DNA from: Enterovibrio norvegicus DSM 15893
Lineage (GTDB): Bacteria; Pseudomonadota; Gammaproteobacteria; Enterobacterales; Vibrionaceae
Length of the DNA stretch: 64,000 bases
Direction of reading: 5' to 3'
Assembly: GCF_900115495.1 (NCBI RefSeq)
Contig: NZ_FOWR01000001.1
Span: 107,669-171,668 of the forward strand
Under the pieces are notes generated by a model. It saw nothing but the letters and a program-made list of their open reading frames with translations. It ran no database searches and was not told the origin of the DNA. A program made the translations under genes and the position numbers. This document shows, one piece after another, positions 1-64,000 of the stretch; within the stretch, counting starts at the first letter, position 1; each line of letters opens with the position of its first letter.

Positions 1-208
1 CAGATAAACCATGATTGCTCGTTATCATATAAACCTCTGTGTTTGATGGTCGAAAAGAGAAAGGAAAAAACGTTTTCGTCTGATTAGTTAAACAGAGAGG
101 TGGCATATTGCTATCTATACTCCTTGAAAATTTGATTCTCTGCGCATTTGTTACGGTGTCGCAGAGGGCGAATAAGCCCTTTTAGAAAACACTATGTAGG
201 AGATAGGG

Positions 209-1003
209 ATGTTTGTATTGCGCTGCTCTTTTGTGATGGCACTCAGTGCCAGCCTTGTATCTCTTCATGCCGTCGCAAGCATTGAAGATTTGACGGCTCA
301 CCGAGATAACTATTTTCTCCCTTTCTACAAAGAGCAAAAGGTGAACCAAGCACGTTTTGAGGCGCTAAATCCGAACGATACGCCTGCCAAAGACACCTTC
401 ATTCAATTCCAAATCAGTTTGAAATACCGCTTGCTTGACCTTGATAATGAGGGAGACAGCGGAAGAGGTGGCGACGGACTGTATGTCGCGTACACCCAAC
501 GTTCCAACTGGGAGGCCTATGATTCTTCAGCTTACTTTCGGGATTCCGACTACAACCCAGAATTGTTCTACCGACTGACCTTTGAAAACTGGCAGACATC
601 CATTGGTTTTGAGCATCAATCAAATGGCGCGGGCGGCGATATCGAAGTGAGTTGGAACCGTGCATACATTGACGTTCAGTATGATTTTGAGCACGGTTTT
701 GTTCGCTTCAAACCGTGGGCGCGGGTTGGTAGTGTGGACTACAACCCCGACATAGATGAATTTCTTGGCTATGGCGAAGTCGAACTTGGCTGGTTGCCGA
801 CACAAAATAATGAAATCAAATTGCTAGCGAGGAATGTTTTTACCCAGGACTTTGAGCGTGGTTACTACAACTTAAGCTGGAATTTCCCCATTTATCAGGG
901 GTTAAGAGGGTATGTGAAAGCGGAGACAGGATACGGTTTGACGATTTCAAATTACAATTTCAGGGATTCTGCGTATGGCCTGGGAGTTGCGTTTGATCTC
1001 TAG
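209..1003 (+). CDS. pldA: Outer-membrane phospholipase A (OmpPLA)
   Basis: This is a 264-residue outer-membrane beta-barrel lipase that hydrolyses phospholipids misplaced in the outer leaflet. Residues 1-24 form a signal peptide ending in HAVAS. The catalytic residues are visible as His136 and Ser138 in FEHQSNG and Asn150 in SWNR; their spacing equals that of His142, Ser144 and Asn156 of the E. coli enzyme. An N-terminal HRDNYFLPFY stretch and aromatic alternating strands also fit the family. The ATG at 209 follows a GGAGATAGGG ribosome binding site. The gene is monocistronic, closed by the terminator at 1029-1056, and has no evident functional link to the downstream T6SS. Confidence 0.93.
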   Translation: MFVLRCSFVMALSASLVSLHAVASIEDLTAHRDNYFLPFYKEQKVNQARFEALNPNDTPAKDTFIQFQISLKYRLLDLDNEGDSGRGGDGLYVAYTQRSNWEAYDSSAYFRDSDYNPELFYRLTFENWQTSIGFEHQSNGAGGDIEVSWNRAYIDVQYDFEHGFVRFKPWARVGSVDYNPDIDEFLGYGEVELGWLPTQNNEIKLLARNVFTQDFERGYYNLSWNFPIYQGLRGYVKAETGYGLTISNYNFRDSAYGLGVAFDL

Positions 1004-1028
1004 TTTTACCTGCTGTTAAGCCAAGAAA

Positions 1029-1056
1029 AATGCCCTCCGAAGAGGGCATTTTTTTT
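1029..1056 (+). terminator. Rho-independent terminator of pldA, bidirectional-looking
   Basis: A perfect 9-bp stem, AATGCCCTC (1029-1037) with GAGGGCATT (1042-1050), closes a CGAA tetraloop and runs into eight T residues. The A-run on the other side means it would also stop transcription arriving on the minus strand, where a gene remnant ends 24 bases away. Confidence 0.9.
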
Positions 1057-1079
1057 CTAAACCAACACTGAACTAACGC

Positions 1080-1214
1080 TTAGAAATACGATGGCGCAGT
1101 AAACACCGTCACGCTATTGATAGCGAGTGGGTTACGCGTTGGTTTTGGCAAGTTGAGTGCAGCAACGGCCTTTTTACCTTCTGACGTTATACCGCCTGTG
1201 TACTTTGGTGTTTG
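1080..1214 (-). pseudogene. Remnant of a 3' gene end
   Basis: On the minus strand an open frame of 44 codons ends in TAA at 1080-1082, just before the bidirectional terminator. It reads ...KYTGGITSEGKKAVAALNL... and ends TVFTAPSYF. There is an in-frame stop at 1215-1217 and no start codon, so it looks like the surviving C-terminal end of a deleted gene. I do not recognise the family. The alternative is a chance open frame; the terminator at its 3' end and the codon content argue mildly for a real remnant. Confidence 0.35.
1145..1161 (+). promoter_or_regulatory. Possible sigma-54 -24/-12 element
   Basis: The sequence TTGGCAAGTTGAGTGCA matches the TTGGCACG-N4-TTGCA consensus, with the invariant GG and GC ten bases apart and only two other mismatches. 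The T6SS operon encodes a sigma-54 activator (VasH), which makes the match interesting. Against it, the site lies inside the gene remnant and more than 1 kb upstream of tssB, so it may be chance. Confidence 0.25.
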
Positions 1215-2064
1215 TTAAATTGAAATAAGAGGTTGTCACCTTGTACGGGTGATGATTTTCTGTTTCTTTTTGGTGTGTTAGTCAGTGTCGGAGTGAGCGT
1301 GTTTAGTGTGAGAGCTTCGGTGTGAGAGTCGATGCTTTGGCAGAAGAAGGATATGAAATGACAACCGAGCTTTGTTAAACAATATCAATAGTTGTTACTA
1401 GTATCAAAATCAGAAGGTATGCCATTTGGTCATTACATGAATTGACGTTGATATCGTTGTTTTATTTTCGCTAAAAATGGATATTTACTAAATTGTCTAT
1501 AGATAAATATGTTATTTAATTGTTTTCCCTATCTTCATTTTAAGTGCTGTGTTTCATAAATAATAAAGCGCGACTGAGGTCAGAGTTTTATATTTTACGA
1601 CTATAATTTAGTACATTTGATCTTGTAGCGCATCGTATTCTTGACTCATTATAAGGCCGTGGTCTGATTGGGTGTGTTAGCTTACTTTTCATTGTTTCTC
1701 TCAGACTGATAAAAAATAATTAGAAAATTGATGGTGCACAGTGTCTGTGTTCCAAACAGAGCATCAAAAAGATGCCATTGTAGTATTTTTAAGTTTTTCA
1801 GGTTGGCAAGGTTCTTAGGTGGTATCCATTAAAGTTCATTTATAACAATGAGTTGCGATTTCGCTCTCATGCATGTAGTTGTTGGTCGTCGTTCTTTTTG
1901 AGATGCTCGATGAATTAGTGCTTTTTGTTTGCACCTACTGTTAAAAGTGAACAACCCCCCTTTTATATCCCTCTGCTTGCATATGCTAAAGCCTTTTTAT
2001 GTTTCTAAGGTTTAGTTTCACTAATTCTTGATTTAGGCAATGTGAAGTTATCTTCGTCCTTGTA

Positions 2065-2093
2065 TTGACTTTTTTGTTTGTTAAAAATGTAAG
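2065..2093 (+). promoter_or_regulatory. Possible sigma-70 promoter of the T6SS operon
   Basis: TTGACT (2065-2070) and TGTAAG (2088-2093) are separated by 17 bases, about 130 bases upstream of tssB. The -35 matches at five of six positions and the -10 at four of six. The -10 lies within a perfect 8-bp inverted repeat (2083-2101), which could be an operator. Confidence 0.3.
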
Positions 2094-2224
2094 ACATTTT
2101 TCCTTTTTAATACATGAAGTCTTTATTTGGTCTGGATATTTATTTTGTGATTAATGACTCAACTGACAAGTCGAATCATCCTCACCACCCGGTGATATTT
2201 CTCTAGAAAAAGGAGAGCGAAAAA

Positions 2225-2737
2225 ATGGCGAAAGAGGGAAGTGTAGCGCCTAAAGAGCGTATTAATATTAAATACGTTCCAGCCACAGGCGATGCCCAAG
2301 CGGAAATCGAACTTCCGTTGAAACTCGTAGTTCTTGGCGACTTTAAAGGTCACCCAGAAGACACCTCTATCGAAGAGCGCGAAGCGGTCTCGGTAGACAA
2401 AAACAACTTCACATCGGTCATGCGCGAAAGTGACCTTTCAGTTTCGACGTCAGTGCCGAATGTGATGACTGAAGAGGAAGGTCAAGAGCTTCCTGTTGAA
2501 CTTTCATTCAAATCTCTGGCTGATTTCTCACCAGACTCCATTGCCAGCCAAGTGCCTGAGCTCAACAAGCTTGTTGAACTTCGTGAAGCACTCGTGGCGC
2601 TAAAAGGCCCACTAGGCAATATCCCAGCCTTCCGTGCTCGTCTACAGGAGCTTCTCGCTTCTGAAGATTCTCGCGAGAAACTTCTTGCTGAACTCGATCT
2701 CGTGGGGGCTGAAGAGCAACCCGCAGACGACGCATAA
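2225..2737 (+). CDS. tssB: T6SS contractile sheath small subunit TssB (VipA)
   Basis: This 170-residue protein is the small subunit of the cytoplasmic contractile sheath and pairs with TssC. The N-terminal region APKERINIKYVP followed by ELPLKLVVLGDFKG is characteristic of the VipA/TssB family, and the length is typical. The ATG at 2225 follows AAAGGAGAGCG. It is the first gene of a 15-gene operon and lies 30 bases before tssC. The order tssB-tssC-tssE that follows confirms the assignment. Confidence 0.96.
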   Translation: MAKEGSVAPKERINIKYVPATGDAQAEIELPLKLVVLGDFKGHPEDTSIEEREAVSVDKNNFTSVMRESDLSVSTSVPNVMTEEEGQELPVELSFKSLADFSPDSIASQVPELNKLVELREALVALKGPLGNIPAFRARLQELLASEDSREKLLAELDLVGAEEQPADDA

Positions 2738-2767
2738 CCCACGAAGAAAGAGAAAAGGATTTTGTTA

Positions 2768-4243
2768 ATGTCCGTAACAGAGAAAGCGCCCGAAAGCGCG
2801 GACTACGCTACTGGTAGTCTGCTCGACGACATCATGGCGCAAACCCGCATGGCTCCGAGCGAAGAAGGCTATGACATTGCCAAGAAAGGCGTGGCAGCTT
2901 TCATCGAAAACCTTATCGGTTCTGACCAAGATCAAGAGCCAGTAAACAAAGCATTGGTTGACCAAATGCTGGTTGAGCTGGACAAAAAAATCAGCTCACA
3001 GATGGATGAAATTCTTCACAGCGCGCCTGTGCAAGAAATGGAATCGTCTTGGCGTGGTCTGAAGCTGCTTGTTGACCGCACTGATTTCCGTGAAAACATC
3101 AAAGTCGAAGTGCTTCATGCAACCAAGCAAGAGCTTCTTGACGACTTCGAATTTGCGCCGGAAACGACCCAAGCGGGTCTTTACAAGCACGTTTATTCTG
3201 CTGGCTATGGTCAGTTTGGTGGCGAGCCTGTTGGCGCGCTAGTCGGTAACTACGCATTCACACCGTCTACCCCTGACATGAAGCTTCTTCAGTATGTTGG
3301 TGCGGTAGGTGCAATGGCTCACGCGCCGTTCCTTTCATCGGTTGCGCCAGAGTTCTTCGGTATCGATTCATTCGAAGAGTTGCCAAACCTGAAAGACGTT
3401 GCTGCAACGTTCGAAAGCCCGCGTTACACCAAGTGGCGTGCGCTGCGTGAATCAGAAGATGCACGTTACCTCGGTTTGACTGCTCCGCGTTTCCTACTGC
3501 GCGTACCTTACGATCCAGTAGAAAACCCAATCACGTCATTCAATTACCGTGAAAACGTGAGCGAATCACACGAAAGCTACCTATGGGGTAACACTGCGTT
3601 TGCCTTGGCGTCTCGTTTGACTGAAAGCTTCGCGAAGTACCGCTGGTGTCCGAACATTATCGGTCCTCAAAGCGGTGGTGCGATTGAAGATTTGCCTGTT
3701 CACCTGTTCGAATCTTTGGGAGCGCTACAAGCGAAAATCCCAACGGAAGTGCTGATCACTGACCGTAAAGAATTCGAATTGGCGGAAGAAGGCTTCATCT
3801 CGTTGACCATGCGTAAAGGCAGTGACAACGCAGCATTCTTCTCTGCAAATTCTATTCAAAAGCCAAAAGTGTTCCCGAACACCAAAGAAGGCAAAGAAGC
3901 GGAAACCAACTACAAGTTGGGTACGCAATTGCCTTATATGATGATCATCAACCGTTTGGCGCACTACATCAAAGTGCTGCAGCGTGAGCAGATCGGTTCT
4001 TGGAAAGAGCGTCAAGATCTCGAGCGCGAGCTGAACACGTGGATCCGTCAGTATGTTGCTGATCAGGAGAACCCGCCGGCAGAAGTTCGTAGCCGTCGTC
4101 CACTTCGCGCAGCGAAGGTTGAAGTGAGTGATGTTGAGGGTGATCCAGGTTGGTACCAGGTGTCACTAGCAGTACGTCCACACTTCAAGTACATGGGTGC
4201 CAACTTTGAGTTGTCACTGGTAGGGCGTTTGGACCAGGCCTAA
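2768..4243 (+). CDS. tssC: T6SS contractile sheath large subunit TssC (VipB)
   Basis: The 491-residue large sheath subunit forms the six-start helical sheath with TssB; contraction drives the inner Hcp tube out of the cell. Family signatures include SSWRGLKLLVDRTDF near residue 100 and the C-terminal RPHFKYMGANFELSLVGRL. The ATG at 2768 is preferred because a GAGAAAAGGA ribosome binding site lies about ten bases upstream; a TTG two codons earlier is less likely. The next gene, tssE, starts three bases after the stop codon. Confidence 0.96.
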   Translation: MSVTEKAPESADYATGSLLDDIMAQTRMAPSEEGYDIAKKGVAAFIENLIGSDQDQEPVNKALVDQMLVELDKKISSQMDEILHSAPVQEMESSWRGLKLLVDRTDFRENIKVEVLHATKQELLDDFEFAPETTQAGLYKHVYSAGYGQFGGEPVGALVGNYAFTPSTPDMKLLQYVGAVGAMAHAPFLSSVAPEFFGIDSFEELPNLKDVAATFESPRYTKWRALRESEDARYLGLTAPRFLLRVPYDPVENPITSFNYRENVSESHESYLWGNTAFALASRLTESFAKYRWCPNIIGPQSGGAIEDLPVHLFESLGALQAKIPTEVLITDRKEFELAEEGFISLTMRKGSDNAAFFSANSIQKPKVFPNTKEGKEAETNYKLGTQLPYMMIINRLAHYIKVLQREQIGSWKERQDLERELNTWIRQYVADQENPPAEVRSRRPLRAAKVEVSDVEGDPGWYQVSLAVRPHFKYMGANFELSLVGRLDQA

Positions 4244-4246
4244 TAG

Positions 4247-4684
4247 ATGGCACTTCCTGACGCAGAAGACAGTGCGTATGGCGTCAGTTTCTTCCAACGG
4301 TTAGAAGCTGACGCGCCAAAACGCTCTGTGACACAAGGGCCCGATCCGGCCGACGTGTTTGAGTCGTTGAAACACAATGTGTCGAACCTGCTTAACGCGC
4401 GCATTGGGGAATCCCTCAGTGCGCCCGAATTAGGCCTTATCGACTTCAACGATGCATCGCTAAGTTCTCACGATCTTGCTGTGCAAATCCGTCGTGCAAT
4501 CCGGCATTGCTTGCAAACCTATGAACCCCGTCTCAAGAACATGGACATCATTGTTCAGCCTGATAACGGGTCACCGCTTAACTTGCGGTTTCAGATCGTC
4601 GCGTCGGTCAATGTGGGTGCGCTTCACCGCAAATTCCAGATTGATCTGCTTTTAGATAGCAATCGAAAATACAGAGTCGTATAA
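4247..4684 (+). CDS. tssE: T6SS baseplate wedge protein TssE (gp25-like)
   Basis: This 145-residue protein of the gp25 lysozyme-like fold family (without lysozyme activity) is part of the baseplate wedge and connects it to the sheath. The region FESLKHNVSNLLNARIG, followed by GLIDFND and then VQIRRAIRHCLQTYEPRL, is the typical gp25 pattern. The start lies three bases after tssC and the stop codon directly abuts the GTG start of tssF, which implies translational coupling. Confidence 0.93.
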   Translation: MALPDAEDSAYGVSFFQRLEADAPKRSVTQGPDPADVFESLKHNVSNLLNARIGESLSAPELGLIDFNDASLSSHDLAVQIRRAIRHCLQTYEPRLKNMDIIVQPDNGSPLNLRFQIVASVNVGALHRKFQIDLLLDSNRKYRVV

Positions 4685-6451
4685 GTGTCAAGGAATCGAT
4701 ATTTCAGGGATGAGCTTGCTTTCCTAAGAGAGCAGGGACTCGAGTTTACGGAAGTCTATCCGCAGCTTGCCCGTTTTTTAAACAGTCGAAACACAGACCC
4801 GGATGTCGAGCGTTTGCTTGAGGGTTTTGCGTTTCTGACGGGACGGCTTCGCGAAAAAGTGGAAGACGAGTTCCCTGAGCTGACGCACTCCATCATTAAC
4901 ATGCTGTGGCCGAATTATCTTCGTCCTGTGCCCAGCATCAGCATCGTTCAGTTCTCGCCTGACGAAAAGGCGATCACCTACGGGCAAACGGTAGAAAAAG
5001 GCACGCAGCTTGATGCGAACCCTGTCTTTGGTACGGTTTGTCATTTCAGGACCTGTCGCGACACTGAGGTATACCCGCTGCGTCGCAATGGTGTGAGCAC
5101 CGTGCACACTCGCGAAGCGTCGTTGGTTGATGTCGATATGACGATTCTGGGCGATCAAAGTGCCGGTCAAATCGGCTTAAAATCGTTACGCTTTTTCTTA
5201 GGTGGTGAAACCTACAGCGCAGAGATGTTGTATCTCTGGTTGAGTCACTACCTTGATAAAGTCGAAATACTGGTCGGTGACCACGTCGTTACCCTACCAA
5301 AAAACAGTTTCCGTGCCGTGGGCTTCGAATCTGAAGACGCCATTCTTCCTTACCCGAAAAACGTCTATGAAGGCTATCGCATTCTTCAGGAGTATCTGTC
5401 ATTTCCTGAAGCCTTCTTGTTCTTTGAGGTGAAGGATTTAGGTAAGTATATTCCGCCGACAGCAACGGGTGATTTCACGTTGCGCTTTAGCTTCTCTAAG
5501 ACGCTGCCACCGGATGTGCGTGTAAAAGATGACAGCTTTGAGCTGTATTGTGTACCGGTTATCAATCTCTTTACCCATGATGCAGACCCCATTGATCTCA
5601 CAGGGAAAAGCACCGAATACAAAGTCACCCCATCCAGCCGTTATGCCTCACATTATGAGGTGTTCTGTGTCGATCAAGTGCAAGGGTGGCAAGAAAACAA
5701 TGTTGGGCGCATTCGTGGGCAAATAAGAAATTACACCCCATTTGAGAGCTTCCAGCATGAAATCGAACGCGCGAGAGATCGTAAAGCGTTGTATTACCGC
5801 GTACGCGTTCGAGACAGTATTCACAGTGATGGGTTTGATCACCACATTTCATTTGTGCGCAGCGATGAAACCGAGTGTACGGGCTTCAGCGAAGCGATAT
5901 CGCTCTCGCTGACTTGTACGAACCGCCAGCTCCCACTAGAGCTTGGTAAAGGTGACATTTGTGTGCCGACAGACACCTCACCTGCGTATGCCAAGTTCGC
6001 TAATTTGACCGAGCCGACGGCGCCAATGCGCCCAATGCTTGATGGCACCTTGCTTTGGACGTTGATTTCCAACCTATCGCTTAACTACCTGTCGTTGTTA
6101 TCCAAAGATGCGTTGTCGTCAGTGCTTCGCGCATACGATTTTCGCGCCTTGGTGGATCGCCAGGCTGAGCGTGTTTCGCGTCATCGATTAGACGGGATTG
6201 TCGATATTCAATCGGCACCGATTGAAAAACTGATCCGAGGGCTACCGGTGCGTGGATTACGCTCCGAAATCACCTTGGCGCAATCCGCGTTTGGCTCCGA
6301 AGGCGAGCTTTACATTTTTGGCACAGTGTTAAGTCGATTCTTCTCGCTGTACGCCAGCATCAATTCGTTTCACGAGCTTGTCGTGATCAACGCAGATAAC
6401 CAGGAAAGGTACACATGGGGTATTCAGAACGGTCAGCAACCTCTGATCTAG
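4685..6451 (+). CDS. tssF: T6SS baseplate wedge protein TssF (VasA)
   Basis: This is a 588-residue baseplate wedge protein, the usual length for TssF. The opening RYFRDELAFLREQGLEFTEVYPQLARFL followed by DPDVERLLEGFAFLTGRLREKVEDEFPELT is diagnostic, described here in parts as the RDELAFLREQG and DPDVERLLEGFAFL motifs. It works with TssE, TssG and TssK to build the platform on which tail assembly starts. The start codon is GTG, directly after the tssE stop. The 3' end overlaps tssG by 37 bases. Confidence 0.95.
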   Translation: MSRNRYFRDELAFLREQGLEFTEVYPQLARFLNSRNTDPDVERLLEGFAFLTGRLREKVEDEFPELTHSIINMLWPNYLRPVPSISIVQFSPDEKAITYGQTVEKGTQLDANPVFGTVCHFRTCRDTEVYPLRRNGVSTVHTREASLVDVDMTILGDQSAGQIGLKSLRFFLGGETYSAEMLYLWLSHYLDKVEILVGDHVVTLPKNSFRAVGFESEDAILPYPKNVYEGYRILQEYLSFPEAFLFFEVKDLGKYIPPTATGDFTLRFSFSKTLPPDVRVKDDSFELYCVPVINLFTHDADPIDLTGKSTEYKVTPSSRYASHYEVFCVDQVQGWQENNVGRIRGQIRNYTPFESFQHEIERARDRKALYYRVRVRDSIHSDGFDHHISFVRSDETECTGFSEAISLSLTCTNRQLPLELGKGDICVPTDTSPAYAKFANLTEPTAPMRPMLDGTLLWTLISNLSLNYLSLLSKDALSSVLRAYDFRALVDRQAERVSRHRLDGIVDIQSAPIEKLIRGLPVRGLRSEITLAQSAFGSEGELYIFGTVLSRFFSLYASINSFHELVVINADNQERYTWGIQNGQQPLI

Positions 6452-7470
6452 AGGGAACTGCGCCTCCCAATGTGCCGATGAAACCGGACGGCAGTGGAGG
6501 CGACAGCGTAACACCCGCGTTGCCTCGTGATGTGCGGGCATACAACTTTTATCAGTTGGTGGAGTTACTCCACCAAATCAAAGACGAAGACCCAGAAGGG
6601 GAATCGTCTGATTCGTCGAGCAAATTATTGTTCGCGTCAAACCCGAGCCTTGGTTTTGCATCAAGCGACGTAACTGCGCTGGATCACGTTGGGCTCGATA
6701 AGCTCCGTTTGGAGACCACCTTTTTCGGCATGAGCGGCGCGCAATCGCCGTTGCCGGGTTTCTTCTTAGAAGACATTTTGACGGAGGATGCGGAAACCGG
6801 GCTACGTAAGCCGTTTCTCGATTTCTTCAACCACCGACTGATTTCGCTGATTTACCAGATTTGGCGAAAGTATCGTTACTACATTCGCTTTCGCGAAGAT
6901 GCATCCGATGCCTTCTCAGCACAGCTGTTTGCGCTGGTGGGGTTGGCCGACGAAAACCTGCGCGGTGATACGCCAATCAACTGGTGCAAGATGCTGTCTT
7001 ACGCCGGCATGTTGGCAGGACGAAGCCGATCACCACAAGTGGTTTCAGGGATTGTTGCGCACTGTTTTGATTTAGAGGATGTCACGATTCGTCAATGGGA
7101 ATTGCGACATGTCGAGATTCCTGACGATCAGAAAATGTGCTTAGGACGCGCCAATGCAAGCATTGGTATGGACTCCGTGATTGGCGACAAAGTGGGCGAT
7201 CGCAGCGGGAAATTTGTGATTTGCATTAATGGGTTAACGCAAGAGAGATTCAAAGATTTCTTACCATCTGGCAAAGAGTATTTGCCGCTGTTGACCCTGG
7301 TGGAGTTCGTGCTGCGCGAGCAAATGGCGTTTGATTTGGAGTTAGGCCTTAAGCAAGCCGAAGCGCCACCGATGCAGTTGAGTTCATCCAATCCAGCCTC
7401 TCTAGGTTGGTCATCATTCACCGGAGAGGTGAAACACTCCCGTTTCGTGCGGATTCAGCTAAGGCAGTAG
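6415..7470 (+). CDS. tssG: T6SS baseplate wedge protein TssG (VasB)
   Basis: This 351-residue protein pairs with TssF in the baseplate wedge (two TssF to one TssG in known systems). Family features are YNFYQLVELLHQI near residue 45, the LETTFFGMSGAQSPLP segment and the LLSYAGMLAGRSRSP-type segment near residue 195. The ATG at 6415 is supported by AGGAAAGG six bases upstream, inside the tssF coding sequence; a downstream ATG at 6478 is a weaker alternative. The overlap with tssF indicates coupled translation. Confidence 0.93.
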   Translation: MGYSERSATSDLEGTAPPNVPMKPDGSGGDSVTPALPRDVRAYNFYQLVELLHQIKDEDPEGESSDSSSKLLFASNPSLGFASSDVTALDHVGLDKLRLETTFFGMSGAQSPLPGFFLEDILTEDAETGLRKPFLDFFNHRLISLIYQIWRKYRYYIRFREDASDAFSAQLFALVGLADENLRGDTPINWCKMLSYAGMLAGRSRSPQVVSGIVAHCFDLEDVTIRQWELRHVEIPDDQKMCLGRANASIGMDSVIGDKVGDRSGKFVICINGLTQERFKDFLPSGKEYLPLLTLVEFVLREQMAFDLELGLKQAEAPPMQLSSSNPASLGWSSFTGEVKHSRFVRIQLRQ

Positions 7471-7478
7471 AGGGAAGT

Positions 7479-8942
7479 ATGTCACAACAACTTACGGATG
7501 CTTCGGAAACGTCGTCAAAACAGCAAGTCTTGCTGGTGGTGACGAACACCCAATTCCTTGAAGCAGGCCTTTCCGCAAAACACACCTTCACCCATGAAGG
7601 CGGCTCAATTGGTGCCAGTGAAGCCGATGATTGGTATTTGCGAGACCGAGAAGGGCGAGTGTTTACCCATCACGCAGAGATTTTGTCGATTGATGGCGAA
7701 CTGTGTTTGCTCGACGTGCGCGGTGCTTGCTACATGAACGGCGCAACCATTCCTGTTGGTGGCGGTAAGCCCGTCAGGCTAAATGAAAATGATGTTGTCC
7801 TCATTGGCCCTTACAAAATCCGCATACACCTTGTGGAAGCGGGTCAAGAAGTGGTGAGCGGTCAACACGGCTTGGAACAAGTCTTCTTTAGCGAGCCTAA
7901 TGCCTTGGACATTGGTTCAGAAAAGAAACAGTCAGACAAAGAGCCACCAGAAGATGACGTGATTGATGATCCTTTGGCGGCGCTGGATGCCCTCACCGCG
8001 GCATCGCTTGAAACCTCGCCGTTGGACGATGAAATTGCCTCTTCATCCCCCGCGCAAGAGAAAGAAGATTACTTGCTGGCCCGAGACACGGAATGGCATG
8101 GAAGCGAAAAAACAGTGCATGCGGACAGCGAGTATGAAATGAGCTCCGCCATCACGTTGAAAAAATCATTAATGAATGAGGAATACCCGATGGATGACAA
8201 AACCCTAGAACGCCTGGAAGAAGAAGTCGGGCGAAATTTCTCGGAGAACACGAAAGGCGAAGCGAAATCAGACTACTCAAACAGCGACTATGCGGCTGGC
8301 GCGGGTGCTGATTACGGCACAAGCGGCGCTGCATTGCCTGATGATGCAAATCACCTAGTGGTCGGCCCAATTCTGCGCGGCCTCGGCGCGCAAGCGGGCA
8401 ACGCTGGCAACATGGCGGAAATGCAGGCGCTTTCTGAAGAAATGGGTGCGTCGCTGCAAGCCGCGATCCGTGGCCTTCTAGAGCTGCACACGCAAGTTGA
8501 AGAAAGCCGTTACGGCATGATGAACAAAAACCTTCAACCAATTGAAGACAACCCGCTGCGCCTTGGCCTTGATTATAAAAACACGGTTGAAACCATGTAT
8601 GACCGTCAACGCAGCGCCGTTCACCTGTCAGCGCCATCGGCAATCAGTGAAAGCTTGACCAATGTTCGTCACCACAATGAAGCGGTGCAAATTGCGACGA
8701 CAGAAGCGCTGACGCAAATCCTTCGCGCACTCTCGCCAGATGTATTGATGCGCCGCTTTAGTGCATACCGCCGTCCTGGCGAAACAACGCCAGAGTCTGC
8801 GGATGCATGGGCTTGGAACATGTACAAAAGCTACTACGGCGAATTGACGTCTGATCGTCAAAAAGGCTTTGAAAAACTGTTCTGGGAGATTTTTGACCAA
8901 GCCTACGACAGAAAACTCCGTGAGAAGCAATTGGAGGTCTAA
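7479..8942 (+). CDS. tagH: T6SS FHA-domain protein TagH/Fha (VasC)
   Basis: This 487-residue protein has an N-terminal forkhead-associated domain at about residues 15-110 (GGSIGASEADDWYL, then THHAEI, then FHA-like turns) and a T6SS-specific C-terminal domain from about residue 330. FHA domains bind phosphothreonine; in V. cholerae the equivalent gene is VCA0112. The middle, about residues 130-300, is acidic and low in complexity. No threonine kinase or phosphatase gene (PpkA/PppA) lies in the operon, so phospho-regulation, if any, must act in trans. The ATG at 7479 follows GAGGGAAG. Confidence 0.9.
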   Translation: MSQQLTDASETSSKQQVLLVVTNTQFLEAGLSAKHTFTHEGGSIGASEADDWYLRDREGRVFTHHAEILSIDGELCLLDVRGACYMNGATIPVGGGKPVRLNENDVVLIGPYKIRIHLVEAGQEVVSGQHGLEQVFFSEPNALDIGSEKKQSDKEPPEDDVIDDPLAALDALTAASLETSPLDDEIASSSPAQEKEDYLLARDTEWHGSEKTVHADSEYEMSSAITLKKSLMNEEYPMDDKTLERLEEEVGRNFSENTKGEAKSDYSNSDYAAGAGADYGTSGAALPDDANHLVVGPILRGLGAQAGNAGNMAEMQALSEEMGASLQAAIRGLLELHTQVEESRYGMMNKNLQPIEDNPLRLGLDYKNTVETMYDRQRSAVHLSAPSAISESLTNVRHHNEAVQIATTEALTQILRALSPDVLMRRFSAYRRPGETTPESADAWAWNMYKSYYGELTSDRQKGFEKLFWEIFDQAYDRKLREKQLEV

Positions 8943-8943
8943 C

Positions 8944-9423
8944 GTGATAGTCCGCCTGCTCTCGTGCTTTTTAGTGCTGCAACTGGCTGGTTGCGGGGTG
9001 TTTGGGGGTTCTGACGAACCTCAAGATCAGCCAACAACCGTCACCTTCAGTATGGTGGCTACCGAGCAAGTAAACCCAAACATTAGTGGTGATGCTACGC
9101 CTGTAGAGATTCAGGTGTTTGAGTTAGAAGACGACTCAATGTTCTTGTCTGGTGATTTCGAACAGCTTTCGGATGACGCCGAAGATGCACTAAAAAGTAA
9201 TTACATTGACCATCGCGACTATGTGTTGGTACCGGGACAATTCAAGTTCATCGATCCCTTTGAGATCGAAGAGGATACCCGCTACATCGCCATCATGGCG
9301 CGTTTTTCCGACCCTGATAACAGTGATTGGAAAAAGGTCATCAAGATCATTCCTGTGGGCAGGCAGTATCACTTGCTGATGCACCTCGACAAGAACGACG
9401 TACTACTCGACAAAGTGGAATAA
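8944..9423 (+). CDS. tssJ: T6SS outer-membrane lipoprotein TssJ (VasD)
   Basis: This 159-residue lipoprotein anchors the TssJLM trans-envelope complex to the outer membrane. A signal peptide ends in the lipobox LAGC, with Cys17 as the lipidated residue, followed by a TssJ beta-sandwich (IQVFELEDDSMFLSGDF near residue 57). The GTG start at 8944 is chosen because it gives a proper lipoprotein signal; a longer frame begins inside tagH and would spoil it. GGAGGTCTAAC supplies the ribosome binding site. Confidence 0.94.
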   Translation: MIVRLLSCFLVLQLAGCGVFGGSDEPQDQPTTVTFSMVATEQVNPNISGDATPVEIQVFELEDDSMFLSGDFEQLSDDAEDALKSNYIDHRDYVLVPGQFKFIDPFEIEEDTRYIAIMARFSDPDNSDWKKVIKIIPVGRQYHLLMHLDKNDVLLDKVE

Positions 9424-9426
9424 AGG

Positions 9427-10761
9427 ATGTCATCGAGAAACCGGGTTGTTTGGAACGAAGGGCTGTTCGTTAAGCCACAGCATTTTCAGCAGCAACAACG
9501 CAACATGGAATATCAGCTAGATGAACGTATGTCAGCGGTTAGCCGCTATTTGTACGGCATCACTGAAATGACGCTTAATGCGGAATACCTGAGCTTCGGA
9601 CGCATTGCACTTGATAGTGCATCTGGCGTGATGCCAGACGGTACCGTCTTTCGCATTCCTCAAGAAGACATGCAGCCAGAAGCATTGGAAGTTGCTGACA
9701 GTTCGCTGGCTAACCAAATTGTGTATCTCGCTATCCCGCTTCGTAGTGATTCGATCACCGAAGTGACGTGGCCTGAAGCCGCAGGATCGGGGCGTTACCA
9801 ATCGTACAGTCAAGAAATTCGTGACATTCACACCTATCAAGGCGACATGGCACCGATTGATGTCAGCCCTGTTTGTTTGCGCTTGATGCTTGAGAAAGAG
9901 GATCGCAGTGCGTATGCCTCTATTGCCATTGCGCGTGTGTTAGAAAAACGCCCAGATGGCAGTGTGTTGTTGGATGACACTTTCCTCCCCTGTCACCTCA
10001 ACGTCAGTGCCGTGTCTGTGTTGCACCGCTTCATTGGTGAAATGGCAGGCTTGATGCGTGAACGCGCCAAGAACATTTCGCAACGTATTGGCGCGCCGAG
10101 CCAAGGTGGTGTGGCGGATGTGTCTGATTTCATGTTGTTGCAATCGCTTAACCGCATGCAGCCACAGCTTCAGCATTTATCTCGTCTACGCAGTTTGCAC
10201 CCAGAGCGCTTGTATGAAGCCTTGTCTTCCATGTGTGGCGAACTGGCAACCTTTACGGATGAAAGCCGCATGGCTCCCGAGTTTGGCAGTTACCAACACG
10301 ATGCACCGGTGGAATCGTTCCGTCCTGTAATGACGCGTCTACGTCAATCGTTGAGCATCGTCCTAGAGCCTCGCGCTGTTTCTATCCAACTGCATCAACG
10401 TAAGTACGGCCTTATGGTTGCGCCGCTTCAAGATCCATCATTGGTTCGCGATGCTGACTTCATCATTGCCGTTCGTGCACGCATGCCGATGGACGAACTG
10501 CGTAAGCTCTTCGTGCAGCAAACCAAAGTGGCCTCTGTGGAGAAAATCCGCGAGCTTATTTCATTGCAATTGCCGGGCATTCCAATTTCGCCATTGCCAG
10601 TGGCACCACGTCAATTGCCGTACCACGCGGGTTACACCTACTACCAACTGGATAAGACCAGCCAAGCGTGGTCAATGCTCGCCAACGCAAGTGGATTTGC
10701 GTTCCATGTGGCAGGGCACTTCCCAGATATTGACCTACAGTTCTGGGCAATAAGGAGTTAG
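9427..10761 (+). CDS. tssK: T6SS baseplate-membrane adaptor TssK (VasE)
   Basis: This 444-residue protein is structurally related to phage receptor-binding proteins and joins the baseplate to the TssL/TssM membrane complex. The start VVWNEGLFVKPQHFQQ is the diagnostic TssK N-terminus. The C-terminal part contains the YHAGYTYYQLDK segment, also typical. It starts three bases after tssJ and ends two bases before tssL, in the conserved J-K-L order. Confidence 0.96.
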   Translation: MSSRNRVVWNEGLFVKPQHFQQQQRNMEYQLDERMSAVSRYLYGITEMTLNAEYLSFGRIALDSASGVMPDGTVFRIPQEDMQPEALEVADSSLANQIVYLAIPLRSDSITEVTWPEAAGSGRYQSYSQEIRDIHTYQGDMAPIDVSPVCLRLMLEKEDRSAYASIAIARVLEKRPDGSVLLDDTFLPCHLNVSAVSVLHRFIGEMAGLMRERAKNISQRIGAPSQGGVADVSDFMLLQSLNRMQPQLQHLSRLRSLHPERLYEALSSMCGELATFTDESRMAPEFGSYQHDAPVESFRPVMTRLRQSLSIVLEPRAVSIQLHQRKYGLMVAPLQDPSLVRDADFIIAVRARMPMDELRKLFVQQTKVASVEKIRELISLQLPGIPISPLPVAPRQLPYHAGYTYYQLDKTSQAWSMLANASGFAFHVAGHFPDIDLQFWAIRS

Positions 10762-10763
10762 TC

Positions 10764-11555
10764 ATGGCGGAAATGTACATAGATACACCGAACCGCGAAC
10801 GTCACTACGATGATTTGTTGTTTGATGAAGCAGCCAACATCGATGCGGATCAGGATTACTGGTTCAAACTTCGTGGCGACAACATCAACCCATTGATTGA
10901 TGCAGCCACCCCCTTGCTGGGTATGGCATTGCGTGTGCGTAAGCTCACCGAATGCCACAACGTGGATGTGATTTACAAGCAAGCGGTGGAAGAAGTGAAA
11001 GCCATCGAAGTGGAGTTGAGCGAGCAAGGTTATGACCATGCCGTGATCTTGGCGTATCGCTATGTGCTTTGTTCGTTTGTTGATGAAGCCATCATGAGCA
11101 CCCCGTGGGGCGCAGACAGTGTGTGGGCCGAACACTCACTGCTAACGCGCTTTCACAACGAGACGTGGGGTGGGGAGAAAGTCTTCACCATTTTGTCTCG
11201 ATTAGAAAACGAGCCAGAACGTTATAAATCGCTGCTCGAATTCATTTTCCTTTGTCTCACGCTTGGCTTTGAAGGCCGCTACAAGGTGATGGAGAAAGGG
11301 CGCGAAGAATACGAAAAAGTGATCATCAAGCTGCATCAAATTTTGCGTCAGCTTGATGACCAAGAACCGCTCGCGCTAACCAGTGCTGCCGACAATGTGG
11401 TGTCGACGAAATATCGACTGTCGAAGCAAATGCCTGTCTGGACGATTTTTGCGGGTTTCGTGACCGGCCTTGTCGTCATTTTCATTGCTTATTCGATTGC
11501 GCTCAACAACAAGTCTTCGAGCGTGCTAGAGCAACTTAATCAAATTCTTCAATAA
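10764..11555 (+). CDS. tssL: T6SS inner-membrane protein TssL (VasF, DotU/IcmH family)
   Basis: This 263-residue protein has a cytoplasmic hook-like domain (NPLIDAATPLLGMALRVR, then YVLCSFVDEAIMSTPWG) and one C-terminal transmembrane helix at about residues 223-247. It forms the inner-membrane complex with TssM and contacts TssK. There is no C-terminal OmpA-like peptidoglycan-binding domain, so this is the short form of TssL, as in V. cholerae VasF. Confidence 0.95.
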   Translation: MAEMYIDTPNRERHYDDLLFDEAANIDADQDYWFKLRGDNINPLIDAATPLLGMALRVRKLTECHNVDVIYKQAVEEVKAIEVELSEQGYDHAVILAYRYVLCSFVDEAIMSTPWGADSVWAEHSLLTRFHNETWGGEKVFTILSRLENEPERYKSLLEFIFLCLTLGFEGRYKVMEKGREEYEKVIIKLHQILRQLDDQEPLALTSAADNVVSTKYRLSKQMPVWTIFAGFVTGLVVIFIAYSIALNNKSSSVLEQLNQILQ

Positions 11556-11566
11556 CAGGTGAACCA

Positions 11567-14200
11567 GTGATCCGCATTGAACTTCACACGCTAATTGGCA
11601 AGTTAAACCCACAAACCAAGCTGGCTTTGGAACAGGCGGGTGCATTGAGCATCAGTCGCCAAAATCCAGAGGTGACGTTCGAGCACTTGCTCTTTTCTTT
11701 GCTCGAAAACCCGCTTTCAGACATTCGTGTGCTGCTAAAAAGCGCAGGGCTTGACCATTCTCAAATTCGTCAAATGACGGGCGATGCACTTAGCCGCGAA
11801 ACGCAACTAGAAACCACGCCATCATTTTCTCCGCTGTTGGTTGAACTGCTTCAAGATGCATGGCTATTAGGATCAACAGATCTTGGCCACAACGAAATCC
11901 GCTCTGGCGTGATTTTCCTTGCCGCATTGATGCGCCCTGATCGTTATTTGCCGATGAACCTGATCCGTCAGCTTGATTCTGTAAACCGCGAAACCATGAA
12001 AAAGCATTTCGCGCGCTTGACGGAAGAGTCTTCAGAAACCGCAGTGGCTTCGTCCTCAAAGGGCAATGCCTCGCCAGTGCCGAATGAAGCAGATACGGCG
12101 CTAGGTCGTTTTTGTACCAATTATTCCATCATGGCTAAAAATGGCGAGCTAGACCCTGTTTTGTGTCGTGATGACGAAATCAATCTGATGATCGACATCC
12201 TATGCCGCCGCCGCAAAAACAACCCGATTGTTGTGGGTGACGCGGGTGTGGGTAAAAGCGCCATGGTTGAAGGTTTGGCGCAACGTATCGTGGATGGCAA
12301 TGTGCCGGATTCATTAAAAGGCATCGATGTGATGTCGTTGGATTTGGGTTTATTGCAGGCCGGTGCGTCGGTGAAAGGCGAGTTTGAAAAGCGCCTAAAA
12401 GCCATTATCGATGAAGTGAAGACCTCACCGATTCCGATCATCCTGTTCATTGATGAAGCACACACCATGATCGGTGCGGGTGCGCAGGAAGGGGGCGGTG
12501 ATGCCGCGAACTTGCTAAAACCTGCACTTGCCCGCGGTGAGTTGCGCACTGTTGCTGCAACCACATGGAAAGAATACAAAAAGTACTTTGAGAAAGATCC
12601 TGCGCTGAGCCGCCGTTTCCAATTGGTGAAACTGGACGAACCAACGGTTGAGCAAGCGGTCGATATCATGCGCGGTCTGCACGGGGTGTATGAAAATGCC
12701 CACAAAGTGTTGATCAGTGACGATGCGCTGGTCGCTGCGGCTGAGTTGTCTGAGCGCTATGTGTCGGGTCGTCAACTCCCAGATAAAGCGATTGATGTGT
12801 TAGATACCGCCTGTGCGCGTATTGCCATCAATTTGAGTGCGCCGCCGCGCCGTTTGGCTGAGCTTGAAACCAAAACCATTCAGCGCCAGCGCCAAATCGA
12901 CATGCTAAATCGCGAAGTGCAATTGGGTCATGACATTGACGACGAATTGTTGGCCAAATTAGAAGCCGATGAAAACGTTGATTTGGAAGAACAGGCCGCA
13001 TTGCGCGAAGCCTGGAGCACACAGCAAACACTGATTGCCGACATCATTGAAAAACGTCAGCAAGTATTGGCGAAGCCTCAAACGGCTGAAGACGGCGAAG
13101 AGGCGGTCGAACCGCTGACAGAAGACGAAAAAGTAGAACTGCGCACTGAGCTGAAAGCGTTGTATGCAGAGCTAGCCGCCATTCCTCACGACGAGCGCTT
13201 GGTTCACCCGCATGTCGATGCGCAGCAGATTGCCGAAGTGATCGGCGATTGGACAGGTGTGCCTGTTGATCAGATGAACACTGACGAACTGAGCCGTATT
13301 ACGCACCTTCCTGATCTACTCGGTGCGCAAATCAAAGGCCAAGACGTGGCGATTGAATGCATCCACCGTCACTTGCTGACGGCACGTGCAGATTTGCGTC
13401 GTCCAGGTCGTCCAAAAGGGGCATTCCTGCTTGCAGGGCCGAGTGGTGTCGGTAAAACCGAAACCGTGGTGCAGCTTGCAGAGATGCTTTACGGCGGCAA
13501 ACAATTCCTTACCACGATCAACATGTCGGAATACCAAGAGAAACACACAGTGTCTCGCTTGATTGGGTCTCCTCCGGGCTATGTCGGTTATGGCGAAGGC
13601 GGCATTTTGACAGAATCAATCCGTAAAATGCCTTACTCGATTGTGCTGTTGGATGAAGTGGAAAAAGCCCACCCAGAAGTGTTGAACCTTTTCTACCAAG
13701 CGTTTGATAAAGGCGAGTTGGCAGACGGTGAGGGCCGTGTGATCGATTGCCAAAACGTGGTGTTCTTCCTCACGTCTAACTTGGGTTACCAAACCATTGT
13801 TGATTACGCAGAACAACCAGAGCTGCTCGAAGAAAAACTGTACCCAGAATTGGCTGCGTTCTTCAAACCTGCATTGCTCGCGCGCATGGAAATTGTGCCG
13901 TATTTGCCACTGAATGGCGACACACTCAAAGCCATCATTGCAGGCAAGTTGAAGCGTCTCGTGAATGTGTTTGAGCAACGCTACAAAGCCGAAACTGAAA
14001 TTGATGATGCCTTGATTGGCGAGATTTCTCGCCGTGCTACGCGCTCGGAAAATGGTGCGCGTATGTTGGAAGCCATTATTGAGGGGCAGCTCTTGCCACC
14101 GGTTTCTCTGGCGCTACTCAACAAACTTGCGGCGCGTGAGCCTGTCACTCGCGTGTATCTGACTGCCAAAGACGGGCAGTTTGTTAGCGAGGTGGAGTAA
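11567..14200 (+). CDS. clpV: T6SS sheath-recycling AAA+ ATPase ClpV (TssH, VasG)
   Basis: This 877-residue ATPase disassembles contracted sheath. It has a Clp N-terminal domain (residues 1-155), a first AAA+ module with Walker A GDAGVGKS (224-231) and Walker B ILFIDEAHT, a coiled middle domain at about 415-520, and a second AAA+ module with Walker A GPSGVGKT (about 624-631). The start is GTG at 11567 behind an AGGTG ribosome binding site. Context within tssBC to tssM separates it from housekeeping ClpB. Confidence 0.96.
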   Translation: MIRIELHTLIGKLNPQTKLALEQAGALSISRQNPEVTFEHLLFSLLENPLSDIRVLLKSAGLDHSQIRQMTGDALSRETQLETTPSFSPLLVELLQDAWLLGSTDLGHNEIRSGVIFLAALMRPDRYLPMNLIRQLDSVNRETMKKHFARLTEESSETAVASSSKGNASPVPNEADTALGRFCTNYSIMAKNGELDPVLCRDDEINLMIDILCRRRKNNPIVVGDAGVGKSAMVEGLAQRIVDGNVPDSLKGIDVMSLDLGLLQAGASVKGEFEKRLKAIIDEVKTSPIPIILFIDEAHTMIGAGAQEGGGDAANLLKPALARGELRTVAATTWKEYKKYFEKDPALSRRFQLVKLDEPTVEQAVDIMRGLHGVYENAHKVLISDDALVAAAELSERYVSGRQLPDKAIDVLDTACARIAINLSAPPRRLAELETKTIQRQRQIDMLNREVQLGHDIDDELLAKLEADENVDLEEQAALREAWSTQQTLIADIIEKRQQVLAKPQTAEDGEEAVEPLTEDEKVELRTELKALYAELAAIPHDERLVHPHVDAQQIAEVIGDWTGVPVDQMNTDELSRITHLPDLLGAQIKGQDVAIECIHRHLLTARADLRRPGRPKGAFLLAGPSGVGKTETVVQLAEMLYGGKQFLTTINMSEYQEKHTVSRLIGSPPGYVGYGEGGILTESIRKMPYSIVLLDEVEKAHPEVLNLFYQAFDKGELADGEGRVIDCQNVVFFLTSNLGYQTIVDYAEQPELLEEKLYPELAAFFKPALLARMEIVPYLPLNGDTLKAIIAGKLKRLVNVFEQRYKAETEIDDALIGEISRRATRSENGARMLEAIIEGQLLPPVSLALLNKLAAREPVTRVYLTAKDGQFVSEVE

Positions 14201-14203
14201 TCC

Positions 14204-15766
14204 ATGAGCGATTGGCTTTCATTAGCAGTGTCTTTAACCAATACCCGTGATCAATCCGATCTCACGAGCACCTTCGTGAACGAGATTGAGGCATCGCTGG
14301 GTGTGTCACGCGCTTGGGTGATGTTCCCAAGTGCGCAAGGACGCTCGCTGAGTGTGACGCAAGACGGGAACACGTTTGAATGGAAAGTCGATGATTTCAC
14401 CCATCCGTTTGCACATGTGCTTCAGTCAGCGTCACCGATGCTGCTCGATCCATCCAAGCTTAATTACTGGTTAGAAAACGACGATTTTGTTGCCCTTATG
14501 TCGGCACGCAAACGTGGTGAGAATGTACTCATCATGCCGCTGCCGCCGGGTGTTAAGAAGGTGAAAGCCATCTTAATGCTCACAGGTCCATCGTCGGTAC
14601 TTAGCCAGCTGTTGGCTGACAAACAATGGCAAAAACTCTGCGAGATCTATATCAACCAAAGCCAGATGGTGGCGGAATTAGGTAAAGAACATCGCCAAAT
14701 TTCTGCGCTTAGCTCGTCTATAGCGGAGATTCGCCGTGACGAGAAGAAGCGCGAGAAAGCGTACGAATTGAAAAGCGTCTTGATTGGGGAAAGTTCACCC
14801 ATGCAAAAGATGCGAGACAAGGTTGTTACAGCGGCGCAGTCCTTACTCAATGTGTTGGTCTGTGGTGACACAGGCACGGGCAAAGAGTTGGTGGCGCGTG
14901 CGGTTCATGAGTTGTCTGTCCGTCGGACCAAACCTTTTGTGGCCATTAACTGTGCTGCCATTCCTGACACCTTGTTGGAGAGTGAGCTCTTTGGTCATGT
15001 GAAAGGTGCGTTCTCTGGCGCAGACCGCGCCAAAAGTGGTCTGTTGTTAGACGCCGATGGCGGCACCTTGTTCCTTGATGAAATCGGCGATATGCCGTTG
15101 TCGTTGCAAGCCAAATTGCTTCGCGTACTTGAAACACGCTCATTCCGTCCTGTGGGTGGTTCACAAGAAATCAATGTGGACTTTCGTCTGGTCGCGGCTA
15201 CCCATGTCGCGTTGCCCGCCCGCGTAGAGCAGGGTGAGTTTCGCCGCGATTTGTACTACCGACTCAATCAATTTCCTATTCTTGTGCCGTCGTTAGTGGA
15301 GCGTCTTGAAGACATTCCTGAATTGAGCCGTCATTTTATCGCGGAATACAACGCTCGCTCTGGGGTGAACATTGCAGGTCTGCGCTATGCAGCGTTAGAT
15401 TTGCTGAATCGCCATGCTTTCCAAGGCAACGTGAGAGAACTGCGTAACTTGATTGAGTATGGGTGTGCAGTCACGGCCAGTGACGAAGAAATTCTGCCTG
15501 CTGCCTTGAATGAACGCCTCAATGAGCAACCTGAGTTCAATATGACGGGTGCGCTCGCTAGCAATGATGATGTGGTCACGGACAGCTACATTGGCGTGGA
15601 TTTATCCAACATCGATAACCTTAAAAATGCCGTGCAAGATTTTGAAGTGAATGTGATCCGTTCACGATTAACGGTGTTTGATGGTGACCGCACGAAAGCA
15701 GCGGAAAGCTTGGGTTTGCCTAAGCGAACGCTGGCGCACAAGTGCTTAAAAATGGAGATTGATTGA
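14204..15766 (+). CDS. vasH: Sigma-54-dependent T6SS activator VasH
   Basis: This 520-residue enhancer-binding protein has an N-terminal GAF-like sensory region (about 1-180), a sigma-54 AAA+ domain with Walker A GDTGTGKE (about 220-227) and Walker [11 protein letters not shown], and a C-terminal Fis-type helix-turn-helix ([15 protein letters not shown]). In V. cholerae VasH drives hcp and vgrG operons with RpoN. The sigma-54 contact loop reads GAFSGA (about 268-273) rather than the usual GAFTGA, a conservative Thr-to-Ser change. The ATG follows GAGGTGGAG within the end of clpV. Confidence 0.94.
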
Positions 15767-15768
15767 CC

Positions 15769-16485
15769 ATGAAGCGAAGCGGTTCCTTGAATGTTGGATT
15801 GCTGATTGGCACCACAATGCTCAGTTGTGCAGGGTTGAACCCAGTTTGGGCAAACACTGTAACTGAAAACGCAAATGAGCGATCTGATGCGTCACTGGTG
15901 AGCCAGGCGCAAACGTGTGCAGCGATTCCCACGCGACTTGAACGATTGGCGTGCTTTGATGGGGTATTCAACACCCCCCTTGATGCTGATAACAAACAGA
16001 CCATTGCGAACATTAAACCAGAAGCTTATCAACGCGCTCATGCAAGTGAAGCGGCGCGCGGTGAAGATGAACAAGGCTTTGTTGTGCGTTATTCCGATCC
16101 TGAGGATCTCAGCAAAGGCATCTGGATGACGGCAACGGCCATTCCTGATCGTGGACAGCAGCGTGAAGACATGCCGATTTTGATGCTGAGTTGCATCGAC
16201 AGTATCAGCCGTATGGAGTTGGTGCTCCCTACGACCACATCGGCGGGTAAAGCCATGATATTGGTATCAGGCAGTTTTGCAGTGACAGACCGATGGTTAA
16301 GCGATGACAGTGGCACCATCATGCATGCAGGGCGCGGTATTCCAGCCATCAATGTGATGAAGGCATTGATGTCGAGTTCAGGCGCGGTGTTGCGTTCTGA
16401 ATTGGATGAGATTGGCAACCTGACGTTTGACACCGAAGGGTTAACGTCTGCTATCCGTCCTATGCGCAATACCTGTCGTTGGTAG
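15769..16485 (+). CDS. vasI: T6SS accessory periplasmic protein TagO/VasI
   Basis: This 238-residue protein has a signal peptide ending near AGLNPVWA, followed by a motif typical of this family: CAAIPTRLERLACFDGVF. The C-terminal half is the VasI domain (MLSCIDSISRMELVLP; GKAMILVSGSF). VCA0118 of V. cholerae occupies the same position. Its role in secretion is accessory and not well defined. The ATG at 15769 lies two bases after the vasH stop; a TTG two codons earlier overlaps vasH and is less likely. Confidence 0.85.
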   Translation: MKRSGSLNVGLLIGTTMLSCAGLNPVWANTVTENANERSDASLVSQAQTCAAIPTRLERLACFDGVFNTPLDADNKQTIANIKPEAYQRAHASEAARGEDEQGFVVRYSDPEDLSKGIWMTATAIPDRGQQREDMPILMLSCIDSISRMELVLPTTTSAGKAMILVSGSFAVTDRWLSDDSGTIMHAGRGIPAINVMKALMSSSGAVLRSELDEIGNLTFDTEGLTSAIRPMRNTCRW

Positions 16486-16493
16486 GGGGGGAG

Positions 16494-17909
16494 ATGGATA
16501 TTCAAACCTATCGCCAACGTGCGGCAAAACCTATTGAGGGAAGCAACCCTGTCGGAGAGCGACTTCTTGATGATGCGCTTCTGGATTTTGTCGAAGGACA
16601 AATGATGAAGGTGGGTTCATTGTCTCACGGCGACGTGCAGTGGGTGGAAGCCGAGCAAAGTGCGCTCAAGCTGATGGAGACCCATACCAAAGATCTCAAA
16701 CTGCTGACGCACCTTTTACAGTGCTTGCAGTATCAAGCGTCCCCTGAAAGATTCACGTTGTCCATTTATGTGTTGGCAGATTTTGTCGCCCAGTATTGGG
16801 AGACGTGTCATCCCGCGCCGGGGCCTCGTGGTGTGTTGCCACGCAGAAAATTCTATTCGCAGATTGTTCAACGAACGCTGAAGACTGCTGAGAAAATTGA
16901 CGTTTCCATGTTTGATGTGGAACAAAAAACTGAACTTGAAAAAGCCTTCACAACCCTCAGTGAGGCCGCGTCCGAGAAAGATTTGCCGACAGACGGTGTG
17001 CAGGAAGTTGATGCGTTAATAAAGCGACGCATGGCGTCCAATGTACCGACTGAACCGCAAACAAACAGTGCAGCCCCAGCTGTGCAAGGTGGTGGAAATG
17101 CCAACCCAATTTCTGCGGCGAAACCTAATTTGGACATTGATGGCAGTTCTGACAGAGCCATCAAACAAACATTGTTAAAGGTCGCGGAGTTCGTTTCAGA
17201 ACTTGATGGAGGCATTGGGTTGTCGTTAAGGCAGCGTCGCTTCGCGGTGTGGTTTTCTATTACATCTGCACCTGAAGCAGAAGCTAACGGTGAAACCCAA
17301 TTGATGCCAGTTTCAACGGATCGCATCGCCGAGTACGAAGAGCAACTGACACGGGGCGTCGATCATGCTTTGTGGCGTAAGGTCGAGCAAAGTGTAACGG
17401 TCGCGCCGTATTGGATTGATGGGCACTTTCTGAGCTATCGCATCGCGCTTAAGCTGGGCAATGCCGAGTGGGCAGAGGTGATTGCCAGTGAAACCCGTGC
17501 GTTTGTTCGCCGATTGCCCGTTGTACTTGATTTGCATTTCAAAGGCGGCGCGCCGTTTGTCGGTGCGGATACACGACGGTGGCTTGAAGAGGGCGAATCG
17601 AACGGTGGCGCAAGTTCTGGCGGCGGCACTGATTGGGAAGACAAACGTAAAGAAGCCTTTGTATTGGCAGACGAAGGCGGCCTTTCTGTCGCACTCGCCA
17701 TGCTGAACGACGGTTTATCTGGCGCCAAAGACCCAAGAGATCAATTTTATTGGCGCATGTTATCAGCCGATGTCATGCGTCGTTACAATCTGTCAGCCAT
17801 GGCAGATCAGCAATACCGGATTTTGTTGGATCAAGCGACAACCACGTCGCTGGTGGATTGGGAGCCGTCTCTGATTCAACGGCTAGAAAATATAACAAAA
17901 ACGGATTAA
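16494..17909 (+). CDS. tssA: T6SS TssA-type protein (VasJ)
   Basis: This 471-residue protein has an ImpA-type N-terminal domain (DIQTYRQRAAKPI, then WVEAEQSALKLMETHTKDLK) and a VasJ-type C-terminal region. TssA proteins nucleate tube and sheath assembly or cap the distal end. A Gly/Ser/Asn-rich linker lies near residues 370-380. The ATG at 16494 is preferred over a TTG at 16479 because GGGGGGAG precedes it. The gene overlaps nothing and is followed by tssM after 18 bases. Confidence 0.9.
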   Translation: MDIQTYRQRAAKPIEGSNPVGERLLDDALLDFVEGQMMKVGSLSHGDVQWVEAEQSALKLMETHTKDLKLLTHLLQCLQYQASPERFTLSIYVLADFVAQYWETCHPAPGPRGVLPRRKFYSQIVQRTLKTAEKIDVSMFDVEQKTELEKAFTTLSEAASEKDLPTDGVQEVDALIKRRMASNVPTEPQTNSAAPAVQGGGNANPISAAKPNLDIDGSSDRAIKQTLLKVAEFVSELDGGIGLSLRQRRFAVWFSITSAPEAEANGETQLMPVSTDRIAEYEEQLTRGVDHALWRKVEQSVTVAPYWIDGHFLSYRIALKLGNAEWAEVIASETRAFVRRLPVVLDLHFKGGAPFVGADTRRWLEEGESNGGASSGGGTDWEDKRKEAFVLADEGGLSVALAMLNDGLSGAKDPRDQFYWRMLSADVMRRYNLSAMADQQYRILLDQATTTSLVDWEPSLIQRLENITKTD

Positions 17910-17927
17910 AAGCAGGGATCGAAAAGT

Positions 17928-20900
17928 ATGTTCAGCAAGTTAAAAACGCTTCTAATGAAAATGCTTCCAGCGCTAAAGGCCTCGCTGCCGATTTTGCTGG
18001 TCGCCATTTTTGTGCTGCTAAATGTGGCGATTTGGTGGGCGGGTCCTTGGCTCACGATTGACGAGAGCAAGCCGTTATCATCTGTTTCAGCGCGCGTTAT
18101 CACCAGCGTGATCTTCTCTCTTGCCTGGTTGGCATTGTGGGGCTTTATTCAGTGGCGCAAGCTCAAGGGTTACCATGCCGAGCAAATTCGCGAACAGCGC
18201 CTTCAAGAAGATCCAATTAAACGCTTCGAGGAGCGCCAAGAATCTGAACTCAATCAGGTGATGTCTGCGCTTCACAAAAGCCTTAACAAACGAAATTACT
18301 TGTATGCACTGCCGTGGTATCTGGTGCTTGGCCCTGAAAATGCGGGTAAGACCAGTCTGATTAACCGTTCAGGTCAGAACTTCGTGTTTTCTTCTGTGAT
18401 GCGTGCATCGGGCAAGAAAAGTGAAAACCCTTACTCCTTCGATTGGTGGATTGGTGACGACTCTGTGCTTATCGACCCTGACGGTGAATTGCTGACGCAA
18501 CGCGCCACGTCGAATGATGGTGAAGGGGAAATGGAGCGCCGCCTTTGGGTTCACTTTATCCAATGGTTAGAGAAAACCCGCAGTCGTCGCCCGTTGAACG
18601 GCGTTGTGATCGCGCTAGACGTTGCGAACCTTGCTACCGCGACCACCAGTGAGCGCCGTGCCTATGCAAACCTACTGCGTGCACGTCTGCGTGAATTGAT
18701 GGAGACCTTGTCCACGCGTTTGCCAGTGTATGTCTCTTTAACCAAGTTGGATTTGCTTACCGGTTTTGAACCCTTTTTCCGCAATTACACCAAGGCGGAA
18801 CGTGAAGAGGTGCTGGGCTTTACCTTTACACTAGATTCTGTTGACGATCTCGATAGCTGGTTAAACGAGTTTGATACTGAGTTTGGTGCGTTTGTGGAGC
18901 GTGTAAATCACATTCTCCCAACCGTATTGATGCAAACATTTGATGCTGAAGATCGCACCGCGATTTATAGCTTCAGCCGTCAAATGGCGGGCTTGCACGA
19001 TGTGCTCAAGCAATTCCTGCAAGATGCCTTTGGCAGTGACCAATTTTCGACCTCTGCATTGGTACGTGGCGTTTACTTCACTTCTGTGTATCAACAGGGT
19101 GTACCGACTAACGCATTTATCGATTCAGCATCGCGCCGGTATGGCATTTCTCATGCGGTGAATACGGCGCAAAATGCTGCTAACTCCACCATTTACTTCA
19201 CGCAGCGTCTATTCAGCAAGGTGATCTACCCGGAAGCAGGCTTGGCGTCTGATAATTTCCGCGTGGCGAAAACCAAACGCCGCGTGATGATTTTATCTGT
19301 TGTGGCGTGTTCTATTGCTTCTCTGTTGTTGATCGGTTCTTGGCACCAGTATTACCTGAAAAACGTCAAACAAGCGGACGCTGTTTTGACCAAGGTAAAT
19401 GACTACCAAGAAGACTTTGATGCGGAATTGGGCATGGACAGCGGTCTCGATATTCTTGCGCCGCTGGACACCATTCGTCAGGCAACGTTGGAATTTGGTT
19501 TCTTCCGTGAAAAACCTGAATTGGTTTCTGATCTTGGCTTATACCAAGGCCATGTGATTGGTCCTGAAGTTGAGCGCACGTATTTGAGCTTGCTGGAAGA
19601 CCAATATCTGCCAGCTCTTTTGAAAATGGCAGCGGCAGATGTTGCGGGTGCAGAAACGGAAGAGCAGCAGCTTGGTTCGTTACGTGTATTCAGAATGATG
19701 ACGGATGACAAAGGCCGTTATCAGGACATGGTGCAGAACTACTTTGCCGCTAAATGGCAGGAAATGTACCCAGGTGATCGTCAAACGCAAGAGCGTTTGA
19801 TGCAACACTTAGACTATGCGATGGAGCACACTGACCTGCAGGGTTTGCGTGCAGAAGGTGACGAGCGTGCAGAGGAAACTCTGAAGCCATATGACCGTCT
19901 GATTGATAATACCCAGCAGTCGCTCAGCCGTATGCCGATCGACCAACGTGTATACCGTAACTTGAAGCAAGCATCTGCATCGGTTCTTGGTTCTCCGGTT
20001 GACCTCGCAACATCGATTGGTCCTGTTTTTGATGTGGTGTTCGCGCAGCGCATTGAAGACAGTGAAAACCTGATGATCCCGCGAATGTTGACGAAGAAAG
20101 GCTTTGAAGGTTACTTCATCCCTGAATCTGACTCAGTGTCTGAATTGGCGCTGGTTGACAGTTGGGTGTTGGGGCAAACCGAATCGATTGATTTCTCAGA
20201 CGAAGACAAGCGTGTACTGCGAGACAAAATCCGTAGCCAATATGTGGCGGATTACTCCGATAGCTGGCGTCGTGCGATGAACGACATCGACATCAAGTAC
20301 TTCCAAGACATCCACAATGCAGTTTTGGTGTTAGAAAGCATCACGGGTAACAACCAACCGTTACACCGCTTATTGGAAGAAGTGACGGACAATACCAAGT
20401 TGTTCCCTGCATTGCCTGAAAATGACACCGCGCGTGAAGAATTAGTGAAATCACCCCGTTACCGTGTTGCAGCGCTTGTCGATAACCAATTTGCTGAATT
20501 GAATGGTCTTGCGACTACTGAAGAAGGCAAGCCAATCTATTTGGACGAAGTGATTGATTCTGTTACCCAGTTGCTGGCGTACATGAAATCCATCAACGAT
20601 GCACCAGATGTGGGTAAAGCCGCGTTGGAAGCGACCAAATCACGTTTAACACTTAACAGTGCTGACCCGATTTACGTGCTTGAACGCATCGCTGCGGGTA
20701 TGCCTCAGCCATACGACAACATGTTGAAGAAACTGGCAGAAGAAAGCTGGTATGTGATCAAGCAAGAAGCCATTCGCTACTTAGAAGTGCTTTGGGCGGA
20801 AGACGTGTATTCACAATTCCAAACGAAACTGGCATCGCGTTACCCGTTTAACCCTGCATCATCAAAAGACGTGGCACTGGAAGATTTTGAGGCCTTCTTT

Positions 20901-21473
20901 GCGCCAAACGGTATTTTGACTAGCTTCTATGAAAACAACTTGCGCATGTTCTTGGAAGAAGCGGGCGAGCTGAATTCTGGTGCGGACAATAAATCATTGA
21001 TCCGTAGAGATGTGCTGAGTCAGCTTGATGCTGCTGAAGCCATACAAAGCGCATTCTTTAACCGTAAAGGTGTGTTGGATGTTGAATTCACGCTAGAGCC
21101 TGTTGAACTGAGTGCTAACAAACGTCGCTCAGTCATTAACGTCGATGGTCAATACGTGGAATACAGCCACGGTCCACGTAAGAACGTGGGTCTGATTTGG
21201 CCAAATACGTTACGTGATTCAGCGATCAGTAAAGTGACACTCGTACCGTCTCGTACTAATCGTTCTCCGCGTAGTATTTCCATTCAAGGGCCGTGGGCAT
21301 TCTTCCGTTTGCTTGAAGAAGCAGAAGTCGTGGGCTCAACAGCAACCAGCGTGGATTATCGCTTTAATATCGACCGTGGCAACGTGTTGTACCGCTTGCA
21401 CTCAGAGGCTGACAGCAACCCGTTCACCGCGTCGATCTTCAAAGGCTTTAAACTTTCTCGCACGTTGTATTAA
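17928..21473 (+). CDS. tssM: T6SS inner-membrane protein TssM (VasK, IcmF family)
   Basis: This 1181-residue protein spans the envelope and joins TssL to TssJ. It has two N-terminal transmembrane helices (about 18-40 and 52-72), a cytoplasmic GTPase-like domain with an intact Walker A GPENAGKTS (135-143), a third helix near 452-472, and a large periplasmic part ending in the domain that binds TssJ (ISIQGPWAFFRLLEEA near 1120). The length matches other IcmF proteins. It is preceded by an AGGGATCG ribosome binding site. Confidence 0.96.
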   Translation: MFSKLKTLLMKMLPALKASLPILLVAIFVLLNVAIWWAGPWLTIDESKPLSSVSARVITSVIFSLAWLALWGFIQWRKLKGYHAEQIREQRLQEDPIKRFEERQESELNQVMSALHKSLNKRNYLYALPWYLVLGPENAGKTSLINRSGQNFVFSSVMRASGKKSENPYSFDWWIGDDSVLIDPDGELLTQRATSNDGEGEMERRLWVHFIQWLEKTRSRRPLNGVVIALDVANLATATTSERRAYANLLRARLRELMETLSTRLPVYVSLTKLDLLTGFEPFFRNYTKAEREEVLGFTFTLDSVDDLDSWLNEFDTEFGAFVERVNHILPTVLMQTFDAEDRTAIYSFSRQMAGLHDVLKQFLQDAFGSDQFSTSALVRGVYFTSVYQQGVPTNAFIDSASRRYGISHAVNTAQNAANSTIYFTQRLFSKVIYPEAGLASDNFRVAKTKRRVMILSVVACSIASLLLIGSWHQYYLKNVKQADAVLTKVNDYQEDFDAELGMDSGLDILAPLDTIRQATLEFGFFREKPELVSDLGLYQGHVIGPEVERTYLSLLEDQYLPALLKMAAADVAGAETEEQQLGSLRVFRMMTDDKGRYQDMVQNYFAAKWQEMYPGDRQTQERLMQHLDYAMEHTDLQGLRAEGDERAEETLKPYDRLIDNTQQSLSRMPIDQRVYRNLKQASASVLGSPVDLATSIGPVFDVVFAQRIEDSENLMIPRMLTKKGFEGYFIPESDSVSELALVDSWVLGQTESIDFSDEDKRVLRDKIRSQYVADYSDSWRRAMNDIDIKYFQDIHNAVLVLESITGNNQPLHRLLEEVTDNTKLFPALPENDTAREELVKSPRYRVAALVDNQFAELNGLATTEEGKPIYLDEVIDSVTQLLAYMKSINDAPDVGKAALEATKSRLTLNSADPIYVLERIAAGMPQPYDNMLKKLAEESWYVIKQEAIRYLEVLWAEDVYSQFQTKLASRYPFNPASSKDVALEDFEAFFAPNGILTSFYENNLRMFLEEAGELNSGADNKSLIRRDVLSQLDAAEAIQSAFFNRKGVLDVEFTLEPVELSANKRRSVINVDGQYVEYSHGPRKNVGLIWPNTLRDSAISKVTLVPSRTNRSPRSISIQGPWAFFRLLEEAEVVGSTATSVDYRFNIDRGNVLYRLHSEADSNPFTASIFKGFKLSRTLY

Positions 21474-21514
21474 CGGTGATGACATTCATGCACCACAAGG
21501 ACACTGATTGAGCA

Positions 21515-22780
21515 ATGCAAGGGCTGTATGCAGATATCGAGGGCTTGAAACCGGCGGGAGACACTTCCCGCCTACGAGATTCGTCTGATTATCAGAAAAT
21601 CCGTAGCGAAATTAACCGTAGGTTCAACCCGCTCGCCGGTCTTACTGACTGGGAAAAAGTAAGAACCCTTTGCGAGAAAGTCGCTCAAGAGGAAGGGGTC
21701 GACCTATTGGTCGCCATTTATTACACCGTTGCTGCGATGAAAACCCGTGGTTTGGCTGGTTTGGCGAATGGACTTGAACTTCAAGTGTCCGTGCTAGGCA
21801 CAGGGCATGAAGACAACGACATGCCAGCGGCGCGCCGCCTCGAGCTGTATCGCTGGATGTTGGGTCGCATTGGTGAAGAAGTGCGCGCGATGCGCCCCGA
21901 ACAAGGGCAAATCCGTGAACTTTATCGCTGCGAACGATCGCTGCAAGCCATCGATGCTTTTTTGTCTAAGCAAAACGGGACAAAGGTAGATGATCTCGAC
22001 GCGTTAGGCTTTACGATTTTTGAGCATATCGATCGCTTGGAAAGCCGCAGTGCTTCGCGGGCACCCGCAATGCCTGTCGAAGTGGAAGTGAAAAAGCAAA
22101 ACGTCAACGCGTTGATCTTTTTCGTTGGCTTAACGGTGGGGGCGGTGGCGATTTACGTCTTACTCCAGCTACAAGGGACACGACCTAACCCCACCACTCA
22201 GCTCACCACTGCGTTACCTGAACCTAAAATTATCACGCTAGAAGAAGCGCAACAGATTCATAAAGAGTTTGGCACTGAGGCGCTATCGTCTCATCGAGAG
22301 CGATTGCTGACAGCGTACACGGACAAAGTGTCCGTACTCACTGCAAGTACATCAGGTGACAACTTGTTGGAAGGGATTGAGTTGGCGAATAGCTTGGCGT
22401 ATGTCTTCCCTGAAGCGCCTGAAGTGACCTTGATGAATCAAAACCTCCAGGATTGGCGGGAGGGATTGTTGGCGGAGGTAGAGGAACTCAAGCAGCGTTT
22501 TGTGACCGCAAGAACGCGGGCCGCTAATTTGAGCCTATCTGCAAAGAATGGCAACTTCTCTCAAGTTGAAGCGCTTGCAACCGGGCTTGAAAATTACGCC
22601 ATCAGCTTATCTCCATTAATAGGGCGACTGACGTTTGTTGAACAGCAAATAGCAGAAGGAAATTTGGAAAGGGCGAAACAAGAACTCGCACTTTTGGATG
22701 CCGATTTGAAGGCGATAACATTGGAAAAGGCGTTGTTAGAACGAGAAATCGAAGCGAGTGATGCCGAGCCAGAAAGCTAA
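21515..22780 (+). CDS. vasL: T6SS VasL-like protein with ImpA N-terminal domain
   Basis: This 421-residue protein has an ImpA_N-type domain (SSDYQKIRSEINRRFNPL; about 20-130), a single transmembrane helix at about 198-219 and a C-terminal coiled region rich in Glu, Leu and Ala. The architecture and the position after tssM match V. cholerae VasL (VCA0121), a membrane-anchored TssA relative. The ribosome binding site is weak. It closes the operon before the terminator at 22834-22860. Confidence 0.85.
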   Translation: MQGLYADIEGLKPAGDTSRLRDSSDYQKIRSEINRRFNPLAGLTDWEKVRTLCEKVAQEEGVDLLVAIYYTVAAMKTRGLAGLANGLELQVSVLGTGHEDNDMPAARRLELYRWMLGRIGEEVRAMRPEQGQIRELYRCERSLQAIDAFLSKQNGTKVDDLDALGFTIFEHIDRLESRSASRAPAMPVEVEVKKQNVNALIFFVGLTVGAVAIYVLLQLQGTRPNPTTQLTTALPEPKIITLEEAQQIHKEFGTEALSSHRERLLTAYTDKVSVLTASTSGDNLLEGIELANSLAYVFPEAPEVTLMNQNLQDWREGLLAEVEELKQRFVTARTRAANLSLSAKNGNFSQVEALATGLENYAISLSPLIGRLTFVEQQIAEGNLERAKQELALLDADLKAITLEKALLEREIEASDAEPES

Positions 22781-22833
22781 TGTGTATAGATGCTAAGTCT
22801 TGCTGATAAGCAATTTAGTCATTCGCACTTTTT

Positions 22834-22860
22834 AAACCGTCATTTCATGGCGGTTTTTTT
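22834..22860 (+). terminator. Terminator of the T6SS operon
   Basis: A 10-bp stem with one G-T wobble (AAACCGTCAT, loop TTC, ATGGCGGTTT) runs directly into seven T residues. It lies 54 bases after vasL, so no hcp, vgrG or PAAR gene can belong to this operon downstream. Confidence 0.85.
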
Positions 22861-23067
22861 GTTATTAACGATATTAAATTCATAAATAACAGAAGGTTGC
22901 TCTCAGTTGTTCTCTGGTGAAACAGGTGTTTTTTCGTGGTATGTATGAGGGCGTATTCATAAGTGAGAATGAGTGAAACCCAAATGCATTATTCGAACTA
23001 CGAATGTGATCAAGGTACACCTTCGCAATGTTAAAGGTTGTTTTATAGAACTGTTGTGGCATAAAAC

Positions 23068-23089
23068 GAAAAGAAAGCGCTTTCTTTTC
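23068..23089. promoter_or_regulatory. 22-bp perfect palindrome, LacI-family-like operator
   Basis: The arms GAAAAGAAAGC and GCTTTCTTTTC are exact reverse complements with no gap. The central AAAGCGCTTT resembles operators of LacI-family sugar regulators. It begins three bases after a possible -10 element, a position suited to repression. No regulator gene is in the window, so the factor is unknown. Confidence 0.6.
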
Positions 23090-23131
23090 AATTTAAAGAA
23101 CGCGTTTAGCTTCAAAATTGGGTAAATAAAT

Positions 23132-23139
23132 AAGCGCTT
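23132..23139. promoter_or_regulatory. Second AAGCGCTT core, possible auxiliary operator
   Basis: This is an 8-bp palindrome, AAGCGCTT, with the same core as the 22-bp site and a centre-to-centre distance of 57 bases. Its flanks are less symmetrical (AAT on one side, TGAAAT on the other), so it could be a lower-affinity second site. Confidence 0.35.
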
Positions 23140-23182
23140 TGAAATTAACACACTGATAAATAATCATTTTTAGTACCAATAA

Positions 23183-23220
23183 AATCGCGAAGAGATGGAA
23201 AACCACGGAGAGTCGCGATT
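23183..23220 (+). promoter_or_regulatory. Inverted repeat in the GH17 leader
   Basis: AATCGCGA (23183-23190) and TCGCGATT (23213-23220) are perfect 8-bp arms around 22 bases. They lie about 30 bases before the start codon and could fold in the mRNA leader or act as a spaced DNA operator. Confidence 0.35.
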
Positions 23221-23247
23221 CACACTAAGTCCATAGGGAGTGGGAAA

Positions 23248-24129
23248 GTGTCAAATATCTACAAAACAGGATCTGCATACCAATTTGAGCGTGAAGGTGT
23301 CAGTGCTCTGCGAGCGCAGACGCGTGATCTTGTTGACAACAAAATTCATGGCTTGTCGTTTAGCCCATACATCGACGGTCAAGGCCCAGGTACTGAAATC
23401 AGTGATGAGCAAATTCGCGAGCGTTTGGAGATTATCCGTCCGTATGTGAATTGGGTTCGTTCATTTTCTTGTACGGAAGGCCATCAAAACATTCCTAGAA
23501 TCGCCCGTGAACATGGATTGAAAACCATGGTTGGCGTTTGGATTGATGGCGACAAAGAAAAGAACGAAATCGAATTGGCCAATGCCATCGAAATCGCGCA
23601 GCAAGGCTATGTGGATGTGCTTGCTGTGGGTAACGAAGTCATGCTTCGTGGTGAACTGACAGAAGATGAGTTGGTGGACTACATCAACCGCGCTAAAGCA
23701 GCGTGCCCGAATGTGGAAGTGGGATACGTAGATGCGTACTTCCTGTTTGAAAATTACCCACGTGTGGCTGATGCCTGCCAGGTGATCTGCACGAACTGCT
23801 ATCCATTCTGGGAAGGCTGTCCTGTTGATTATGCGGTTCCTTACATGAAAGAAATGTATCGCCGTGCACAAGCTGCTGGCAAGGGCAAGCGTGTGATCGT
23901 TTCTGAAACGGGCTGGCCAGATCAAGGTGTTGCGGAGCGTGGCGCTGTGCCATCAGAAGAAAATGCGTTGCAGTACTTCATCGACACGTGTAAGTGGGCG
24001 AAAGAAGACGATATTGAGGTCATCTACTTCTCATCCTTTGACGAGGCTTGGAAAGTAGAAGACGAAGGTGCCGTAGGTGCTTACTGGGGGCTGTGGGATA
24101 AAGACGGGAATTTCAAATATACCGAGTAA
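23248..24129 (+). CDS. Glycoside hydrolase family 17-like protein (beta-1,3-glucanase type), first copy
   Basis: This 293-residue protein has the (beta/alpha)8 pattern of GH17 enzymes, which cleave or transfer beta-1,3-glucans such as laminarin. The probable acid/base is Glu130 in LAVGNEV and the nucleophile Glu220 in VSETGWP, both in canonical contexts. HGLSFSPYIDGQ at the N-terminus replaces the usual GxxYxP opening. No signal peptide is seen, so it should act in the cytoplasm, possibly on imported oligosaccharides (inference). The start is GTG at 23248 behind GGGAGTGGG. It probably shares a transcript with the second GH17 gene. Confidence 0.85.
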   Translation: MSNIYKTGSAYQFEREGVSALRAQTRDLVDNKIHGLSFSPYIDGQGPGTEISDEQIRERLEIIRPYVNWVRSFSCTEGHQNIPRIAREHGLKTMVGVWIDGDKEKNEIELANAIEIAQQGYVDVLAVGNEVMLRGELTEDELVDYINRAKAACPNVEVGYVDAYFLFENYPRVADACQVICTNCYPFWEGCPVDYAVPYMKEMYRRAQAAGKGKRVIVSETGWPDQGVAERGAVPSEENALQYFIDTCKWAKEDDIEVIYFSSFDEAWKVEDEGAVGAYWGLWDKDGNFKYTE

Positions 24130-24162
24130 CTCGGGTACGTTGGTCTCCCATAGCCACATCAA

Positions 24163-24197
24163 AAGACACGGGAGCATGTTTTACTTTCCCGTGTCTT
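24163..24197 (+). promoter_or_regulatory. Intercistronic hairpin between the two GH17 genes
   Basis: A perfect 11-bp stem, AAGACACGGGA (24163-24173) with TCCCGTGTCTT (24187-24197), closes a 13-base loop. Only TTATAAAA follows, so it is not a clear terminator. Such stems often protect the upstream message from decay (inference). Confidence 0.55.
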
Positions 24198-24222
24198 ATA
24201 AAAAGAGAAAGGAAATAAGTTC

Positions 24223-25143
24223 ATGGAACTGAGAAACGCCATTTGTTATTCAGGGTACCGAGAAGGCCAAAATCCCCGCGAAGGGATTTATCCAAGTTAT
24301 GACGAAGTCAAAGAAGACCTTCAGATTTTGTCAAAAAACTGGGGCGCACTCCGACTCTATGATTGCAGCCATCACGCAAGATTGGTGCTGGATGTTATCG
24401 AGAACGAAGGAATGGATTTCAAAGTGATGCTCGGCGCGGACGTTGCTGCTGAAATGAATAACCCTGGGTGCCCGTGGGGTGCACAATTCAGTGAGGAAGA
24501 ACTCGCTGCTAATCGTCAGAAAAACAGCGAAGAAATTGATCGCTTGATCGCGTTGGCAAATGAGTATCCAAATAGTGTGGGTTATGTCTCTGTGGGTAAC
24601 GAAGCGAGTGTTGAGTGGACGGATCATCTGATCTCAGTTGAAAAGCTGGTTGAACACGTTGAGCGCGTTAAGAGTGCAATTTCACAGCCAGTAACATTCT
24701 GTGAAAACTATGTACCATGGACCTACAAGTTAGGTGCATTGGCGGAAGCGTTAGACTTCATCTCTGTTCACACGTACCCAATCTGGGAATACAAGACGAT
24801 TGATGAAGCGCTCGAATACACCAAACAAAACTACTACGCAGTAAGAGATTGCAATCCAGGTAAGCCTGTTGTGATCACAGAAGCTGGTTGGGCTACAGCT
24901 TCAAACGGTCGTGGTATTGAAGCATGGAATGCTAACCAAGAGCTTCAAGCTGCATACTACGAGCAACTAATGGAATGGACGCGTGCAGAAAACATTCTAA
25001 CCTTTGTTTTCGAAGCGTTTGATGAACCTTGGAAAGGCGATTCACACCCAGAAGAGCCAGAGAAACACTGGGGCTTGTTTAAGGTAGATCGCACACCAAA
25101 ATTGGTGATGCAGTCGTTGTATGGCGAAGTTGAGCCTGCGTAA
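24223..25143 (+). CDS. Glycoside hydrolase family 17-like protein, second copy
   Basis: This 306-residue protein has the GH17 opening CYSGYREGQNP, acid/base Glu127 in VSVGNEAS and nucleophile Glu220 in VITEAGWA. It is only distantly similar to the first copy, so the pair is an old duplication or two acquisitions with distinct specificity. No signal peptide is present. An AGAAAGGAAATA ribosome binding site precedes the ATG. The C-terminal FEAFDEPWKG and HWGLF pattern is shared with the first copy (FDEAWKV and YWGLW). A cytoplasmic role in beta-1,3-glucan breakdown or transglycosylation is inference. Confidence 0.85.
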   Translation: MELRNAICYSGYREGQNPREGIYPSYDEVKEDLQILSKNWGALRLYDCSHHARLVLDVIENEGMDFKVMLGADVAAEMNNPGCPWGAQFSEEELAANRQKNSEEIDRLIALANEYPNSVGYVSVGNEASVEWTDHLISVEKLVEHVERVKSAISQPVTFCENYVPWTYKLGALAEALDFISVHTYPIWEYKTIDEALEYTKQNYYAVRDCNPGKPVVITEAGWATASNGRGIEAWNANQELQAAYYEQLMEWTRAENILTFVFEAFDEPWKGDSHPEEPEKHWGLFKVDRTPKLVMQSLYGEVEPA

Positions 25144-25189
25144 GCATGGACATGCACCGTTGACTGAATAAGTCAGTGCCAAGCAACGA

Positions 25190-25216
25190 GAAAGGGCGAC
25201 GTTAAGTCGCCCTTTC
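25190..25216 (+). terminator. Terminator-like hairpin after the GH17 pair
   Basis: A perfect 11-bp stem, GAAAGGGCGAC with GTCGCCCTTTC, closes a GTTAA loop. The T-tract after it is poor (TACGTTTAATG), so termination may be inefficient. Confidence 0.6.
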
Positions 25217-25297
25217 TACGTTTAATGAACATGAAGATAGATACATTCTTCATCTTTCTGTAGTAAAACTGCAGCAATATAATAGGTCGTGTAGATG

Positions 25298-25340
25298 ACA
25301 GCGGGATCAATCGGTATTCAATGCCGTTTGATCCCGCTGT
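25298..25340 (+). promoter_or_regulatory. Long hairpin in the leader of the phosphatase-like gene
   Basis: A 13-bp perfect stem, ACAGCGGGATCAA with TTGATCCCGCTGT, continues after one T-T mismatch into a further 6-bp stem (one wobble) and a 3-base loop. It ends 34 bases before the start codon at 25375. An A-run, not a T-run, follows, so it is not a normal terminator on either strand. Confidence 0.5.
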
Positions 25341-25374
25341 TAGCAAAAAAATTTTGTTGATTTAGGGAAAAAAT

Positions 25375-25863
25375 ATGACACATCCAACATGGGAACTGCC
25401 TGTAGATAAAGGCGCATTGATCCTGACACCTTGTCCGGGAACAAAAGGTGAAGGGTTAACGGAAAGCCTTGAGCAGTTGCAACGTCAAGGTGCAACCGTC
25501 ATCGTTACCGCGATTAACCATGAAGAAATGGCTGATAAAAACGTCGCTGCACTGGGTGAAGAAACCCAGCGTTTGGGCATGCAGTGGTTCCATGTGCCTA
25601 TTGAAGACGATTGTGCGCCTGCAGAAGATTTTCAAAACAACTGGAAGGCGAGCCGCGAGGCACTTCATCAAGCTATAGAAAATGGTAACAAAGTTGTGAT
25701 GCACTGCATGGGAGGCTCAGGCCGCACCGGATTGCTTGCTGCGCACTTGCTTCTTGAACGTAACTGGGAGCTTGAAGATATCGTCCGTGAGGTGCAAGCA
25801 CTTCGCCCAGGTGCATTTACCAAACCGCTTCAAGTGGAATATATTGGTACACTTGTTGAGTAA
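25375..25863 (+). CDS. Cysteine-based protein tyrosine/dual-specificity phosphatase-like protein
   Basis: This 162-residue protein carries the CX5R signature HCMGGSGRTG with Cys111 as nucleophile and Arg117 binding phosphate. The probable general acid lies in VPIEDDCAP (Asp78 or Asp79). Size and motif suggest the CDKN3-like or atypical dual-specificity group, often found in proteobacteria. It is cytosolic, with no membrane segment. The substrate is unknown; the GH17 neighbours could mean a role with phosphorylated sugars, but that is inference. A GGGAAAAAAT ribosome binding site precedes the ATG. Confidence 0.82.
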   Translation: MTHPTWELPVDKGALILTPCPGTKGEGLTESLEQLQRQGATVIVTAINHEEMADKNVAALGEETQRLGMQWFHVPIEDDCAPAEDFQNNWKASREALHQAIENGNKVVMHCMGGSGRTGLLAAHLLLERNWELEDIVREVQALRPGAFTKPLQVEYIGTLVE

Positions 25864-25887
25864 AAATTTAATTAAATCCATATTTAT

Positions 25888-25915
25888 AAAAAGGCTGCTA
25901 TGTGCAGCCTTTTTT
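25888..25915 (+). terminator. Terminator of the phosphatase-like gene
   Basis: An 11-bp perfect stem, AAAAAGGCTGC with GCAGCCTTTTT, closes a TATGT loop and ends in a T-run. The A-run before it would let it work in both directions. Confidence 0.88.
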
Positions 25916-26129
25916 AATGTTTTAATTTTATCCATTAAAGATGTCATCAATGATACAAAGTGAGATTTTTAAATGATAAATAATATCGCGGTGCGGGAAT
26001 GTATATCGCACGTATCTATTCTAATAAAGCAAACTTCTATTTTGATAACGACAGTACTAGGTGTATTAAAACTCTAATACTCATTGTTGAATAGGAATAT
26101 GCAATTATATTAAAAAGGAAAGTAGTATA

Positions 26130-26609
26130 ATGTTAAAACTATCAGCTGTATTTATGTCATTAGCGCTTGTTTCTGGCTGTTCAACCATCGTAAGCGAGAG
26201 TAGCTATCCAGTTTCTATTTCTAGCAGCCCATCGCAAGCTGACTTTGTTCTTGTGAACCGTGAAGGACAACAGGTCCACACCGGAACAACACCAGACACT
26301 GTCACACTCAACGCTTCATCAGGTTTTTTCAAAGGTGAAACGTATCAACTGATTCTTAACAAAGACGGCTACGAAGAAAAAACCATTGAAATTGAAAGCA
26401 CTGTCGATGGTTGGTACTTTGGCAATATTCTGTTCGGCGGCTTGATCGGAATGCTTATCGTTGACCCAGCAACGGGTGCAATGTTCAAACTGCCTGAAGG
26501 GGCTGAAGCACAACTTGACGAAAAAGCGGTAGATGCAAGCACTGTGACCATCGCGATGATAGATGCGATTCCAGAAGAGCAACGTGCATCACTTATTCAG
26601 GTTAAATAG
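26130..26609 (+). CDS. PEGA-like lipoprotein of unknown function
   Basis: This 159-residue protein has a lipobox LVSGC with Cys17 as the lipidated residue. The next 90 residues look like a small beta domain related to PEGA-type repeats (VLVNREGQQVHTG, then LNKDGYEEKTIEI). A hydrophobic Gly-rich segment follows (GNILFGGLIGMLIVDP, about 103-118), ending in DPATGAMFKL, a pattern seen in several short bacterial lipoproteins. The function is unknown. AAAAAGGAAAG precedes the ATG. It is closed by the strong hairpin at 26664-26706. Confidence 0.7.
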   Translation: MLKLSAVFMSLALVSGCSTIVSESSYPVSISSSPSQADFVLVNREGQQVHTGTTPDTVTLNASSGFFKGETYQLILNKDGYEEKTIEIESTVDGWYFGNILFGGLIGMLIVDPATGAMFKLPEGAEAQLDEKAVDASTVTIAMIDAIPEEQRASLIQVK

Positions 26610-26663
26610 TACTACAGCTATCGATTTTTAATTGTATGCCTTTAAATAAGTGATAAGTCTCAT

Positions 26664-26706
26664 ATCGCTTACTTCATATGTATGAAGTAAGCGATTTTTA
26701 TTTTTG
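26664..26706 (+). terminator. Strong terminator abutting the next ribosome binding site
   Basis: A 15-bp stem (ATCGCTTACTTCATA with TATGAAGTAAGCGAT) and a minimal loop run into TTTTTATTTTT. The next gene starts at 26720, so its ribosome binding site follows directly. Either that gene depends on read-through or this is an attenuator. Confidence 0.85.
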
Positions 26707-26719
26707 GAAAGAAAAAATT

Positions 26720-27307
26720 ATGAGCGAAAGCCAAAGTGTTATGGGTCCAACATTATTTATGTTTACGGTAATATTGGCAGCTTTTGCAATGTATTTTGAA
26801 GCACCCGCAATGATGTTCTACTTGGTTTTTGTCAGACTGATTTATGCTATTTTTGTGTCAATAGTCATTGATGGATGGAAAAATACACTGCCAGTGTTGG
26901 TAGAAACATCGAAGATTCGGTGGAACAGAAACATCAATGGCATTCCGGTAAGTGACACGACCAATGCTCTTGTCAATTTGCACTTTAAAAGTGAGCGAGA
27001 ACTGAAGCGTGCTTTTTTGACGTTGCTGATACCGAAAGCCATCATTGTCGTGGCCTTGGCTGTTTTGGCCATGGTCAACGTTTATCAAAACGTTGATGGC
27101 ATGATCAACTCTCCGCTTCATGCAATATCAATCGTTGTCGTTTGCTACATCCTTGTTAAGGTTTGTTGGGTCTTCCATCTGTTAGCGACACTGAAATCGA
27201 GCAGATGGTACTTACACAATGCAGCGTTCGGTGAGGACACGTATTACTCCGCTTACTTGTCATTACCTGACACCTTGGAGCCATACTTAATAAAAGTCTT
27301 CGAATGA
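26720..27307 (+). CDS. Multi-pass membrane protein of unknown function
   Basis: This 195-residue protein has hydrophobic segments at about 9-30, 32-55, 110-132 and 145-170, so three or four membrane helices are likely. No family was recognised. The ATG at 26720 with GGAAAGAAAA upstream is chosen; an upstream frame from 26678 lies inside the terminator hairpin and is unlikely. There is no room for an ordinary promoter between the hairpin and the start. The stop is followed by its own terminator at 27336-27357. Confidence 0.65.
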   Translation: MSESQSVMGPTLFMFTVILAAFAMYFEAPAMMFYLVFVRLIYAIFVSIVIDGWKNTLPVLVETSKIRWNRNINGIPVSDTTNALVNLHFKSERELKRAFLTLLIPKAIIVVALAVLAMVNVYQNVDGMINSPLHAISIVVVCYILVKVCWVFHLLATLKSSRWYLHNAAFGEDTYYSAYLSLPDTLEPYLIKVFE

Positions 27308-27335
27308 AATCGTGGCGTATTGAAAGTGTGCATAG

Positions 27336-27357
27336 AAGAGCCTTTGGGCTCTTTTTA
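27336..27357 (+). terminator. Terminator of the membrane-protein gene
   Basis: A 7-bp stem AAGAGCC with GGCTCTT closes a TTTG loop and ends in five T residues. Confidence 0.8.
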
Positions 27358-27856
27358 TTATGAAAAACGAGCTCTATTCTGAAGGGGATGAATTTTTACA
27401 TGGGGGCCACTTGGTATATTCAAAGAATAGTAGTAGGCAAGGTACGAACGAAGGTTATTGCACGGCTGTATTGTCGTTATTAATATTATTATAACCACCT
27501 GTTAAATTAATGATGCTATTACTCTCTGAGTGAGAGTGTTATTTGTTGAAACAATTATTAATCAATAATACTTGGTTCATATATTGAGTGCTCTATCAAA
27601 TTAAGTGAAATTAATTGGTACGTTTGCAAATAATATCTTGATCTACTGTTGAAAACTTTTAAGTTACTTCCGATAATCCCCGCACTATTGGTGAGGTGTC
27701 ATGTGATTTATCTCGTTAAATATATTCACATCACGCAATAAACTGTTACTTGACTCGAAATGATTGCCTTCTTTGATTATACCGACAACTCGGACGTTTT
27801 CGTTAGCCTGTCCATAATTCATCGATGGCGTCATTGGTAAGGGCGTTTAAGACGAA
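27358..27856. other. AT-rich intergenic region before the lipoprotein operon
   Basis: No gene is seen in these 499 bases. A TTGACT at 27751-27756 could be a -35 element, with GATTAT or TTATAC near 27775-27782 as poor -10 candidates at non-ideal spacing. I found no convincing operator or RNA gene. Confidence 0.5.
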
Positions 27857-28849
27857 ATGAAAAACATAAACAAAAAAATGTTCATACGAGTTCTACCTAT
27901 GGTGTTTTTCCCCGTCCTTTTCTCGGGTTGTCAGTCCACCACACCGCCTGATTGGTATGCTGTTGAACAGGTTAATCATCCTGAGTATGTCTATGCCGTT
28001 GGTGAAGGTCGTAGTTTAAATCTAGCTAAAAAATCAGCACTTAGCGGTGTTAACTCACAGCTGTGGACACAAGTGGATTCGACGTTTTCGATGAATGATG
28101 TCTATAAAAGAATCAATGATGATTCGACATCATACGAAACCACAAGCAACAAGATTAATGCCAAAAGTGCACAAGTGACCTTGACGGGCGTGGAATATGT
28201 CCAGTCTGAAAAGAACGATGTGGCTTATTATGTCCAAGCAAGAGTAGGGCGAGATAATATTAAATCGCAACTATCTTCTGAGATAAAACAAATAGAAAGC
28301 GCTGCGAAATCAAAGATCGAAAACTTGAGTCACCAAGACAAATTACTTTGGTGGTTAGACAACAGAGGCTCTGAGGAAAAGCTTGAAGATCTTTATGTTC
28401 GTCTCGCGATTCTTTCTTCACTAGGCAGTGATGAAGAAAACAGCGTTGTTTATTTGCCAGAACTGCTTGGTGATATTTCAAAAGTAAAATCTGAACTTCT
28501 GGTATCTATTCGTCCAGATAAGAAAGACAGAAAAAGTGCCGCCTTTATTTCTGAGAAATTCTCTGTTGAAGGTATCGCTACCACGCAATCGTCTTCTCGC
28601 CAAGCAACACATATTTTGACCATGAAATCGGAATACCGTCGCGGCATGGTAGGCGATGCGTATATCACGACAAAATTGACGGACCTGGTACTAAAAAACA
28701 AGGCCGGCAAAACCTTGGCTAACAATGAAATTATCTCAACAGGTAATTCAATGACCAGTTACAAGTTGTCCCAAGAAGGCGCTGAACGCCATTTTTCAGC
28801 ATTGCTCGAAGAAGCAGGCATTTGGCAAGCTGTTGGGCTTAAAAAGTAG
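27857..28849 (+). CDS. LPP20-family-like outer-membrane lipoprotein, first copy
   Basis: This 330-residue protein has a lipobox LFSGC with Cys25 as the lipidated residue. The segment PPDWYAVEQ, then VYAVGEGRSLNLAKKSALSG is the usual LPP20 start: a short sheet, then a helix in which new residues are named 'AKKSAL'. A second part (about 140-330) contains a helical region and a beta-rich domain and is not recognised. The family includes FlgP-type proteins and envelope lipoproteins of unclear role. It heads an operon with a CsgG-like and a second LPP20-like lipoprotein. Confidence 0.72.
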   Translation: MKNINKKMFIRVLPMVFFPVLFSGCQSTTPPDWYAVEQVNHPEYVYAVGEGRSLNLAKKSALSGVNSQLWTQVDSTFSMNDVYKRINDDSTSYETTSNKINAKSAQVTLTGVEYVQSEKNDVAYYVQARVGRDNIKSQLSSEIKQIESAAKSKIENLSHQDKLLWWLDNRGSEEKLEDLYVRLAILSSLGSDEENSVVYLPELLGDISKVKSELLVSIRPDKKDRKSAAFISEKFSVEGIATTQSSSRQATHILTMKSEYRRGMVGDAYITTKLTDLVLKNKAGKTLANNEIISTGNSMTSYKLSQEGAERHFSALLEEAGIWQAVGLKK

Positions 28850-28878
28850 AAAGATAAATTCACACTGGAGTATCTAAA

Positions 28879-29868
28879 GTGTTTAAGAAAGGGTTAGTGG
28901 CAGTCGCGCTTACAACAGCGCTAACAGGTTGTGGTGTAACGGCAGTATGTCCTCCGGGTACCGAAATCGAGATGGAAACAGCAGGTATTCCTGCGAAAGC
29001 ATCTGACGAACTGAAAGTGATCGTTCTTCCGGTAGACATGGAATTTAAAGACGCTGCTAAAGGCCGTCTTCAAACCGTATTCCGTAACGACTTGGAAGCC
29101 ACCATTGAAGGTACGGGCGCTAAACTGGTTGATCGCAAACTGGCTAACAAGCTGAAAGGCGAAATCAAACTGGCAGAGCAAAGCGGCCGTTACAACAAAT
29201 CGGGTGTGCCAATCGCTGACCTAGCAGTTATCACAGAAGTGACTGCAAGCAACCTGTCTAGCTCTTTCTCAGAAGCTTACTCTTACGAGAACGATGACGG
29301 CGAGACGAAATACGTTCCTGCTAAATGTTCGTTCACCACAGAAGTGAAAGCCGTTGCGAAAGTGGTTTCACTTCCAGACATGAACCTCGTTCAGCGTATT
29401 GAGCTAGGTGCGAGTGATTACAGCTCGACTGAAACAAACAACTCTCGTTGCCCAATTTCAAACGCACAATACAAAGGCATGGCGAGTGAAGCAGCAGAGA
29501 AAGCGGTAGCGTACAACTTTGAGCTTCAAAAGCTGCTAGCACCTTCTGCTCCTGTTACTGCGATGCGTCAGTGTGAAGCGGGTACCATGGTGAAAGTCGC
29601 AATGGGTAGCAAGAAGAAGCTAGAGCCAGGCACATACATCACCCTTTCTCAAATTCACAAATCTGACGAGGGCGACATTGAAACGTTCACTCTAGGTGAA
29701 GGTTATGTTGTGAAACATGAGCAAGATGCCGTGAAGCCAAACTTCTCATGGGTTGCTATCGACGAAGAAATGTCTCTGCGAATCCGTAAAGGCGACTCAG
29801 CGAAAGTGGTACCTGAAGAGTGCCCAATCTTGAACCCAATGTGTCACCTAAACCAGCTAGGCCTGTAA
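28879..29868 (+). CDS. CsgG-like outer-membrane lipoprotein
   Basis: This 329-residue protein has lipobox LTGC with Cys18 as the lipidated residue. The region KVIVLPVDMEF followed by TVFRNDLEATIEGTGAKLVDR and later LAVITEVTAS is the alpha/beta pattern of the CsgG / LpoB-like fold, which scaffolds or activates envelope machines. Cysteines at 24, about 152, about 198 and near the C-terminus (CPILNPMC) could form disulfides in the periplasm. The start is GTG at 28879 behind ACTGGAG. The next gene starts two bases after its stop, so the two are coupled. Confidence 0.7.
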   Translation: MFKKGLVAVALTTALTGCGVTAVCPPGTEIEMETAGIPAKASDELKVIVLPVDMEFKDAAKGRLQTVFRNDLEATIEGTGAKLVDRKLANKLKGEIKLAEQSGRYNKSGVPIADLAVITEVTASNLSSSFSEAYSYENDDGETKYVPAKCSFTTEVKAVAKVVSLPDMNLVQRIELGASDYSSTETNNSRCPISNAQYKGMASEAAEKAVAYNFELQKLLAPSAPVTAMRQCEAGTMVKVAMGSKKKLEPGTYITLSQIHKSDEGDIETFTLGEGYVVKHEQDAVKPNFSWVAIDEEMSLRIRKGDSAKVVPEECPILNPMCHLNQLGL

Positions 29869-29870
29869 TA

Positions 29871-30473
29871 ATGAAAAAAACCATTGTCGCCACTGCATTA
29901 GCACTGATGCTTTCTGCATGCTCAAGCAATAACCAAACCGTCGAACAAAGCCAAAACTTTGCGGCGTGTACGTTCCCGGATTCTCCAAAAGACAACGCAC
30001 CAGGCTGGATTTGTGACGTGATGCCATCTGACATCGCTACTGCAGCGACCGGTTACGCGAAGAAAAGCGCAGCGGGCATGAGCGTAATGCGCAGAATTGC
30101 GGCGAGTGAAGCGCGCGTTGCGCTGGCTTCTCAATTCGAAACTGACGTGAACAACATGTTCAAGCAAGCGGTTGAGAGCACAGTGCAAACTGACGCGACG
30201 GTTGGCACGACTGAATCTGTTATGGAAGTGTTTGAGAACGTTACCAAGACCGTTGTTTCTCGCACCCTGACTAACAGCAAAGTGTTGGTGAGCCAAACCA
30301 GTCCTTCAGGCGGCCTTTACGTGCTAGTGGGGATGGATGACGCGGCTTACAAAGTCAACATGAACAGCGTGATCGATGCTGTGACAGAAGATTCAGCGTT
30401 GTGGGACCAATTCAACAACGAAAAAGCGGCAGAAGACCTTGCTAACGCGCTTGAGTCTCTGAAACAGCTTTAA
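29871..30473 (+). CDS. LPP20-family-like lipoprotein, second copy
   Basis: This 200-residue protein has lipobox LSAC with Cys17 as the lipidated residue. The region APGWICDVMPSDIATAATGYAKKSA, given in part as GWICD and ATGYAKKSA, followed by RIAASEARVALASQFET is typical of LPP20-type domains. The ATG at 29871 is preferred over an upstream frame inside the previous gene because it gives a proper lipoprotein signal. It is smaller than the first copy and lacks that copy's extra C-terminal domain. A terminator-like hairpin follows at 30533-30559. Confidence 0.72.
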   Translation: MKKTIVATALALMLSACSSNNQTVEQSQNFAACTFPDSPKDNAPGWICDVMPSDIATAATGYAKKSAAGMSVMRRIAASEARVALASQFETDVNNMFKQAVESTVQTDATVGTTESVMEVFENVTKTVVSRTLTNSKVLVSQTSPSGGLYVLVGMDDAAYKVNMNSVIDAVTEDSALWDQFNNEKAAEDLANALESLKQL

Positions 30474-30532
30474 GTTGGAATCTTGTTAGGCACTTTGCGG
30501 TTCAGCAGGGTGCTTTCAAACCCTTACCTTAT

Positions 30533-30559
30533 GAGGTTATCGCCAGATAGCCTCTTTTT
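30533..30559 (+). terminator. Terminator or attenuator in front of the transglycosylase gene
   Basis: An 8-bp stem with one wobble, GAGGTTAT with ATAGCCTC, closes a CGCCAG loop and runs into five T residues. It ends 11 bases before the AGGAA ribosome binding site of the next gene, so it would reduce the downstream part of the operon relative to the lipoproteins. Confidence 0.7.
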
Positions 30560-30581
30560 CTATGTGGCTAGGAATTACCAG

Positions 30582-32102
30582 ATGTCATTGGGTCGAATGA
30601 AAATTGTCGCCGCATGTATTGCTGCGGTTTTATCAACCACTTCTGTTTTGTCAACCAATCTTGCATACGCATCAGATTCTTTTGATGAGCTTGAACGTGA
30701 ATCTAAGCGTGTAAACATGTCTCAATCAGAGAAAAAAGCACAGTTCCACGAATGGCTAGATGCTTACTTGTCAGAATATGAAGCGTGGCGAGAGGCATAT
30801 ACCAAAGACATCGATCAACAGCGTGAAACGCTGATCGATCATTGGGGCAGTGGTGAGCTGTCTGATCAAACAAAACACGTTGAATACGCAAAAGACAACA
30901 CAGTGAAAAAAGTTGTCGATTACGAGAATAATACCGCTGTGGTGTCAGTGCTTATTGACGCAGACGGTAACGTTGATCAATCAACCTTGCCGAAGGACAA
31001 GATTGAGATTGATGGCCAAGTCATCGAATTGACGAAAGCAGAAAAGCGCATTGATGTTGTGGATTATTCTGCAGAACAAGAGAAGAAAGAGAAAGCCTTC
31101 ATCGTTGATCATGTCTATGCACAAATGCAGGAATTGGACGTACAAGCGGAACGATTGATTCGTTCAGGCACGGGAATTCCCGACTCGTTCATCTACGAGC
31201 GTGCATATAACAAAAAACTGGAACTGTTGGCATCAGCAAAAACGCGCATCTCGGCATTGTCAGCGCAGTTCAAGCAAAAGCGCTTAGCGCTTGGCATTCC
31301 TGAGTCAGTGGCTAAAACACCAATTTCAACAGAAAAACCACAGACCAAACCGGCTGTGAAGCCTACTGTTGAGGCAGAGAAGCCGAAGAAAGAAGCTGCC
31401 GTGGTTGTTGAAACCAACAAACCAGATCCAGTGATTGCAGAGCAAGCGGTTGAAATTGAAACGCCCGTCGAGGTTAAGGCACCTGCTGTTACTGAAAAAC
31501 CTGTAGTAGCGGTAAAACCTGAGAAGAAAATTGTCAGCTACACAGTGAAGTTGCCAGAAAACGCATTGAAATCTCGCGCATCGACATTCCAACCTTTGGT
31601 GGAAAAAGAGAGTGAGCGTTGGGATGTAGAAGCCGCGTTGGTGATGGCAATCATGCACAGTGAATCGTCTTTCCGTCCTGATGCGAAATCACATGTTCCA
31701 GCGTATGGCTTGATGCAAGTCGTGCCAACCAGTGCGGGGCATGATGTGAACAAGCAAGTTCACAATATCGATGCGCCGATGAAGGCGGATGATCTCTATG
31801 TGCCGCCATTCAACGTTGAAGCAGGCACGGCATATTTGAACATTCTCAATACCCGTTACCTGCGTTCTATCACCAACGAAGAAAGCCGCATGTATTGCGT
31901 AATTGCCGCCTATAACACGGGTGCAGGTAACGTGGCGCGCGCGTTTAACGCAGACCGCTCAACCAACATTCGTAAAGCAGCACACGTGATCAACGCGATG
32001 ACGCCAGACGAAGTGTATGAGCACATGATTAACAATCTGCCATACGACGAAACAAAGAATTATTTGAAGAAAGTGAGCGGCCGTATCGCGCTCTATAAGT
32101 AG
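30582..32102 (+). CDS. MltC-type lytic transglycosylase with a long Lys/Pro/Val-rich linker
   Basis: This 506-residue peptidoglycan-cleaving enzyme has a signal sequence ending near LAYASD, with no lipobox. The N-terminal part (about 35-230) resembles the DUF3393 domain of MltC, then a repetitive KPAVKPTVEAEKPK-like linker spans about 270-345. The SLT domain follows, with catalytic Glu361 in IMHSESSF, then YGLMQVVPTSAG and IAAYNTGAGNVARAF. E. coli MltC is a lipoprotein of about 360 residues; this one is longer and not lipidated. The ATG at 30582 has AGGAA seven bases upstream; one at 30597 is possible. Confidence 0.85.
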   Translation: MSLGRMKIVAACIAAVLSTTSVLSTNLAYASDSFDELERESKRVNMSQSEKKAQFHEWLDAYLSEYEAWREAYTKDIDQQRETLIDHWGSGELSDQTKHVEYAKDNTVKKVVDYENNTAVVSVLIDADGNVDQSTLPKDKIEIDGQVIELTKAEKRIDVVDYSAEQEKKEKAFIVDHVYAQMQELDVQAERLIRSGTGIPDSFIYERAYNKKLELLASAKTRISALSAQFKQKRLALGIPESVAKTPISTEKPQTKPAVKPTVEAEKPKKEAAVVVETNKPDPVIAEQAVEIETPVEVKAPAVTEKPVVAVKPEKKIVSYTVKLPENALKSRASTFQPLVEKESERWDVEAALVMAIMHSESSFRPDAKSHVPAYGLMQVVPTSAGHDVNKQVHNIDAPMKADDLYVPPFNVEAGTAYLNILNTRYLRSITNEESRMYCVIAAYNTGAGNVARAFNADRSTNIRKAAHVINAMTPDEVYEHMINNLPYDETKNYLKKVSGRIALYK

Positions 32103-32117
32103 TGTCGGAGAACATAA

Positions 32118-32279
32118 ATGTTGAAATATATTGTATTTGCGCTGGTTGGGTTTGGCGTATTTATCGGGGTAAGGTTTTCTGACGACATTACACGTTACAT
32201 CAGCGAAGACGACATCGAAGCCATCAGTGAGCAAGTGATTGATACTGCCATTGAAAAACTTGAAGATCTGAAGGGGTAA
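32118..32279 (+). CDS. Small single-pass membrane peptide (53 aa)
   Basis: The frame encodes MLKYIVFALVGFGVFIGV as a membrane helix, then an acidic amphipathic helix (ISEDDIEAISEQVIDTAIEKL). It starts 15 bases after the transglycosylase stop, has GGAGAAC upstream and ends five bases before the next start, so it fits the operon tightly. I do not recognise a family. Confidence 0.68.
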   Translation: MLKYIVFALVGFGVFIGVRFSDDITRYISEDDIEAISEQVIDTAIEKLEDLKG

Positions 32280-32284
32280 GCGAC

Positions 32285-33076
32285 ATGTCTTTGGTTGAGA
32301 ACAACGAACAACTTTGCCCGGAAGCGCAAGAAGAAATCATTGAACGTAACCTGCGTCAGCGCGTGCGTGAAAAATGGGCGAAGATCATTACCTTCGTTTC
32401 CATCATCGCGATTGCATTGGGCGGGTTGAATGACACCATGGATGCGCTCGAAAAAGTGTATACCCTCTCTTTGTCGCAGTTCACTGATATTCCTTCGCAC
32501 AACAAGCTTGATCGCATATACATTCGCGCATCAGAAGACGTGTTGGAAGAAACGTTCGGTGCGCCTGTATACATGAAGAAAAGCATGTCAGGGGATTTCA
32601 TCAGATACTACCAAGACAAACGTTTTGTGTTGTCAGCAGTGACGCGTGATGGCGCAATTTCAGCATTCTTGGTTTTTCCTGAAGAGGGCTTTTTACCCAA
32701 CACCAACGAGCATTCAGGCGGGGAGTTTCTTCTTGAGCAAGCCTTCTCTGCACATGAAATGGTGAATGACATTCGCTTGAACTCATCACGTTCGGTTAGC
32801 TATTACATTGAAGAAAACAGTGAAGGTGATTTCAGTAACTTGTATAACTCTGTAGCGGGTTATAGCGAGTTTCTTGGGCCGTTAGATGACAACACGAAGC
32901 GTCTTTTTGATGCGCTGTCAGAAAGCATGATGCTGGGTGATGACGTAACAAAACCTGCGGTCGCACTGCGTGATGCCATTACGCCGAACTTTTACGGCTA
33001 CAGTATTCTTGGTCTGGACGTACTGGAAAGTGCCATTTTGACCTTGTCAGAATACCGCTTGATCACTGAACAATGA
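32285..33076 (+). CDS. Membrane-anchored protein of unknown function
   Basis: This 263-residue protein has an N-terminal cytoplasmic stretch, one membrane helix at about 33-50 (KIITFVSIIAIALGG) and a domain of about 200 residues outside. The segment RASEDVLEETFGAPVYMK suggests a small alpha/beta domain of the kind seen in SmpA/OmlA-like 'FGxP' regions, but I cannot assign it. It is the last gene of the lipoprotein-transglycosylase group and is closed by the terminator at 33114-33141. Confidence 0.62.
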   Translation: MSLVENNEQLCPEAQEEIIERNLRQRVREKWAKIITFVSIIAIALGGLNDTMDALEKVYTLSLSQFTDIPSHNKLDRIYIRASEDVLEETFGAPVYMKKSMSGDFIRYYQDKRFVLSAVTRDGAISAFLVFPEEGFLPNTNEHSGGEFLLEQAFSAHEMVNDIRLNSSRSVSYYIEENSEGDFSNLYNSVAGYSEFLGPLDDNTKRLFDALSESMMLGDDVTKPAVALRDAITPNFYGYSILGLDVLESAILTLSEYRLITEQ

Positions 33077-33113
33077 TCACCGAGCAATGATTGCTAGCGT
33101 TTAACGCTGTCTT

Positions 33114-33141
33114 AAAAAAGGAGCCAAATGGCTCCTTTTTT
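33114..33141 (+). terminator. Terminator closing the lipoprotein operon
   Basis: An 11-bp stem, AAAAAGGAGCC with GGCTCCTTTTT, closes an AAAT loop and ends in a T-run. It separates the envelope operon from the eCIS locus. Confidence 0.9.
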
Positions 33142-33640
33142 GTCTCACTTTCTCTTATTCGTATCAGCCGGAAAACTGAGCAAATTAGTGGGTGAATGTG
33201 TCACAAAATGCCCAGTAAAGTAGTCTTTCTCATTTTGCGTAAAAAAAGTTGGACTTAAATAAGCAAAAACTGATGATAAGGATTACATTCACGCTATGCC
33301 TTTGAAATTAAGGCCGTAAAACGAACGTTCTTTTTTGCGAAAATCCAGCGTTCAGAGGAGACTCTCTTAACTCCGCGACAAACGTCCCGCCTGATTTCGC
33401 CCCATCCTTTGTGTATCTATTCACCAATACTCTTCAAGGGTGTTTCTAAATCTAACGTTTAAAACGTTGTGATATGCCAAGTTGCTTTTCTGCTAAGCCA
33501 CCCCCTTGGTGATTGAAACGCTTTCCTTTGAGTGCCGATGTGTTTAGAAGGCGTGCAGAATTGGGTGGTGTTTACATCCCTCACTTCGCACCAGAGGTAA
33601 AAAGGTTTTGCGCCAATTGTCTCGATTGAGGAGGTATTCC
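33142..33640. other. Leader region of the eCIS locus
   Basis: No convincing gene is present in these 499 bases. A perfect inverted repeat (AACGTTT, A, AAACGTT at 33454-33468) and an 8-bp palindrome GAACGTTC (33323-33330) share an ACGTT core and could be operators. The spacing GG-N10-GC at 33251-33264 is only a poor sigma-54 match. The promoter cannot be placed with confidence. Confidence 0.5.
33454..33468. promoter_or_regulatory. Palindrome in the eCIS upstream region
   Basis: A perfect 7-bp inverted repeat (AACGTTT with AAACGTT) around one central A lies 172 bases before the sheath gene. It is a candidate operator for a dimeric regulator; no regulator gene is in the locus. Confidence 0.35.
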
Positions 33641-35581
33641 ATGCCAGTCGCACTGACATACCCGGGCGTTTACATTCAAGAAATCCCCAGTGGTAGCCGC
33701 TCCATCGGTGGCGTAGCTACATCCATCGCCGCGTTTGTCGGCGGCTTTTCTCGAGGACCACTCAACTCGCCTGTGACCCTGTTTCATGTTGGTGATTTCG
33801 ACACCCATCTCGGCGGTGTGCATACCGACAGTGAAACCAGCTATGCCATTTCTCAGTTCTATCTCAATGGCGGTGGTCAGGCAGTTGCCGTTCGGGTTGG
33901 TGGAGGTACAACGGGCGACATGACAGTGCAAAGCTGGAATGGCCTTACATCACTCCGTTTTACTGCAGGTCGCCAAGTTCAAGACGCACTGGTTGAAGAT
34001 CCGGGCCGATGGAACAACCACATTCGTGTTGATATCGATTACCTTACGTCTGATCCCGCCAATTTATTCAACCTTTCGGTATCGGAAATCCGCCATGTCG
34101 ATGGGGTTGAAGTCCCTGTTCGCAGCGAAACTTTCTCCAATGTTTCAATGGTGACCACACACCCCCGCTATGTGCTGAGCGTGGTCAATGACGATTCCCT
34201 TATGGTGCAGTTGCGACTTCCTGCTCCAGGTACGGATATGCCTGCGCCGACAGGGTTTTATTCTGGTGTGCAAGACACCACGACATACGCTGCAATGGCA
34301 GACGCTAATACGCTTCAAGTGGATTTAGGCACAGGCGCGTTTGATGTGGTTGTTGATGCGACAACCAAACCCACCACGATAGCTGAAGCTGCCCTGATAA
34401 TACAAAACGCCATTCGAGACACACGACCTGCCGATCCGCTTTGGGCGCAATGTCAGGTTGTGGTGCGTGGTGATCGTATGGCGATTTTCTCGGGAAGAAG
34501 TAGTCCGGACTATCGATCAGGTCAGGTGGTGTCTGTCGCAGAATCGGTGGGGGATGCTGGCTCAGTATTGATGCTTGTTGGCAGCACCGAAGCCAATGTT
34601 CAGCAATATGCCATGAACAATGTAGTAGCTGGCCATCAAACTGCTGCAACAGCCGGAACAGATGGCATTGCGCCAACCGCTGCACAGCTTCGTGGTAATC
34701 GGAATTTGCGGACGGGCATCTATGCGTTGGAAGACGTTGATCTTTTCAACATCATGATGATCCCTGAAGCCTCGGATTTAGGCAGTGTTGCGGCTATGTC
34801 GAGCGTGATCAGTCCTGCGATAAGTTACTGTGAAGAACAACGCGCATTCTTACTGATCGATCCGCCAGATGACGTTAACAGCGTGGAAGAAGCGAGCGAT
34901 TGGCTCGATGAAGTGGCAGGAGCAGGGCTTCGTCATCGAAACACCGCCGCCTACTATCCGCGTGTTCAAGTGCCCGATCCGAATAACGAAAATCGCCTCA
35001 GAACCATCGCACCGAGCGGAACGGTCGCGGGGCTCTATGCCAGAAAAGATACTGAGTCTGGGGTATGGACTGCCGCCGCAGGCATTACCGCAGGTCTTCG
35101 AAATGTTATCAGCTTCAATCACTCCCTCACCAACAATGAAATTGGTCTACTGAATCCTATTGGTCTTAATTGTCTTCGAAACGGTGGCATCAGCGGCAAC
35201 ATAGCATGGGGTGCCAGAACCCTTCGAGGTGCGGATGCACTCGCTTCTGAATGGGCGTATATCCCTGTTAGACGTACCGCACTTTTTATTGAGGAATCCC
35301 TTTTCCGTGGTCTGCAATGGGCTGTTTTCCAACCCAATGATGAGCCGCTCTGGTCAGAGATCCGCATCGCGGTGACCAATTTTATGCAGGGACTCTTCCG
35401 TCAAAAAGCGTTCCAAGGCTCTGCGCCTGAACAAGCCTTTCTCGTCAAGTGTGATGCAGAAACGACCACACCCGCTGACCGCGCGGCAGGGCGTGTGAAT
35501 GTACTCGTGGGATTCGCACCGAAAAATCCTGCGGAGTTTGTGGTGGTGAGTTTGCAGCTCATGAACAACAGTGGCAGCTAA
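33641..35581 (+). CDS. eCIS contractile sheath protein
   Basis: This 646-residue phage-tail-sheath-family protein forms the contractile outer sheath of an extracellular contractile injection system. The opening ALTYPGVYIQEIPSGSRSI, then VATSIAAFVGGFSRGP is the classic sheath N-terminus, and the C-terminal part (QWAVFQPNDEPLWSEIR) is the conserved sheath domain. It is the only sheath gene; Afp and PVC loci have three. The ATG at 33641 follows GAGGAGG and is preferred to an upstream start at 33608. Confidence 0.94.
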   Translation: MPVALTYPGVYIQEIPSGSRSIGGVATSIAAFVGGFSRGPLNSPVTLFHVGDFDTHLGGVHTDSETSYAISQFYLNGGGQAVAVRVGGGTTGDMTVQSWNGLTSLRFTAGRQVQDALVEDPGRWNNHIRVDIDYLTSDPANLFNLSVSEIRHVDGVEVPVRSETFSNVSMVTTHPRYVLSVVNDDSLMVQLRLPAPGTDMPAPTGFYSGVQDTTTYAAMADANTLQVDLGTGAFDVVVDATTKPTTIAEAALIIQNAIRDTRPADPLWAQCQVVVRGDRMAIFSGRSSPDYRSGQVVSVAESVGDAGSVLMLVGSTEANVQQYAMNNVVAGHQTAATAGTDGIAPTAAQLRGNRNLRTGIYALEDVDLFNIMMIPEASDLGSVAAMSSVISPAISYCEEQRAFLLIDPPDDVNSVEEASDWLDEVAGAGLRHRNTAAYYPRVQVPDPNNENRLRTIAPSGTVAGLYARKDTESGVWTAAAGITAGLRNVISFNHSLTNNEIGLLNPIGLNCLRNGGISGNIAWGARTLRGADALASEWAYIPVRRTALFIEESLFRGLQWAVFQPNDEPLWSEIRIAVTNFMQGLFRQKAFQGSAPEQAFLVKCDAETTTPADRAAGRVNVLVGFAPKNPAEFVVVSLQLMNNSGS

Positions 35582-35651
35582 AGGCATGAAGGGTCGCGCC
35601 TCATTAGGCGTGTTTAAGGCAAGCGAATTCGAATAATTGCGAGGAGGCGAC

Positions 35652-36179
35652 ATGTCGCAGCTGAATGTAAATGGTCAACGCATTGTTCCGTATCCCGGCT
35701 ACAAATTCATCGTGAAAGAGATGGGTGGCGACGTGTTGGCAGCGGTTCAAAAAGTCTCTGGACTGAGTCGCTCTGTAGAAGTGTTGGAATACCGAGAAGG
35801 GGGCGACCCGTCCCACACCCGTAAATCCCCCGGACAAGCCAAGTTTGAGGCCATAACGTTAGAACGCGGCGTGACAGAGAATCTGCAGTTTGAACAATGG
35901 GCCAACAAAGTATGGCGCATCGGCACAGACCTTGGGGGGGAAGTGTCACTGGCTGATTTTCGTAAAACGCTGATTTTAGACGTGCTCAACGAAGCAGGTC
36001 AGAAGGTGATGAGTTACACCATTCACGCCTGCTGGATATCAGATTACAAAGCCATTCCCGCACTGGATGCGTCGAGTTCGGCGTTCATGATTCAGTCAGT
36101 GAAGTTGGAAAACGAAGGGTGGGAGCGCAATGATGTTAGCGTGCCGAAAGAACCAAGCTTTGTTTATCCTGAATCGTGA
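35652..36179 (+). CDS. eCIS inner tube protein (T4 gp19-like)
   Basis: This 175-residue protein has the phage tail-tube pattern FIVKEMGGDVLAAVQKVSGL, in part, followed by VEVLEYREGGD and later VMSYTIHACWISDY. It forms the hexameric ring stack inside the sheath. The ATG at 35652 lies seven bases after a GAGGAGG ribosome binding site; a start at 35637 would overlap that site. It is the sole tube gene in the locus. Confidence 0.9.
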   Translation: MSQLNVNGQRIVPYPGYKFIVKEMGGDVLAAVQKVSGLSRSVEVLEYREGGDPSHTRKSPGQAKFEAITLERGVTENLQFEQWANKVWRIGTDLGGEVSLADFRKTLILDVLNEAGQKVMSYTIHACWISDYKAIPALDASSSAFMIQSVKLENEGWERNDVSVPKEPSFVYPES

Positions 36180-36206
36180 TCCTGCGCTGAGTGTTGAGTA
36201 AGAAAA

Positions 36207-37151
36207 ATGCGAGTTGGTATCGCGTCATTAGACGACAATCAGCGTGTTGCCCTTTGGGAATCGGCGATGGAGTTATCGCCTGCTCAACGTGCAATCACCA
36301 TTTTGGCGGCTCATCTGCCGACAGTGCCGTTCGACGCATTGCAGCGTTGGACGCTGGTAGGGCGAGACCATGCCTTGCTGTTGGCATACCGCAGCCAATT
36401 CGGTGAGGGCATTCAAGTTGAAGGGCGTTGCCAAGCTTGTGATACTAAAACTCAGCTGGCTTTCACGGTGTCAGACTTACTTGAAAGCAGCTCTGATACA
36501 TTAAAAGCCGCGGTATATTGTATTGGCAGCCGCGATGAAAGTGGGAACCAATACAAGCACCAACATACACAGGCTTCATTAGTAGACACCGATGTGTACG
36601 TGCCGTCTTACTACCTTATTGCGTTTAGCGGCAACGAATATCGGTTTCGATTACCGACAACACAAGACCTTGTGCTCATTCAGGCGTCTTCCAGCAGTTC
36701 GAATAACTCTGGCGGGATAACCACTAAACACGTGTGCGAACGATTGCTGGATCAAGCGAGCTTCAACGATCTGTGTGCCGTGTTTGCTGATAAACACAGC
36801 CAAGGTAGCGCGACAGAACGGACAAAAAACGAAAGGGAGCAACAGGACAAAGGGTTAGAGAGCGAAGAGCAAAAAGCATGGACCAGCACCTTGGATGCGT
36901 TGGAACAAGAAATGCTGCGTATCGAACCGCTGACCATCGTTTCGCTGAATGCGTCGTGCCCCGAATGCGGGGCACAAACGCAGCATCAATTTGACATTGG
37001 TCACCAGTATTGGGCACTACTCGCCGCTGATGTTGAGAAACAACTGTGGGATGTACATATTCTCGCTACCGCTTATGGCTGGTCGAGTGATGCCATCTTA
37101 TCGATGAGTCCGGCGCGTCGTCGCCAACATATCGCAATGGTGATCTCATGA
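36207..37151 (+). CDS. eCIS baseplate hub assembly chaperone-like protein with two zinc-type CxxC pairs
   Basis: This 314-residue protein has an N-terminal part (ALWESAMELSPAQRAITILAAHLP) followed by RDHALLLAYRSQFG, as in proteins annotated as T4-family baseplate hub assembly chaperones (gp26/gp51 type) in eCIS loci. Two pairs, CQACDTKTQL near residue 73 and CPECGAQTQHQFD near 251, probably bind one zinc together. The middle contains a charged linker (about 195-225). The ATG follows GAGTAAGAAAA. The exact role is inferred from family and position. Confidence 0.65.
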   Translation: MRVGIASLDDNQRVALWESAMELSPAQRAITILAAHLPTVPFDALQRWTLVGRDHALLLAYRSQFGEGIQVEGRCQACDTKTQLAFTVSDLLESSSDTLKAAVYCIGSRDESGNQYKHQHTQASLVDTDVYVPSYYLIAFSGNEYRFRLPTTQDLVLIQASSSSSNNSGGITTKHVCERLLDQASFNDLCAVFADKHSQGSATERTKNEREQQDKGLESEEQKAWTSTLDALEQEMLRIEPLTIVSLNASCPECGAQTQHQFDIGHQYWALLAADVEKQLWDVHILATAYGWSSDAILSMSPARRRQHIAMVIS

Positions 37152-38206
37152 GTCGTCTATTCGGTCAATACCTCTCGCGAAACCTACAAGGTCAACAAAC
37201 CTTGAAACCGATGATCCCGTCTTACTATTCGGGGATCTCAGTGGGCATGCCTTCACGCCAATCTATTTCAGGAACGCAGGCACCTAGCCAAGGGAATTCG
37301 GGGCAATCAGAAGGGAGGGAAGGCGATGCGTTTTCGTCGCCAGCATCGTCTTCTTCATTGCTCTCGAACGCGTATCACGCGTCGAATGTTGTGGCCATTT
37401 CACCGTCTGGTTCGACGTTGTTCCACGACGCAATGGATAGCGTCAGTGCGTCCCCAGCAACGGTTCGCGATATTGAAAATGACCATGAAAGCAGTGTTAC
37501 TCAAAATAGTCTTACCCAAAAAAAGGGCACCAATAGCGACGCAACCGAAGGATATGCAGACAGCGCGACGCATCCAACCCCAGTCTCGCCAATGTCTGAA
37601 GCTCAATCACTTTCGCAACATGGCTCGAGCCTTGCGCATTCATGCTCGAGCAACATGTCGTCGCTACATTCAAGAAGCCCAATAAGTCAGGGCTCAGACG
37701 GGAAAGCCATCACATCGGCTGTTCAACACACTCACCATGACCAAAGACGCGGAGAACGCGGAAACGAAGACGCTGACGTAGCATCGGCAAATACCCCATC
37801 TCATCAAACGTCACCGAGCCGTGGCAATTACACGCAGGACATGGCCGCTTCAATTTTGTCGCCGATGTCTCCTCCAGCTCTAACATCGACCATGAACGCG
37901 GCCTCTCAACCGAGCGTTACGTCGGTGCAAGCCAGCCATTCTCCGCTCACTGCAGATGTGTCTACTGCCTCGTTGTCAGAGCGTGTTCAACAGATGGAGC
38001 AGGCAAAGCAATTTGCCGCGAAGCGCCGACATGCAGAGAGCAATGTGTCGGTGAATGTCACTATTGGGCAGGTAACAGTGACCACATCAGCGCAGCCTCA
38101 GTCGTCTACGCATTCACCTCAGCACGTTGCCCGCGAGCGACCGGCGTGGAAGCCTTCAATGACGCTTAATGACTACCTTCGTCAGCGTCAGGATGGTGAA
38201 CGATGA
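37148..38206 (+). CDS. Low-complexity eCIS-associated protein (Ser/Gln/His-rich)
   Basis: This 352-residue protein has an ordered N-terminus, RLFGQYLSRNLQGQQTLKPM, then some 270 residues rich in Ser, Gln, His, Ala and Thr that look disordered, and an ordered end: KPSMTLNDYLRQRQDG. The same two short end motifs occur in low-complexity proteins of other eCIS loci as I recall them, which suggests they dock on partners while the centre is a spacer. The start ATGA overlaps the upstream stop. Function unknown; a length-setting or scaffold role is speculative. Confidence 0.62.
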   Translation: MSRLFGQYLSRNLQGQQTLKPMIPSYYSGISVGMPSRQSISGTQAPSQGNSGQSEGREGDAFSSPASSSSLLSNAYHASNVVAISPSGSTLFHDAMDSVSASPATVRDIENDHESSVTQNSLTQKKGTNSDATEGYADSATHPTPVSPMSEAQSLSQHGSSLAHSCSSNMSSLHSRSPISQGSDGKAITSAVQHTHHDQRRGERGNEDADVASANTPSHQTSPSRGNYTQDMAASILSPMSPPALTSTMNAASQPSVTSVQASHSPLTADVSTASLSERVQQMEQAKQFAAKRRHAESNVSVNVTIGQVTVTTSAQPQSSTHSPQHVARERPAWKPSMTLNDYLRQRQDGER

Positions 38207-39519
38207 GCAGTGCATTAGCGATTGCAGGCGTCACCCAATTGATGCGTGACTTGCTCAACGACGGCTTGGTGGATCACGACGTGGCGGCAGTGGTGAATAC
38301 CAATGTGCCCGTGCACGCTTTACCGCCAGATCAGATGTTGGCGCAAGAAGAAAATAACGCGCCAGCGTTGAACGTGTTTCTGTATCACTCCGAAGTGAAC
38401 GGCGCGTGGGCGAATCAAGGCTTACCGACACGAAACAGTGATGGTCAAAGGGTCAACAATACGCCGCTGGCCTTAGATCTGTATTACCTTGTCAGCGCCT
38501 ACGGCACGGCAGATCTGCACAATGACGTGCTCTTAGGGTATGTAATGCAGATTTTGCATGAACACCCTGGGTTTACGCGTTCTGAAATCCAAACGGCATT
38601 GAATCCCTCTCCCGCCATTGCAGCGGGCTTACCGCCTTTACTGCAAGCACTGGCTAACACTGGCTTGGCCGATCAAGCAGAAGCACTGCGTATTGCGCCT
38701 CATCCTTTGCCAGTTGGCGAAATGTCGTCATTGTGGAGTGCGCTTCAAAGCCAATATCGTCCGTCCATGACCTACCGCGTGTCCACCGTGATCATTCAAT
38801 CGAGCGCACCAGCCCATAACGTGCTGCCTGTGTTGACCATTGGTGACGACAATTCAGGGCCAATGGTGATCGCGACCCTCGCGCCGGACGCGCCCTTGAT
38901 TCGTCGAGTGATCACGCCAGCCTTGCAGTCCAGCGCGCGCGTCAACGATGTGTTTGATGTGGAAGGCGTAGAAATGGGCGGGGCGAACCCAAGGTTTTCA
39001 TTGTCTCACCTACATCCTTCTTTAAACATTGAACACACTGTCATGGCACAAGCAGGCGGCGATACACGTGGGCAATCCATGCAAGTGCCTAATGCTCTCG
39101 CCAGTTGGGCGTCGGGCACCTATTCGTTGCTGTTCCATCAAGACGTGGCGGGCTCTGCGCAAACGTCGAATCAACTCACCGTACAAATCGCCCCGGTGCT
39201 GACGTTGCCACCGCTGAGCATTGTTCGAGCCGCATCGAGTATCACGGTCACCATCCGTGTTTCGCCGCATTTTCACCCCGGCCAACAAGCGACGTTATGG
39301 CTTGGCAGTGAAGGGGCAAGCGCCCAAGAAATCACCACCGCGACAGATACATTGACCTTTGTTTTCTCCGCCCTCGCAGCGGGCAATTATCCGGTTCGAA
39401 TCCGTGTAGACGGTGTGGACAGTTGGTTCATTGAGCGTGATCGTCCGCCCATTGCCCCTGACTTTACGCCGCGCCCGCCGATTTATGATCCAACGCAAAT
39501 CGTGGTGGTGCCAGCATGA
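38203..39519 (+). CDS. eCIS tail cap/terminator protein (Pvc16/Afp16-like, DUF4255)
   Basis: This 438-residue protein has an N-terminal Pvc16-type domain (about 1-200; ALAIAGVTQLMRDLLNDGL, then LNVFLYHSEVN and LDLYYLVSAYG). It caps the distal end of sheath and tube and fixes particle length in related systems. The C-terminal half looks like Ig-like beta domains (APVLTLPPLSIVRAASS). The start overlaps the previous stop (ATGA), and the stop overlaps the AAA+ gene in the same way. Confidence 0.85.
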   Translation: MSSALAIAGVTQLMRDLLNDGLVDHDVAAVVNTNVPVHALPPDQMLAQEENNAPALNVFLYHSEVNGAWANQGLPTRNSDGQRVNNTPLALDLYYLVSAYGTADLHNDVLLGYVMQILHEHPGFTRSEIQTALNPSPAIAAGLPPLLQALANTGLADQAEALRIAPHPLPVGEMSSLWSALQSQYRPSMTYRVSTVIIQSSAPAHNVLPVLTIGDDNSGPMVIATLAPDAPLIRRVITPALQSSARVNDVFDVEGVEMGGANPRFSLSHLHPSLNIEHTVMAQAGGDTRGQSMQVPNALASWASGTYSLLFHQDVAGSAQTSNQLTVQIAPVLTLPPLSIVRAASSITVTIRVSPHFHPGQQATLWLGSEGASAQEITTATDTLTFVFSALAAGNYPVRIRVDGVDSWFIERDRPPIAPDFTPRPPIYDPTQIVVVPA

Positions 39520-41582
39520 CCGACATCCTTCGATTCGATGCAGAAAAAGAGAACGCCAATGCTACTTCCAGCGTCAGTGCGGAACATACTCGCGAATCCG
39601 CCTCGTTTATGAGTTGGCAACAGGCGAATCACAGCCACATGGTTGACGTTATCGCGTGGGTGCAAGAAGGGTTGGCCATTCTTTCAAAACCTTCCCTTGC
39701 AGGGCGGGGTGAGCGTAAAAATATACGTCCTTTGAGCGAGATCCATCGTCAGTATGTCACTGAGCCGCCGACCGCCTTTACCCTTCTCGTGCAGCAATTT
39801 GGCTTAAATGGTGTAGATCAAACGGCATTGGCGCTTTCATTAAGCGCAGCACTGGACAGCGATGTGAGTAAGATCTGCGCGTCGATGTCCGGAAATCCGC
39901 TGCAAACCAATCCAAGTATCGGGATGGCGCTCTCTTTACATGGGTTAAGTGACCAAGGTGGTGAGAGCGACAGAAGTGTATTTTCACCGCACTCCCCGCT
40001 GCGGTATTGGTTGCTGATTGAGTGGCAATCCATTGGCGCGAGCGATGCCATCATTTCCCCAGACGAGCGTATTCTCAATTTTGTTCGTGGCGTGAATTAC
40101 TTGGATGAACGCCTGAGCGTGATGTTAGAGCCGACAAGGGATCACGCCGCTCAACGGCCACTTAGCGCCTCACAAGAAATCCAACGCATCGGGGCCTTGC
40201 GCTTTATTCAGCAAATGATGCAGGTACACACTCAGTCGCATCGCGCAATTATCGAACTGTATGGCGAAGACAAAACCAGCAAGCGAAACATGGCACACAC
40301 ACTTGCGGCAAGTGTCGGCATGAATTTGCACCGCTTGCATGCGACGAGCTTGCCGACCCATGCCAACGACCTCGATGCGCTATCTCGTTTGTGGCAGCGT
40401 GAAGCAGGGCTATCACCGCTATTGCTGGTGATTGAAGGCACGGACGATCCGTCACGTCAGCATGTGGTTGAGCAATTTGTTGAACGTATTCACGGCGTGG
40501 TTGTGCTCGAAGCGGGGGACTCGCCCATGGGGATTTTTCCACATAGTTTCCCGCTTCATGTAGCGCGTCCATCCGTGACAGAACAAGAGCAATATTGGCG
40601 ACAGTTGTTACCCCATGCCGATGCTGATTTGCCACTGCGTTTGTCGGAGCAATTTTCCTTTAGCCAATCCGATATTCAGCAATTGGTCACGGTTTCTTCG
40701 CTTCATGAACAGGGCGGATTGCACGTTGAGCACGTGCTTTGGAAAGCGTGCCAACGCCATTCTTCGACAGCATTATCGCGCCTTGCGCAGCGCATTGATT
40801 GCAAAGCCAATTGGGAAACCTTGGTACTGCCGCCGAAGCAAACCACCATGCTTGAACAACTCACGGCGCAAGTGGGGTTACGAAATCGTGTTTATCAACA
40901 ATGGGGATTTCGCGAACGCATGAGCCGAGGCATGGGCATCAGCGCCATGTTCTGTGGTGACAGCGGTACGGGGAAAACCATGGCGGCAGAAGCCATTGCC
41001 AGCGCGTTGGAACTGGATTTATACCGCATTGATTTGTCGAGCGTGATCAGCAAATACATCGGCGAGACTGAGAAGAAAATGCGTGAACTGTTTCAGGCGG
41101 CTGAGCAGTGTGGGGCGATCCTGTTTTTTGATGAAGCCGATGCCTTGTTCGGCAAACGTAGTGACGTGAAAAGCAGTAACGACAGATACGCCAACATCGG
41201 CATTGATGATTTGTTGCAGCGTATCGAAAGCTATCGTGGGCTGGCGATTTTGGCGACCAATCTGAAATCTTCTATCGATAAAGCCTTCCTACGCCGATTG
41301 CGGTTTGTGGTGGATTTTCCCTTCCCAGGGCCTGCCGAGCGTGAACGCATTTGGCGCACCGTGTTCCCACCACAAACACCGCTCTCAGACGATGTTGATC
41401 CCGTGCGTTTGTCGCGTTTAAACCTGACGGGCGGCAGCATTCACAATGTTGCACTCAACGGCGCCTTTCTCGCCGCGCAGCATAACGAACCCGTGGCGAT
41501 GCGTTTTTTGATGGAAGCGGCATCGGCGGAATTGCAAAAACTCGATAGACCAGTGAAAGCGGGGGACTTGGATTATGGCTGA
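39516..41582 (+). CDS. eCIS AAA+ ATPase (Afp15/Pvc15-like)
   Basis: This 688-residue protein has an active C-terminal AAA+ module: Walker A GDSGTGKT (481-488), Walker B ILFFDEAD (535-542) and an arginine-finger region KAFLRRLRFVVDFP. Upstream (about 240-420) is a second module with a degenerate P-loop (GEDKTSKR, 250-257) probably unable to hydrolyse ATP. Related ATPases are needed for particle assembly or cargo loading in Afp and PVC systems. It overlaps the next gene, a DUF4157 protein, by eight bases, which implies joint translation. Confidence 0.92.
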   Translation: MTDILRFDAEKENANATSSVSAEHTRESASFMSWQQANHSHMVDVIAWVQEGLAILSKPSLAGRGERKNIRPLSEIHRQYVTEPPTAFTLLVQQFGLNGVDQTALALSLSAALDSDVSKICASMSGNPLQTNPSIGMALSLHGLSDQGGESDRSVFSPHSPLRYWLLIEWQSIGASDAIISPDERILNFVRGVNYLDERLSVMLEPTRDHAAQRPLSASQEIQRIGALRFIQQMMQVHTQSHRAIIELYGEDKTSKRNMAHTLAASVGMNLHRLHATSLPTHANDLDALSRLWQREAGLSPLLLVIEGTDDPSRQHVVEQFVERIHGVVVLEAGDSPMGIFPHSFPLHVARPSVTEQEQYWRQLLPHADADLPLRLSEQFSFSQSDIQQLVTVSSLHEQGGLHVEHVLWKACQRHSSTALSRLAQRIDCKANWETLVLPPKQTTMLEQLTAQVGLRNRVYQQWGFRERMSRGMGISAMFCGDSGTGKTMAAEAIASALELDLYRIDLSSVISKYIGETEKKMRELFQAAEQCGAILFFDEADALFGKRSDVKSSNDRYANIGIDDLLQRIESYRGLAILATNLKSSIDKAFLRRLRFVVDFPFPGPAERERIWRTVFPPQTPLSDDVDPVRLSRLNLTGGSIHNVALNGAFLAAQHNEPVAMRFLMEAASAELQKLDRPVKAGDLDYG

Positions 41583-43359
41583 GCACGCAATCACAACTAA
41601 ACCAAGACCTTCGAGCAACACCAACAAGACAGTTGAACGCAAGGCCAACAAACCAGCAGTGCCACCAGTGGTGCCGCAACGCGAACCGTCTTTCTCGAAC
41701 TTGGCAATTGTGCAGCGCAAATGCGCGTGTGGAAACGTCGCGCCACAAGGCGGTACGTGTGGGGCATGTGCTGCAAAATCCGCTGCGTCCCCGTTAGCCA
41801 GCAACGCGTTTCTATCTCGCCCATCGTCTTCCACGTCATCGGTTCAAGCGGGCAATCTGTCTGAGGCACTCCGTGCGCGCGCCGAACAAATCTTTGGCAC
41901 TGTGCTGCCTGACGTCAATATCCACACCGGCGCAAAAGCGCAAACGTATGCAAGTGCTTTGCAGGCCAAAGCATTCACCACTGGGTCCGACGTGTATTTC
42001 GGCGCGGGCTTTTACCAGCCAAACACGACATCAGGTTTGCAGCTTATTGGCCACGAACTCACCCATGTGATGCAGCAGCGTAGAGGGTTGTCGTTCGCCA
42101 AACTGCAAGGAACAGGCGACGCATACGAAAAAGAAGCCGACCGCGGTGGTGAAGCCTTTGCGGCGGGGAAAGCCTTTCAACTCGCCACCCCATCAGGCCC
42201 CGTTGGACGTTGGGCACAGCGTGATATGGATGCCTCTCAATCGGCGCAAGTGGTGGGCATGGACGATCCTGACCACGATTTGGAATTTCTTGGTGAAGCG
42301 TTTGACCAAGATGAATTACAGAGCTTGTTTGATGGTTTGCGCGAATATGAAGACGCGCAGCACAGCCTGTATTTGATCCCCGAATCTGCCATTGATCAAA
42401 TAGGGGGAGACCCTGCGCCATCGAGTAACTTGGTGTCTCAAGTTGGGGCAATCCCGAATCAAGGCGTCGGTGTCGGGCAAGATATTGGGACAACTGGCAT
42501 TGCCCAAGCCAAGGCACTTGATGGTGTCACCCATAGCGCGGAGCAATTGCTCGGTGGCGCGTCAGGTCAGCCTCGTGTTGTGCAGCGCGCCGTCGTTGCG
42601 GGTTGTAATGTCCCTGCGATGACCATGGGGCAAATAGGGATTGCCGCACACCGTCAAATCGGCGGGTTTTGTGGTTTGCTCTATCAAGCCATTTCACCCA
42701 GCACGCCCTGTTTGGGGAATGGTCACCCGGGTTTTCAAATTCCCGGCTCAACTCGCCCAGACATGGTGAAGCAGTATCCGCCTACCGCTACGCCGCTGGT
42801 GGATGAATTAGGGGAAATCAAACCCGCATCTTGGCTCAACGGTCGACAGGTCGATGCGGAGGCACAATTAAACCGAGATTTGGCAAATTACACCCGAATC
42901 ATCGGCCCTGCAACTACCATGTGGTCATACGCGTTTCCGACCATGCCGTTTGTCGCCAATCCGCTGCAAGATTTGTCCGTCTGGCCGCCAACAGGCGGGG
43001 CGACCTCTAACGGTGTGTATTACTACCGTTGCCGAAATACACAACGTCGCCGCGCACCAAGGCGTATCCGTATTCGCATCCATTTGCCTGTGCCGGTTGT
43101 GTTGCCGCAACCACAATCTGTGCCGCGTGTCGCTCCTCAACCGCAGCCACAGCCGCTACCTCAACCACAACCACAACCTCAGACGCCGCGACCCACCAAT
43201 CCGGTTTCACCGCCAACACATGCACCAGATTTGCGTCCAGTGGCAGGTGCTGTCGCAGCGGTCGGGTTGGGATATTTTATTTATCGCGGGATCCGGTTGA
43301 TCCCATCGTTTGCGCCACCGCTGTGGTGGACGATGCCCGCGAATTTAGCAATGCCTTAA
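41575..43359 (+). CDS. DUF4157 (eCIS core domain) protein with a PD-(D/E)XK-like C-terminal region: probable cargo 1
   Basis: This 594-residue protein has Cys pairs at 50/52 and 62/65 (VQRKCACG, CGACAAK), then a DUF4157 domain at about 95-200 with the zinc metallopeptidase motif HELTH (160-164) and a possible third ligand in EKEADR (Glu185 or Glu187). The C-terminal region (about 340-480) holds RPD (394-396) and GEIKP (413-417), matching the PD-x(17)-ExK pattern of the PD-(D/E)XK nuclease superfamily. A basic RRRAPRRIRIRI patch, a QP-repeat linker (511-540) and a hydrophobic stretch (556-570) follow. Cargo and nuclease roles are inference; metal-binding residues are seen. Confidence 0.78.
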   Translation: MAEHAITTKPRPSSNTNKTVERKANKPAVPPVVPQREPSFSNLAIVQRKCACGNVAPQGGTCGACAAKSAASPLASNAFLSRPSSSTSSVQAGNLSEALRARAEQIFGTVLPDVNIHTGAKAQTYASALQAKAFTTGSDVYFGAGFYQPNTTSGLQLIGHELTHVMQQRRGLSFAKLQGTGDAYEKEADRGGEAFAAGKAFQLATPSGPVGRWAQRDMDASQSAQVVGMDDPDHDLEFLGEAFDQDELQSLFDGLREYEDAQHSLYLIPESAIDQIGGDPAPSSNLVSQVGAIPNQGVGVGQDIGTTGIAQAKALDGVTHSAEQLLGGASGQPRVVQRAVVAGCNVPAMTMGQIGIAAHRQIGGFCGLLYQAISPSTPCLGNGHPGFQIPGSTRPDMVKQYPPTATPLVDELGEIKPASWLNGRQVDAEAQLNRDLANYTRIIGPATTMWSYAFPTMPFVANPLQDLSVWPPTGGATSNGVYYYRCRNTQRRRAPRRIRIRIHLPVPVVLPQPQSVPRVAPQPQPQPLPQPQPQPQTPRPTNPVSPPTHAPDLRPVAGAVAAVGLGYFIYRGIRLIPSFAPPLWWTMPANLAMP

Positions 43360-43390
43360 TGGAGTGAGTGGGGACATGGGAGAGAAAAAG

Positions 43391-43621
43391 ATGAAGATAA
43401 ATCTCCATATTGATGACATTTCGTTGCCGGATAACGCCACGTATCACGACGTGTATCGTGCCTTATCGCATGCCGTTGTTGAGCAATGGCCGAGCGGGTT
43501 GTCTGACGGTGCGACGTCCATACGAGAGCACGCAATTGCGCGAGAGCAAGCCATCGTCCGAACGACGGAAAGCGTGATGCATCAGTTGCAAACCCTTACA
43601 CAAGTAGGAAGGGGACGCTAA
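43391..43621 (+). CDS. Small protein of unknown function (76 aa)
   Basis: The product begins MKINLHIDDISLPDN and then appears mainly helical (YRALSHAVVEQW; REHAIAREQAIVRTTE). It lies between the first DUF4157 gene and the gp53-like adaptor and ends directly before that gene's ATG. I chose the ATG at 43391, with GGGAGAG upstream; one at 43376 is possible. It could be a structural protein, a chaperone or an immunity factor for the gene upstream; nothing in the sequence decides. Confidence 0.6.
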   Translation: MKINLHIDDISLPDNATYHDVYRALSHAVVEQWPSGLSDGATSIREHAIAREQAIVRTTESVMHQLQTLTQVGRGR

Positions 43622-44245
43622 ATGTTATCGAGTCAGCCGAACTTCCTCAAAGGTGGCATTGTGTTACTCGACCAGCAAAGCGGAGAGCCGATTGAGGCCA
43701 TTCCTTTGCTGATTAACCCTGCCACGCTCAGCACCCAATTTGAGGTGAAATCCCCCGCCGGTGCGCAAACGCGCTCAGAACCGATGCGCTTGAACGGGCC
43801 ACCGAAAGAGTCCATCAGTTTCGAAGCGACCTTGGATGCCACCGACGCGATGGAACGCGGGGATCGCGATGCGTTGAATTACGGGATTGGCCACTACATC
43901 GCCGCATTGCGTGGGCTGATCACGCCAAGCCGCCGGCAATTGATGGATAACGACACCCTCGCCAGGCAGGGGAAGCTCACCATTATTCCCATGGTTCAGC
44001 CATTGCCCGTGTTTAGTTGGGGGATGAACCGCAGAGTGCCAGTGCGGTTTACCAGTCTGTCGCTGCAAGAAGAGTTCTTTAATTCGGCGCTGAACCCGCT
44101 CCGCGCGAAAGCCAGCGTGAACCTGCAAGTGCTAACCGTTGATGATTTGGGGTTTGACCATCCTGCATCATCACTGTTTCTGCATTATTTGGCAGGGTTG
44201 GAACGTCAAGCCAGCAAGGCAACCAAACCCGCACTAGACAACTGA
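43622..44245 (+). CDS. eCIS baseplate adaptor with CIS-tube-like domain (Afp7/Pvc7-like)
   Basis: This 207-residue protein has the pattern GGIVLLDQQSGEP, INPATLSTQFEV and RLNGPPKESISFEATLD, typical of the CIS_tube domain of Afp7-type proteins, which sit between tube and hub. The LysM-like part that usually ends this protein is in the next gene. The start immediately follows the stop of the 76-aa gene (TAAATG). Confidence 0.75.
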   Translation: MLSSQPNFLKGGIVLLDQQSGEPIEAIPLLINPATLSTQFEVKSPAGAQTRSEPMRLNGPPKESISFEATLDATDAMERGDRDALNYGIGHYIAALRGLITPSRRQLMDNDTLARQGKLTIIPMVQPLPVFSWGMNRRVPVRFTSLSLQEEFFNSALNPLRAKASVNLQVLTVDDLGFDHPASSLFLHYLAGLERQASKATKPALDN

Positions 44246-44272
44246 TTCGCTGATTAGAAGAAGGACATCAAG

Positions 44273-44632
44273 ATGACCGATCTTTCACACTATTTGCTTA
44301 GCAACACGGAAGAGACCGCAGACTTTACGCCGAACAGTCGTTACGTCGGGTTGCCGTTGCGTGTGATGACAGATGCAAATGGCACGGAAAGGGTGTTTGT
44401 GAGTCGTCGTTTCCTTCCCCAGCCTGCGTCAACGGAACGCTTGCAAAGCCTTGTGATTCGGGAAGGAGACAGGCTCGACATGCTCGGCGCGGCGTATTAT
44501 GCCGACGCGTCAAAATGGTGGTGTATTGCCGATGCAAATTTGGTGCAACACCCTGATGAGCTTGTCAGTCAAATTGGGCGACGCATTGCGCTGCGTTCTG
44601 ATGACACTGAGAACGGTTCTGGAGGGCGCTGA
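44273..44632 (+). CDS. eCIS LysM-like baseplate protein (gp53-like)
   Basis: This 119-residue protein contains a LysM-like fold, VIREGDRLDMLGAAYYADASKWWCIADAN given in part as REGDRLDMLGAAYY and WWCIADAN, as in phage baseplate gp53. In Afp7 this domain is fused to the CIS_tube domain; here the two are separate genes. The ATG follows AAGAAGGACATCAAG and the stop overlaps the next start (TGATG). Confidence 0.75.
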   Translation: MTDLSHYLLSNTEETADFTPNSRYVGLPLRVMTDANGTERVFVSRRFLPQPASTERLQSLVIREGDRLDMLGAAYYADASKWWCIADANLVQHPDELVSQIGRRIALRSDDTENGSGGR

Positions 44633-45759
44633 TGTCTGATGTTGTCATGAGTTTGTACATTGGTCCTGTTGCGCCTGTGCCGGTTACCAAAGCCGTGATT
44701 CATGCGTTCATTTCCTGTGAGGTTCGCTCAGTGACCACGGGTAAATCAGGGTTTCAGTTGGTGTTTGAAATCGATAACAACTCGCCACTGCATACCGTGT
44801 TTCTGCTGTCGGCGAATAGCCCTATCCCAATGGTTCGCACCGTGATTGCGGTAGAAATGTTCGGCAAGAAATCCGTATTAATGGATGGCGTGGTGACTGA
44901 TCACGCAGTCTCACCCGGTGCAGTGCCAGGGGTGTCTCGATTGACGTTAACGGGGGAGGATTTAAGCCGTGTATTGGATTACATCGATTTCAGCTTTATG
45001 CGGTATCCCGCCATGCCTGATTTTGCGCGCATCAACTTGGTGTTGGCGAAATATGCCTTTATGGGGCTGATCCCCAAAGTCATCCCTTCCGTGCTGATTG
45101 ATGTGCCTGTTCCCACCCAGCGTATTCCCGCGCACCAAGGGACAGATCTGAAATACATCATGTCGTTGGCAGATCGCGTGGGGTATGTGTTTTATATCGA
45201 ACCCACCGACCAAGTTGGCGTCTCTGTTGCCTATTGGGGGCCAGACGTGCGCCTTGGCAAAGTGCAAAAACCGTTAAACGATGATTTGGATGCCCACAGA
45301 AACGTCGTTTCGTTATCGGGGAGTGTGGATACCCAAAGTGCAGTATTGCCGACGATTACCATCATGAACCCTCAAACCAAAGTGCCGATCACCCTTCCTG
45401 TGCCAGATGTTAATCCCTTAAATCCGCCCTTGGGCATCGTGCGTCCTATTCCGTTGCAGAAAGCGCCAATCACAGGCACGGCCAAATATTCCCCTGTTCA
45501 AGCGGCGCTGGTGGGGTTAGCCAAAGCCGCCAAATCGGCGGTTCGTGCGGTGAAAATGACAGGCACCTTAGACGTATTGGCGTATGGCAGCTTGTTGGAA
45601 GCGAGGAAGAACGTCTCGGTGCGCGGCGCAGGGCATGCCTTCAATGGGCTTCATTATGTGGATTCTGTCACCACCACGTTGAGCGAAGGTGAATTGAAGC
45701 AGACGTTTGAGCTACGCCGAGATGGCTTGTTGTCGACAGTGAGTAGGGTGCCGCTATGA
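44632..45759 (+). CDS. eCIS baseplate hub (gp27-like, Afp8 N-terminal part)
   Basis: This 375-residue protein resembles phage late-control protein D/gp27, which forms the trimeric hub: FISCEVRSVTTGKSGFQLVFEI and HQGTDLKYIMSLADRVGYVFYIE (in parts) are the tell-tale segments. The expected role is to hold the spike and fit the tube's hexameric symmetry. In VgrG and Afp8 hub and spike form one polypeptide; here the spike is the next gene. Confidence 0.82.
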   Translation: MSDVVMSLYIGPVAPVPVTKAVIHAFISCEVRSVTTGKSGFQLVFEIDNNSPLHTVFLLSANSPIPMVRTVIAVEMFGKKSVLMDGVVTDHAVSPGAVPGVSRLTLTGEDLSRVLDYIDFSFMRYPAMPDFARINLVLAKYAFMGLIPKVIPSVLIDVPVPTQRIPAHQGTDLKYIMSLADRVGYVFYIEPTDQVGVSVAYWGPDVRLGKVQKPLNDDLDAHRNVVSLSGSVDTQSAVLPTITIMNPQTKVPITLPVPDVNPLNPPLGIVRPIPLQKAPITGTAKYSPVQAALVGLAKAAKSAVRAVKMTGTLDVLAYGSLLEARKNVSVRGAGHAFNGLHYVDSVTTTLSEGELKQTFELRRDGLLSTVSRVPL

Positions 45760-45804
45760 CCCATCACATGTATGAAATGGAGACAATGACACGGGGAGAG
45801 AAAA

Positions 45805-46320
45805 ATGACCGAAAAATACTTCGGTAAATACCGCGGCACCGTGGTGAATAACGTCGACCCTATGATGCAAGGCCGCATTCTGGCTACCGTGCCTGATGCG
45901 ACGGGCATGCCGCCGGGGAGCTGGTGCTTACCCTGTTTGCCCGTGCTTGGCCTGAATTCGGGGATCTTCTCGGTGCCGCCCATTGGCGCGGGGGTCTGGA
46001 TTGAATTCGAGCAAGGGGATGTTGATTACCCCATTTGGACGGGCTGTTACGCAGGGGCCGCGTCAGACATTCCCAGCTTGGCGAAAACTGCGATTGCGCC
46101 GATTTCAGCCATCACGCTTCAAACCATGGCAAAGAACGGCATTGTTATCAGTGACGCGCTAGGACCAATGGGGCTGGGTGGCATCACGTTACAAACCGCC
46201 ACGGGCGTAACGTTGTCGGTATCGGATGCTGGCATTTTCATCACCAATGGGAAAGGCGCGCAGATCAATCTTGTTGGGCCGACGGTGGATATTAACAGCG
46301 GGGCGCTGACGATTACTTAG
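45805..46320 (+). CDS. eCIS central spike (gp5/VgrG OB-fold and beta-helix)
   Basis: This 171-residue protein begins with a gp5-type OB-fold (about 5-90; KYRGTVVNNVDPMMQGRI, then GVWIEFEQGDVDYPIWTG). A short C-terminal repeat region (GITLQTATGVTLSVSD, GIFITNGKGAQINLVG) should form the triangular beta-helix needle. It pairs with the hub gene upstream. The stop is a TAG followed by a purine-rich tract in which the same frame stays open for some 50 more codons. Confidence 0.88.
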   Translation: MTEKYFGKYRGTVVNNVDPMMQGRILATVPDATGMPPGSWCLPCLPVLGLNSGIFSVPPIGAGVWIEFEQGDVDYPIWTGCYAGAASDIPSLAKTAIAPISAITLQTMAKNGIVISDALGPMGLGGITLQTATGVTLSVSDAGIFITNGKGAQINLVGPTVDINSGALTIT

Positions 46321-46464
46321 GGGCAGGGAGGGCGAGAAGCGAGAGGAGAGATTCGAGGAAGAGCAGGGACGAGAAGCGAGAGAAGAGATTCGAGAAAGAG
46401 CAGGAAGAGCGGAAAGAAAAAAAAGCAAAAGCAAAAGCTAGAGAGAAAGAAACGTGTTGTGGCA
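46321..46464 (+). repeat. Purine-rich tract with a 37-bp tandem duplication
   Basis: This stretch is almost entirely A and G on the + strand. Units 46332-46368 and 46369-46405 are direct repeats of 37 bases that differ at four positions, all G in the first and A in the second. It is followed by A-rich sequence (46413-46440) ending in GCAAAAGCAAAAGC. It sits between spike and tip genes, where the rest of the locus has very short gaps. Confidence 0.85.
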
Positions 46465-46482
46465 ATGGAGTGAGGTGAGGGT

Positions 46483-46806
46483 ATGCCAGGAAATTTGCTA
46501 CATGTCGGTGCCACCGTTATGTGTTCTCACGGCGGGCAGGCGAATCCGACAGTACCGAATCCCAGAGTGATGGTGTCGGGCAATGCCACGGTATTGCAGA
46601 CAGCGCCTTACACTGTGGCGGGTTGTGCGATGCCACCACCAACGGCAGGTAACGGCCCATGTGTGACTGCGCAGTGGGTAACGGGAACGGTGCGCGTACT
46701 TTCCTTAGGGCAACCTTTAGTGTTGAACACGAGCCAATCAGTGTGTGCGCCGACAGGGACACCGCTGATCCCATCCGTGGTGCAACCCCGCGTGGTGGCG
46801 TCTTAG
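46483..46806 (+). CDS. eCIS PAAR-like spike tip
   Basis: This 107-residue protein fits PAAR-like tips (Afp10-type): LHVGATVMCSHGG at the N-terminus, VMVSGNATVLQ in the middle, and conserved His/Cys residues (Cys14, His16, Cys48, Cys60, Cys87) able to hold a metal at the cone apex. It would sharpen the spike of the previous gene and may carry cargo. GAGGTGAGGGT precedes the ATG. Confidence 0.8.
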   Translation: MPGNLLHVGATVMCSHGGQANPTVPNPRVMVSGNATVLQTAPYTVAGCAMPPPTAGNGPCVTAQWVTGTVRVLSLGQPLVLNTSQSVCAPTGTPLIPSVVQPRVVAS

Positions 46807-46875
46807 GCTCTTTGCATTGGCAACAGCCACGGTGTTGTATCGCCGTGGAATAACAGCGACAGAGGTGAACGAAAC

Positions 46876-47241
46876 ATGAGTTACCCTGACTTTCCATATC
46901 GCATAGATACACAAGGGCGAACCGCGACCACCTTGCATCCGGATTTGATCCGCGATCGCATCGAGCAAGTGCTGTTCACGCAACCCGGCGAACGGGTGAT
47001 GATGCCAACCTTTGGCTGCGGATTAGGCCGACTGCTGTTTGCGCCTGCGGGCGATGTCGTGGCGGAAGAAACCCGCACATTGGTCGCCACCGCATTACAA
47101 ACATGGATGCCAGACGACATTGAACTGACGGAAGTGACGGTGAATTTCATCGGATCAGCCTTGCAGATTGATGTGGGCTACAACCTGCTTCCCTCGGGCG
47201 ATCCGCAATCTGCCAGTTTCACTCGGGAGGCCGCAGGATGA
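46876..47241 (+). CDS. eCIS baseplate wedge protein (gp25-like, Afp9)
   Basis: This 121-residue protein has the gp25 pattern: DLIRDRIEQVLFTQPGERVM followed by PTFGCGLGRLLFAP. It nucleates sheath polymerisation on the baseplate. The TGATG overlap with the next gene implies coupled translation. Confidence 0.9.
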   Translation: MSYPDFPYRIDTQGRTATTLHPDLIRDRIEQVLFTQPGERVMMPTFGCGLGRLLFAPAGDVVAEETRTLVATALQTWMPDDIELTEVTVNFIGSALQIDVGYNLLPSGDPQSASFTREAAG

Positions 47242-49766
47242 TGTATTTCTGTTGCGACCAACGTCGCCGTGAAGCGGTTCGAGGCACCTCCCTCAATGGC
47301 GTCGACTTTGTGGAAGTGTTGGATCGTGCCGCCGCTGTTCCGCAAGACCGACAACGTTTTCTGCACCTGCACCTTGTCAATGCACCTAACGGTCTCGTGC
47401 TCGATGCTGACAACATCCGACTTGAAGGTGGCGCGGCCGTTGAAGTGGTGGGTGTGAGCATGGGGTTGGATGGGCAAACCAATGTTGTCGTTATCGAACT
47501 CGCGCAGCCGGGGGATTTCTCGCCGTATACGCTGAACATCGTGACCAGCACGCTCAATCCTGCTCCGCCGCCTAGCTTTGATCCTGTGCTGTCTTCCATT
47601 ACCTTTTCGTTCAAAGTGGAATGTCCTACACCGTTTGATTGTTTGTCTGACTGCGATTGCCCTGATGATCCAGTGCCTGAGACTGACATTGATTACACCG
47701 GGCGAGATTTCCACTCTTTCCGCCGAATGATGCTCGATCGCATGGCCATCGCATCGCCTTCCTTTGCCACGGGTCACCCCGCGGATTTGTCCAGCGCGCT
47801 GGTGGATATTCTGGCGTATACCGCCGACCAAATTGCTTACCAGCAGGATGCCGCACAAACCGAAGCCTATCTGCATCATGCGCGTTCTCGCATCTCCCTC
47901 AGTCGCCTGACACGCATTGTCGATTACGCGGTGGATGAAGGTTGCAATGCCCGTTGTTTTTGCCATTTATCGGTTTCCAGCGATGTGTTGCCGATGGCAC
48001 CAAGCACCGTGGTTGTGCCTCAAGGCAGTGCGGTGTGTACGCGATTGAACGAACAACCTGTGACCTTCGCACGGGACGATGCATTGCTGATGAAAAGCCG
48101 CGCCGTGTATGAAACGTGCCATGATGTTGCTGGCCTATTTGCCGCTCACAATGAGATGCTGTTTTACACCTGGAGCGATGCGCGTTGCCATTTACCACGA
48201 GGGGCTACACAAGCCACCTTGGCGGGGCATTTACCTGATCTTGATGCGGGTATGTATCTCGCCATTGAAGAAATCACAGGTGCGAATACAGGCAACCATG
48301 CCGATGCGGTTCTCAATCATCGCCACGTCGTGCTGCTGACGGAGACTCAAGCCTTTGATGAAGGCGGCGATCCGCTGACTGACCCTGTAACAGGGGATGA
48401 AATCACACTGATCCATTGGCATTCCAGAGATGCACTTCGCGCTCCAGTGTGCGTTTCATCTGAAACCGCTATCGAAGAAGGTCGCCGTTATATTGAGCCT
48501 GTCAGCGTGGCGCGCGGCAACATGGTGTTGGTCGATCATGGACAGACCTTGAGCAACGAAGCCTTGCCTTCGGTACCTGAACCTTATCTGGCGTGGGCGC
48601 CCGGGAAAGGGCGCGAGGCCAAACAACGAAAATCAGGCAACTGCGCCGAAACGGGGTGTGAACCTCGCCAAGCCGAATTGCTCCCGCCGCGTTATCAACC
48701 GCTTTTGGCCTATGCCCCTTTGACTTTCAGCCCCGATTATTTCGCGCAATCGGAAACCGTCGCCGCGTCAGATGTGTTGCGCACGCCCATTCCTGCTGAT
48801 ACCTATCCCAATATCGCTTTGCAAAGTGATGACGGGATGGAAACCCTGAGTTATGAGCCCGTGCGCGACATCCTTGTCAGCGACAGTGCGGCGCGGGTAT
48901 TTAAACCTGAAGTGGAGCGCGACGGGGCGGTGAGTTTGCGTTTTGGCGATAATGTGTTTGGTCGCCGCCCGTTATCAGGCACCGCGTTTTCAGCGACCTA
49001 CCGCGTGGGCATTGGTTCTGCAGGGCATATCGGAGCTGACAAACTTCATCACCTCGCGCTTGCACTGCCCGAAGTGAACGCGGTCAGAAACATCACGGCG
49101 GGCGCGGGTGGCCGAAACCCAGAAACCAACGCTAACATTCGAAAACGCGCGCCTTTCCTGTTCAAAACCCAAGAGCGCGCCGTGACCCGTGAAGACTATA
49201 AAACCCTGGGGCAACGCTTGGCGTGGATTCAAGATGTCAGCTGCGCCTATGTCCATACTGGCAGTTGGATTACCACCTTCGCGCTGCCCGATCCCAAAGA
49301 TCGTGTCGGCATGCTGGATGAACAGCGCACCGAGCTGCGTCATCACTATGAGAAATATCGCCTTGCAGCGCACGATGTTGAAGTGTCAACGCCCGTGTAT
49401 GTGCCGCTCGAAATCACCTTGCACGTTTGCCTCGCCAAGAATGCCTCCAAATCGCATGTTCAGCAGGTGCTTCTCAAATTGTTCTCGGCAAAACGCCTTA
49501 CGAATGGGCGTTTGGGTTTGCTTCATCCTGACCAGTTCCGCGCGGGGGAAACCTTGCATTTGTCACCGTTGATCGCCGCCGCACAAAACGTGGAGGGTGT
49601 GATTGCCGCAAAGGCGACCCGTTTTCGTCGCTTCGGCGACCCGAGAACCAGCGGCTTGTCTGAGCGAAAACTGAAATTCTCTAGAACCGAAATTGCGCGA
49701 GTGGATAACGACATGAGTCATCCCGGCAACGGCGTGTTCTTGTTAGACATGGAAGGAGGGCGCTGA
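47238..49766 (+). CDS. eCIS baseplate wedge protein (gp6/J-like, Afp11)
   Basis: This 842-residue protein begins MMYFCCDQRRREAVRG and LNGVDFVEVLD, the usual start of the 'putative baseplate assembly protein' family of eCIS loci. The central IDYTGRDFHSFRRMMLDRM and LVDILAYTADQIAYQQDA segments and the C-terminal part (ERAVTREDYKTLGQRL) are the gp6/J-type core. It forms the wedge with gp25 and the following protein. Confidence 0.88.
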   Translation: MMYFCCDQRRREAVRGTSLNGVDFVEVLDRAAAVPQDRQRFLHLHLVNAPNGLVLDADNIRLEGGAAVEVVGVSMGLDGQTNVVVIELAQPGDFSPYTLNIVTSTLNPAPPPSFDPVLSSITFSFKVECPTPFDCLSDCDCPDDPVPETDIDYTGRDFHSFRRMMLDRMAIASPSFATGHPADLSSALVDILAYTADQIAYQQDAAQTEAYLHHARSRISLSRLTRIVDYAVDEGCNARCFCHLSVSSDVLPMAPSTVVVPQGSAVCTRLNEQPVTFARDDALLMKSRAVYETCHDVAGLFAAHNEMLFYTWSDARCHLPRGATQATLAGHLPDLDAGMYLAIEEITGANTGNHADAVLNHRHVVLLTETQAFDEGGDPLTDPVTGDEITLIHWHSRDALRAPVCVSSETAIEEGRRYIEPVSVARGNMVLVDHGQTLSNEALPSVPEPYLAWAPGKGREAKQRKSGNCAETGCEPRQAELLPPRYQPLLAYAPLTFSPDYFAQSETVAASDVLRTPIPADTYPNIALQSDDGMETLSYEPVRDILVSDSAARVFKPEVERDGAVSLRFGDNVFGRRPLSGTAFSATYRVGIGSAGHIGADKLHHLALALPEVNAVRNITAGAGGRNPETNANIRKRAPFLFKTQERAVTREDYKTLGQRLAWIQDVSCAYVHTGSWITTFALPDPKDRVGMLDEQRTELRHHYEKYRLAAHDVEVSTPVYVPLEITLHVCLAKNASKSHVQQVLLKLFSAKRLTNGRLGLLHPDQFRAGETLHLSPLIAAAQNVEGVIAAKATRFRRFGDPRTSGLSERKLKFSRTEIARVDNDMSHPGNGVFLLDMEGGR

Positions 49767-49767
49767 C

Positions 49768-52473
49768 ATGGCAAATTCTTACGCCGGACATTCATCCTGT
49801 GGCGCGTGTGAAGGCACGTCAGTGTTGACGCCAGATGCACCGAATAACGCATCAGGGTTATACCGCGTCGATTTTCGCGCAGGGGAGCACAACGCCTTTT
49901 ATCAAAGCATGGTGGCGCGACTTTCCTCATCAAAATATGGCGAGCTTGGCACATTAACGTCGCGCGATTCAGAAGACTTCACCCTTGCCTTGATTGATGC
50001 ATGGGCGGCGAGCTGCGATGTGTTGACGTTTTACAGCGAACAATGGCTTAACGAAGCCTACCTTCGCACCGCACAGGAAAATACCTCGCTGCATGACATG
50101 GCCGCCTTGATTGATTATGTGCCGCACCCGGGTGCAGCTGCGACGGCAGATTTAGCGTTTCACATTGCAGCGGGTGAGGGCATTCCAGAGCTGATTACCA
50201 TTCCGGCGGGGACGAAAGTGCAAAGCACGCCGGGGCAAGATGAAACGCCCGTTATCTACGAAACCCTCGACGATCTGCCCGCCCGTGCGGCATGGAATGC
50301 GATTCGCCCTAAACTCACCGCGCCGCACCCGTTAACCACCACCACAACACGGTTGCCGTTTGAAGGCACGAACACGCGCTTGAAAGCGGGCGACGCAGTG
50401 TTCTTTTACGCCGACGATGGCAAGGCTGTCTTTGGTTTGGTCAACGCGGTAACGCCCGTGATTGCGGATATTGCAAACGACCCCGATGCGAAAGATCTTA
50501 CATGGGTGACGGTCTCGCCATTGGCGTCTGAACCTGCGTCGTTGCCCGGCAGCGCCGCGGCGATTGCGGTGCCAAAAGTGCTCGTGGGGGGGGCGGGTGA
50601 ACACACAGACAAAGCCATGGATGCCGCCGAATTGCTGGAAGTACTGGAGAAAGAAAAGGTCGAAGAAAAAGCCTTTTTTGCCCCCCTGATTGAAATGAGC
50701 GGCGCAGACAAGCAGGTGCTGGTGTTTCGTGCATCGGCGGCCATTTTTGGTAATGCCGCACCGCCCTTATCTAGCTTGCATCATTCACTGACGGGTTCCG
50801 TGCCAGTGTACAGCGAAAACAGTTCAGGCGTGGTTGTTGAAGGCATTGAACCCGGGCCTTATGCCGATAAAACCGAAAACACATGGGCAGATGGTGGCTC
50901 GCTGCAATTGATGGACGAAGGTGACAACCACATTTTCCTCGATCGCCCTGTGGCAGAGATTGCGGTGGGTAGCGACATTGTGTTGCGCAATGGCGATCAA
51001 TGGGCACGCTATCGTGTGGAGGATGCCGCCGATCTTTCCGTGTCTTTCTTTGCCGTCACGGGAAAAAGTACCCGATTGAGGTTAGATCGTTCACAGCACT
51101 TCAACCGTTTTGCGATTCGAAAAACCACCGCGTTTGGTGCGAGCGAATGGCTGACCTTGGCAGAGCCGCCGATTGAAGCGCCCATGGATGAAAATACCCA
51201 CACCGTGTTGTTAAACGTCTGGTATCCGGGGCTAGAAGCAGGGCGAACGGTCATGCTGCACGGGCTAGCGGAGGGGTTTGGTGATGCGCCTGAAATTGCT
51301 TCCCGCACCGTTCAAACCGTGACCCACGATCTGACACTTGGTGCGGGAACCGAGCTGATTTTCACTGAAGCGATCGGCGCGCCGTATTTACCGCAAAGTC
51401 TTCGCATTGCAGCCAACATTGCTTATGCCTCGCAAGGTGAAACCGTCGCAGAAGTGCTGGGCGATGGGGCGGCTGTACCGCACATGCATTTTATCACCAA
51501 GCAAGCACCGCAAACCTTTATGCCTGCTGAAACGGCGACGGGCGTAAAACCGACGCTGGAAGTGCGGGTGAACAACATCCTTTGGCATCCTGTTCCGCAT
51601 TTCCTCCATGCGTTGCCATCAGACCGTGTGTATACCTCTCGCATTGACGAAGAAGGCTATAGCCACATTGCCTTTGGCGATGGGGTTCTCGGTGCCATGC
51701 CGGGGAATGGTCAGCAAAATATTCGTGCGCGATACCGGAAAACCCACGGGTTAATGGGGCGGGTAAAAGCGGGGCAACTCAATTTATTGATGAGCCAACC
51801 CCTTGGTGTGGAATCGGTGAAAAACCTGCTTCATGCCGATGGCGGCGCAGACCCAGAAGGCAAAGAGGCCATTCGTGTCAGTGCGCCTTTGTCTTGCCGT
51901 ACCCTAGGGCGCGTGGTGTCGCTCACCAACTATGCGGATTTTGCGCAAGGTTTTGGTGGCATCGCAAAAGCCAGCTCTCAATGGCTGCATTTGCCAACCG
52001 GCCCGCAGGTGATTGTCAGTGTGGCGGCGGAAGAAGGTGCAACCGTGCCAGAAGGCAGCGACTTGCACACCACGCTCACCGATGCACTCACCGCCGCGGG
52101 TGATCCCTTTGCGCGTTTCTTACTGCGCAGTTATCGCCAAACCTTTTTCAAATTGGGGGTGCGTCTTCAAATCCATCCCGATTATTTGCCAGATGAGGTT
52201 GCTACGGTAGCCGAAAGCGCACTGCGACTGGCGTTGTCGTTTGATGCACGCCAATTCGGTCAGCCTGTGTTTGCCAGCGAGATCATCGCGATCCTTCACG
52301 AGATAGACGGCATTGATGCGGTGGTGATCGACCGTTTATACAGCGGCGCAACGCCAGAACGACGAGATGGATTGGCCGCGCCGATGGCGGAATGGCTCGG
52401 TGATGACGTTGTTGGTGCATCCATCCTCAGTTTGCACCCTGCGCCCCTGGATTATCTGGAGACCAGCCTATGA
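49768..52473 (+). CDS. eCIS second baseplate assembly protein (J-like)
   Basis: This 901-residue protein starts one base after the previous stop. The segments SEDFTLALIDAWAASCDVLTFYSE, in part, and ENTSLHDMAALIDYVPHPG resemble the baseplate J family, and the C-terminal half (FGDGVLGAMPGNGQQNIRAR; LGRVVSLTNYADFAQGFGG) repeats the same fold. It would be a second wedge component; two J-like genes in a row are common in this eCIS type. An N-terminal CGAC may bind metal. Confidence 0.85.
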   Translation: MANSYAGHSSCGACEGTSVLTPDAPNNASGLYRVDFRAGEHNAFYQSMVARLSSSKYGELGTLTSRDSEDFTLALIDAWAASCDVLTFYSEQWLNEAYLRTAQENTSLHDMAALIDYVPHPGAAATADLAFHIAAGEGIPELITIPAGTKVQSTPGQDETPVIYETLDDLPARAAWNAIRPKLTAPHPLTTTTTRLPFEGTNTRLKAGDAVFFYADDGKAVFGLVNAVTPVIADIANDPDAKDLTWVTVSPLASEPASLPGSAAAIAVPKVLVGGAGEHTDKAMDAAELLEVLEKEKVEEKAFFAPLIEMSGADKQVLVFRASAAIFGNAAPPLSSLHHSLTGSVPVYSENSSGVVVEGIEPGPYADKTENTWADGGSLQLMDEGDNHIFLDRPVAEIAVGSDIVLRNGDQWARYRVEDAADLSVSFFAVTGKSTRLRLDRSQHFNRFAIRKTTAFGASEWLTLAEPPIEAPMDENTHTVLLNVWYPGLEAGRTVMLHGLAEGFGDAPEIASRTVQTVTHDLTLGAGTELIFTEAIGAPYLPQSLRIAANIAYASQGETVAEVLGDGAAVPHMHFITKQAPQTFMPAETATGVKPTLEVRVNNILWHPVPHFLHALPSDRVYTSRIDEEGYSHIAFGDGVLGAMPGNGQQNIRARYRKTHGLMGRVKAGQLNLLMSQPLGVESVKNLLHADGGADPEGKEAIRVSAPLSCRTLGRVVSLTNYADFAQGFGGIAKASSQWLHLPTGPQVIVSVAAEEGATVPEGSDLHTTLTDALTAAGDPFARFLLRSYRQTFFKLGVRLQIHPDYLPDEVATVAESALRLALSFDARQFGQPVFASEIIAILHEIDGIDAVVIDRLYSGATPERRDGLAAPMAEWLGDDVVGASILSLHPAPLDYLETSL

Positions 52474-54572
52474 GCAGCATGATGTCTTCAAGCGCGTTAT
52501 CGCCAGATGCTCTTTATGCGCGATTGCCCGACGTCTATCGCAAGCGCGATGAAGAACAGGGCTTTCCGCTAAAAGCGTTAATGGAAATTCTGGCGGAACA
52601 AGCGGCAATTGTGCGCGATGAAGCCGACAGACTTTACGACAATCAGTTTATTGAAACCTGCGACGAATGGGCCGCGTCTTACATTGGTGAGCTGGTGGGC
52701 TATCGCTATGGCCCAGAAATTCCCGGTGTCAGCCAGCGTGCTGCTGCGGCAAATCAGATTCGCCTCGCTCGTCGTCTTGGCGTCGCGCTAACGCTAGAAC
52801 AATTAGCGACAGACACCACGCGTTGGCCGTCTCGTGTGGTCGAATTTTTCCGGTTACTCGCACGACCAGAGCACCTTGCGGCCCCACGACCCCACGAACA
52901 TTACACGTTAGACATTCGAAACAGCCGCCAATGCGATGCGTTAGGCACCGCCTTTGATACGGCCAGCTACACCATTGACACAGGGCGCATCAGCCAAGGG
53001 GAAGGGCGACACCATTTTCGACATGTTGGGCTGTTTTTGTGGCGACTTCGCCCGTATCGGCAACCACTCGTCCCCGCGTTCAGGGTGGCGGCGCGGCGCT
53101 ACTTGTTCAACCCCTTGGGCATCAACACCGCCATGTTCAACGTGCCCCTGACCGAGCAAGACATTAACCACATTGCCCGCGAAGAAAACCTGCCCGTGCC
53201 GCTCGCTCGTCGTCGTATTTCGGGCGCGCATCTCGCGGCGTTTTACGGGCGTTCTTTCACCCTGTTCTTAGACGGAATAGAGCAAACCCATGACATGATC
53301 CAGATCTGTAACCTCAGTGATGACGGAGTCAATTGGGCACATTCACCTGTCGATCGTATTTCGGTTGACCCAGAACTCGGACGACTCTTTTTACCCGCCA
53401 GCATGGACGAACCCGATGTGGTCGACATCTCCTATCACTATGGCATGTGTGCCGATGTCGGGGGCGGCGATTACTCACGGGCAGAGGGCTTTATTCAAGG
53501 CTTGTCGCCGTTGCTTTCGATTGCTGCCGGAGAGGCGATTCAACCTGCATTGGATACCCTCGTATCGGGCGGCGTGGCGGAAATATCCGTATCGCACGTC
53601 TTCACCGAACCCTTGGCGATTGCTGTGGATGTCGATCAAACCTTATCGCTGCGATCAGCAGACGGTCATCGTGCATTTATCAACCTTGATGACGATGACA
53701 TGACCGTGGTTGGTGGGGAAGAGGCAGAAGTGGTCATCGACGGTTTGACCCTTTATGGTGGGCGTTTGGTGCTTCCTGATGATGGCAACAACGCCCTGCG
53801 CCGCTTGGTGCTGCGCAATGTCACTTTGGTGCCGGGCATTCAACTGTCGATGGATGGCGAACCTCAACAACCAACGACGCCGTCATTGGTGATTGAAATC
53901 CCAAATGTCACCGTTGAAATTGAGCGTTCAATTCTTGGCGCGATTCATTGTGTAGAAGGTGCGTCCGTTACCATAAAAGACAGCATGATCGACGCAATAT
54001 CGCGTACGAATGTGGCTTTTTCGGCGCTTGACGAGGTGACCCATGGTGGCGCACTCACACTGTGTGAAACCACGGTGATCGGCAAAGTAGCCGCCAAATG
54101 TTTCCCGTTAATTTCCAATGCTCTGTTAGATGCCGCGCTTGACGAGGTAGACGATTGGGATGCCCCTGTGTGGGCGCAACAAAGACAAACGGGCTGTGCC
54201 CGATATTCTTACATTCCTCCGCATTCACGCGTTCCTCGCCAACATCACTGTCAGCCCCAATTTGCGTCGGCGAAAGCCATTGAAGAAGCACAACTGCACA
54301 ACCCAACCCTCAGCGATGCAGAACGTGACTATATCGTTCGCGGCGTGCGCGCGCGATTAGTGCCAGCATTCACCGCGCTGCGTTATGGCAACGCAGCCTA
54401 TGGGCAAGTGTTGTTGGCTGCTCCAGAAGAAATCCGACGTGGCGCTGACAGCGGCAGCGAAATGGGAATGTATCACCACCTTTACCAGCCTCAACGAGAA
54501 GATGCGCTGAAATTTCGCCTCGACGAATTTCTGCCGATTGGTCTCGATCTCGGCTTGATCTACGTGACCTAA
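52470..54572 (+). CDS. eCIS tail protein I-like baseplate protein (Afp12-type)
   Basis: This 700-residue protein has an N-terminal phage tail protein I-like domain: ALYARLPDVYRKRDEEQGFPL and ETCDEWAASYIGELVGYR. The middle (about 370-520) has short beta-helix-like repeats, and the C-terminal region contains TGCARYSYIPPHSRVPRQHHC, a pattern typical of eCIS members. It probably connects baseplate wedges to the fibre encoded next. The start overlaps the previous stop (ATGA). Confidence 0.82.
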   Translation: MSSMMSSSALSPDALYARLPDVYRKRDEEQGFPLKALMEILAEQAAIVRDEADRLYDNQFIETCDEWAASYIGELVGYRYGPEIPGVSQRAAAANQIRLARRLGVALTLEQLATDTTRWPSRVVEFFRLLARPEHLAAPRPHEHYTLDIRNSRQCDALGTAFDTASYTIDTGRISQGEGRHHFRHVGLFLWRLRPYRQPLVPAFRVAARRYLFNPLGINTAMFNVPLTEQDINHIAREENLPVPLARRRISGAHLAAFYGRSFTLFLDGIEQTHDMIQICNLSDDGVNWAHSPVDRISVDPELGRLFLPASMDEPDVVDISYHYGMCADVGGGDYSRAEGFIQGLSPLLSIAAGEAIQPALDTLVSGGVAEISVSHVFTEPLAIAVDVDQTLSLRSADGHRAFINLDDDDMTVVGGEEAEVVIDGLTLYGGRLVLPDDGNNALRRLVLRNVTLVPGIQLSMDGEPQQPTTPSLVIEIPNVTVEIERSILGAIHCVEGASVTIKDSMIDAISRTNVAFSALDEVTHGGALTLCETTVIGKVAAKCFPLISNALLDAALDEVDDWDAPVWAQQRQTGCARYSYIPPHSRVPRQHHCQPQFASAKAIEEAQLHNPTLSDAERDYIVRGVRARLVPAFTALRYGNAAYGQVLLAAPEEIRRGADSGSEMGMYHHLYQPQREDALKFRLDEFLPIGLDLGLIYVT

Positions 54573-54584
54573 AGGAGAGGAAAG

Positions 54585-57500
54585 ATGGCTGTAGATATTT
54601 CAGGAAAGACCTTTGACCCTCGCCATAACTACTCCGAACTGGTGTCGATGCAAGGGCGGGTGGTGTCAGATGCACCACTCAATGAAGGCGCAGCGATGGT
54701 TGACCGCCGTTTCCGCGCAGAGACCATCGATCTTGCTGGATTTTGTGGATACCCCGCACACCTTCCCGACAGTTTCCGAATTTCTGTCATCGCAGGGCAA
54801 CTCGCTATCCATCCCGGTCGATATTATGTTGATGGCTTGCTGGCAGAGAACTTTGGCAGCGGCGATCCGGATTTTTATCATCCTCTTGAAGAGCTGCACA
54901 GTAACGAACCGTATCTTTTCCACGAGCAACCTTATCGGCCGCTCCTAGCTTCTATTGAACAGGCTTCTAATGATTTGCTGGGCGATGAGCCTGAAGACGG
55001 CCGCTATTTGGTGTACCTCGAAGTGTGGAAACGTCCTATCACGTTTCTTGAAGCGCCTGATTTGGTCGATCCCGCGATTGGGGGGGATACCACAGCGCGT
55101 ATGCAAACCGTGTGGCAGGTGCGACGTTTTGGCCCTGTCAGCGATGATGTCACCTGCGCGACCGACGATCAGGACATCCCCAATTGGGATGACCTGACTG
55201 CGCCTTCTTCCGCGCGACTTTCCACCCGTGCAAACCCTGCCTCTGCGGTGGACGATCCTTGTTTGTTGCCCCCAGAAGGTGGGTATCGCGGATTAGAAAA
55301 CCGCACTTACATGGTCAGCGTGCACGATGTGTTGGCAGACGGCAGACCATTAATCAAATGGTCGCGTGCTCATGCTGCGTTTGCTGCACGGATCTTGTCT
55401 CAGCCTGCGTCAAATACCCTGACCATGGATCAGGTTGCGAAGGATGATTACCTCAGGTTTAGCGCCGGCGACTGGGTGGAAATTACCGATGATGTGCGTG
55501 TGTTGGAAGGTATTCCCGGTGCGGTTGTACGCGTGTTGTCGGTCAATGACGCGACGAACACCTTGGTGTTGGAAAACCCGTTAGCCGCGGGTGATTTGTT
55601 ATTGGTGCCCGCATCAACCGTCGCCAATCAATCGATCCATCCCATAGTGCGTCGTTGGGATCAGTCGGGCGTGGTGCTGGACACTGATGGCAACCAAATT
55701 GTGAATCTAGACTCACCAACCAGTGATGGCCTGATCCCCATCAGCGCTGAAGGCACCTTTATCGCCCTTGAAGACGGCGTGGAAGTGGCGTTGAGTCGCC
55801 ATGGTGGTGCGGGCAGTTATCACCCCGGCGATCACTGGTCGTTTGTCACGCGCTATGCCGACAGCTCAGTTGAAGCACTGACCGACGCGCCGCCTCATGG
55901 CACGCATCATCATTTCTGTCGCTTGGCGGTGGTGGATGCGCTCAATGGCGAGTTTGTCGACCCCGTGTTTCAAGATTGCCGCGATCCCATTGGCATGACA
56001 GGGTGCTGCACCGTGGTGGTTCGTCCCGGTGAAGACATTCAAGCCGCCATTGATAGCTTATCCATTGAGTTTGGTGGTTGCGTCTGTTTGAAAACCGGTG
56101 TGCATGACATTTTCCGCGCCATTCACATTCGACATAGCAACGTCACGCTTCACGGCGAATGCCATGGGGCGCAAATCCGTCACCTTGGTGGCGAGTCTGC
56201 CATTGTGGTTCAGTCAGACAACAATGACACCATTTCGGGGATTCATCTCACCACCTTAGACATCCGCGTTGCTGCACCAAGTGAGAAGCCGCAGGGCATC
56301 GTATCGATGCTGGGTGTTGAACATAGCCTGATCGAAGATTGCCACATCTCCTCACAGACAAGCCAAGAGAACCAAACCGATAACCCGGCCATTGGGCTGT
56401 TTAATTGCAGCCATGTTCGCGTGCTCAACAACATCATGAACCACACCGTCATCGGGGTATGGCTTGATGACGGCGGTGAAGACCTGCTGGTCGAAGGTAA
56501 CGTGATTGAAGCGTCCGATGTGTCGAACAGCAACGCGAATGACGATGTGAGCATATTGGGTGAAAGTGGGCTCATTGGTGTTGGCGTCGGCCAACTCTCC
56601 GGCGCGGCAATCGTGACCAAAAACGATATTCGAGGCTATCGGCGCGGGGTGGTGGTCAATAACTCCCCCATGGGGCGTAAGTACTCTACCGCCGCGAATA
56701 GCCAAGTCACGGACAATCGCATCACCATCGAACATCACTTTGAAGACGATGAGTCTATTGCTATCGAATTGACCTGCGCGTTTGGTGTGGTATCGCGCAA
56801 TGAAATCAATATCGGCGCGGGAAATGGTGTTGGTATCTCCGTGACTGGGCTTGGGTGTTTGATTGAACGCAATCGCCTTCAGGGATTGTCTGGCCGCGCG
56901 TTAACCCATGCGGGTGCAACAGACGGCGCGGCGCTGCTGGCGATTAAGGTGGGTGATGACGAAGAAACCTTTACTGGCGGTGTCACCATCACGCAAAACT
57001 GGATACAGGGATTTATTGGCGGCGTGGCGGCCGACCAAGTATCGGCGTTGCGCGTTTTGAATAACATTTTTGCGGGGCAGGCCGGCGACGAAGTTGGCGT
57101 GACAGCGTCAGAATGTATTGGCGTAAACATCGAAGGAAATACCTTTACCCAATGCAGCATTTCGGTGTTTGGTAGCCAATGCGAAGACATTCAAGTGCAA
57201 ACCAACCACATCACAGAGGGTGGCGCGGCGATCATGTGCGAACGGTGCGTCCGTTTGGACGTACTCAATAACCACATCAACAATTGCAGCCATGGCGGCA
57301 TCGTGGTGGTGCTTTGCGTGATGCGCGCCGCGATTATCGGTAATCGCTTGAACTATGTCGGCGTGCAGGGCGATGGCATGTTTGCATCGTCGATCGCTTG
57401 TGTGTTCCACCTGGGTGAGAGCCACATTGAATCCAATGAAGTGCTGAACACGGGCGTCAATAAAGAGGGCGAGGTTAACGCCGAGAGAACGATCGGCATT

Positions 57501-58016
57501 GGCGCTGTGTTTGTGTTGGAAGCCAGAGTTGAAGGCAATCTGGTGTCTTACTCGGATTTGCTGACACGGGAACGCATCGAAGATGATCGCGCCTTGTTGA
57601 TGCAAGGGCTGGTGGAGTGGGCATTTTTCTTTGGCGACAGTGCGCTACGCATCGGCTATTCAGCACAGATCAACAACAACAAATTCCTCGGTCGCGGCAG
57701 CGATACCGTCGTTGAGATCTTGTCACGCAGCATTATCGACAACCTCAATCTCCGCTTTGAACGGGTGTTCTTCAGTAACAACTATGTCGAGCATGTGGGT
57801 TTCGTGAAAGACGAAGTCGGGCAGCATGCCACTGTGGTTCTTGCAGGCTTCCGCGCATCCGTCATGGGCAATCAAGTCAAAGCCCAAACCCGTTTCCTTC
57901 CGTCTTTTGACTTCAACAACATGCAAGGGCCTTTCATCGGCAATATCACCACAGGCCGTGTCGAAGGCCACAACGAATTCCCTGTGCCAGAAAACGCATT
58001 TAATCAGCAGGTTTGA
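54585..58016 (+). CDS. eCIS beta-helix fibre/receptor-binding protein (DUF6519-like N-terminus)
   Basis: This 1143-residue protein has an N-terminal attachment domain (MAVDISGKTFDPRHNYSELV, then QGRVVSDAPLNEGAAM and GRYYVDGLLAEN) of the DUF6519 type, an intermediate beta-rich part and, from about 475, a right-handed parallel beta-helix: many 20-25-residue turns with N-N-x-I/F patterns (VRVLNNIMNHTVIGVW; GVNIEGNTFTQCS). Beta-helices are used by phage tailspikes for receptor recognition and glycan cleavage. It is the best candidate for target recognition; no catalytic residues can be named from sequence alone. Confidence 0.8.
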   Translation: MAVDISGKTFDPRHNYSELVSMQGRVVSDAPLNEGAAMVDRRFRAETIDLAGFCGYPAHLPDSFRISVIAGQLAIHPGRYYVDGLLAENFGSGDPDFYHPLEELHSNEPYLFHEQPYRPLLASIEQASNDLLGDEPEDGRYLVYLEVWKRPITFLEAPDLVDPAIGGDTTARMQTVWQVRRFGPVSDDVTCATDDQDIPNWDDLTAPSSARLSTRANPASAVDDPCLLPPEGGYRGLENRTYMVSVHDVLADGRPLIKWSRAHAAFAARILSQPASNTLTMDQVAKDDYLRFSAGDWVEITDDVRVLEGIPGAVVRVLSVNDATNTLVLENPLAAGDLLLVPASTVANQSIHPIVRRWDQSGVVLDTDGNQIVNLDSPTSDGLIPISAEGTFIALEDGVEVALSRHGGAGSYHPGDHWSFVTRYADSSVEALTDAPPHGTHHHFCRLAVVDALNGEFVDPVFQDCRDPIGMTGCCTVVVRPGEDIQAAIDSLSIEFGGCVCLKTGVHDIFRAIHIRHSNVTLHGECHGAQIRHLGGESAIVVQSDNNDTISGIHLTTLDIRVAAPSEKPQGIVSMLGVEHSLIEDCHISSQTSQENQTDNPAIGLFNCSHVRVLNNIMNHTVIGVWLDDGGEDLLVEGNVIEASDVSNSNANDDVSILGESGLIGVGVGQLSGAAIVTKNDIRGYRRGVVVNNSPMGRKYSTAANSQVTDNRITIEHHFEDDESIAIELTCAFGVVSRNEINIGAGNGVGISVTGLGCLIERNRLQGLSGRALTHAGATDGAALLAIKVGDDEETFTGGVTITQNWIQGFIGGVAADQVSALRVLNNIFAGQAGDEVGVTASECIGVNIEGNTFTQCSISVFGSQCEDIQVQTNHITEGGAAIMCERCVRLDVLNNHINNCSHGGIVVVLCVMRAAIIGNRLNYVGVQGDGMFASSIACVFHLGESHIESNEVLNTGVNKEGEVNAERTIGIGAVFVLEARVEGNLVSYSDLLTRERIEDDRALLMQGLVEWAFFFGDSALRIGYSAQINNNKFLGRGSDTVVEILSRSIIDNLNLRFERVFFSNNYVEHVGFVKDEVGQHATVVLAGFRASVMGNQVKAQTRFLPSFDFNNMQGPFIGNITTGRVEGHNEFPVPENAFNQQV

Positions 58017-58030
58017 GTAAGGAGTTTCCC

Positions 58031-58450
58031 ATGGCAAAAGCACAAGATCTTTTAAAGAAGCACTTCTCTTTGGTGTCTGACCTGCAGAAAGTGAATCGCC
58101 CCTTGGGGGAGAAAAACCCCATCGGGCGAACCAAGGCCAATGCCGAAGCGCAACGAAGCCGTTTAGAGCGCCGAATCGCAGAGTTAGAAAAACAGCGAGA
58201 GGTGTTCAACCGCAGTATTGATGAATCCATCAAGCGTGAGCAAGAACAGCTTGATGAAATTCGTAAGTTTGAAGACATGGTGACGGAACCCCAGCAGAAC
58301 AAAGAACAAGAAAAACCTAAGCCAGTACCGAAGCCAGCACCGAAACCAAGAGCTAAAGCATCAGTAAAAGCCGCGACCAAAAAAGTCACCCCCGCACGTA
58401 AAACAACCACGCGTGCAGCGGCGAAGAAACGCACGCCACCCAAGGCTTAG
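58031..58450 (+). CDS. Coiled-coil protein with a histone-like Lys/Ala/Pro tail
   Basis: This 139-residue protein has a coiled coil at about 35-85 (RLERRIAELEKQREVFNRSI) and a very basic tail (about 95-139; KPVPKPAPKPRAKA, KAATKKVTPARKTTTRAA). Such tails bind nucleic acids or acidic surfaces. It lies between the fibre and the second DUF4157 gene. It may be a cargo chaperone, a fibre trimerisation factor or a DNA-binding protein; none is proven. The ATG at 58031 with AAGGAG upstream is preferred to a TTG at 58013. Confidence 0.7.
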   Translation: MAKAQDLLKKHFSLVSDLQKVNRPLGEKNPIGRTKANAEAQRSRLERRIAELEKQREVFNRSIDESIKREQEQLDEIRKFEDMVTEPQQNKEQEKPKPVPKPAPKPRAKASVKAATKKVTPARKTTTRAAAKKRTPPKA

Positions 58451-58514
58451 GGGGGCGTAATCCATCCATCGGCATTGGCGATATCCGTGAAGATACATTT
58501 AGGAGGACGGGGCA

Positions 58515-59873
58515 ATGTGGACACATGCTCCGCGAGATGCGGGAAAACAGGTTTCGTTAAGCGGCGATGAACATCAAACGCGCGCGTTTGGTCAGCGAAG
58601 TCAGGTGTTATCTACACCGACGAGCATGTTTTCGTCGAGACAGACAAAGGATGTTGCGCCGAATGCGCTGCCATTTGTTCAAACCAAGCTCAGTTTGAGC
58701 GATCCGGGTGACAAGTATGAGCGAGAAGCTGATCGCGTCGCTGATGTGGTGATGGGAAACGCGCCGGCTTCCTCTGAATCTGCGTCTATCACGGGCGACC
58801 CAGAGGCGATTTCCCGTGTTCCTGAGTCAGAAATGGTGGCACAAAGGGCATGCAAAGCCTGCGAAGAAGAAGAGTTGATGCGAGATGCGTCTTCATCGTC
58901 GCCGACGCAGCACATCTCAGATAGCGCCGCAGCGCATATTCAGTCAGTCTCTGGCGGCGACCCGTTGCCCAACACCGAGCGGCAATTCTTTGAATCTCGC
59001 TTTGGCGCGGATTTTAGCCAAGTGCGTATTCACACCGACAGTCGTGCAGATAGCGCTGCGCGGTCGATTCAGGCCAAAGCCTATACCCGTGGCGCTGATA
59101 TCGTATTCCGTAAAGGGGATTATGACCCACATTCATTTCAAGGCAAAAAGCTGCTTGCGCACGAATTAACACACGTTATTCAACAAGGTGGCGCATCACA
59201 GCACGTGCATCGCAGCATGGCGCCTACTGTGAGCGAACACGTTCCGCCGACATTCCAGCGCAGTTTAATTGCACGCACTTGCACTGTCGGGCCGGGCCCG
59301 TTTCCGGGCACAGGACTGACACCACCAGGAGATTGCGGTTGGTCTGACTACATACCTTTGAGAGCATCGGTGCTTTCAGCGAAGACACTGACGAATCAGC
59401 TTGGGGGGTGTACTGTCACTGAAAGTTGTGTGTCTTTAGCATTAAAAATCGCTGCGATGTCAGCGGAAATCGCCGCTCGCTTAGCGCTGGATACGACGTG
59501 TTTTCGTGGCGGGGATCGGGGGCATCGCATTCAGGTGTGTGACAAAGTGAATGCCATGATGCGTTGTTTTCGTTTCTTTGGTAATTCAAATTGTTCCCCT
59601 GAGCTTGTGGGGGCAATGGCAACGGTGGTTGCTGCAGTCACGACGTCGATTGAGGCAACAGCGGCTGCACTTGCCGTCGCCGTCGTGATAGCACTCATTG
59701 TGGCCGTAATTGTTGCGATCATTGCGCTGATTAAAGTGATTGCCGCAGCGCTCGCGGCGGCGGCGGTAACCGCTGCGGAAGCTGCAACATTGACGGCGGC
59801 CGCTGCAGCCATCTTACTGATGCTAAATACATTGCAAGAAAGCTTAGGATCAGACGATGATGATGGTGCGTAA
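58515..59873 (+). CDS. DUF4157 (eCIS core domain) protein with a hydrophobic C-terminal region: probable cargo 2
   Basis: This 452-residue protein has the EREADRVADVV motif (69-79), a CKAC pair (113/116) with an acidic run, and a DUF4157 domain (about 135-225) with HELTH at 216-220. The C-terminal part from 255 is unlike the first cargo: a Cys-rich segment (Cys256, 274, 299, 305, 329, 342, 351, 360) with CFRGGDRGHRI (329-339), then a long Ala/Val/Ile-rich hydrophobic region (363-440) ending in a DDDD tail. A membrane-acting or pore-like toxin is one reading; an enzyme based on the GGDRGH motif is another. GGAGGACGGGG precedes the ATG. Confidence 0.75.
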   Translation: MWTHAPRDAGKQVSLSGDEHQTRAFGQRSQVLSTPTSMFSSRQTKDVAPNALPFVQTKLSLSDPGDKYEREADRVADVVMGNAPASSESASITGDPEAISRVPESEMVAQRACKACEEEELMRDASSSSPTQHISDSAAAHIQSVSGGDPLPNTERQFFESRFGADFSQVRIHTDSRADSAARSIQAKAYTRGADIVFRKGDYDPHSFQGKKLLAHELTHVIQQGGASQHVHRSMAPTVSEHVPPTFQRSLIARTCTVGPGPFPGTGLTPPGDCGWSDYIPLRASVLSAKTLTNQLGGCTVTESCVSLALKIAAMSAEIAARLALDTTCFRGGDRGHRIQVCDKVNAMMRCFRFFGNSNCSPELVGAMATVVAAVTTSIEATAAALAVAVVIALIVAVIVAIIALIKVIAAALAAAAVTAAEAATLTAAAAAILLMLNTLQESLGSDDDDGA

Positions 59874-59922
59874 TTTGCGGAAGGAGTGTCACTACAGTGA
59901 TTGAAACGGAGTGTAATTCTGA

Positions 59923-60498
59923 ATGAAGCATGAACACATTGCAGAACAACTAAAGCACGCATTTCGGGCGCGCCCACGCCCTTCAAACACGGAAATGGTC
60001 GCGTCTGACGTCAGTGAGTATGAAGCCCAAGCGTTTAGCGCCTTGTTGATTGAGCGTGAGCCTTGGTCATTAACACCGTTGGAAATTCGCGATGTGATTG
60101 GCACGAACCTATGGATGTTCTCGCCAAAAGCGTTTCACTATTACTTGCCGGCGCTTCTTTCCGCCACGCTGAACCACTTTGGTTCCGTGAGCATGTTTGC
60201 TAACGAGGTGGTTGATGCCTTGATTCGTCCTGAAGAGGGAGACGCAGACGCTGTCATTGCGCGCTTTGAAGGAAAGGATGAAGCGGCGTTCACCGTATCG
60301 CTGAAAACCTATATACACGAATGGTATGACTCGGGTTGGCCTGACACCTTGTTTTTGCACCGTTTTGGGACGTTAACGCAAGAGGAAGGCGAGGCGGTGC
60401 TCAAGTACATCGAGGCGTTTCGCGATGCGCATGGCGAAAACTTTCCCTTTGATGAATTGAATGTCGCCATTGAACGTTATTGGCAAAGGTATGGATGA
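59923..60498 (+). CDS. Possible immunity protein of cargo 2 (DUF6714-like)
   Basis: This 191-residue soluble protein has RPSNTEMVASDVSEYEAQAF, then LTPLEIRDVIGTNLWMFSPKAFHYYLPALL, the pattern as I recall it of small DUF6714-like proteins found beside polymorphic-toxin genes. It directly follows the second cargo gene and is the last gene of the locus. Immunity is inferred from position only. No signal peptide or membrane helix is evident, which favours a cytoplasmic site of action. GGAGTGTAAT is a plausible ribosome binding site. Confidence 0.6.
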   Translation: MKHEHIAEQLKHAFRARPRPSNTEMVASDVSEYEAQAFSALLIEREPWSLTPLEIRDVIGTNLWMFSPKAFHYYLPALLSATLNHFGSVSMFANEVVDALIRPEEGDADAVIARFEGKDEAAFTVSLKTYIHEWYDSGWPDTLFLHRFGTLTQEEGEAVLKYIEAFRDAHGENFPFDELNVAIERYWQRYG

Positions 60499-60528
60499 GC
60501 AACGAAGCGGGATACTTAAGAAAGAAAA

Positions 60529-60547
60529 AGAGGGCGAGGTGCCCTCT
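60529..60547 (+). terminator. Weak terminator-like hairpin at the end of the eCIS locus
   Basis: A 7-bp stem, AGAGGGC with GCCCTCT, closes a GAGGT loop 30 bases after the last eCIS gene. It lacks a T-run, so termination is uncertain. The rest of 60548-60782 shows no gene. Confidence 0.4.
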
Positions 60548-60782
60548 GATTGCCGAAAAGAGTAAGGTTATGCAGCGTCACCTTATCGTAGGCTAAGGGA
60601 TAGTAAGTTCAACACCAGTCATGTTTAGGAGGAGCTAACAACCTAAACAGCGTTGACGTTCACTGGGTGGAAGCAAGACCAGTTGCTTTCCCTTTAAACC
60701 TAGTCGTTTCTTTATCAGTAAACCAATGCCAAGTTTTTTGGTCATTATTCCAATTTGGCATAGCATGCAGTTTTACTTGGTA

Positions 60783-61733
60783 TTAGCGAGAACCCTGAGA
60801 TTGAATTTTCAGATCATCACTGTGCGTTTGTCCCATTTGCTTTGAAATTCTCACGATGGATTTGGCCACAGCATTGTCTGGTTCGCGGTAATAAAGACGG
60901 ATTTGAAACGGAATATGCCAGCGTTCTTCCCCGGCCATTTGAAGTTCATCTCGTCTGAGCTCGTCTTTCACAAATGAATAAGGAAGCCAGGCGACGCCGT
61001 AACCACCTAAGGCCATTGACTTTAGTGTGTGGGCAAAAGGATTTTCGTATCGTCGATTGAGGTATCCGACCTCTTTAGAGAGAAGTTGGTCGAGCGCTTT
61101 TCCAAACAAAGATTGATGTGTGTAAGCGACAAGAGGAATGGGGTCGTTTTCACTGCCAGGTAAGGTATATTTCGGCGCACCGTTGATAGAAGCAGACACG
61201 GGAACCAGCGTTTCTATACCTATGATGGTGCTGTTGAATTTGTCTGGATCAATGGACAGTCCGAGTTGTTCATGGGTATAGCAGAGTAAGTAATCCACGC
61301 TGCCTTGAGCGAAGAGGTCGATACAGTCTGCCAGTCGGTCTGACGACAAACGCACGTAGACAGGCCCGACTGTTTTTTCGACGTTCTTCATCCATGTCAT
61401 AAACAGCGTTTGCACGATGGAGTTTTGCGCTGCAACGGAAATTTCATTGCTGGCTGTCTTTTTCAAAGAGCGGGCAGATTCTCTTGCCATGTAAAGGCGA
61501 TTCAATATTTCTTCGGCATCCGTGACGAACGCGCGGCCTTGTTCTGTGAGTTCAAGTTGTTGCGACTCGCGGTTTACCAAATCTGTGCCTACCCATTGTT
61601 CAAGCGCCCTTATACGCCGACTAAACGCGGGTTGGGTAACAAATCGCTCTCGCGCAGCAGATGTAAAACTACTGGATTGCGCAAGGCAAACAAAATCTTC
61701 TAAGAGCTTAAAGTCCAAGCGTCTTCTCCACAT
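60783..61733 (-). CDS. LysR-family transcriptional regulator
   Basis: This 316-residue regulator has an N-terminal winged helix-turn-helix (LLEDFVCLAQSSSFTSAARE, then VTQPAFSRRIRALEQWVG) and a C-terminal LysR substrate-binding domain from about residue 90. I chose the ATG at 61733 (MWRRRLDFKLLED); upstream in-frame starts to 61775 would add a non-conserved extension. It is divergent from the TRAP transporter genes, a usual arrangement in which the LysR protein senses the transported compound or a product of it (inference). Confidence 0.9.
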   Translation of the reverse strand: MWRRRLDFKLLEDFVCLAQSSSFTSAARERFVTQPAFSRRIRALEQWVGTDLVNRESQQLELTEQGRAFVTDAEEILNRLYMARESARSLKKTASNEISVAAQNSIVQTLFMTWMKNVEKTVGPVYVRLSSDRLADCIDLFAQGSVDYLLCYTHEQLGLSIDPDKFNSTIIGIETLVPVSASINGAPKYTLPGSENDPIPLVAYTHQSLFGKALDQLLSKEVGYLNRRYENPFAHTLKSMALGGYGVAWLPYSFVKDELRRDELQMAGEERWHIPFQIRLYYREPDNAVAKSIVRISKQMGQTHSDDLKIQSQGSR

Positions 61734-61895
61734 TGTGTGCATCCAAATTGCTGAGTAGGGCACGTATCCAACCAATCCATGTTGAAAGCGTTTTATATCT
61801 GCCCTTCTTTAAAACTAACAAAGTGAATAAAACGGCATGGGCTTATCAATAAGAAAAACGGCAATCATTGAATATTTCAGTTCTTTTCAAACGGC

Positions 61896-61919
61896 GATAT
61901 TGAGTAACTAATTAATATC
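61896..61919. promoter_or_regulatory. Possible LysR-type operator
   Basis: A 6-bp inverted repeat, GATATT and AATATC, with 12 intervening bases lies between the divergent lysR and TRAP genes. Position and dyad shape support it; the sequence alone is weak evidence. Confidence 0.3.
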
Positions 61920-62068
61920 AAATCGAAAAAGTCTGGAAATTAAAAAACGGAATGTCAGCCAAACGAATTGGCATGACGCACACAGGGGTATACTGACCAT
62001 GCTTAATATGACGTTTTTGTTGATTGTGTTTTCCCTTAAACACTCGAACATGACGACGTTAAAACGCA

Positions 62069-62109
62069 TTGCCTCGTTGCTTCCCCAACACTTCACAGCA
62101 GCGAGGCAA
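62069..62109 (+). promoter_or_regulatory. Stable leader hairpin of the TRAP operon
   Basis: A 13-bp stem with one wobble, TTGCCTCGTTGCT with AGCAGCGAGGCAA, closes a loop of 15 bases. It ends 29 bases before the DctP-type start. No T-run follows, so it is more likely to affect message stability or translation than to terminate. Confidence 0.5.
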
Positions 62110-62138
62110 AACAAGAAAGCGTGACAAGGAGCTGTTGT

Positions 62139-63143
62139 ATGAAATTCCCGATCAAGACCAACGCATTAAAGCTTTCCCTAATAACTTGCGCACTCATGAG
62201 TGCCATGCCAATGGCGGTTAGCGCTGCCGAAACCATTCGCCTTTCCACCTATGTCAACGAATCTGATATTCGTTATGAGGGCTTCAAAAAATTCGCTGAA
62301 CTTGCTGCAGCAAAAAGTAACGGTGATTTGAAGGTGCAGATTTTCCCGTCGGGCACCTTGCACGGTTGGAGTGAAGGCGTGGATGCGGTGCAAGGTGGTG
62401 TTTCTGACATCAGTTGGATACCAGCAGATAAACGCTTGCCATGTTACCGTGTCACGTCTTTATATCCTGTGGCGATTGATTTAGAAAAGCAGGTCGAACT
62501 CGATGATACCTACGCGTCATTGATCGAGGCTGAGGCCGCGAAAGCCGATCTCATCCCTTTGATAAATTCCAACTACTCCTATGACCAAGAGTGGTGGTTT
62601 GAAGACGCCGTAACCGATATCGGGAAGCTCGACGGTAAATTGGTGCGTTCGATTGGCCCATTGGTCAGCATGATGATTGAAACATGGGGCGGTAAGCCTG
62701 TGTTTGTCGCACCGAAAGAGGTGTTCCAATCGGCAGAACGTGGTGTGGTTGATGGTATCAACATGGGTGTTGCGACATACAGTTCGTGGAAGCTTTGGTC
62801 TGTGATGCCTCACATGGTTAACGCCAACATGTTCTACGGCAACATCATCTACATGATGAACAAAGACAAGTTTGATGACTTGAGTCCTGCCAACCAAAAA
62901 GCCCTCAAAGAAGCTGCCACCGAAGCCGAAGCATGGCTCAAACCTCGTTATGAAGGTTGGGTGGATGAGCGTGTCGGTAACGCTGTGATGGCGAATGGCG
63001 GTTCAGCGGTGTCAATGTCGGAAGACCGCACGGGCGAATTGCTTGAAGGCATCGTGGCGAAATGGACACCGGAAGTGAATAACGCCTGTGGCGTTCCGCT
63101 TGCCGATAACATTCGTAGCCTGTTTGCAAAACACTCTGAATAG
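62139..63143 (+). CDS. TRAP transporter solute-binding protein (DctP family)
   Basis: This 334-residue periplasmic protein has a signal peptide ending in AVSAAE and the DctP fold: IRLSTYVNESDIRYEGFKKFAE near the start, KVQIFPSGTLHG, then KLVRSIGPLVSMMIETWGGKP. The binding-site arginine in KLVRSIG (residue about 172) is the usual carboxylate anchor. The substrate is probably an organic acid but cannot be named. The ATG at 62139 follows AAGGAGCTG; an upstream frame from 62121 lacks a good site. Confidence 0.92.
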   Translation: MKFPIKTNALKLSLITCALMSAMPMAVSAAETIRLSTYVNESDIRYEGFKKFAELAAAKSNGDLKVQIFPSGTLHGWSEGVDAVQGGVSDISWIPADKRLPCYRVTSLYPVAIDLEKQVELDDTYASLIEAEAAKADLIPLINSNYSYDQEWWFEDAVTDIGKLDGKLVRSIGPLVSMMIETWGGKPVFVAPKEVFQSAERGVVDGINMGVATYSSWKLWSVMPHMVNANMFYGNIIYMMNKDKFDDLSPANQKALKEAATEAEAWLKPRYEGWVDERVGNAVMANGGSAVSMSEDRTGELLEGIVAKWTPEVNNACGVPLADNIRSLFAKHSE

Positions 63144-63173
63144 CGGCGTGAAGGATAAACAGGGAGCGTTTGT

Positions 63174-63746
63174 ATGAACAAAAAACTGTTCGACACACTC
63201 CGCCACATTTCACTGGTGCTGCTCTATGCTGGAGCAGCCGTGATTTTGGTGCAGGCGGCTTGGATAAGCTATGGCGTGGTCGTGCGTTATATTTTCAATT
63301 CGCCTGACGGCATGGTCACCGAGGCGACGGCACTACTCTTGGTGCCTGTTGCGTTCATGGGTGTCTCTTTTGCCTTGTTGAATGATTCGTACCCCAAAGT
63401 CACTTTGGCGCGAGACAAGTTACCTCCGCATATTCAGTTCTGGGTCGATAAATTCAATATGTTCGTGATGCTGATCATTGGCTTGTTTTTCTTAGCTGCG
63501 TCTGGGAAAGCCATGTTCAAATCCTTCAGTTCCGGCGCGGCATCTGAAATTCTCCTGTGGCCTCGCTTTTACTTCTGGATCCCTGTGGTCATTGCTCTGT
63601 TGAGCTTTTCCATTACGGCATTTTGTCTCTTGGTGGCAGGCCGCCATGACCAAAGTACGCCACCTCTTCAAGATAAATCGTCTCCGCAAGATAAGCCGTC
63701 TTCAAACGATGACGTGAATTCGATAGAACCCGCAGAGAAACACTAA
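63174..63746 (+). CDS. TRAP transporter small permease (DctQ family)
   Basis: This 190-residue membrane protein has four predicted helices (about 15-35, 48-68, 90-110, 130-150), as in DctQ proteins. The hydrophilic tail after about 155 (QSTPPLQDKSSPQDKPS) is low in complexity and longer than usual. It lies 30 bases after the binding protein and 11 bases before the large permease. Confidence 0.9.
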   Translation: MNKKLFDTLRHISLVLLYAGAAVILVQAAWISYGVVVRYIFNSPDGMVTEATALLLVPVAFMGVSFALLNDSYPKVTLARDKLPPHIQFWVDKFNMFVMLIIGLFFLAASGKAMFKSFSSGAASEILLWPRFYFWIPVVIALLSFSITAFCLLVAGRHDQSTPPLQDKSSPQDKPSSNDDVNSIEPAEKH

Positions 63747-63757
63747 AAGGACGCATT

Positions 63758-64000
63758 ATGGAATGGTACGTCGTAGGGCTAGGAATGCTGGGATTGTTGA
63801 TGGGTTTTATCCTGATAGGGTTGCCGATCCCATTCGCATTGGCTGCCGCTTCAATCCCTTTTTTACTCGATATTTTAAGCTTCAAATCCACCTTGGTCAC
63901 CGCAGAGCTCAAGCTGTGGGGGGTGTGGTTTGATTACATCTTATTGGCTGTACCGCTGTTTGTTTTCCTTGGAGAACTGATAGGGCGATCCAGCATTGGT
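63758..64000 (+). CDS. TRAP transporter large permease (DctM family), partial
   Basis: The first 81 codons are present; the window ends within the gene. MLGLLMGFILIGLPIPFALAA and the following hydrophobic segments are typical of the N-terminus of DctM-type permeases, which carry out sodium-coupled transport with DctQ. GGACGC precedes the ATG. Confidence 0.9.
   Translation, partial: MEWYVVGLGMLGLLMGFILIGLPIPFALAAASIPFLLDILSFKSTLVTAELKLWGVWFDYILLAVPLFVFLGELIGRSSIG

Follow-up and report, generated by a model that had tools for sequence, protein, structure and literature searches.

An intact eCIS locus in Enterovibrio norvegicus with probably exchangeable cargo and a candidate Ntox16 immunity gene

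What kind of machine is encoded at positions 33641-60498 of the 64,000-nucleotide stretch of Enterovibrio norvegicus DSM 15893 analyzed here (hereafter the window), and which of its cargoes might endanger the cell that makes it or its relatives? An earlier note on this DNA described a complete eCIS locus with its own cargo genes, lying about 11 kb from a complete T6SS operon. Profile scans of the encoded proteins delineated an intact locus of 21 genes on one strand (+), with intergenic gaps of -8 to 162 bp and internal stops in 0 of 21 genes by frame check. The genes, and two features upstream of them, are as follows.

33120..33141, no strand assigned: stem-loop plus T-run (GGAGCC-AAAT-GGCTCC-TTTTTT), read directly from the sequence
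33270..33430, +: upstream region, with GATTACA at 33281 and TGTGTAT at 33410, common to most congeners
33641..35581, +: sheath (Cis2-like), 646 aa; PF17482 1.3e-8 (C-terminal domain), PHROG tail sheath 9.3e-58
35652..36179, +: inner tube (Cis1-like), 175 aa; PF06841 (gp19 tube) 2e-38, tCIS All3324 7.7e-11
36207..37151, +: T4-baseplate-like protein (the earlier note's "adaptor"), 314 aa; PHROG 150 baseplate hub 2e-5
37148..38206, +: Ser-rich, fast-changing protein, 352 aa; position kept in congeners, aligns poorly; no profile match in Pfam or PHROG
38203..39519, +: cap or tail terminator (Pvc16-like), 438 aa; PF14065 (Pvc16_N) 1.7e-44
39516..41582, +: AAA+ ATPase, 688 aa, resembling Pvc15 in content and position; PF00004 5e-27, PF22977 (WHD) 4e-14
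41575..43359, +: cargo 1, eCIS_core plus C-terminal Tox-WTIP, 594 aa; PF13699 4e-26, PF15654 4e-10
43364..43621, +: 85-aa protein, probably with a structural or accessory role; all 11 compared loci have a homologue; no profile match in Pfam or PHROG
43622..44245, +: CIS_tube protein (Cis7-like), 207 aa; PF19266 2.7e-8
44273..44632, +: small baseplate protein, 119 aa; PHROG 7145 baseplate wedge 3e-4 (weak)
44632..45759, +: hub (gp27/VgrG-like), 375 aa, weakly identified by position and a profile of its relatives
45805..46320, +: spike (OB domain), 171 aa; PF04717 5e-17
46483..46806, +: PAAR-like tip (DUF4280), 107 aa; PF14107 3.8e-4, under cut-off
46876..47241, +: gp25 sheath initiator, 121 aa; PF04965 5e-12
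47238..49766, +: baseplate wedge J1 (Cis11-like), 842 aa; TIGR02243 5.7e-61
49768..52473, +: baseplate wedge J2 (second Cis11-like), 901 aa; TIGR02243 4.6e-55, PF04865 under cut-off
52470..54572, +: tail-protein-I-like (Cis12-like by position), 700 aa; PHROG 521 1.7e-4 (weak)
54585..58016, +: tail fibre, DUF6519 (eBAP5) anchor plus beta-helix, 1143 aa; PF20129 5e-29, PF05048 (NosD) 1.6e-10
58031..58450, +: Lys/Ala-rich protein, 139 aa; 10 of the 11 compared loci extend to this point, and all 10 have a homologue; no profile match in Pfam or NCBIfam
58515..59873, +: cargo 2, eCIS_core plus Ntox16 and a hydrophobic C-terminus, 452 aa; PF13699 1e-31, PF15523 1e-21
59923..60498, +: DUF6714, candidate Ntox16 immunity protein, 191 aa; PF20461 7e-11

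Each eCIS component named in the earlier note was thus found on the + strand, some on weak matches. The hub is the weakest identified: Pfam, NCBIfam and PHROG returned nothing, and a profile of 12 relatives reached one VgrG chain (9rce_F, E=0.0033). An AlphaFold2 model of the hub from 12 sequences had a pLDDT of 36, and a 38% relative sits amid the same neighbours in locus L084. Identification of the 314-aa "adaptor" is likewise weak (PF12322 at 0.003, under cut-off), the 700-aa tail-I-like protein had no relative among solved structures, and the 119-aa baseplate protein matched nothing in Pfam, "LysM-like" being our own label for it. Wedge J1 also matched Baseplate_J (4.5e-5), and the fibre's DUF6519 has been published as eBAP5, a domain that anchors fibres and is frequently found with beta-helical C-termini (PMC12923769). 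The single sheath and single tube gene of the earlier note were borne out by the profiles, Phage_sheath_1C matching once in a genome-wide search. Together, the locus combines sheath, tube, baseplate, hub (weakly) and spike, and cap with an AAA+ ATPase and a Pvc16-type terminator, a baseplate tail fibre (DUF6519 plus beta-helix) and eCIS_core (DUF4157) cargo. Scans of the locus and of 10 flanking genes recognised no capsid, portal, terminase or integrase gene. Neither of the findings that the earlier note named as refuting its reading, capsid genes nearby or broken frames in core components, was therefore made. Judged by its gene content, this is an intact phage-tail-like injector locus and a further member of the already known eCIS kind. 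A description of Vibrionaceae, Enterovibrio or Grimontia eCIS was not found in the open-licence PMC literature; a listing in dbeCIS or eCIStem is possible.

The upstream stem-loop, which an automated scan did not list, is likely a terminator separating upstream lipoprotein and transglycosylase genes from the eCIS. The conserved stretches at 33270..33430, judged by eye from an alignment of 12 upstream regions, may mark a promoter or regulatory region; a sigma-70 promoter scan upstream of the eCIS found 2 candidates against 3.8 expected by chance.

A gene-order comparison, which the earlier note had proposed as a check, showed one order common to 11 congener and near-congener loci, an Enterovibrio/Grimontia type within the Vibrionaceae. 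These were 11 of 13 other near-full-length sheath loci (G067 and G081 were left out); one of them, G006, stops after part of the first wedge, and in another, G078, several genes are each broken into two reading frames. More distant relatives of the locus, in Methylocaldum, Caballeronia, Luteibacter, Tahibacter and other genera, carry sheaths 46-50% identical in the best segment and differ in cargo contents. Several of them are truncated where a contig or the retrieved flank stops; of the 11 read, 8 extend far enough to show the order sheath, tube, gp3-like protein, cap and AAA+ ATPase, and all 8 have it, with an eCIS_core-like gene coming next in 6 of the 8. Gene order in Afp and PVC differs from the order here. 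The earlier note's statement of that difference stands, but the arrangement is not peculiar to this locus, since the sheath-to-AAA+ order recurs in those 8 distant loci.

Among solved structures, the sheath was closest to 8bky (S. coelicolor, 1.7e-65), 9ezm (H. borinquense, 1.2e-64) and 8bl4 (8.9e-63), followed by 9qgl (2.9e-37) and Pvc2 (4.9e-34). Among solved sheaths, these scores put Streptomyces and haloarchaeal CIS nearer than Afp/PVC, and the pairwise values lean toward eCIS lineage II. Afp (Serratia) and PVC (Photorhabdus), of lineage I, share with this locus the sheath, tube, Pvc16 cap, AAA+ ATPase, CIS_tube, spike, gp25, wedges and fibre, but their sheath match is weaker than that of CISSc, and they have several sheath/tube genes (sheaths Pvc2/3/4 and Afp2/3/4) in place of one sheath and one tube. 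The S. coelicolor CISSc (eCIS-IId) offers the closest solved sheath and a match for wedge J1 in the J-like baseplate chain 9gtp (3.9e-9), an accession that occurs in the CISSc paper. CISSc, however, is without conventional fibre genes and depends on CisA, a membrane protein, whereas the locus here has a DUF6519 fibre and no recognised CisA-like gene. The H. borinquense CIS (clade IIa) resembles it in its near-equal sheath match, its DUF4157 toxins, its immunity genes downstream of toxins and the placement of some cargo elsewhere in the genome; it is membrane-bound with a candidate anchor, and no anchor was recognised here.

The neighbouring T6SS operon (2225-22780) ends 10.9 kb before the eCIS sheath gene, and all 15 of its proteins scanned match fitting Pfam families. 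The operon and its distance are therefore as the earlier note had them; "complete" was slightly too strong, because neither Hcp nor VgrG is among the 15 proteins. Hcp is encoded elsewhere in the genome, by five genes on other contigs. The profiles also support two distinct machines, the TssB/TssC sheath and TssJLM membrane complex being located in the separate operon and not in the eCIS locus. Co-occurrence of eCIS and T6SS in one cell has been reported as frequent.

As the earlier note had claimed, the locus holds cargo of its own, in the form of two eCIS_core genes. Cargo 1, present in the window and 8 of the 11 compared loci, probably acts on membranes. Tox-WTIP has been described as having two membrane helices, although a hydropathy scan of cargo 1 flagged none (best mean 1.32). 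We considered the 85-aa protein as its immunity protein and rejected it, because a homologue is also present in 3 loci without cargo 1. The hydrophobic stretch of cargo 2 begins at residue 388. In the compared loci the 3' slot holds Ntox16 plus DUF6714, a different eCIS_core gene of 718-775 aa, or nothing, which suggests an exchangeable cargo slot.

DUF6714 is probably the immunity protein for Ntox16, given their co-occurrence in five related genomes. Of 18 genomes in the genus, 5 (the window genome, G071, G078, G059 and G081) carry both families, adjacent in 5 of 5, and neither is found in the other 13. The pair occurs in the window genome with G071 and in the separate G078-G059 branch, and is absent from G026, G031 and G036, the sister group of the former; in G081 the DUF6714 match falls under the family cut-off and the toxin gene is split. 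The DUF6714 model is all-helical (pLDDT 76.8) and matched no solved structure (best E 1.6), and a search for DUF6714 on plasmids gave no match. Open-licence PMC papers yielded no mention of DUF6714, and Ntox16 only in the 2012 polymorphic-toxin paper, with none linking it to contractile injection. The Ntox16 row of the table in that paper has no immunity protein entry (PMC3482391). For H. borinquense, DUF4157 toxins with downstream immunity have been described, some of them elsewhere in the genome (PMC11566945).

A passenger, or a co-effector or chaperone of the Ntox16 cargo, is a role for DUF6714 that we take seriously at somewhat below even odds, and it is otherwise compatible with the mode of action preferred below. 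Such a role would fit the restriction of the pair to related genomes, and the occurrence of DUF6714 in four other genomes of the phylum sample when Ntox16 is in the window's own genome only (1 of 398, in an equally drawn search). Read by eye, three of the four loci outside the genus have no recognised toxin; in one, DUF6714 lies second after an RHS gene, a neighbourhood that, together with the exact co-occurrence in the genus, the joint absence from the sister lineage and the usual immunity position directly downstream of the toxin, argues for immunity instead. The RHS protein in question (locus L091) was itself rejected as an Ntox16 toxin; it is unlike cargo 2, and Pfam found no Ntox16 in it.

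We favour, with a probability of roughly 0.7, a locus that builds a free phage-tail-like particle with eCIS_core cargo, lysis release, DUF6714 immunity and an exchangeable 3' slot. The AAA+ ATPase would help load eCIS_core cargo, encoded by the two genes in the locus and by further genes dispersed around the genome; particles would exit by lysis, the fibre would bind a target surface, the sheath would contract and cargo would enter the target. Cargo 2, a predicted RNase, would probably also hit relatives, and for this reason, we propose, the genome carries DUF6714. Use inside or at the surface of the producer, by contact firing as in the haloarchaeal mode or by stress killing of the producer as in the Streptomyces mode, appears unlikely to us. 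It is suggested by the nearest solved sheaths, which belong to cytoplasmic (Streptomyces) and membrane-bound (haloarchaeal) CIS; linked immunity is also easier to explain if producers survive, and no lysis gene was recognised within the locus. The large DUF6519 fibre speaks for release, since Streptomyces CIS are described as lacking conventional fibre genes (PMC12237407, PMC10066040). In a crude membrane-helix scan no stretch passed in the 19 locus proteins other than cargo 2 and DUF6714, so that no T6SS-like membrane anchor is evident, and no multi-pass membrane protein gene was recognised. A prophage or its remnant is highly improbable. The sheath does match 129 phage records, yet all are below 60% identity and none covers 80% of the query, the eight listed covering 47-54% at 25-31% identity. 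Gene content speaks against a prophage because the scans recognised no head genes; DUF4157 cargo, Pvc16 and DUF6519 all count as eCIS markers (PMC12923769), and the same gene order is kept throughout the genus.

Cargo is not confined to the locus. Across the genus, 21 of 42 eCIS_core matches lie outside it, and the window's genome has two elsewhere besides the two in the locus. For 20 scattered genes we examined ORFs on the same strand that begin no more than 250 bp downstream, and found no recurrent small partner. Two kinds of neighbour did recur: two AHH genes are followed by a 182-aa phosphatidylethanolamine-binding-type protein (checked with Pfam in one case), and two other cargo genes by a lipoprotein-like gene of 410/411 aa. 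Shared regulation was rejected as well: the two eCIS upstream stretches occur together at 0 of the 20 genes, and singly GATTAC at 2 and TGTGTAT at none. On sequence grounds, then, eCIS_core cargo genes are dispersed through genomes of the genus, and no partner gene is evident beside them.

The proposal of DUF6714 as immunity and the partnerless scattered cargo, neither of which the earlier note had raised, are the new parts, and the remainder is a well-preserved eCIS of known type. In the words of a 2021 survey, it is "an intriguing mystery" that most of the antibacterial toxins of eCIS have no immunity gene beside them (PMC8213781). We tentatively suggest, as the bolder and rather doubtful reading, that DUF6714 may be a new Ntox16-neutralising family and the eCIS a kin-safe antibacterial weapon whose toxin-immunity cassette would be exchanged as a unit, with the same particle also carrying immunity-less cargo from across the genome aimed at distant, perhaps eukaryotic, targets. 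A testable toxin-immunity pair and partnerless scattered cargo would make this one organism in which to ask which eCIS cargoes endanger kin.

The eCIS locus consists of 21 genes, all on the plus strand and separated by intergenic gaps of -8 to 162 bp. Its extent and the genes that carry much of the argument below are as follows.

33641..60498 (+), eCIS locus, from the sheath gene to the DUF6714 gene
41575..43359 (+), cargo 1, 594 aa
58515..59873 (+), cargo 2, 452 aa
59923..60498 (+), DUF6714 gene

Profile searches matched the sheath, gp19 tube, Pvc16 cap, AAA+ ATPase with a WHD, CIS_tube, OB-domain spike, gp25, two TIGR02243 baseplate proteins, and a fiber composed of DUF6519 and a NosD-type beta-helix. 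Identification was weak for a 314-aa protein, a 119-aa protein, the PAAR-like tip, and the tail-I-like protein. The hub had no family match in these searches; a hub profile built from 12 relatives matched one VgrG chain at an E value of 0.0033. Three locus proteins (37148-38206, 43364-43621, and 58031-58450) had no profile match. None of the 21 genes contained an internal stop, and neither the locus nor its 10 scanned flanking genes showed a recognized capsid, portal, terminase, or integrase family. The earlier proposal of a complete eCIS locus was thus borne out, with core parts recognized by profile, several of them weakly. We conclude that this is a real, intact eCIS and that it belongs to an already known kind. 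Upstream of the sheath, the region at 33270-33430 contains stretches around GATTACA and TGTGTAT that are common to most of 12 aligned upstream regions, and it is a possible promoter or regulator site.

Among solved structures, the sheaths nearest to that of the window are those of the Streptomyces coelicolor CIS (8bky, 1.7e-65; 8bl4, 8.9e-63) and the H. borinquense CIS (9ezm, 1.2e-64), whereas the sheaths of Pvc, tCIS, AlgoCIS, and Afp rank behind them. The tube, unlike the sheath, is about equally close to tCIS, entry 9r9h, and AlgoCIS. Phage records matched the sheath more poorly: all 129 were below 60% identity, and none covered 80% of it. As described in two papers, the Streptomyces CIS is CisA dependent and lacks conventional fiber genes (PMC12237407, PMC10066040), in contrast to the window locus with its DUF6519/beta-helix fiber. 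DUF6519 was described in 2026 as the fiber-anchoring domain eBAP5, with C termini that are often beta-helical (PMC12923769). In a crude hydropathy scan of the locus proteins, passing windows occurred in cargo 2 only, at its C terminus. Because a fiber is present and the passing windows are confined to this one cargo end, the sequence would point to a particle that is free rather than anchored.

In an even draw of 197 genomes of the family, 18 had a sheath match. Full-length sheaths with 75 to 100% identity occurred in 13 of the 18 same-genus genomes (split in two in G081) and in one further genome, G006, whose locus stops inside the first wedge; in four genomes of another genus, the match was restricted to the C-terminal part, at 32 to 34% identity. 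Gene order was identical in all 11 loci compared, which represent 11 of the 13 other near-full-length loci (G067 and G081 were left out), and several genes in G078 are split into two frames. A search returning named organisms, which used two short peptide patterns so that its locus count is a lower bound, found at least 24 loci, 12 of them in Vibrionaceae: Enterovibrio baiacu (98%), E. coralii, E. calviensis, E. norvegicus, Veronia pacifica, and four further Enterovibrio or Grimontia-type entries, with Grimontia marina, G. celer, G. hollisae, and G. indica among them. Outside this family, at 36 to 57%, were Methylocaldum, Burkholderiaceae, Rhizobacter, Caballeronia, Comamonadaceae, Aquincola, Tahibacter, Luteibacter, an unplaced proteobacterial MAG, and a Thermoanaerobaculum MAG. 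These matches suggest that the genome of the window is of Enterovibrio type. Eight of 11 more distant loci contained the sheath, tube, gp3-like, cap, and AAA+ genes (the remaining three were too short), followed in six of the eight by an eCIS_core-like gene. Grimontia hollisae CIP 101886 likewise carries an eCIS sheath; the species occasionally causes gut infection in humans. According to a 2021 survey, eCIS are apparently absent from mammalian pathogens (PMC8213781).

The neighboring T6SS operon (2225..22780) ends 10.9 kb from the sheath, and all 15 of its scanned proteins fit T6SS families: TssB, C, E, F, and G, an FHA protein, TssJ, K, and L, a ClpV-type ATPase, a sigma-54 regulator, VasI, VasJ, TssM, and an ImpA_N protein. 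Neither Hcp nor VgrG was among these 15; the genome (5.45 Mb, 99 contigs) has five Hcp genes on contigs other than that of the window. Within ~14 kb of upstream flank, a homologue of TssM or of the last T6SS gene was found in 7 of the 11 compared loci (G071, G078, G026, G031, G075, G055, and G046). Between the two systems, at 23248-25863, are a tandem pair of GH17-type genes and a dual-specificity-type phosphatase gene (Pfam Tc-R-P, 4e-11), and a phosphatase homologue lies immediately 5' of the sheath in 6 of the 11 compared loci.

Cargo 1 combines eCIS_core (DUF4157) with a C-terminal Tox-WTIP domain, for which the relevant entry of a 2012 listing gives a pore-forming activity, two membrane-spanning helices, and the motifs RxxR and Wx[ST]IP (PMC3482391). 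The crude hydropathy scan flagged no membrane-spanning helix in cargo 1. The gene is present in the window and in 8 of the 11 compared loci (missing from G031, G036, and G059), with a well-conserved C terminus whose motif in the window is WWTMP. We rejected the gene next to cargo 1 as its immunity gene, because a homologue occurs in all 11 compared loci.

Cargo genes are not confined to the locus. The genome carries four eCIS_core matches, two of them outside the locus, one with an XOO_2897-type deaminase domain slightly above the cutoff. Across the genus, 14 of 18 genomes contained 42 matches (five of them in G081, where two or more are fragments of a single gene), and by our own count 21 were inside and 21 outside eCIS loci. 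At least one outside match occurred in 11 of 13 sheath-bearing genomes, and one of the five sheath-less genomes (G051) had a single eCIS_core match. We read 20 of the 21 outside genes and grouped them by eye: six share an AHH-nuclease end (Pfam tested in one), four resemble the outside gene on contig C44 of the window's own genome, two are of the deaminase type, four have another end in common, and four are single, one with DUF4347. Among these 20, no recurrent small gene was found 3', and the GATTACA and TGTGTAT stretches did not co-occur at any. This arrangement of locus plus scattered cargo is not new, because H. borinquense has DUF4157 cargo both at its CIS locus and elsewhere in the genome (PMC11566945). 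Cargo loading is attributed to Pvc15 homologues in the literature (PMC11297309). On contig C50 of the genome, the deaminase-type cargo gene (6972-8810) abuts two opposite-strand open frames (5958-6971) that, by eye, resemble parts of one ATP-binding protein, as though its gene were broken there.

Cargo 2 carries eCIS_core and Ntox16 and ends in a long hydrophobic stretch. The 2012 table describes Ntox16 as alpha-helical, lists R and [DNE]xxH for it, and names no immunity partner; the entry stands between the heading "Predicted metal-independent RNase toxins" and the next RNase heading (PMC3482391). Within the genus, Ntox16 and DUF6714 occur in the same 5 of 18 genomes, each as a single copy and adjacent (counting G081, where the DUF6714 match is under the family cutoff and the toxin gene falls into two frames), and the remaining 13 have neither. 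In a tree of eight core proteins from 12 loci, the window and G071 are sister to G026, G031, and G036, none of which has the pair; G078 and G059 do have it and branch elsewhere. The toxin and DUF6714 were thus acquired or lost jointly. At the cargo 2 position, a different eCIS_core gene of 718 to 775 aa is found in G026, G031, G036, and G075, and no cargo gene is found in G055, G014, and G046; the core proteins of G075 and G055/G046 are nearly identical despite this difference. Around the 3' end of the locus (58000-62200) are 13 terminator-like sites versus 5.5 expected. The minus strand holds 11 of these, among them a strong site at 60529-60547, immediately 3' of DUF6714.

Outside the genus DUF6714 is rare, occurring in 5 of 398 phylum-sample genomes including that of the window, with one of the five under the cutoff. 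We read the four other loci by eye: in one, DUF6714 takes second place after an RHS gene, whose product has no similarity to cargo 2; in another, it lies 5' of a small uncharacterized gene; and at two of the four, no toxin gene was seen. Given the co-occurrence within the genus, the joint gain or loss, and the loci read outside it, DUF6714 is probably an immunity protein for Ntox16. The proposed Ntox16-DUF6714 pair is the most useful new element of the locus, and it bears on a question raised as open in the 2021 survey, namely, how eCIS producers evade their own antibacterial cargo (PMC8213781).
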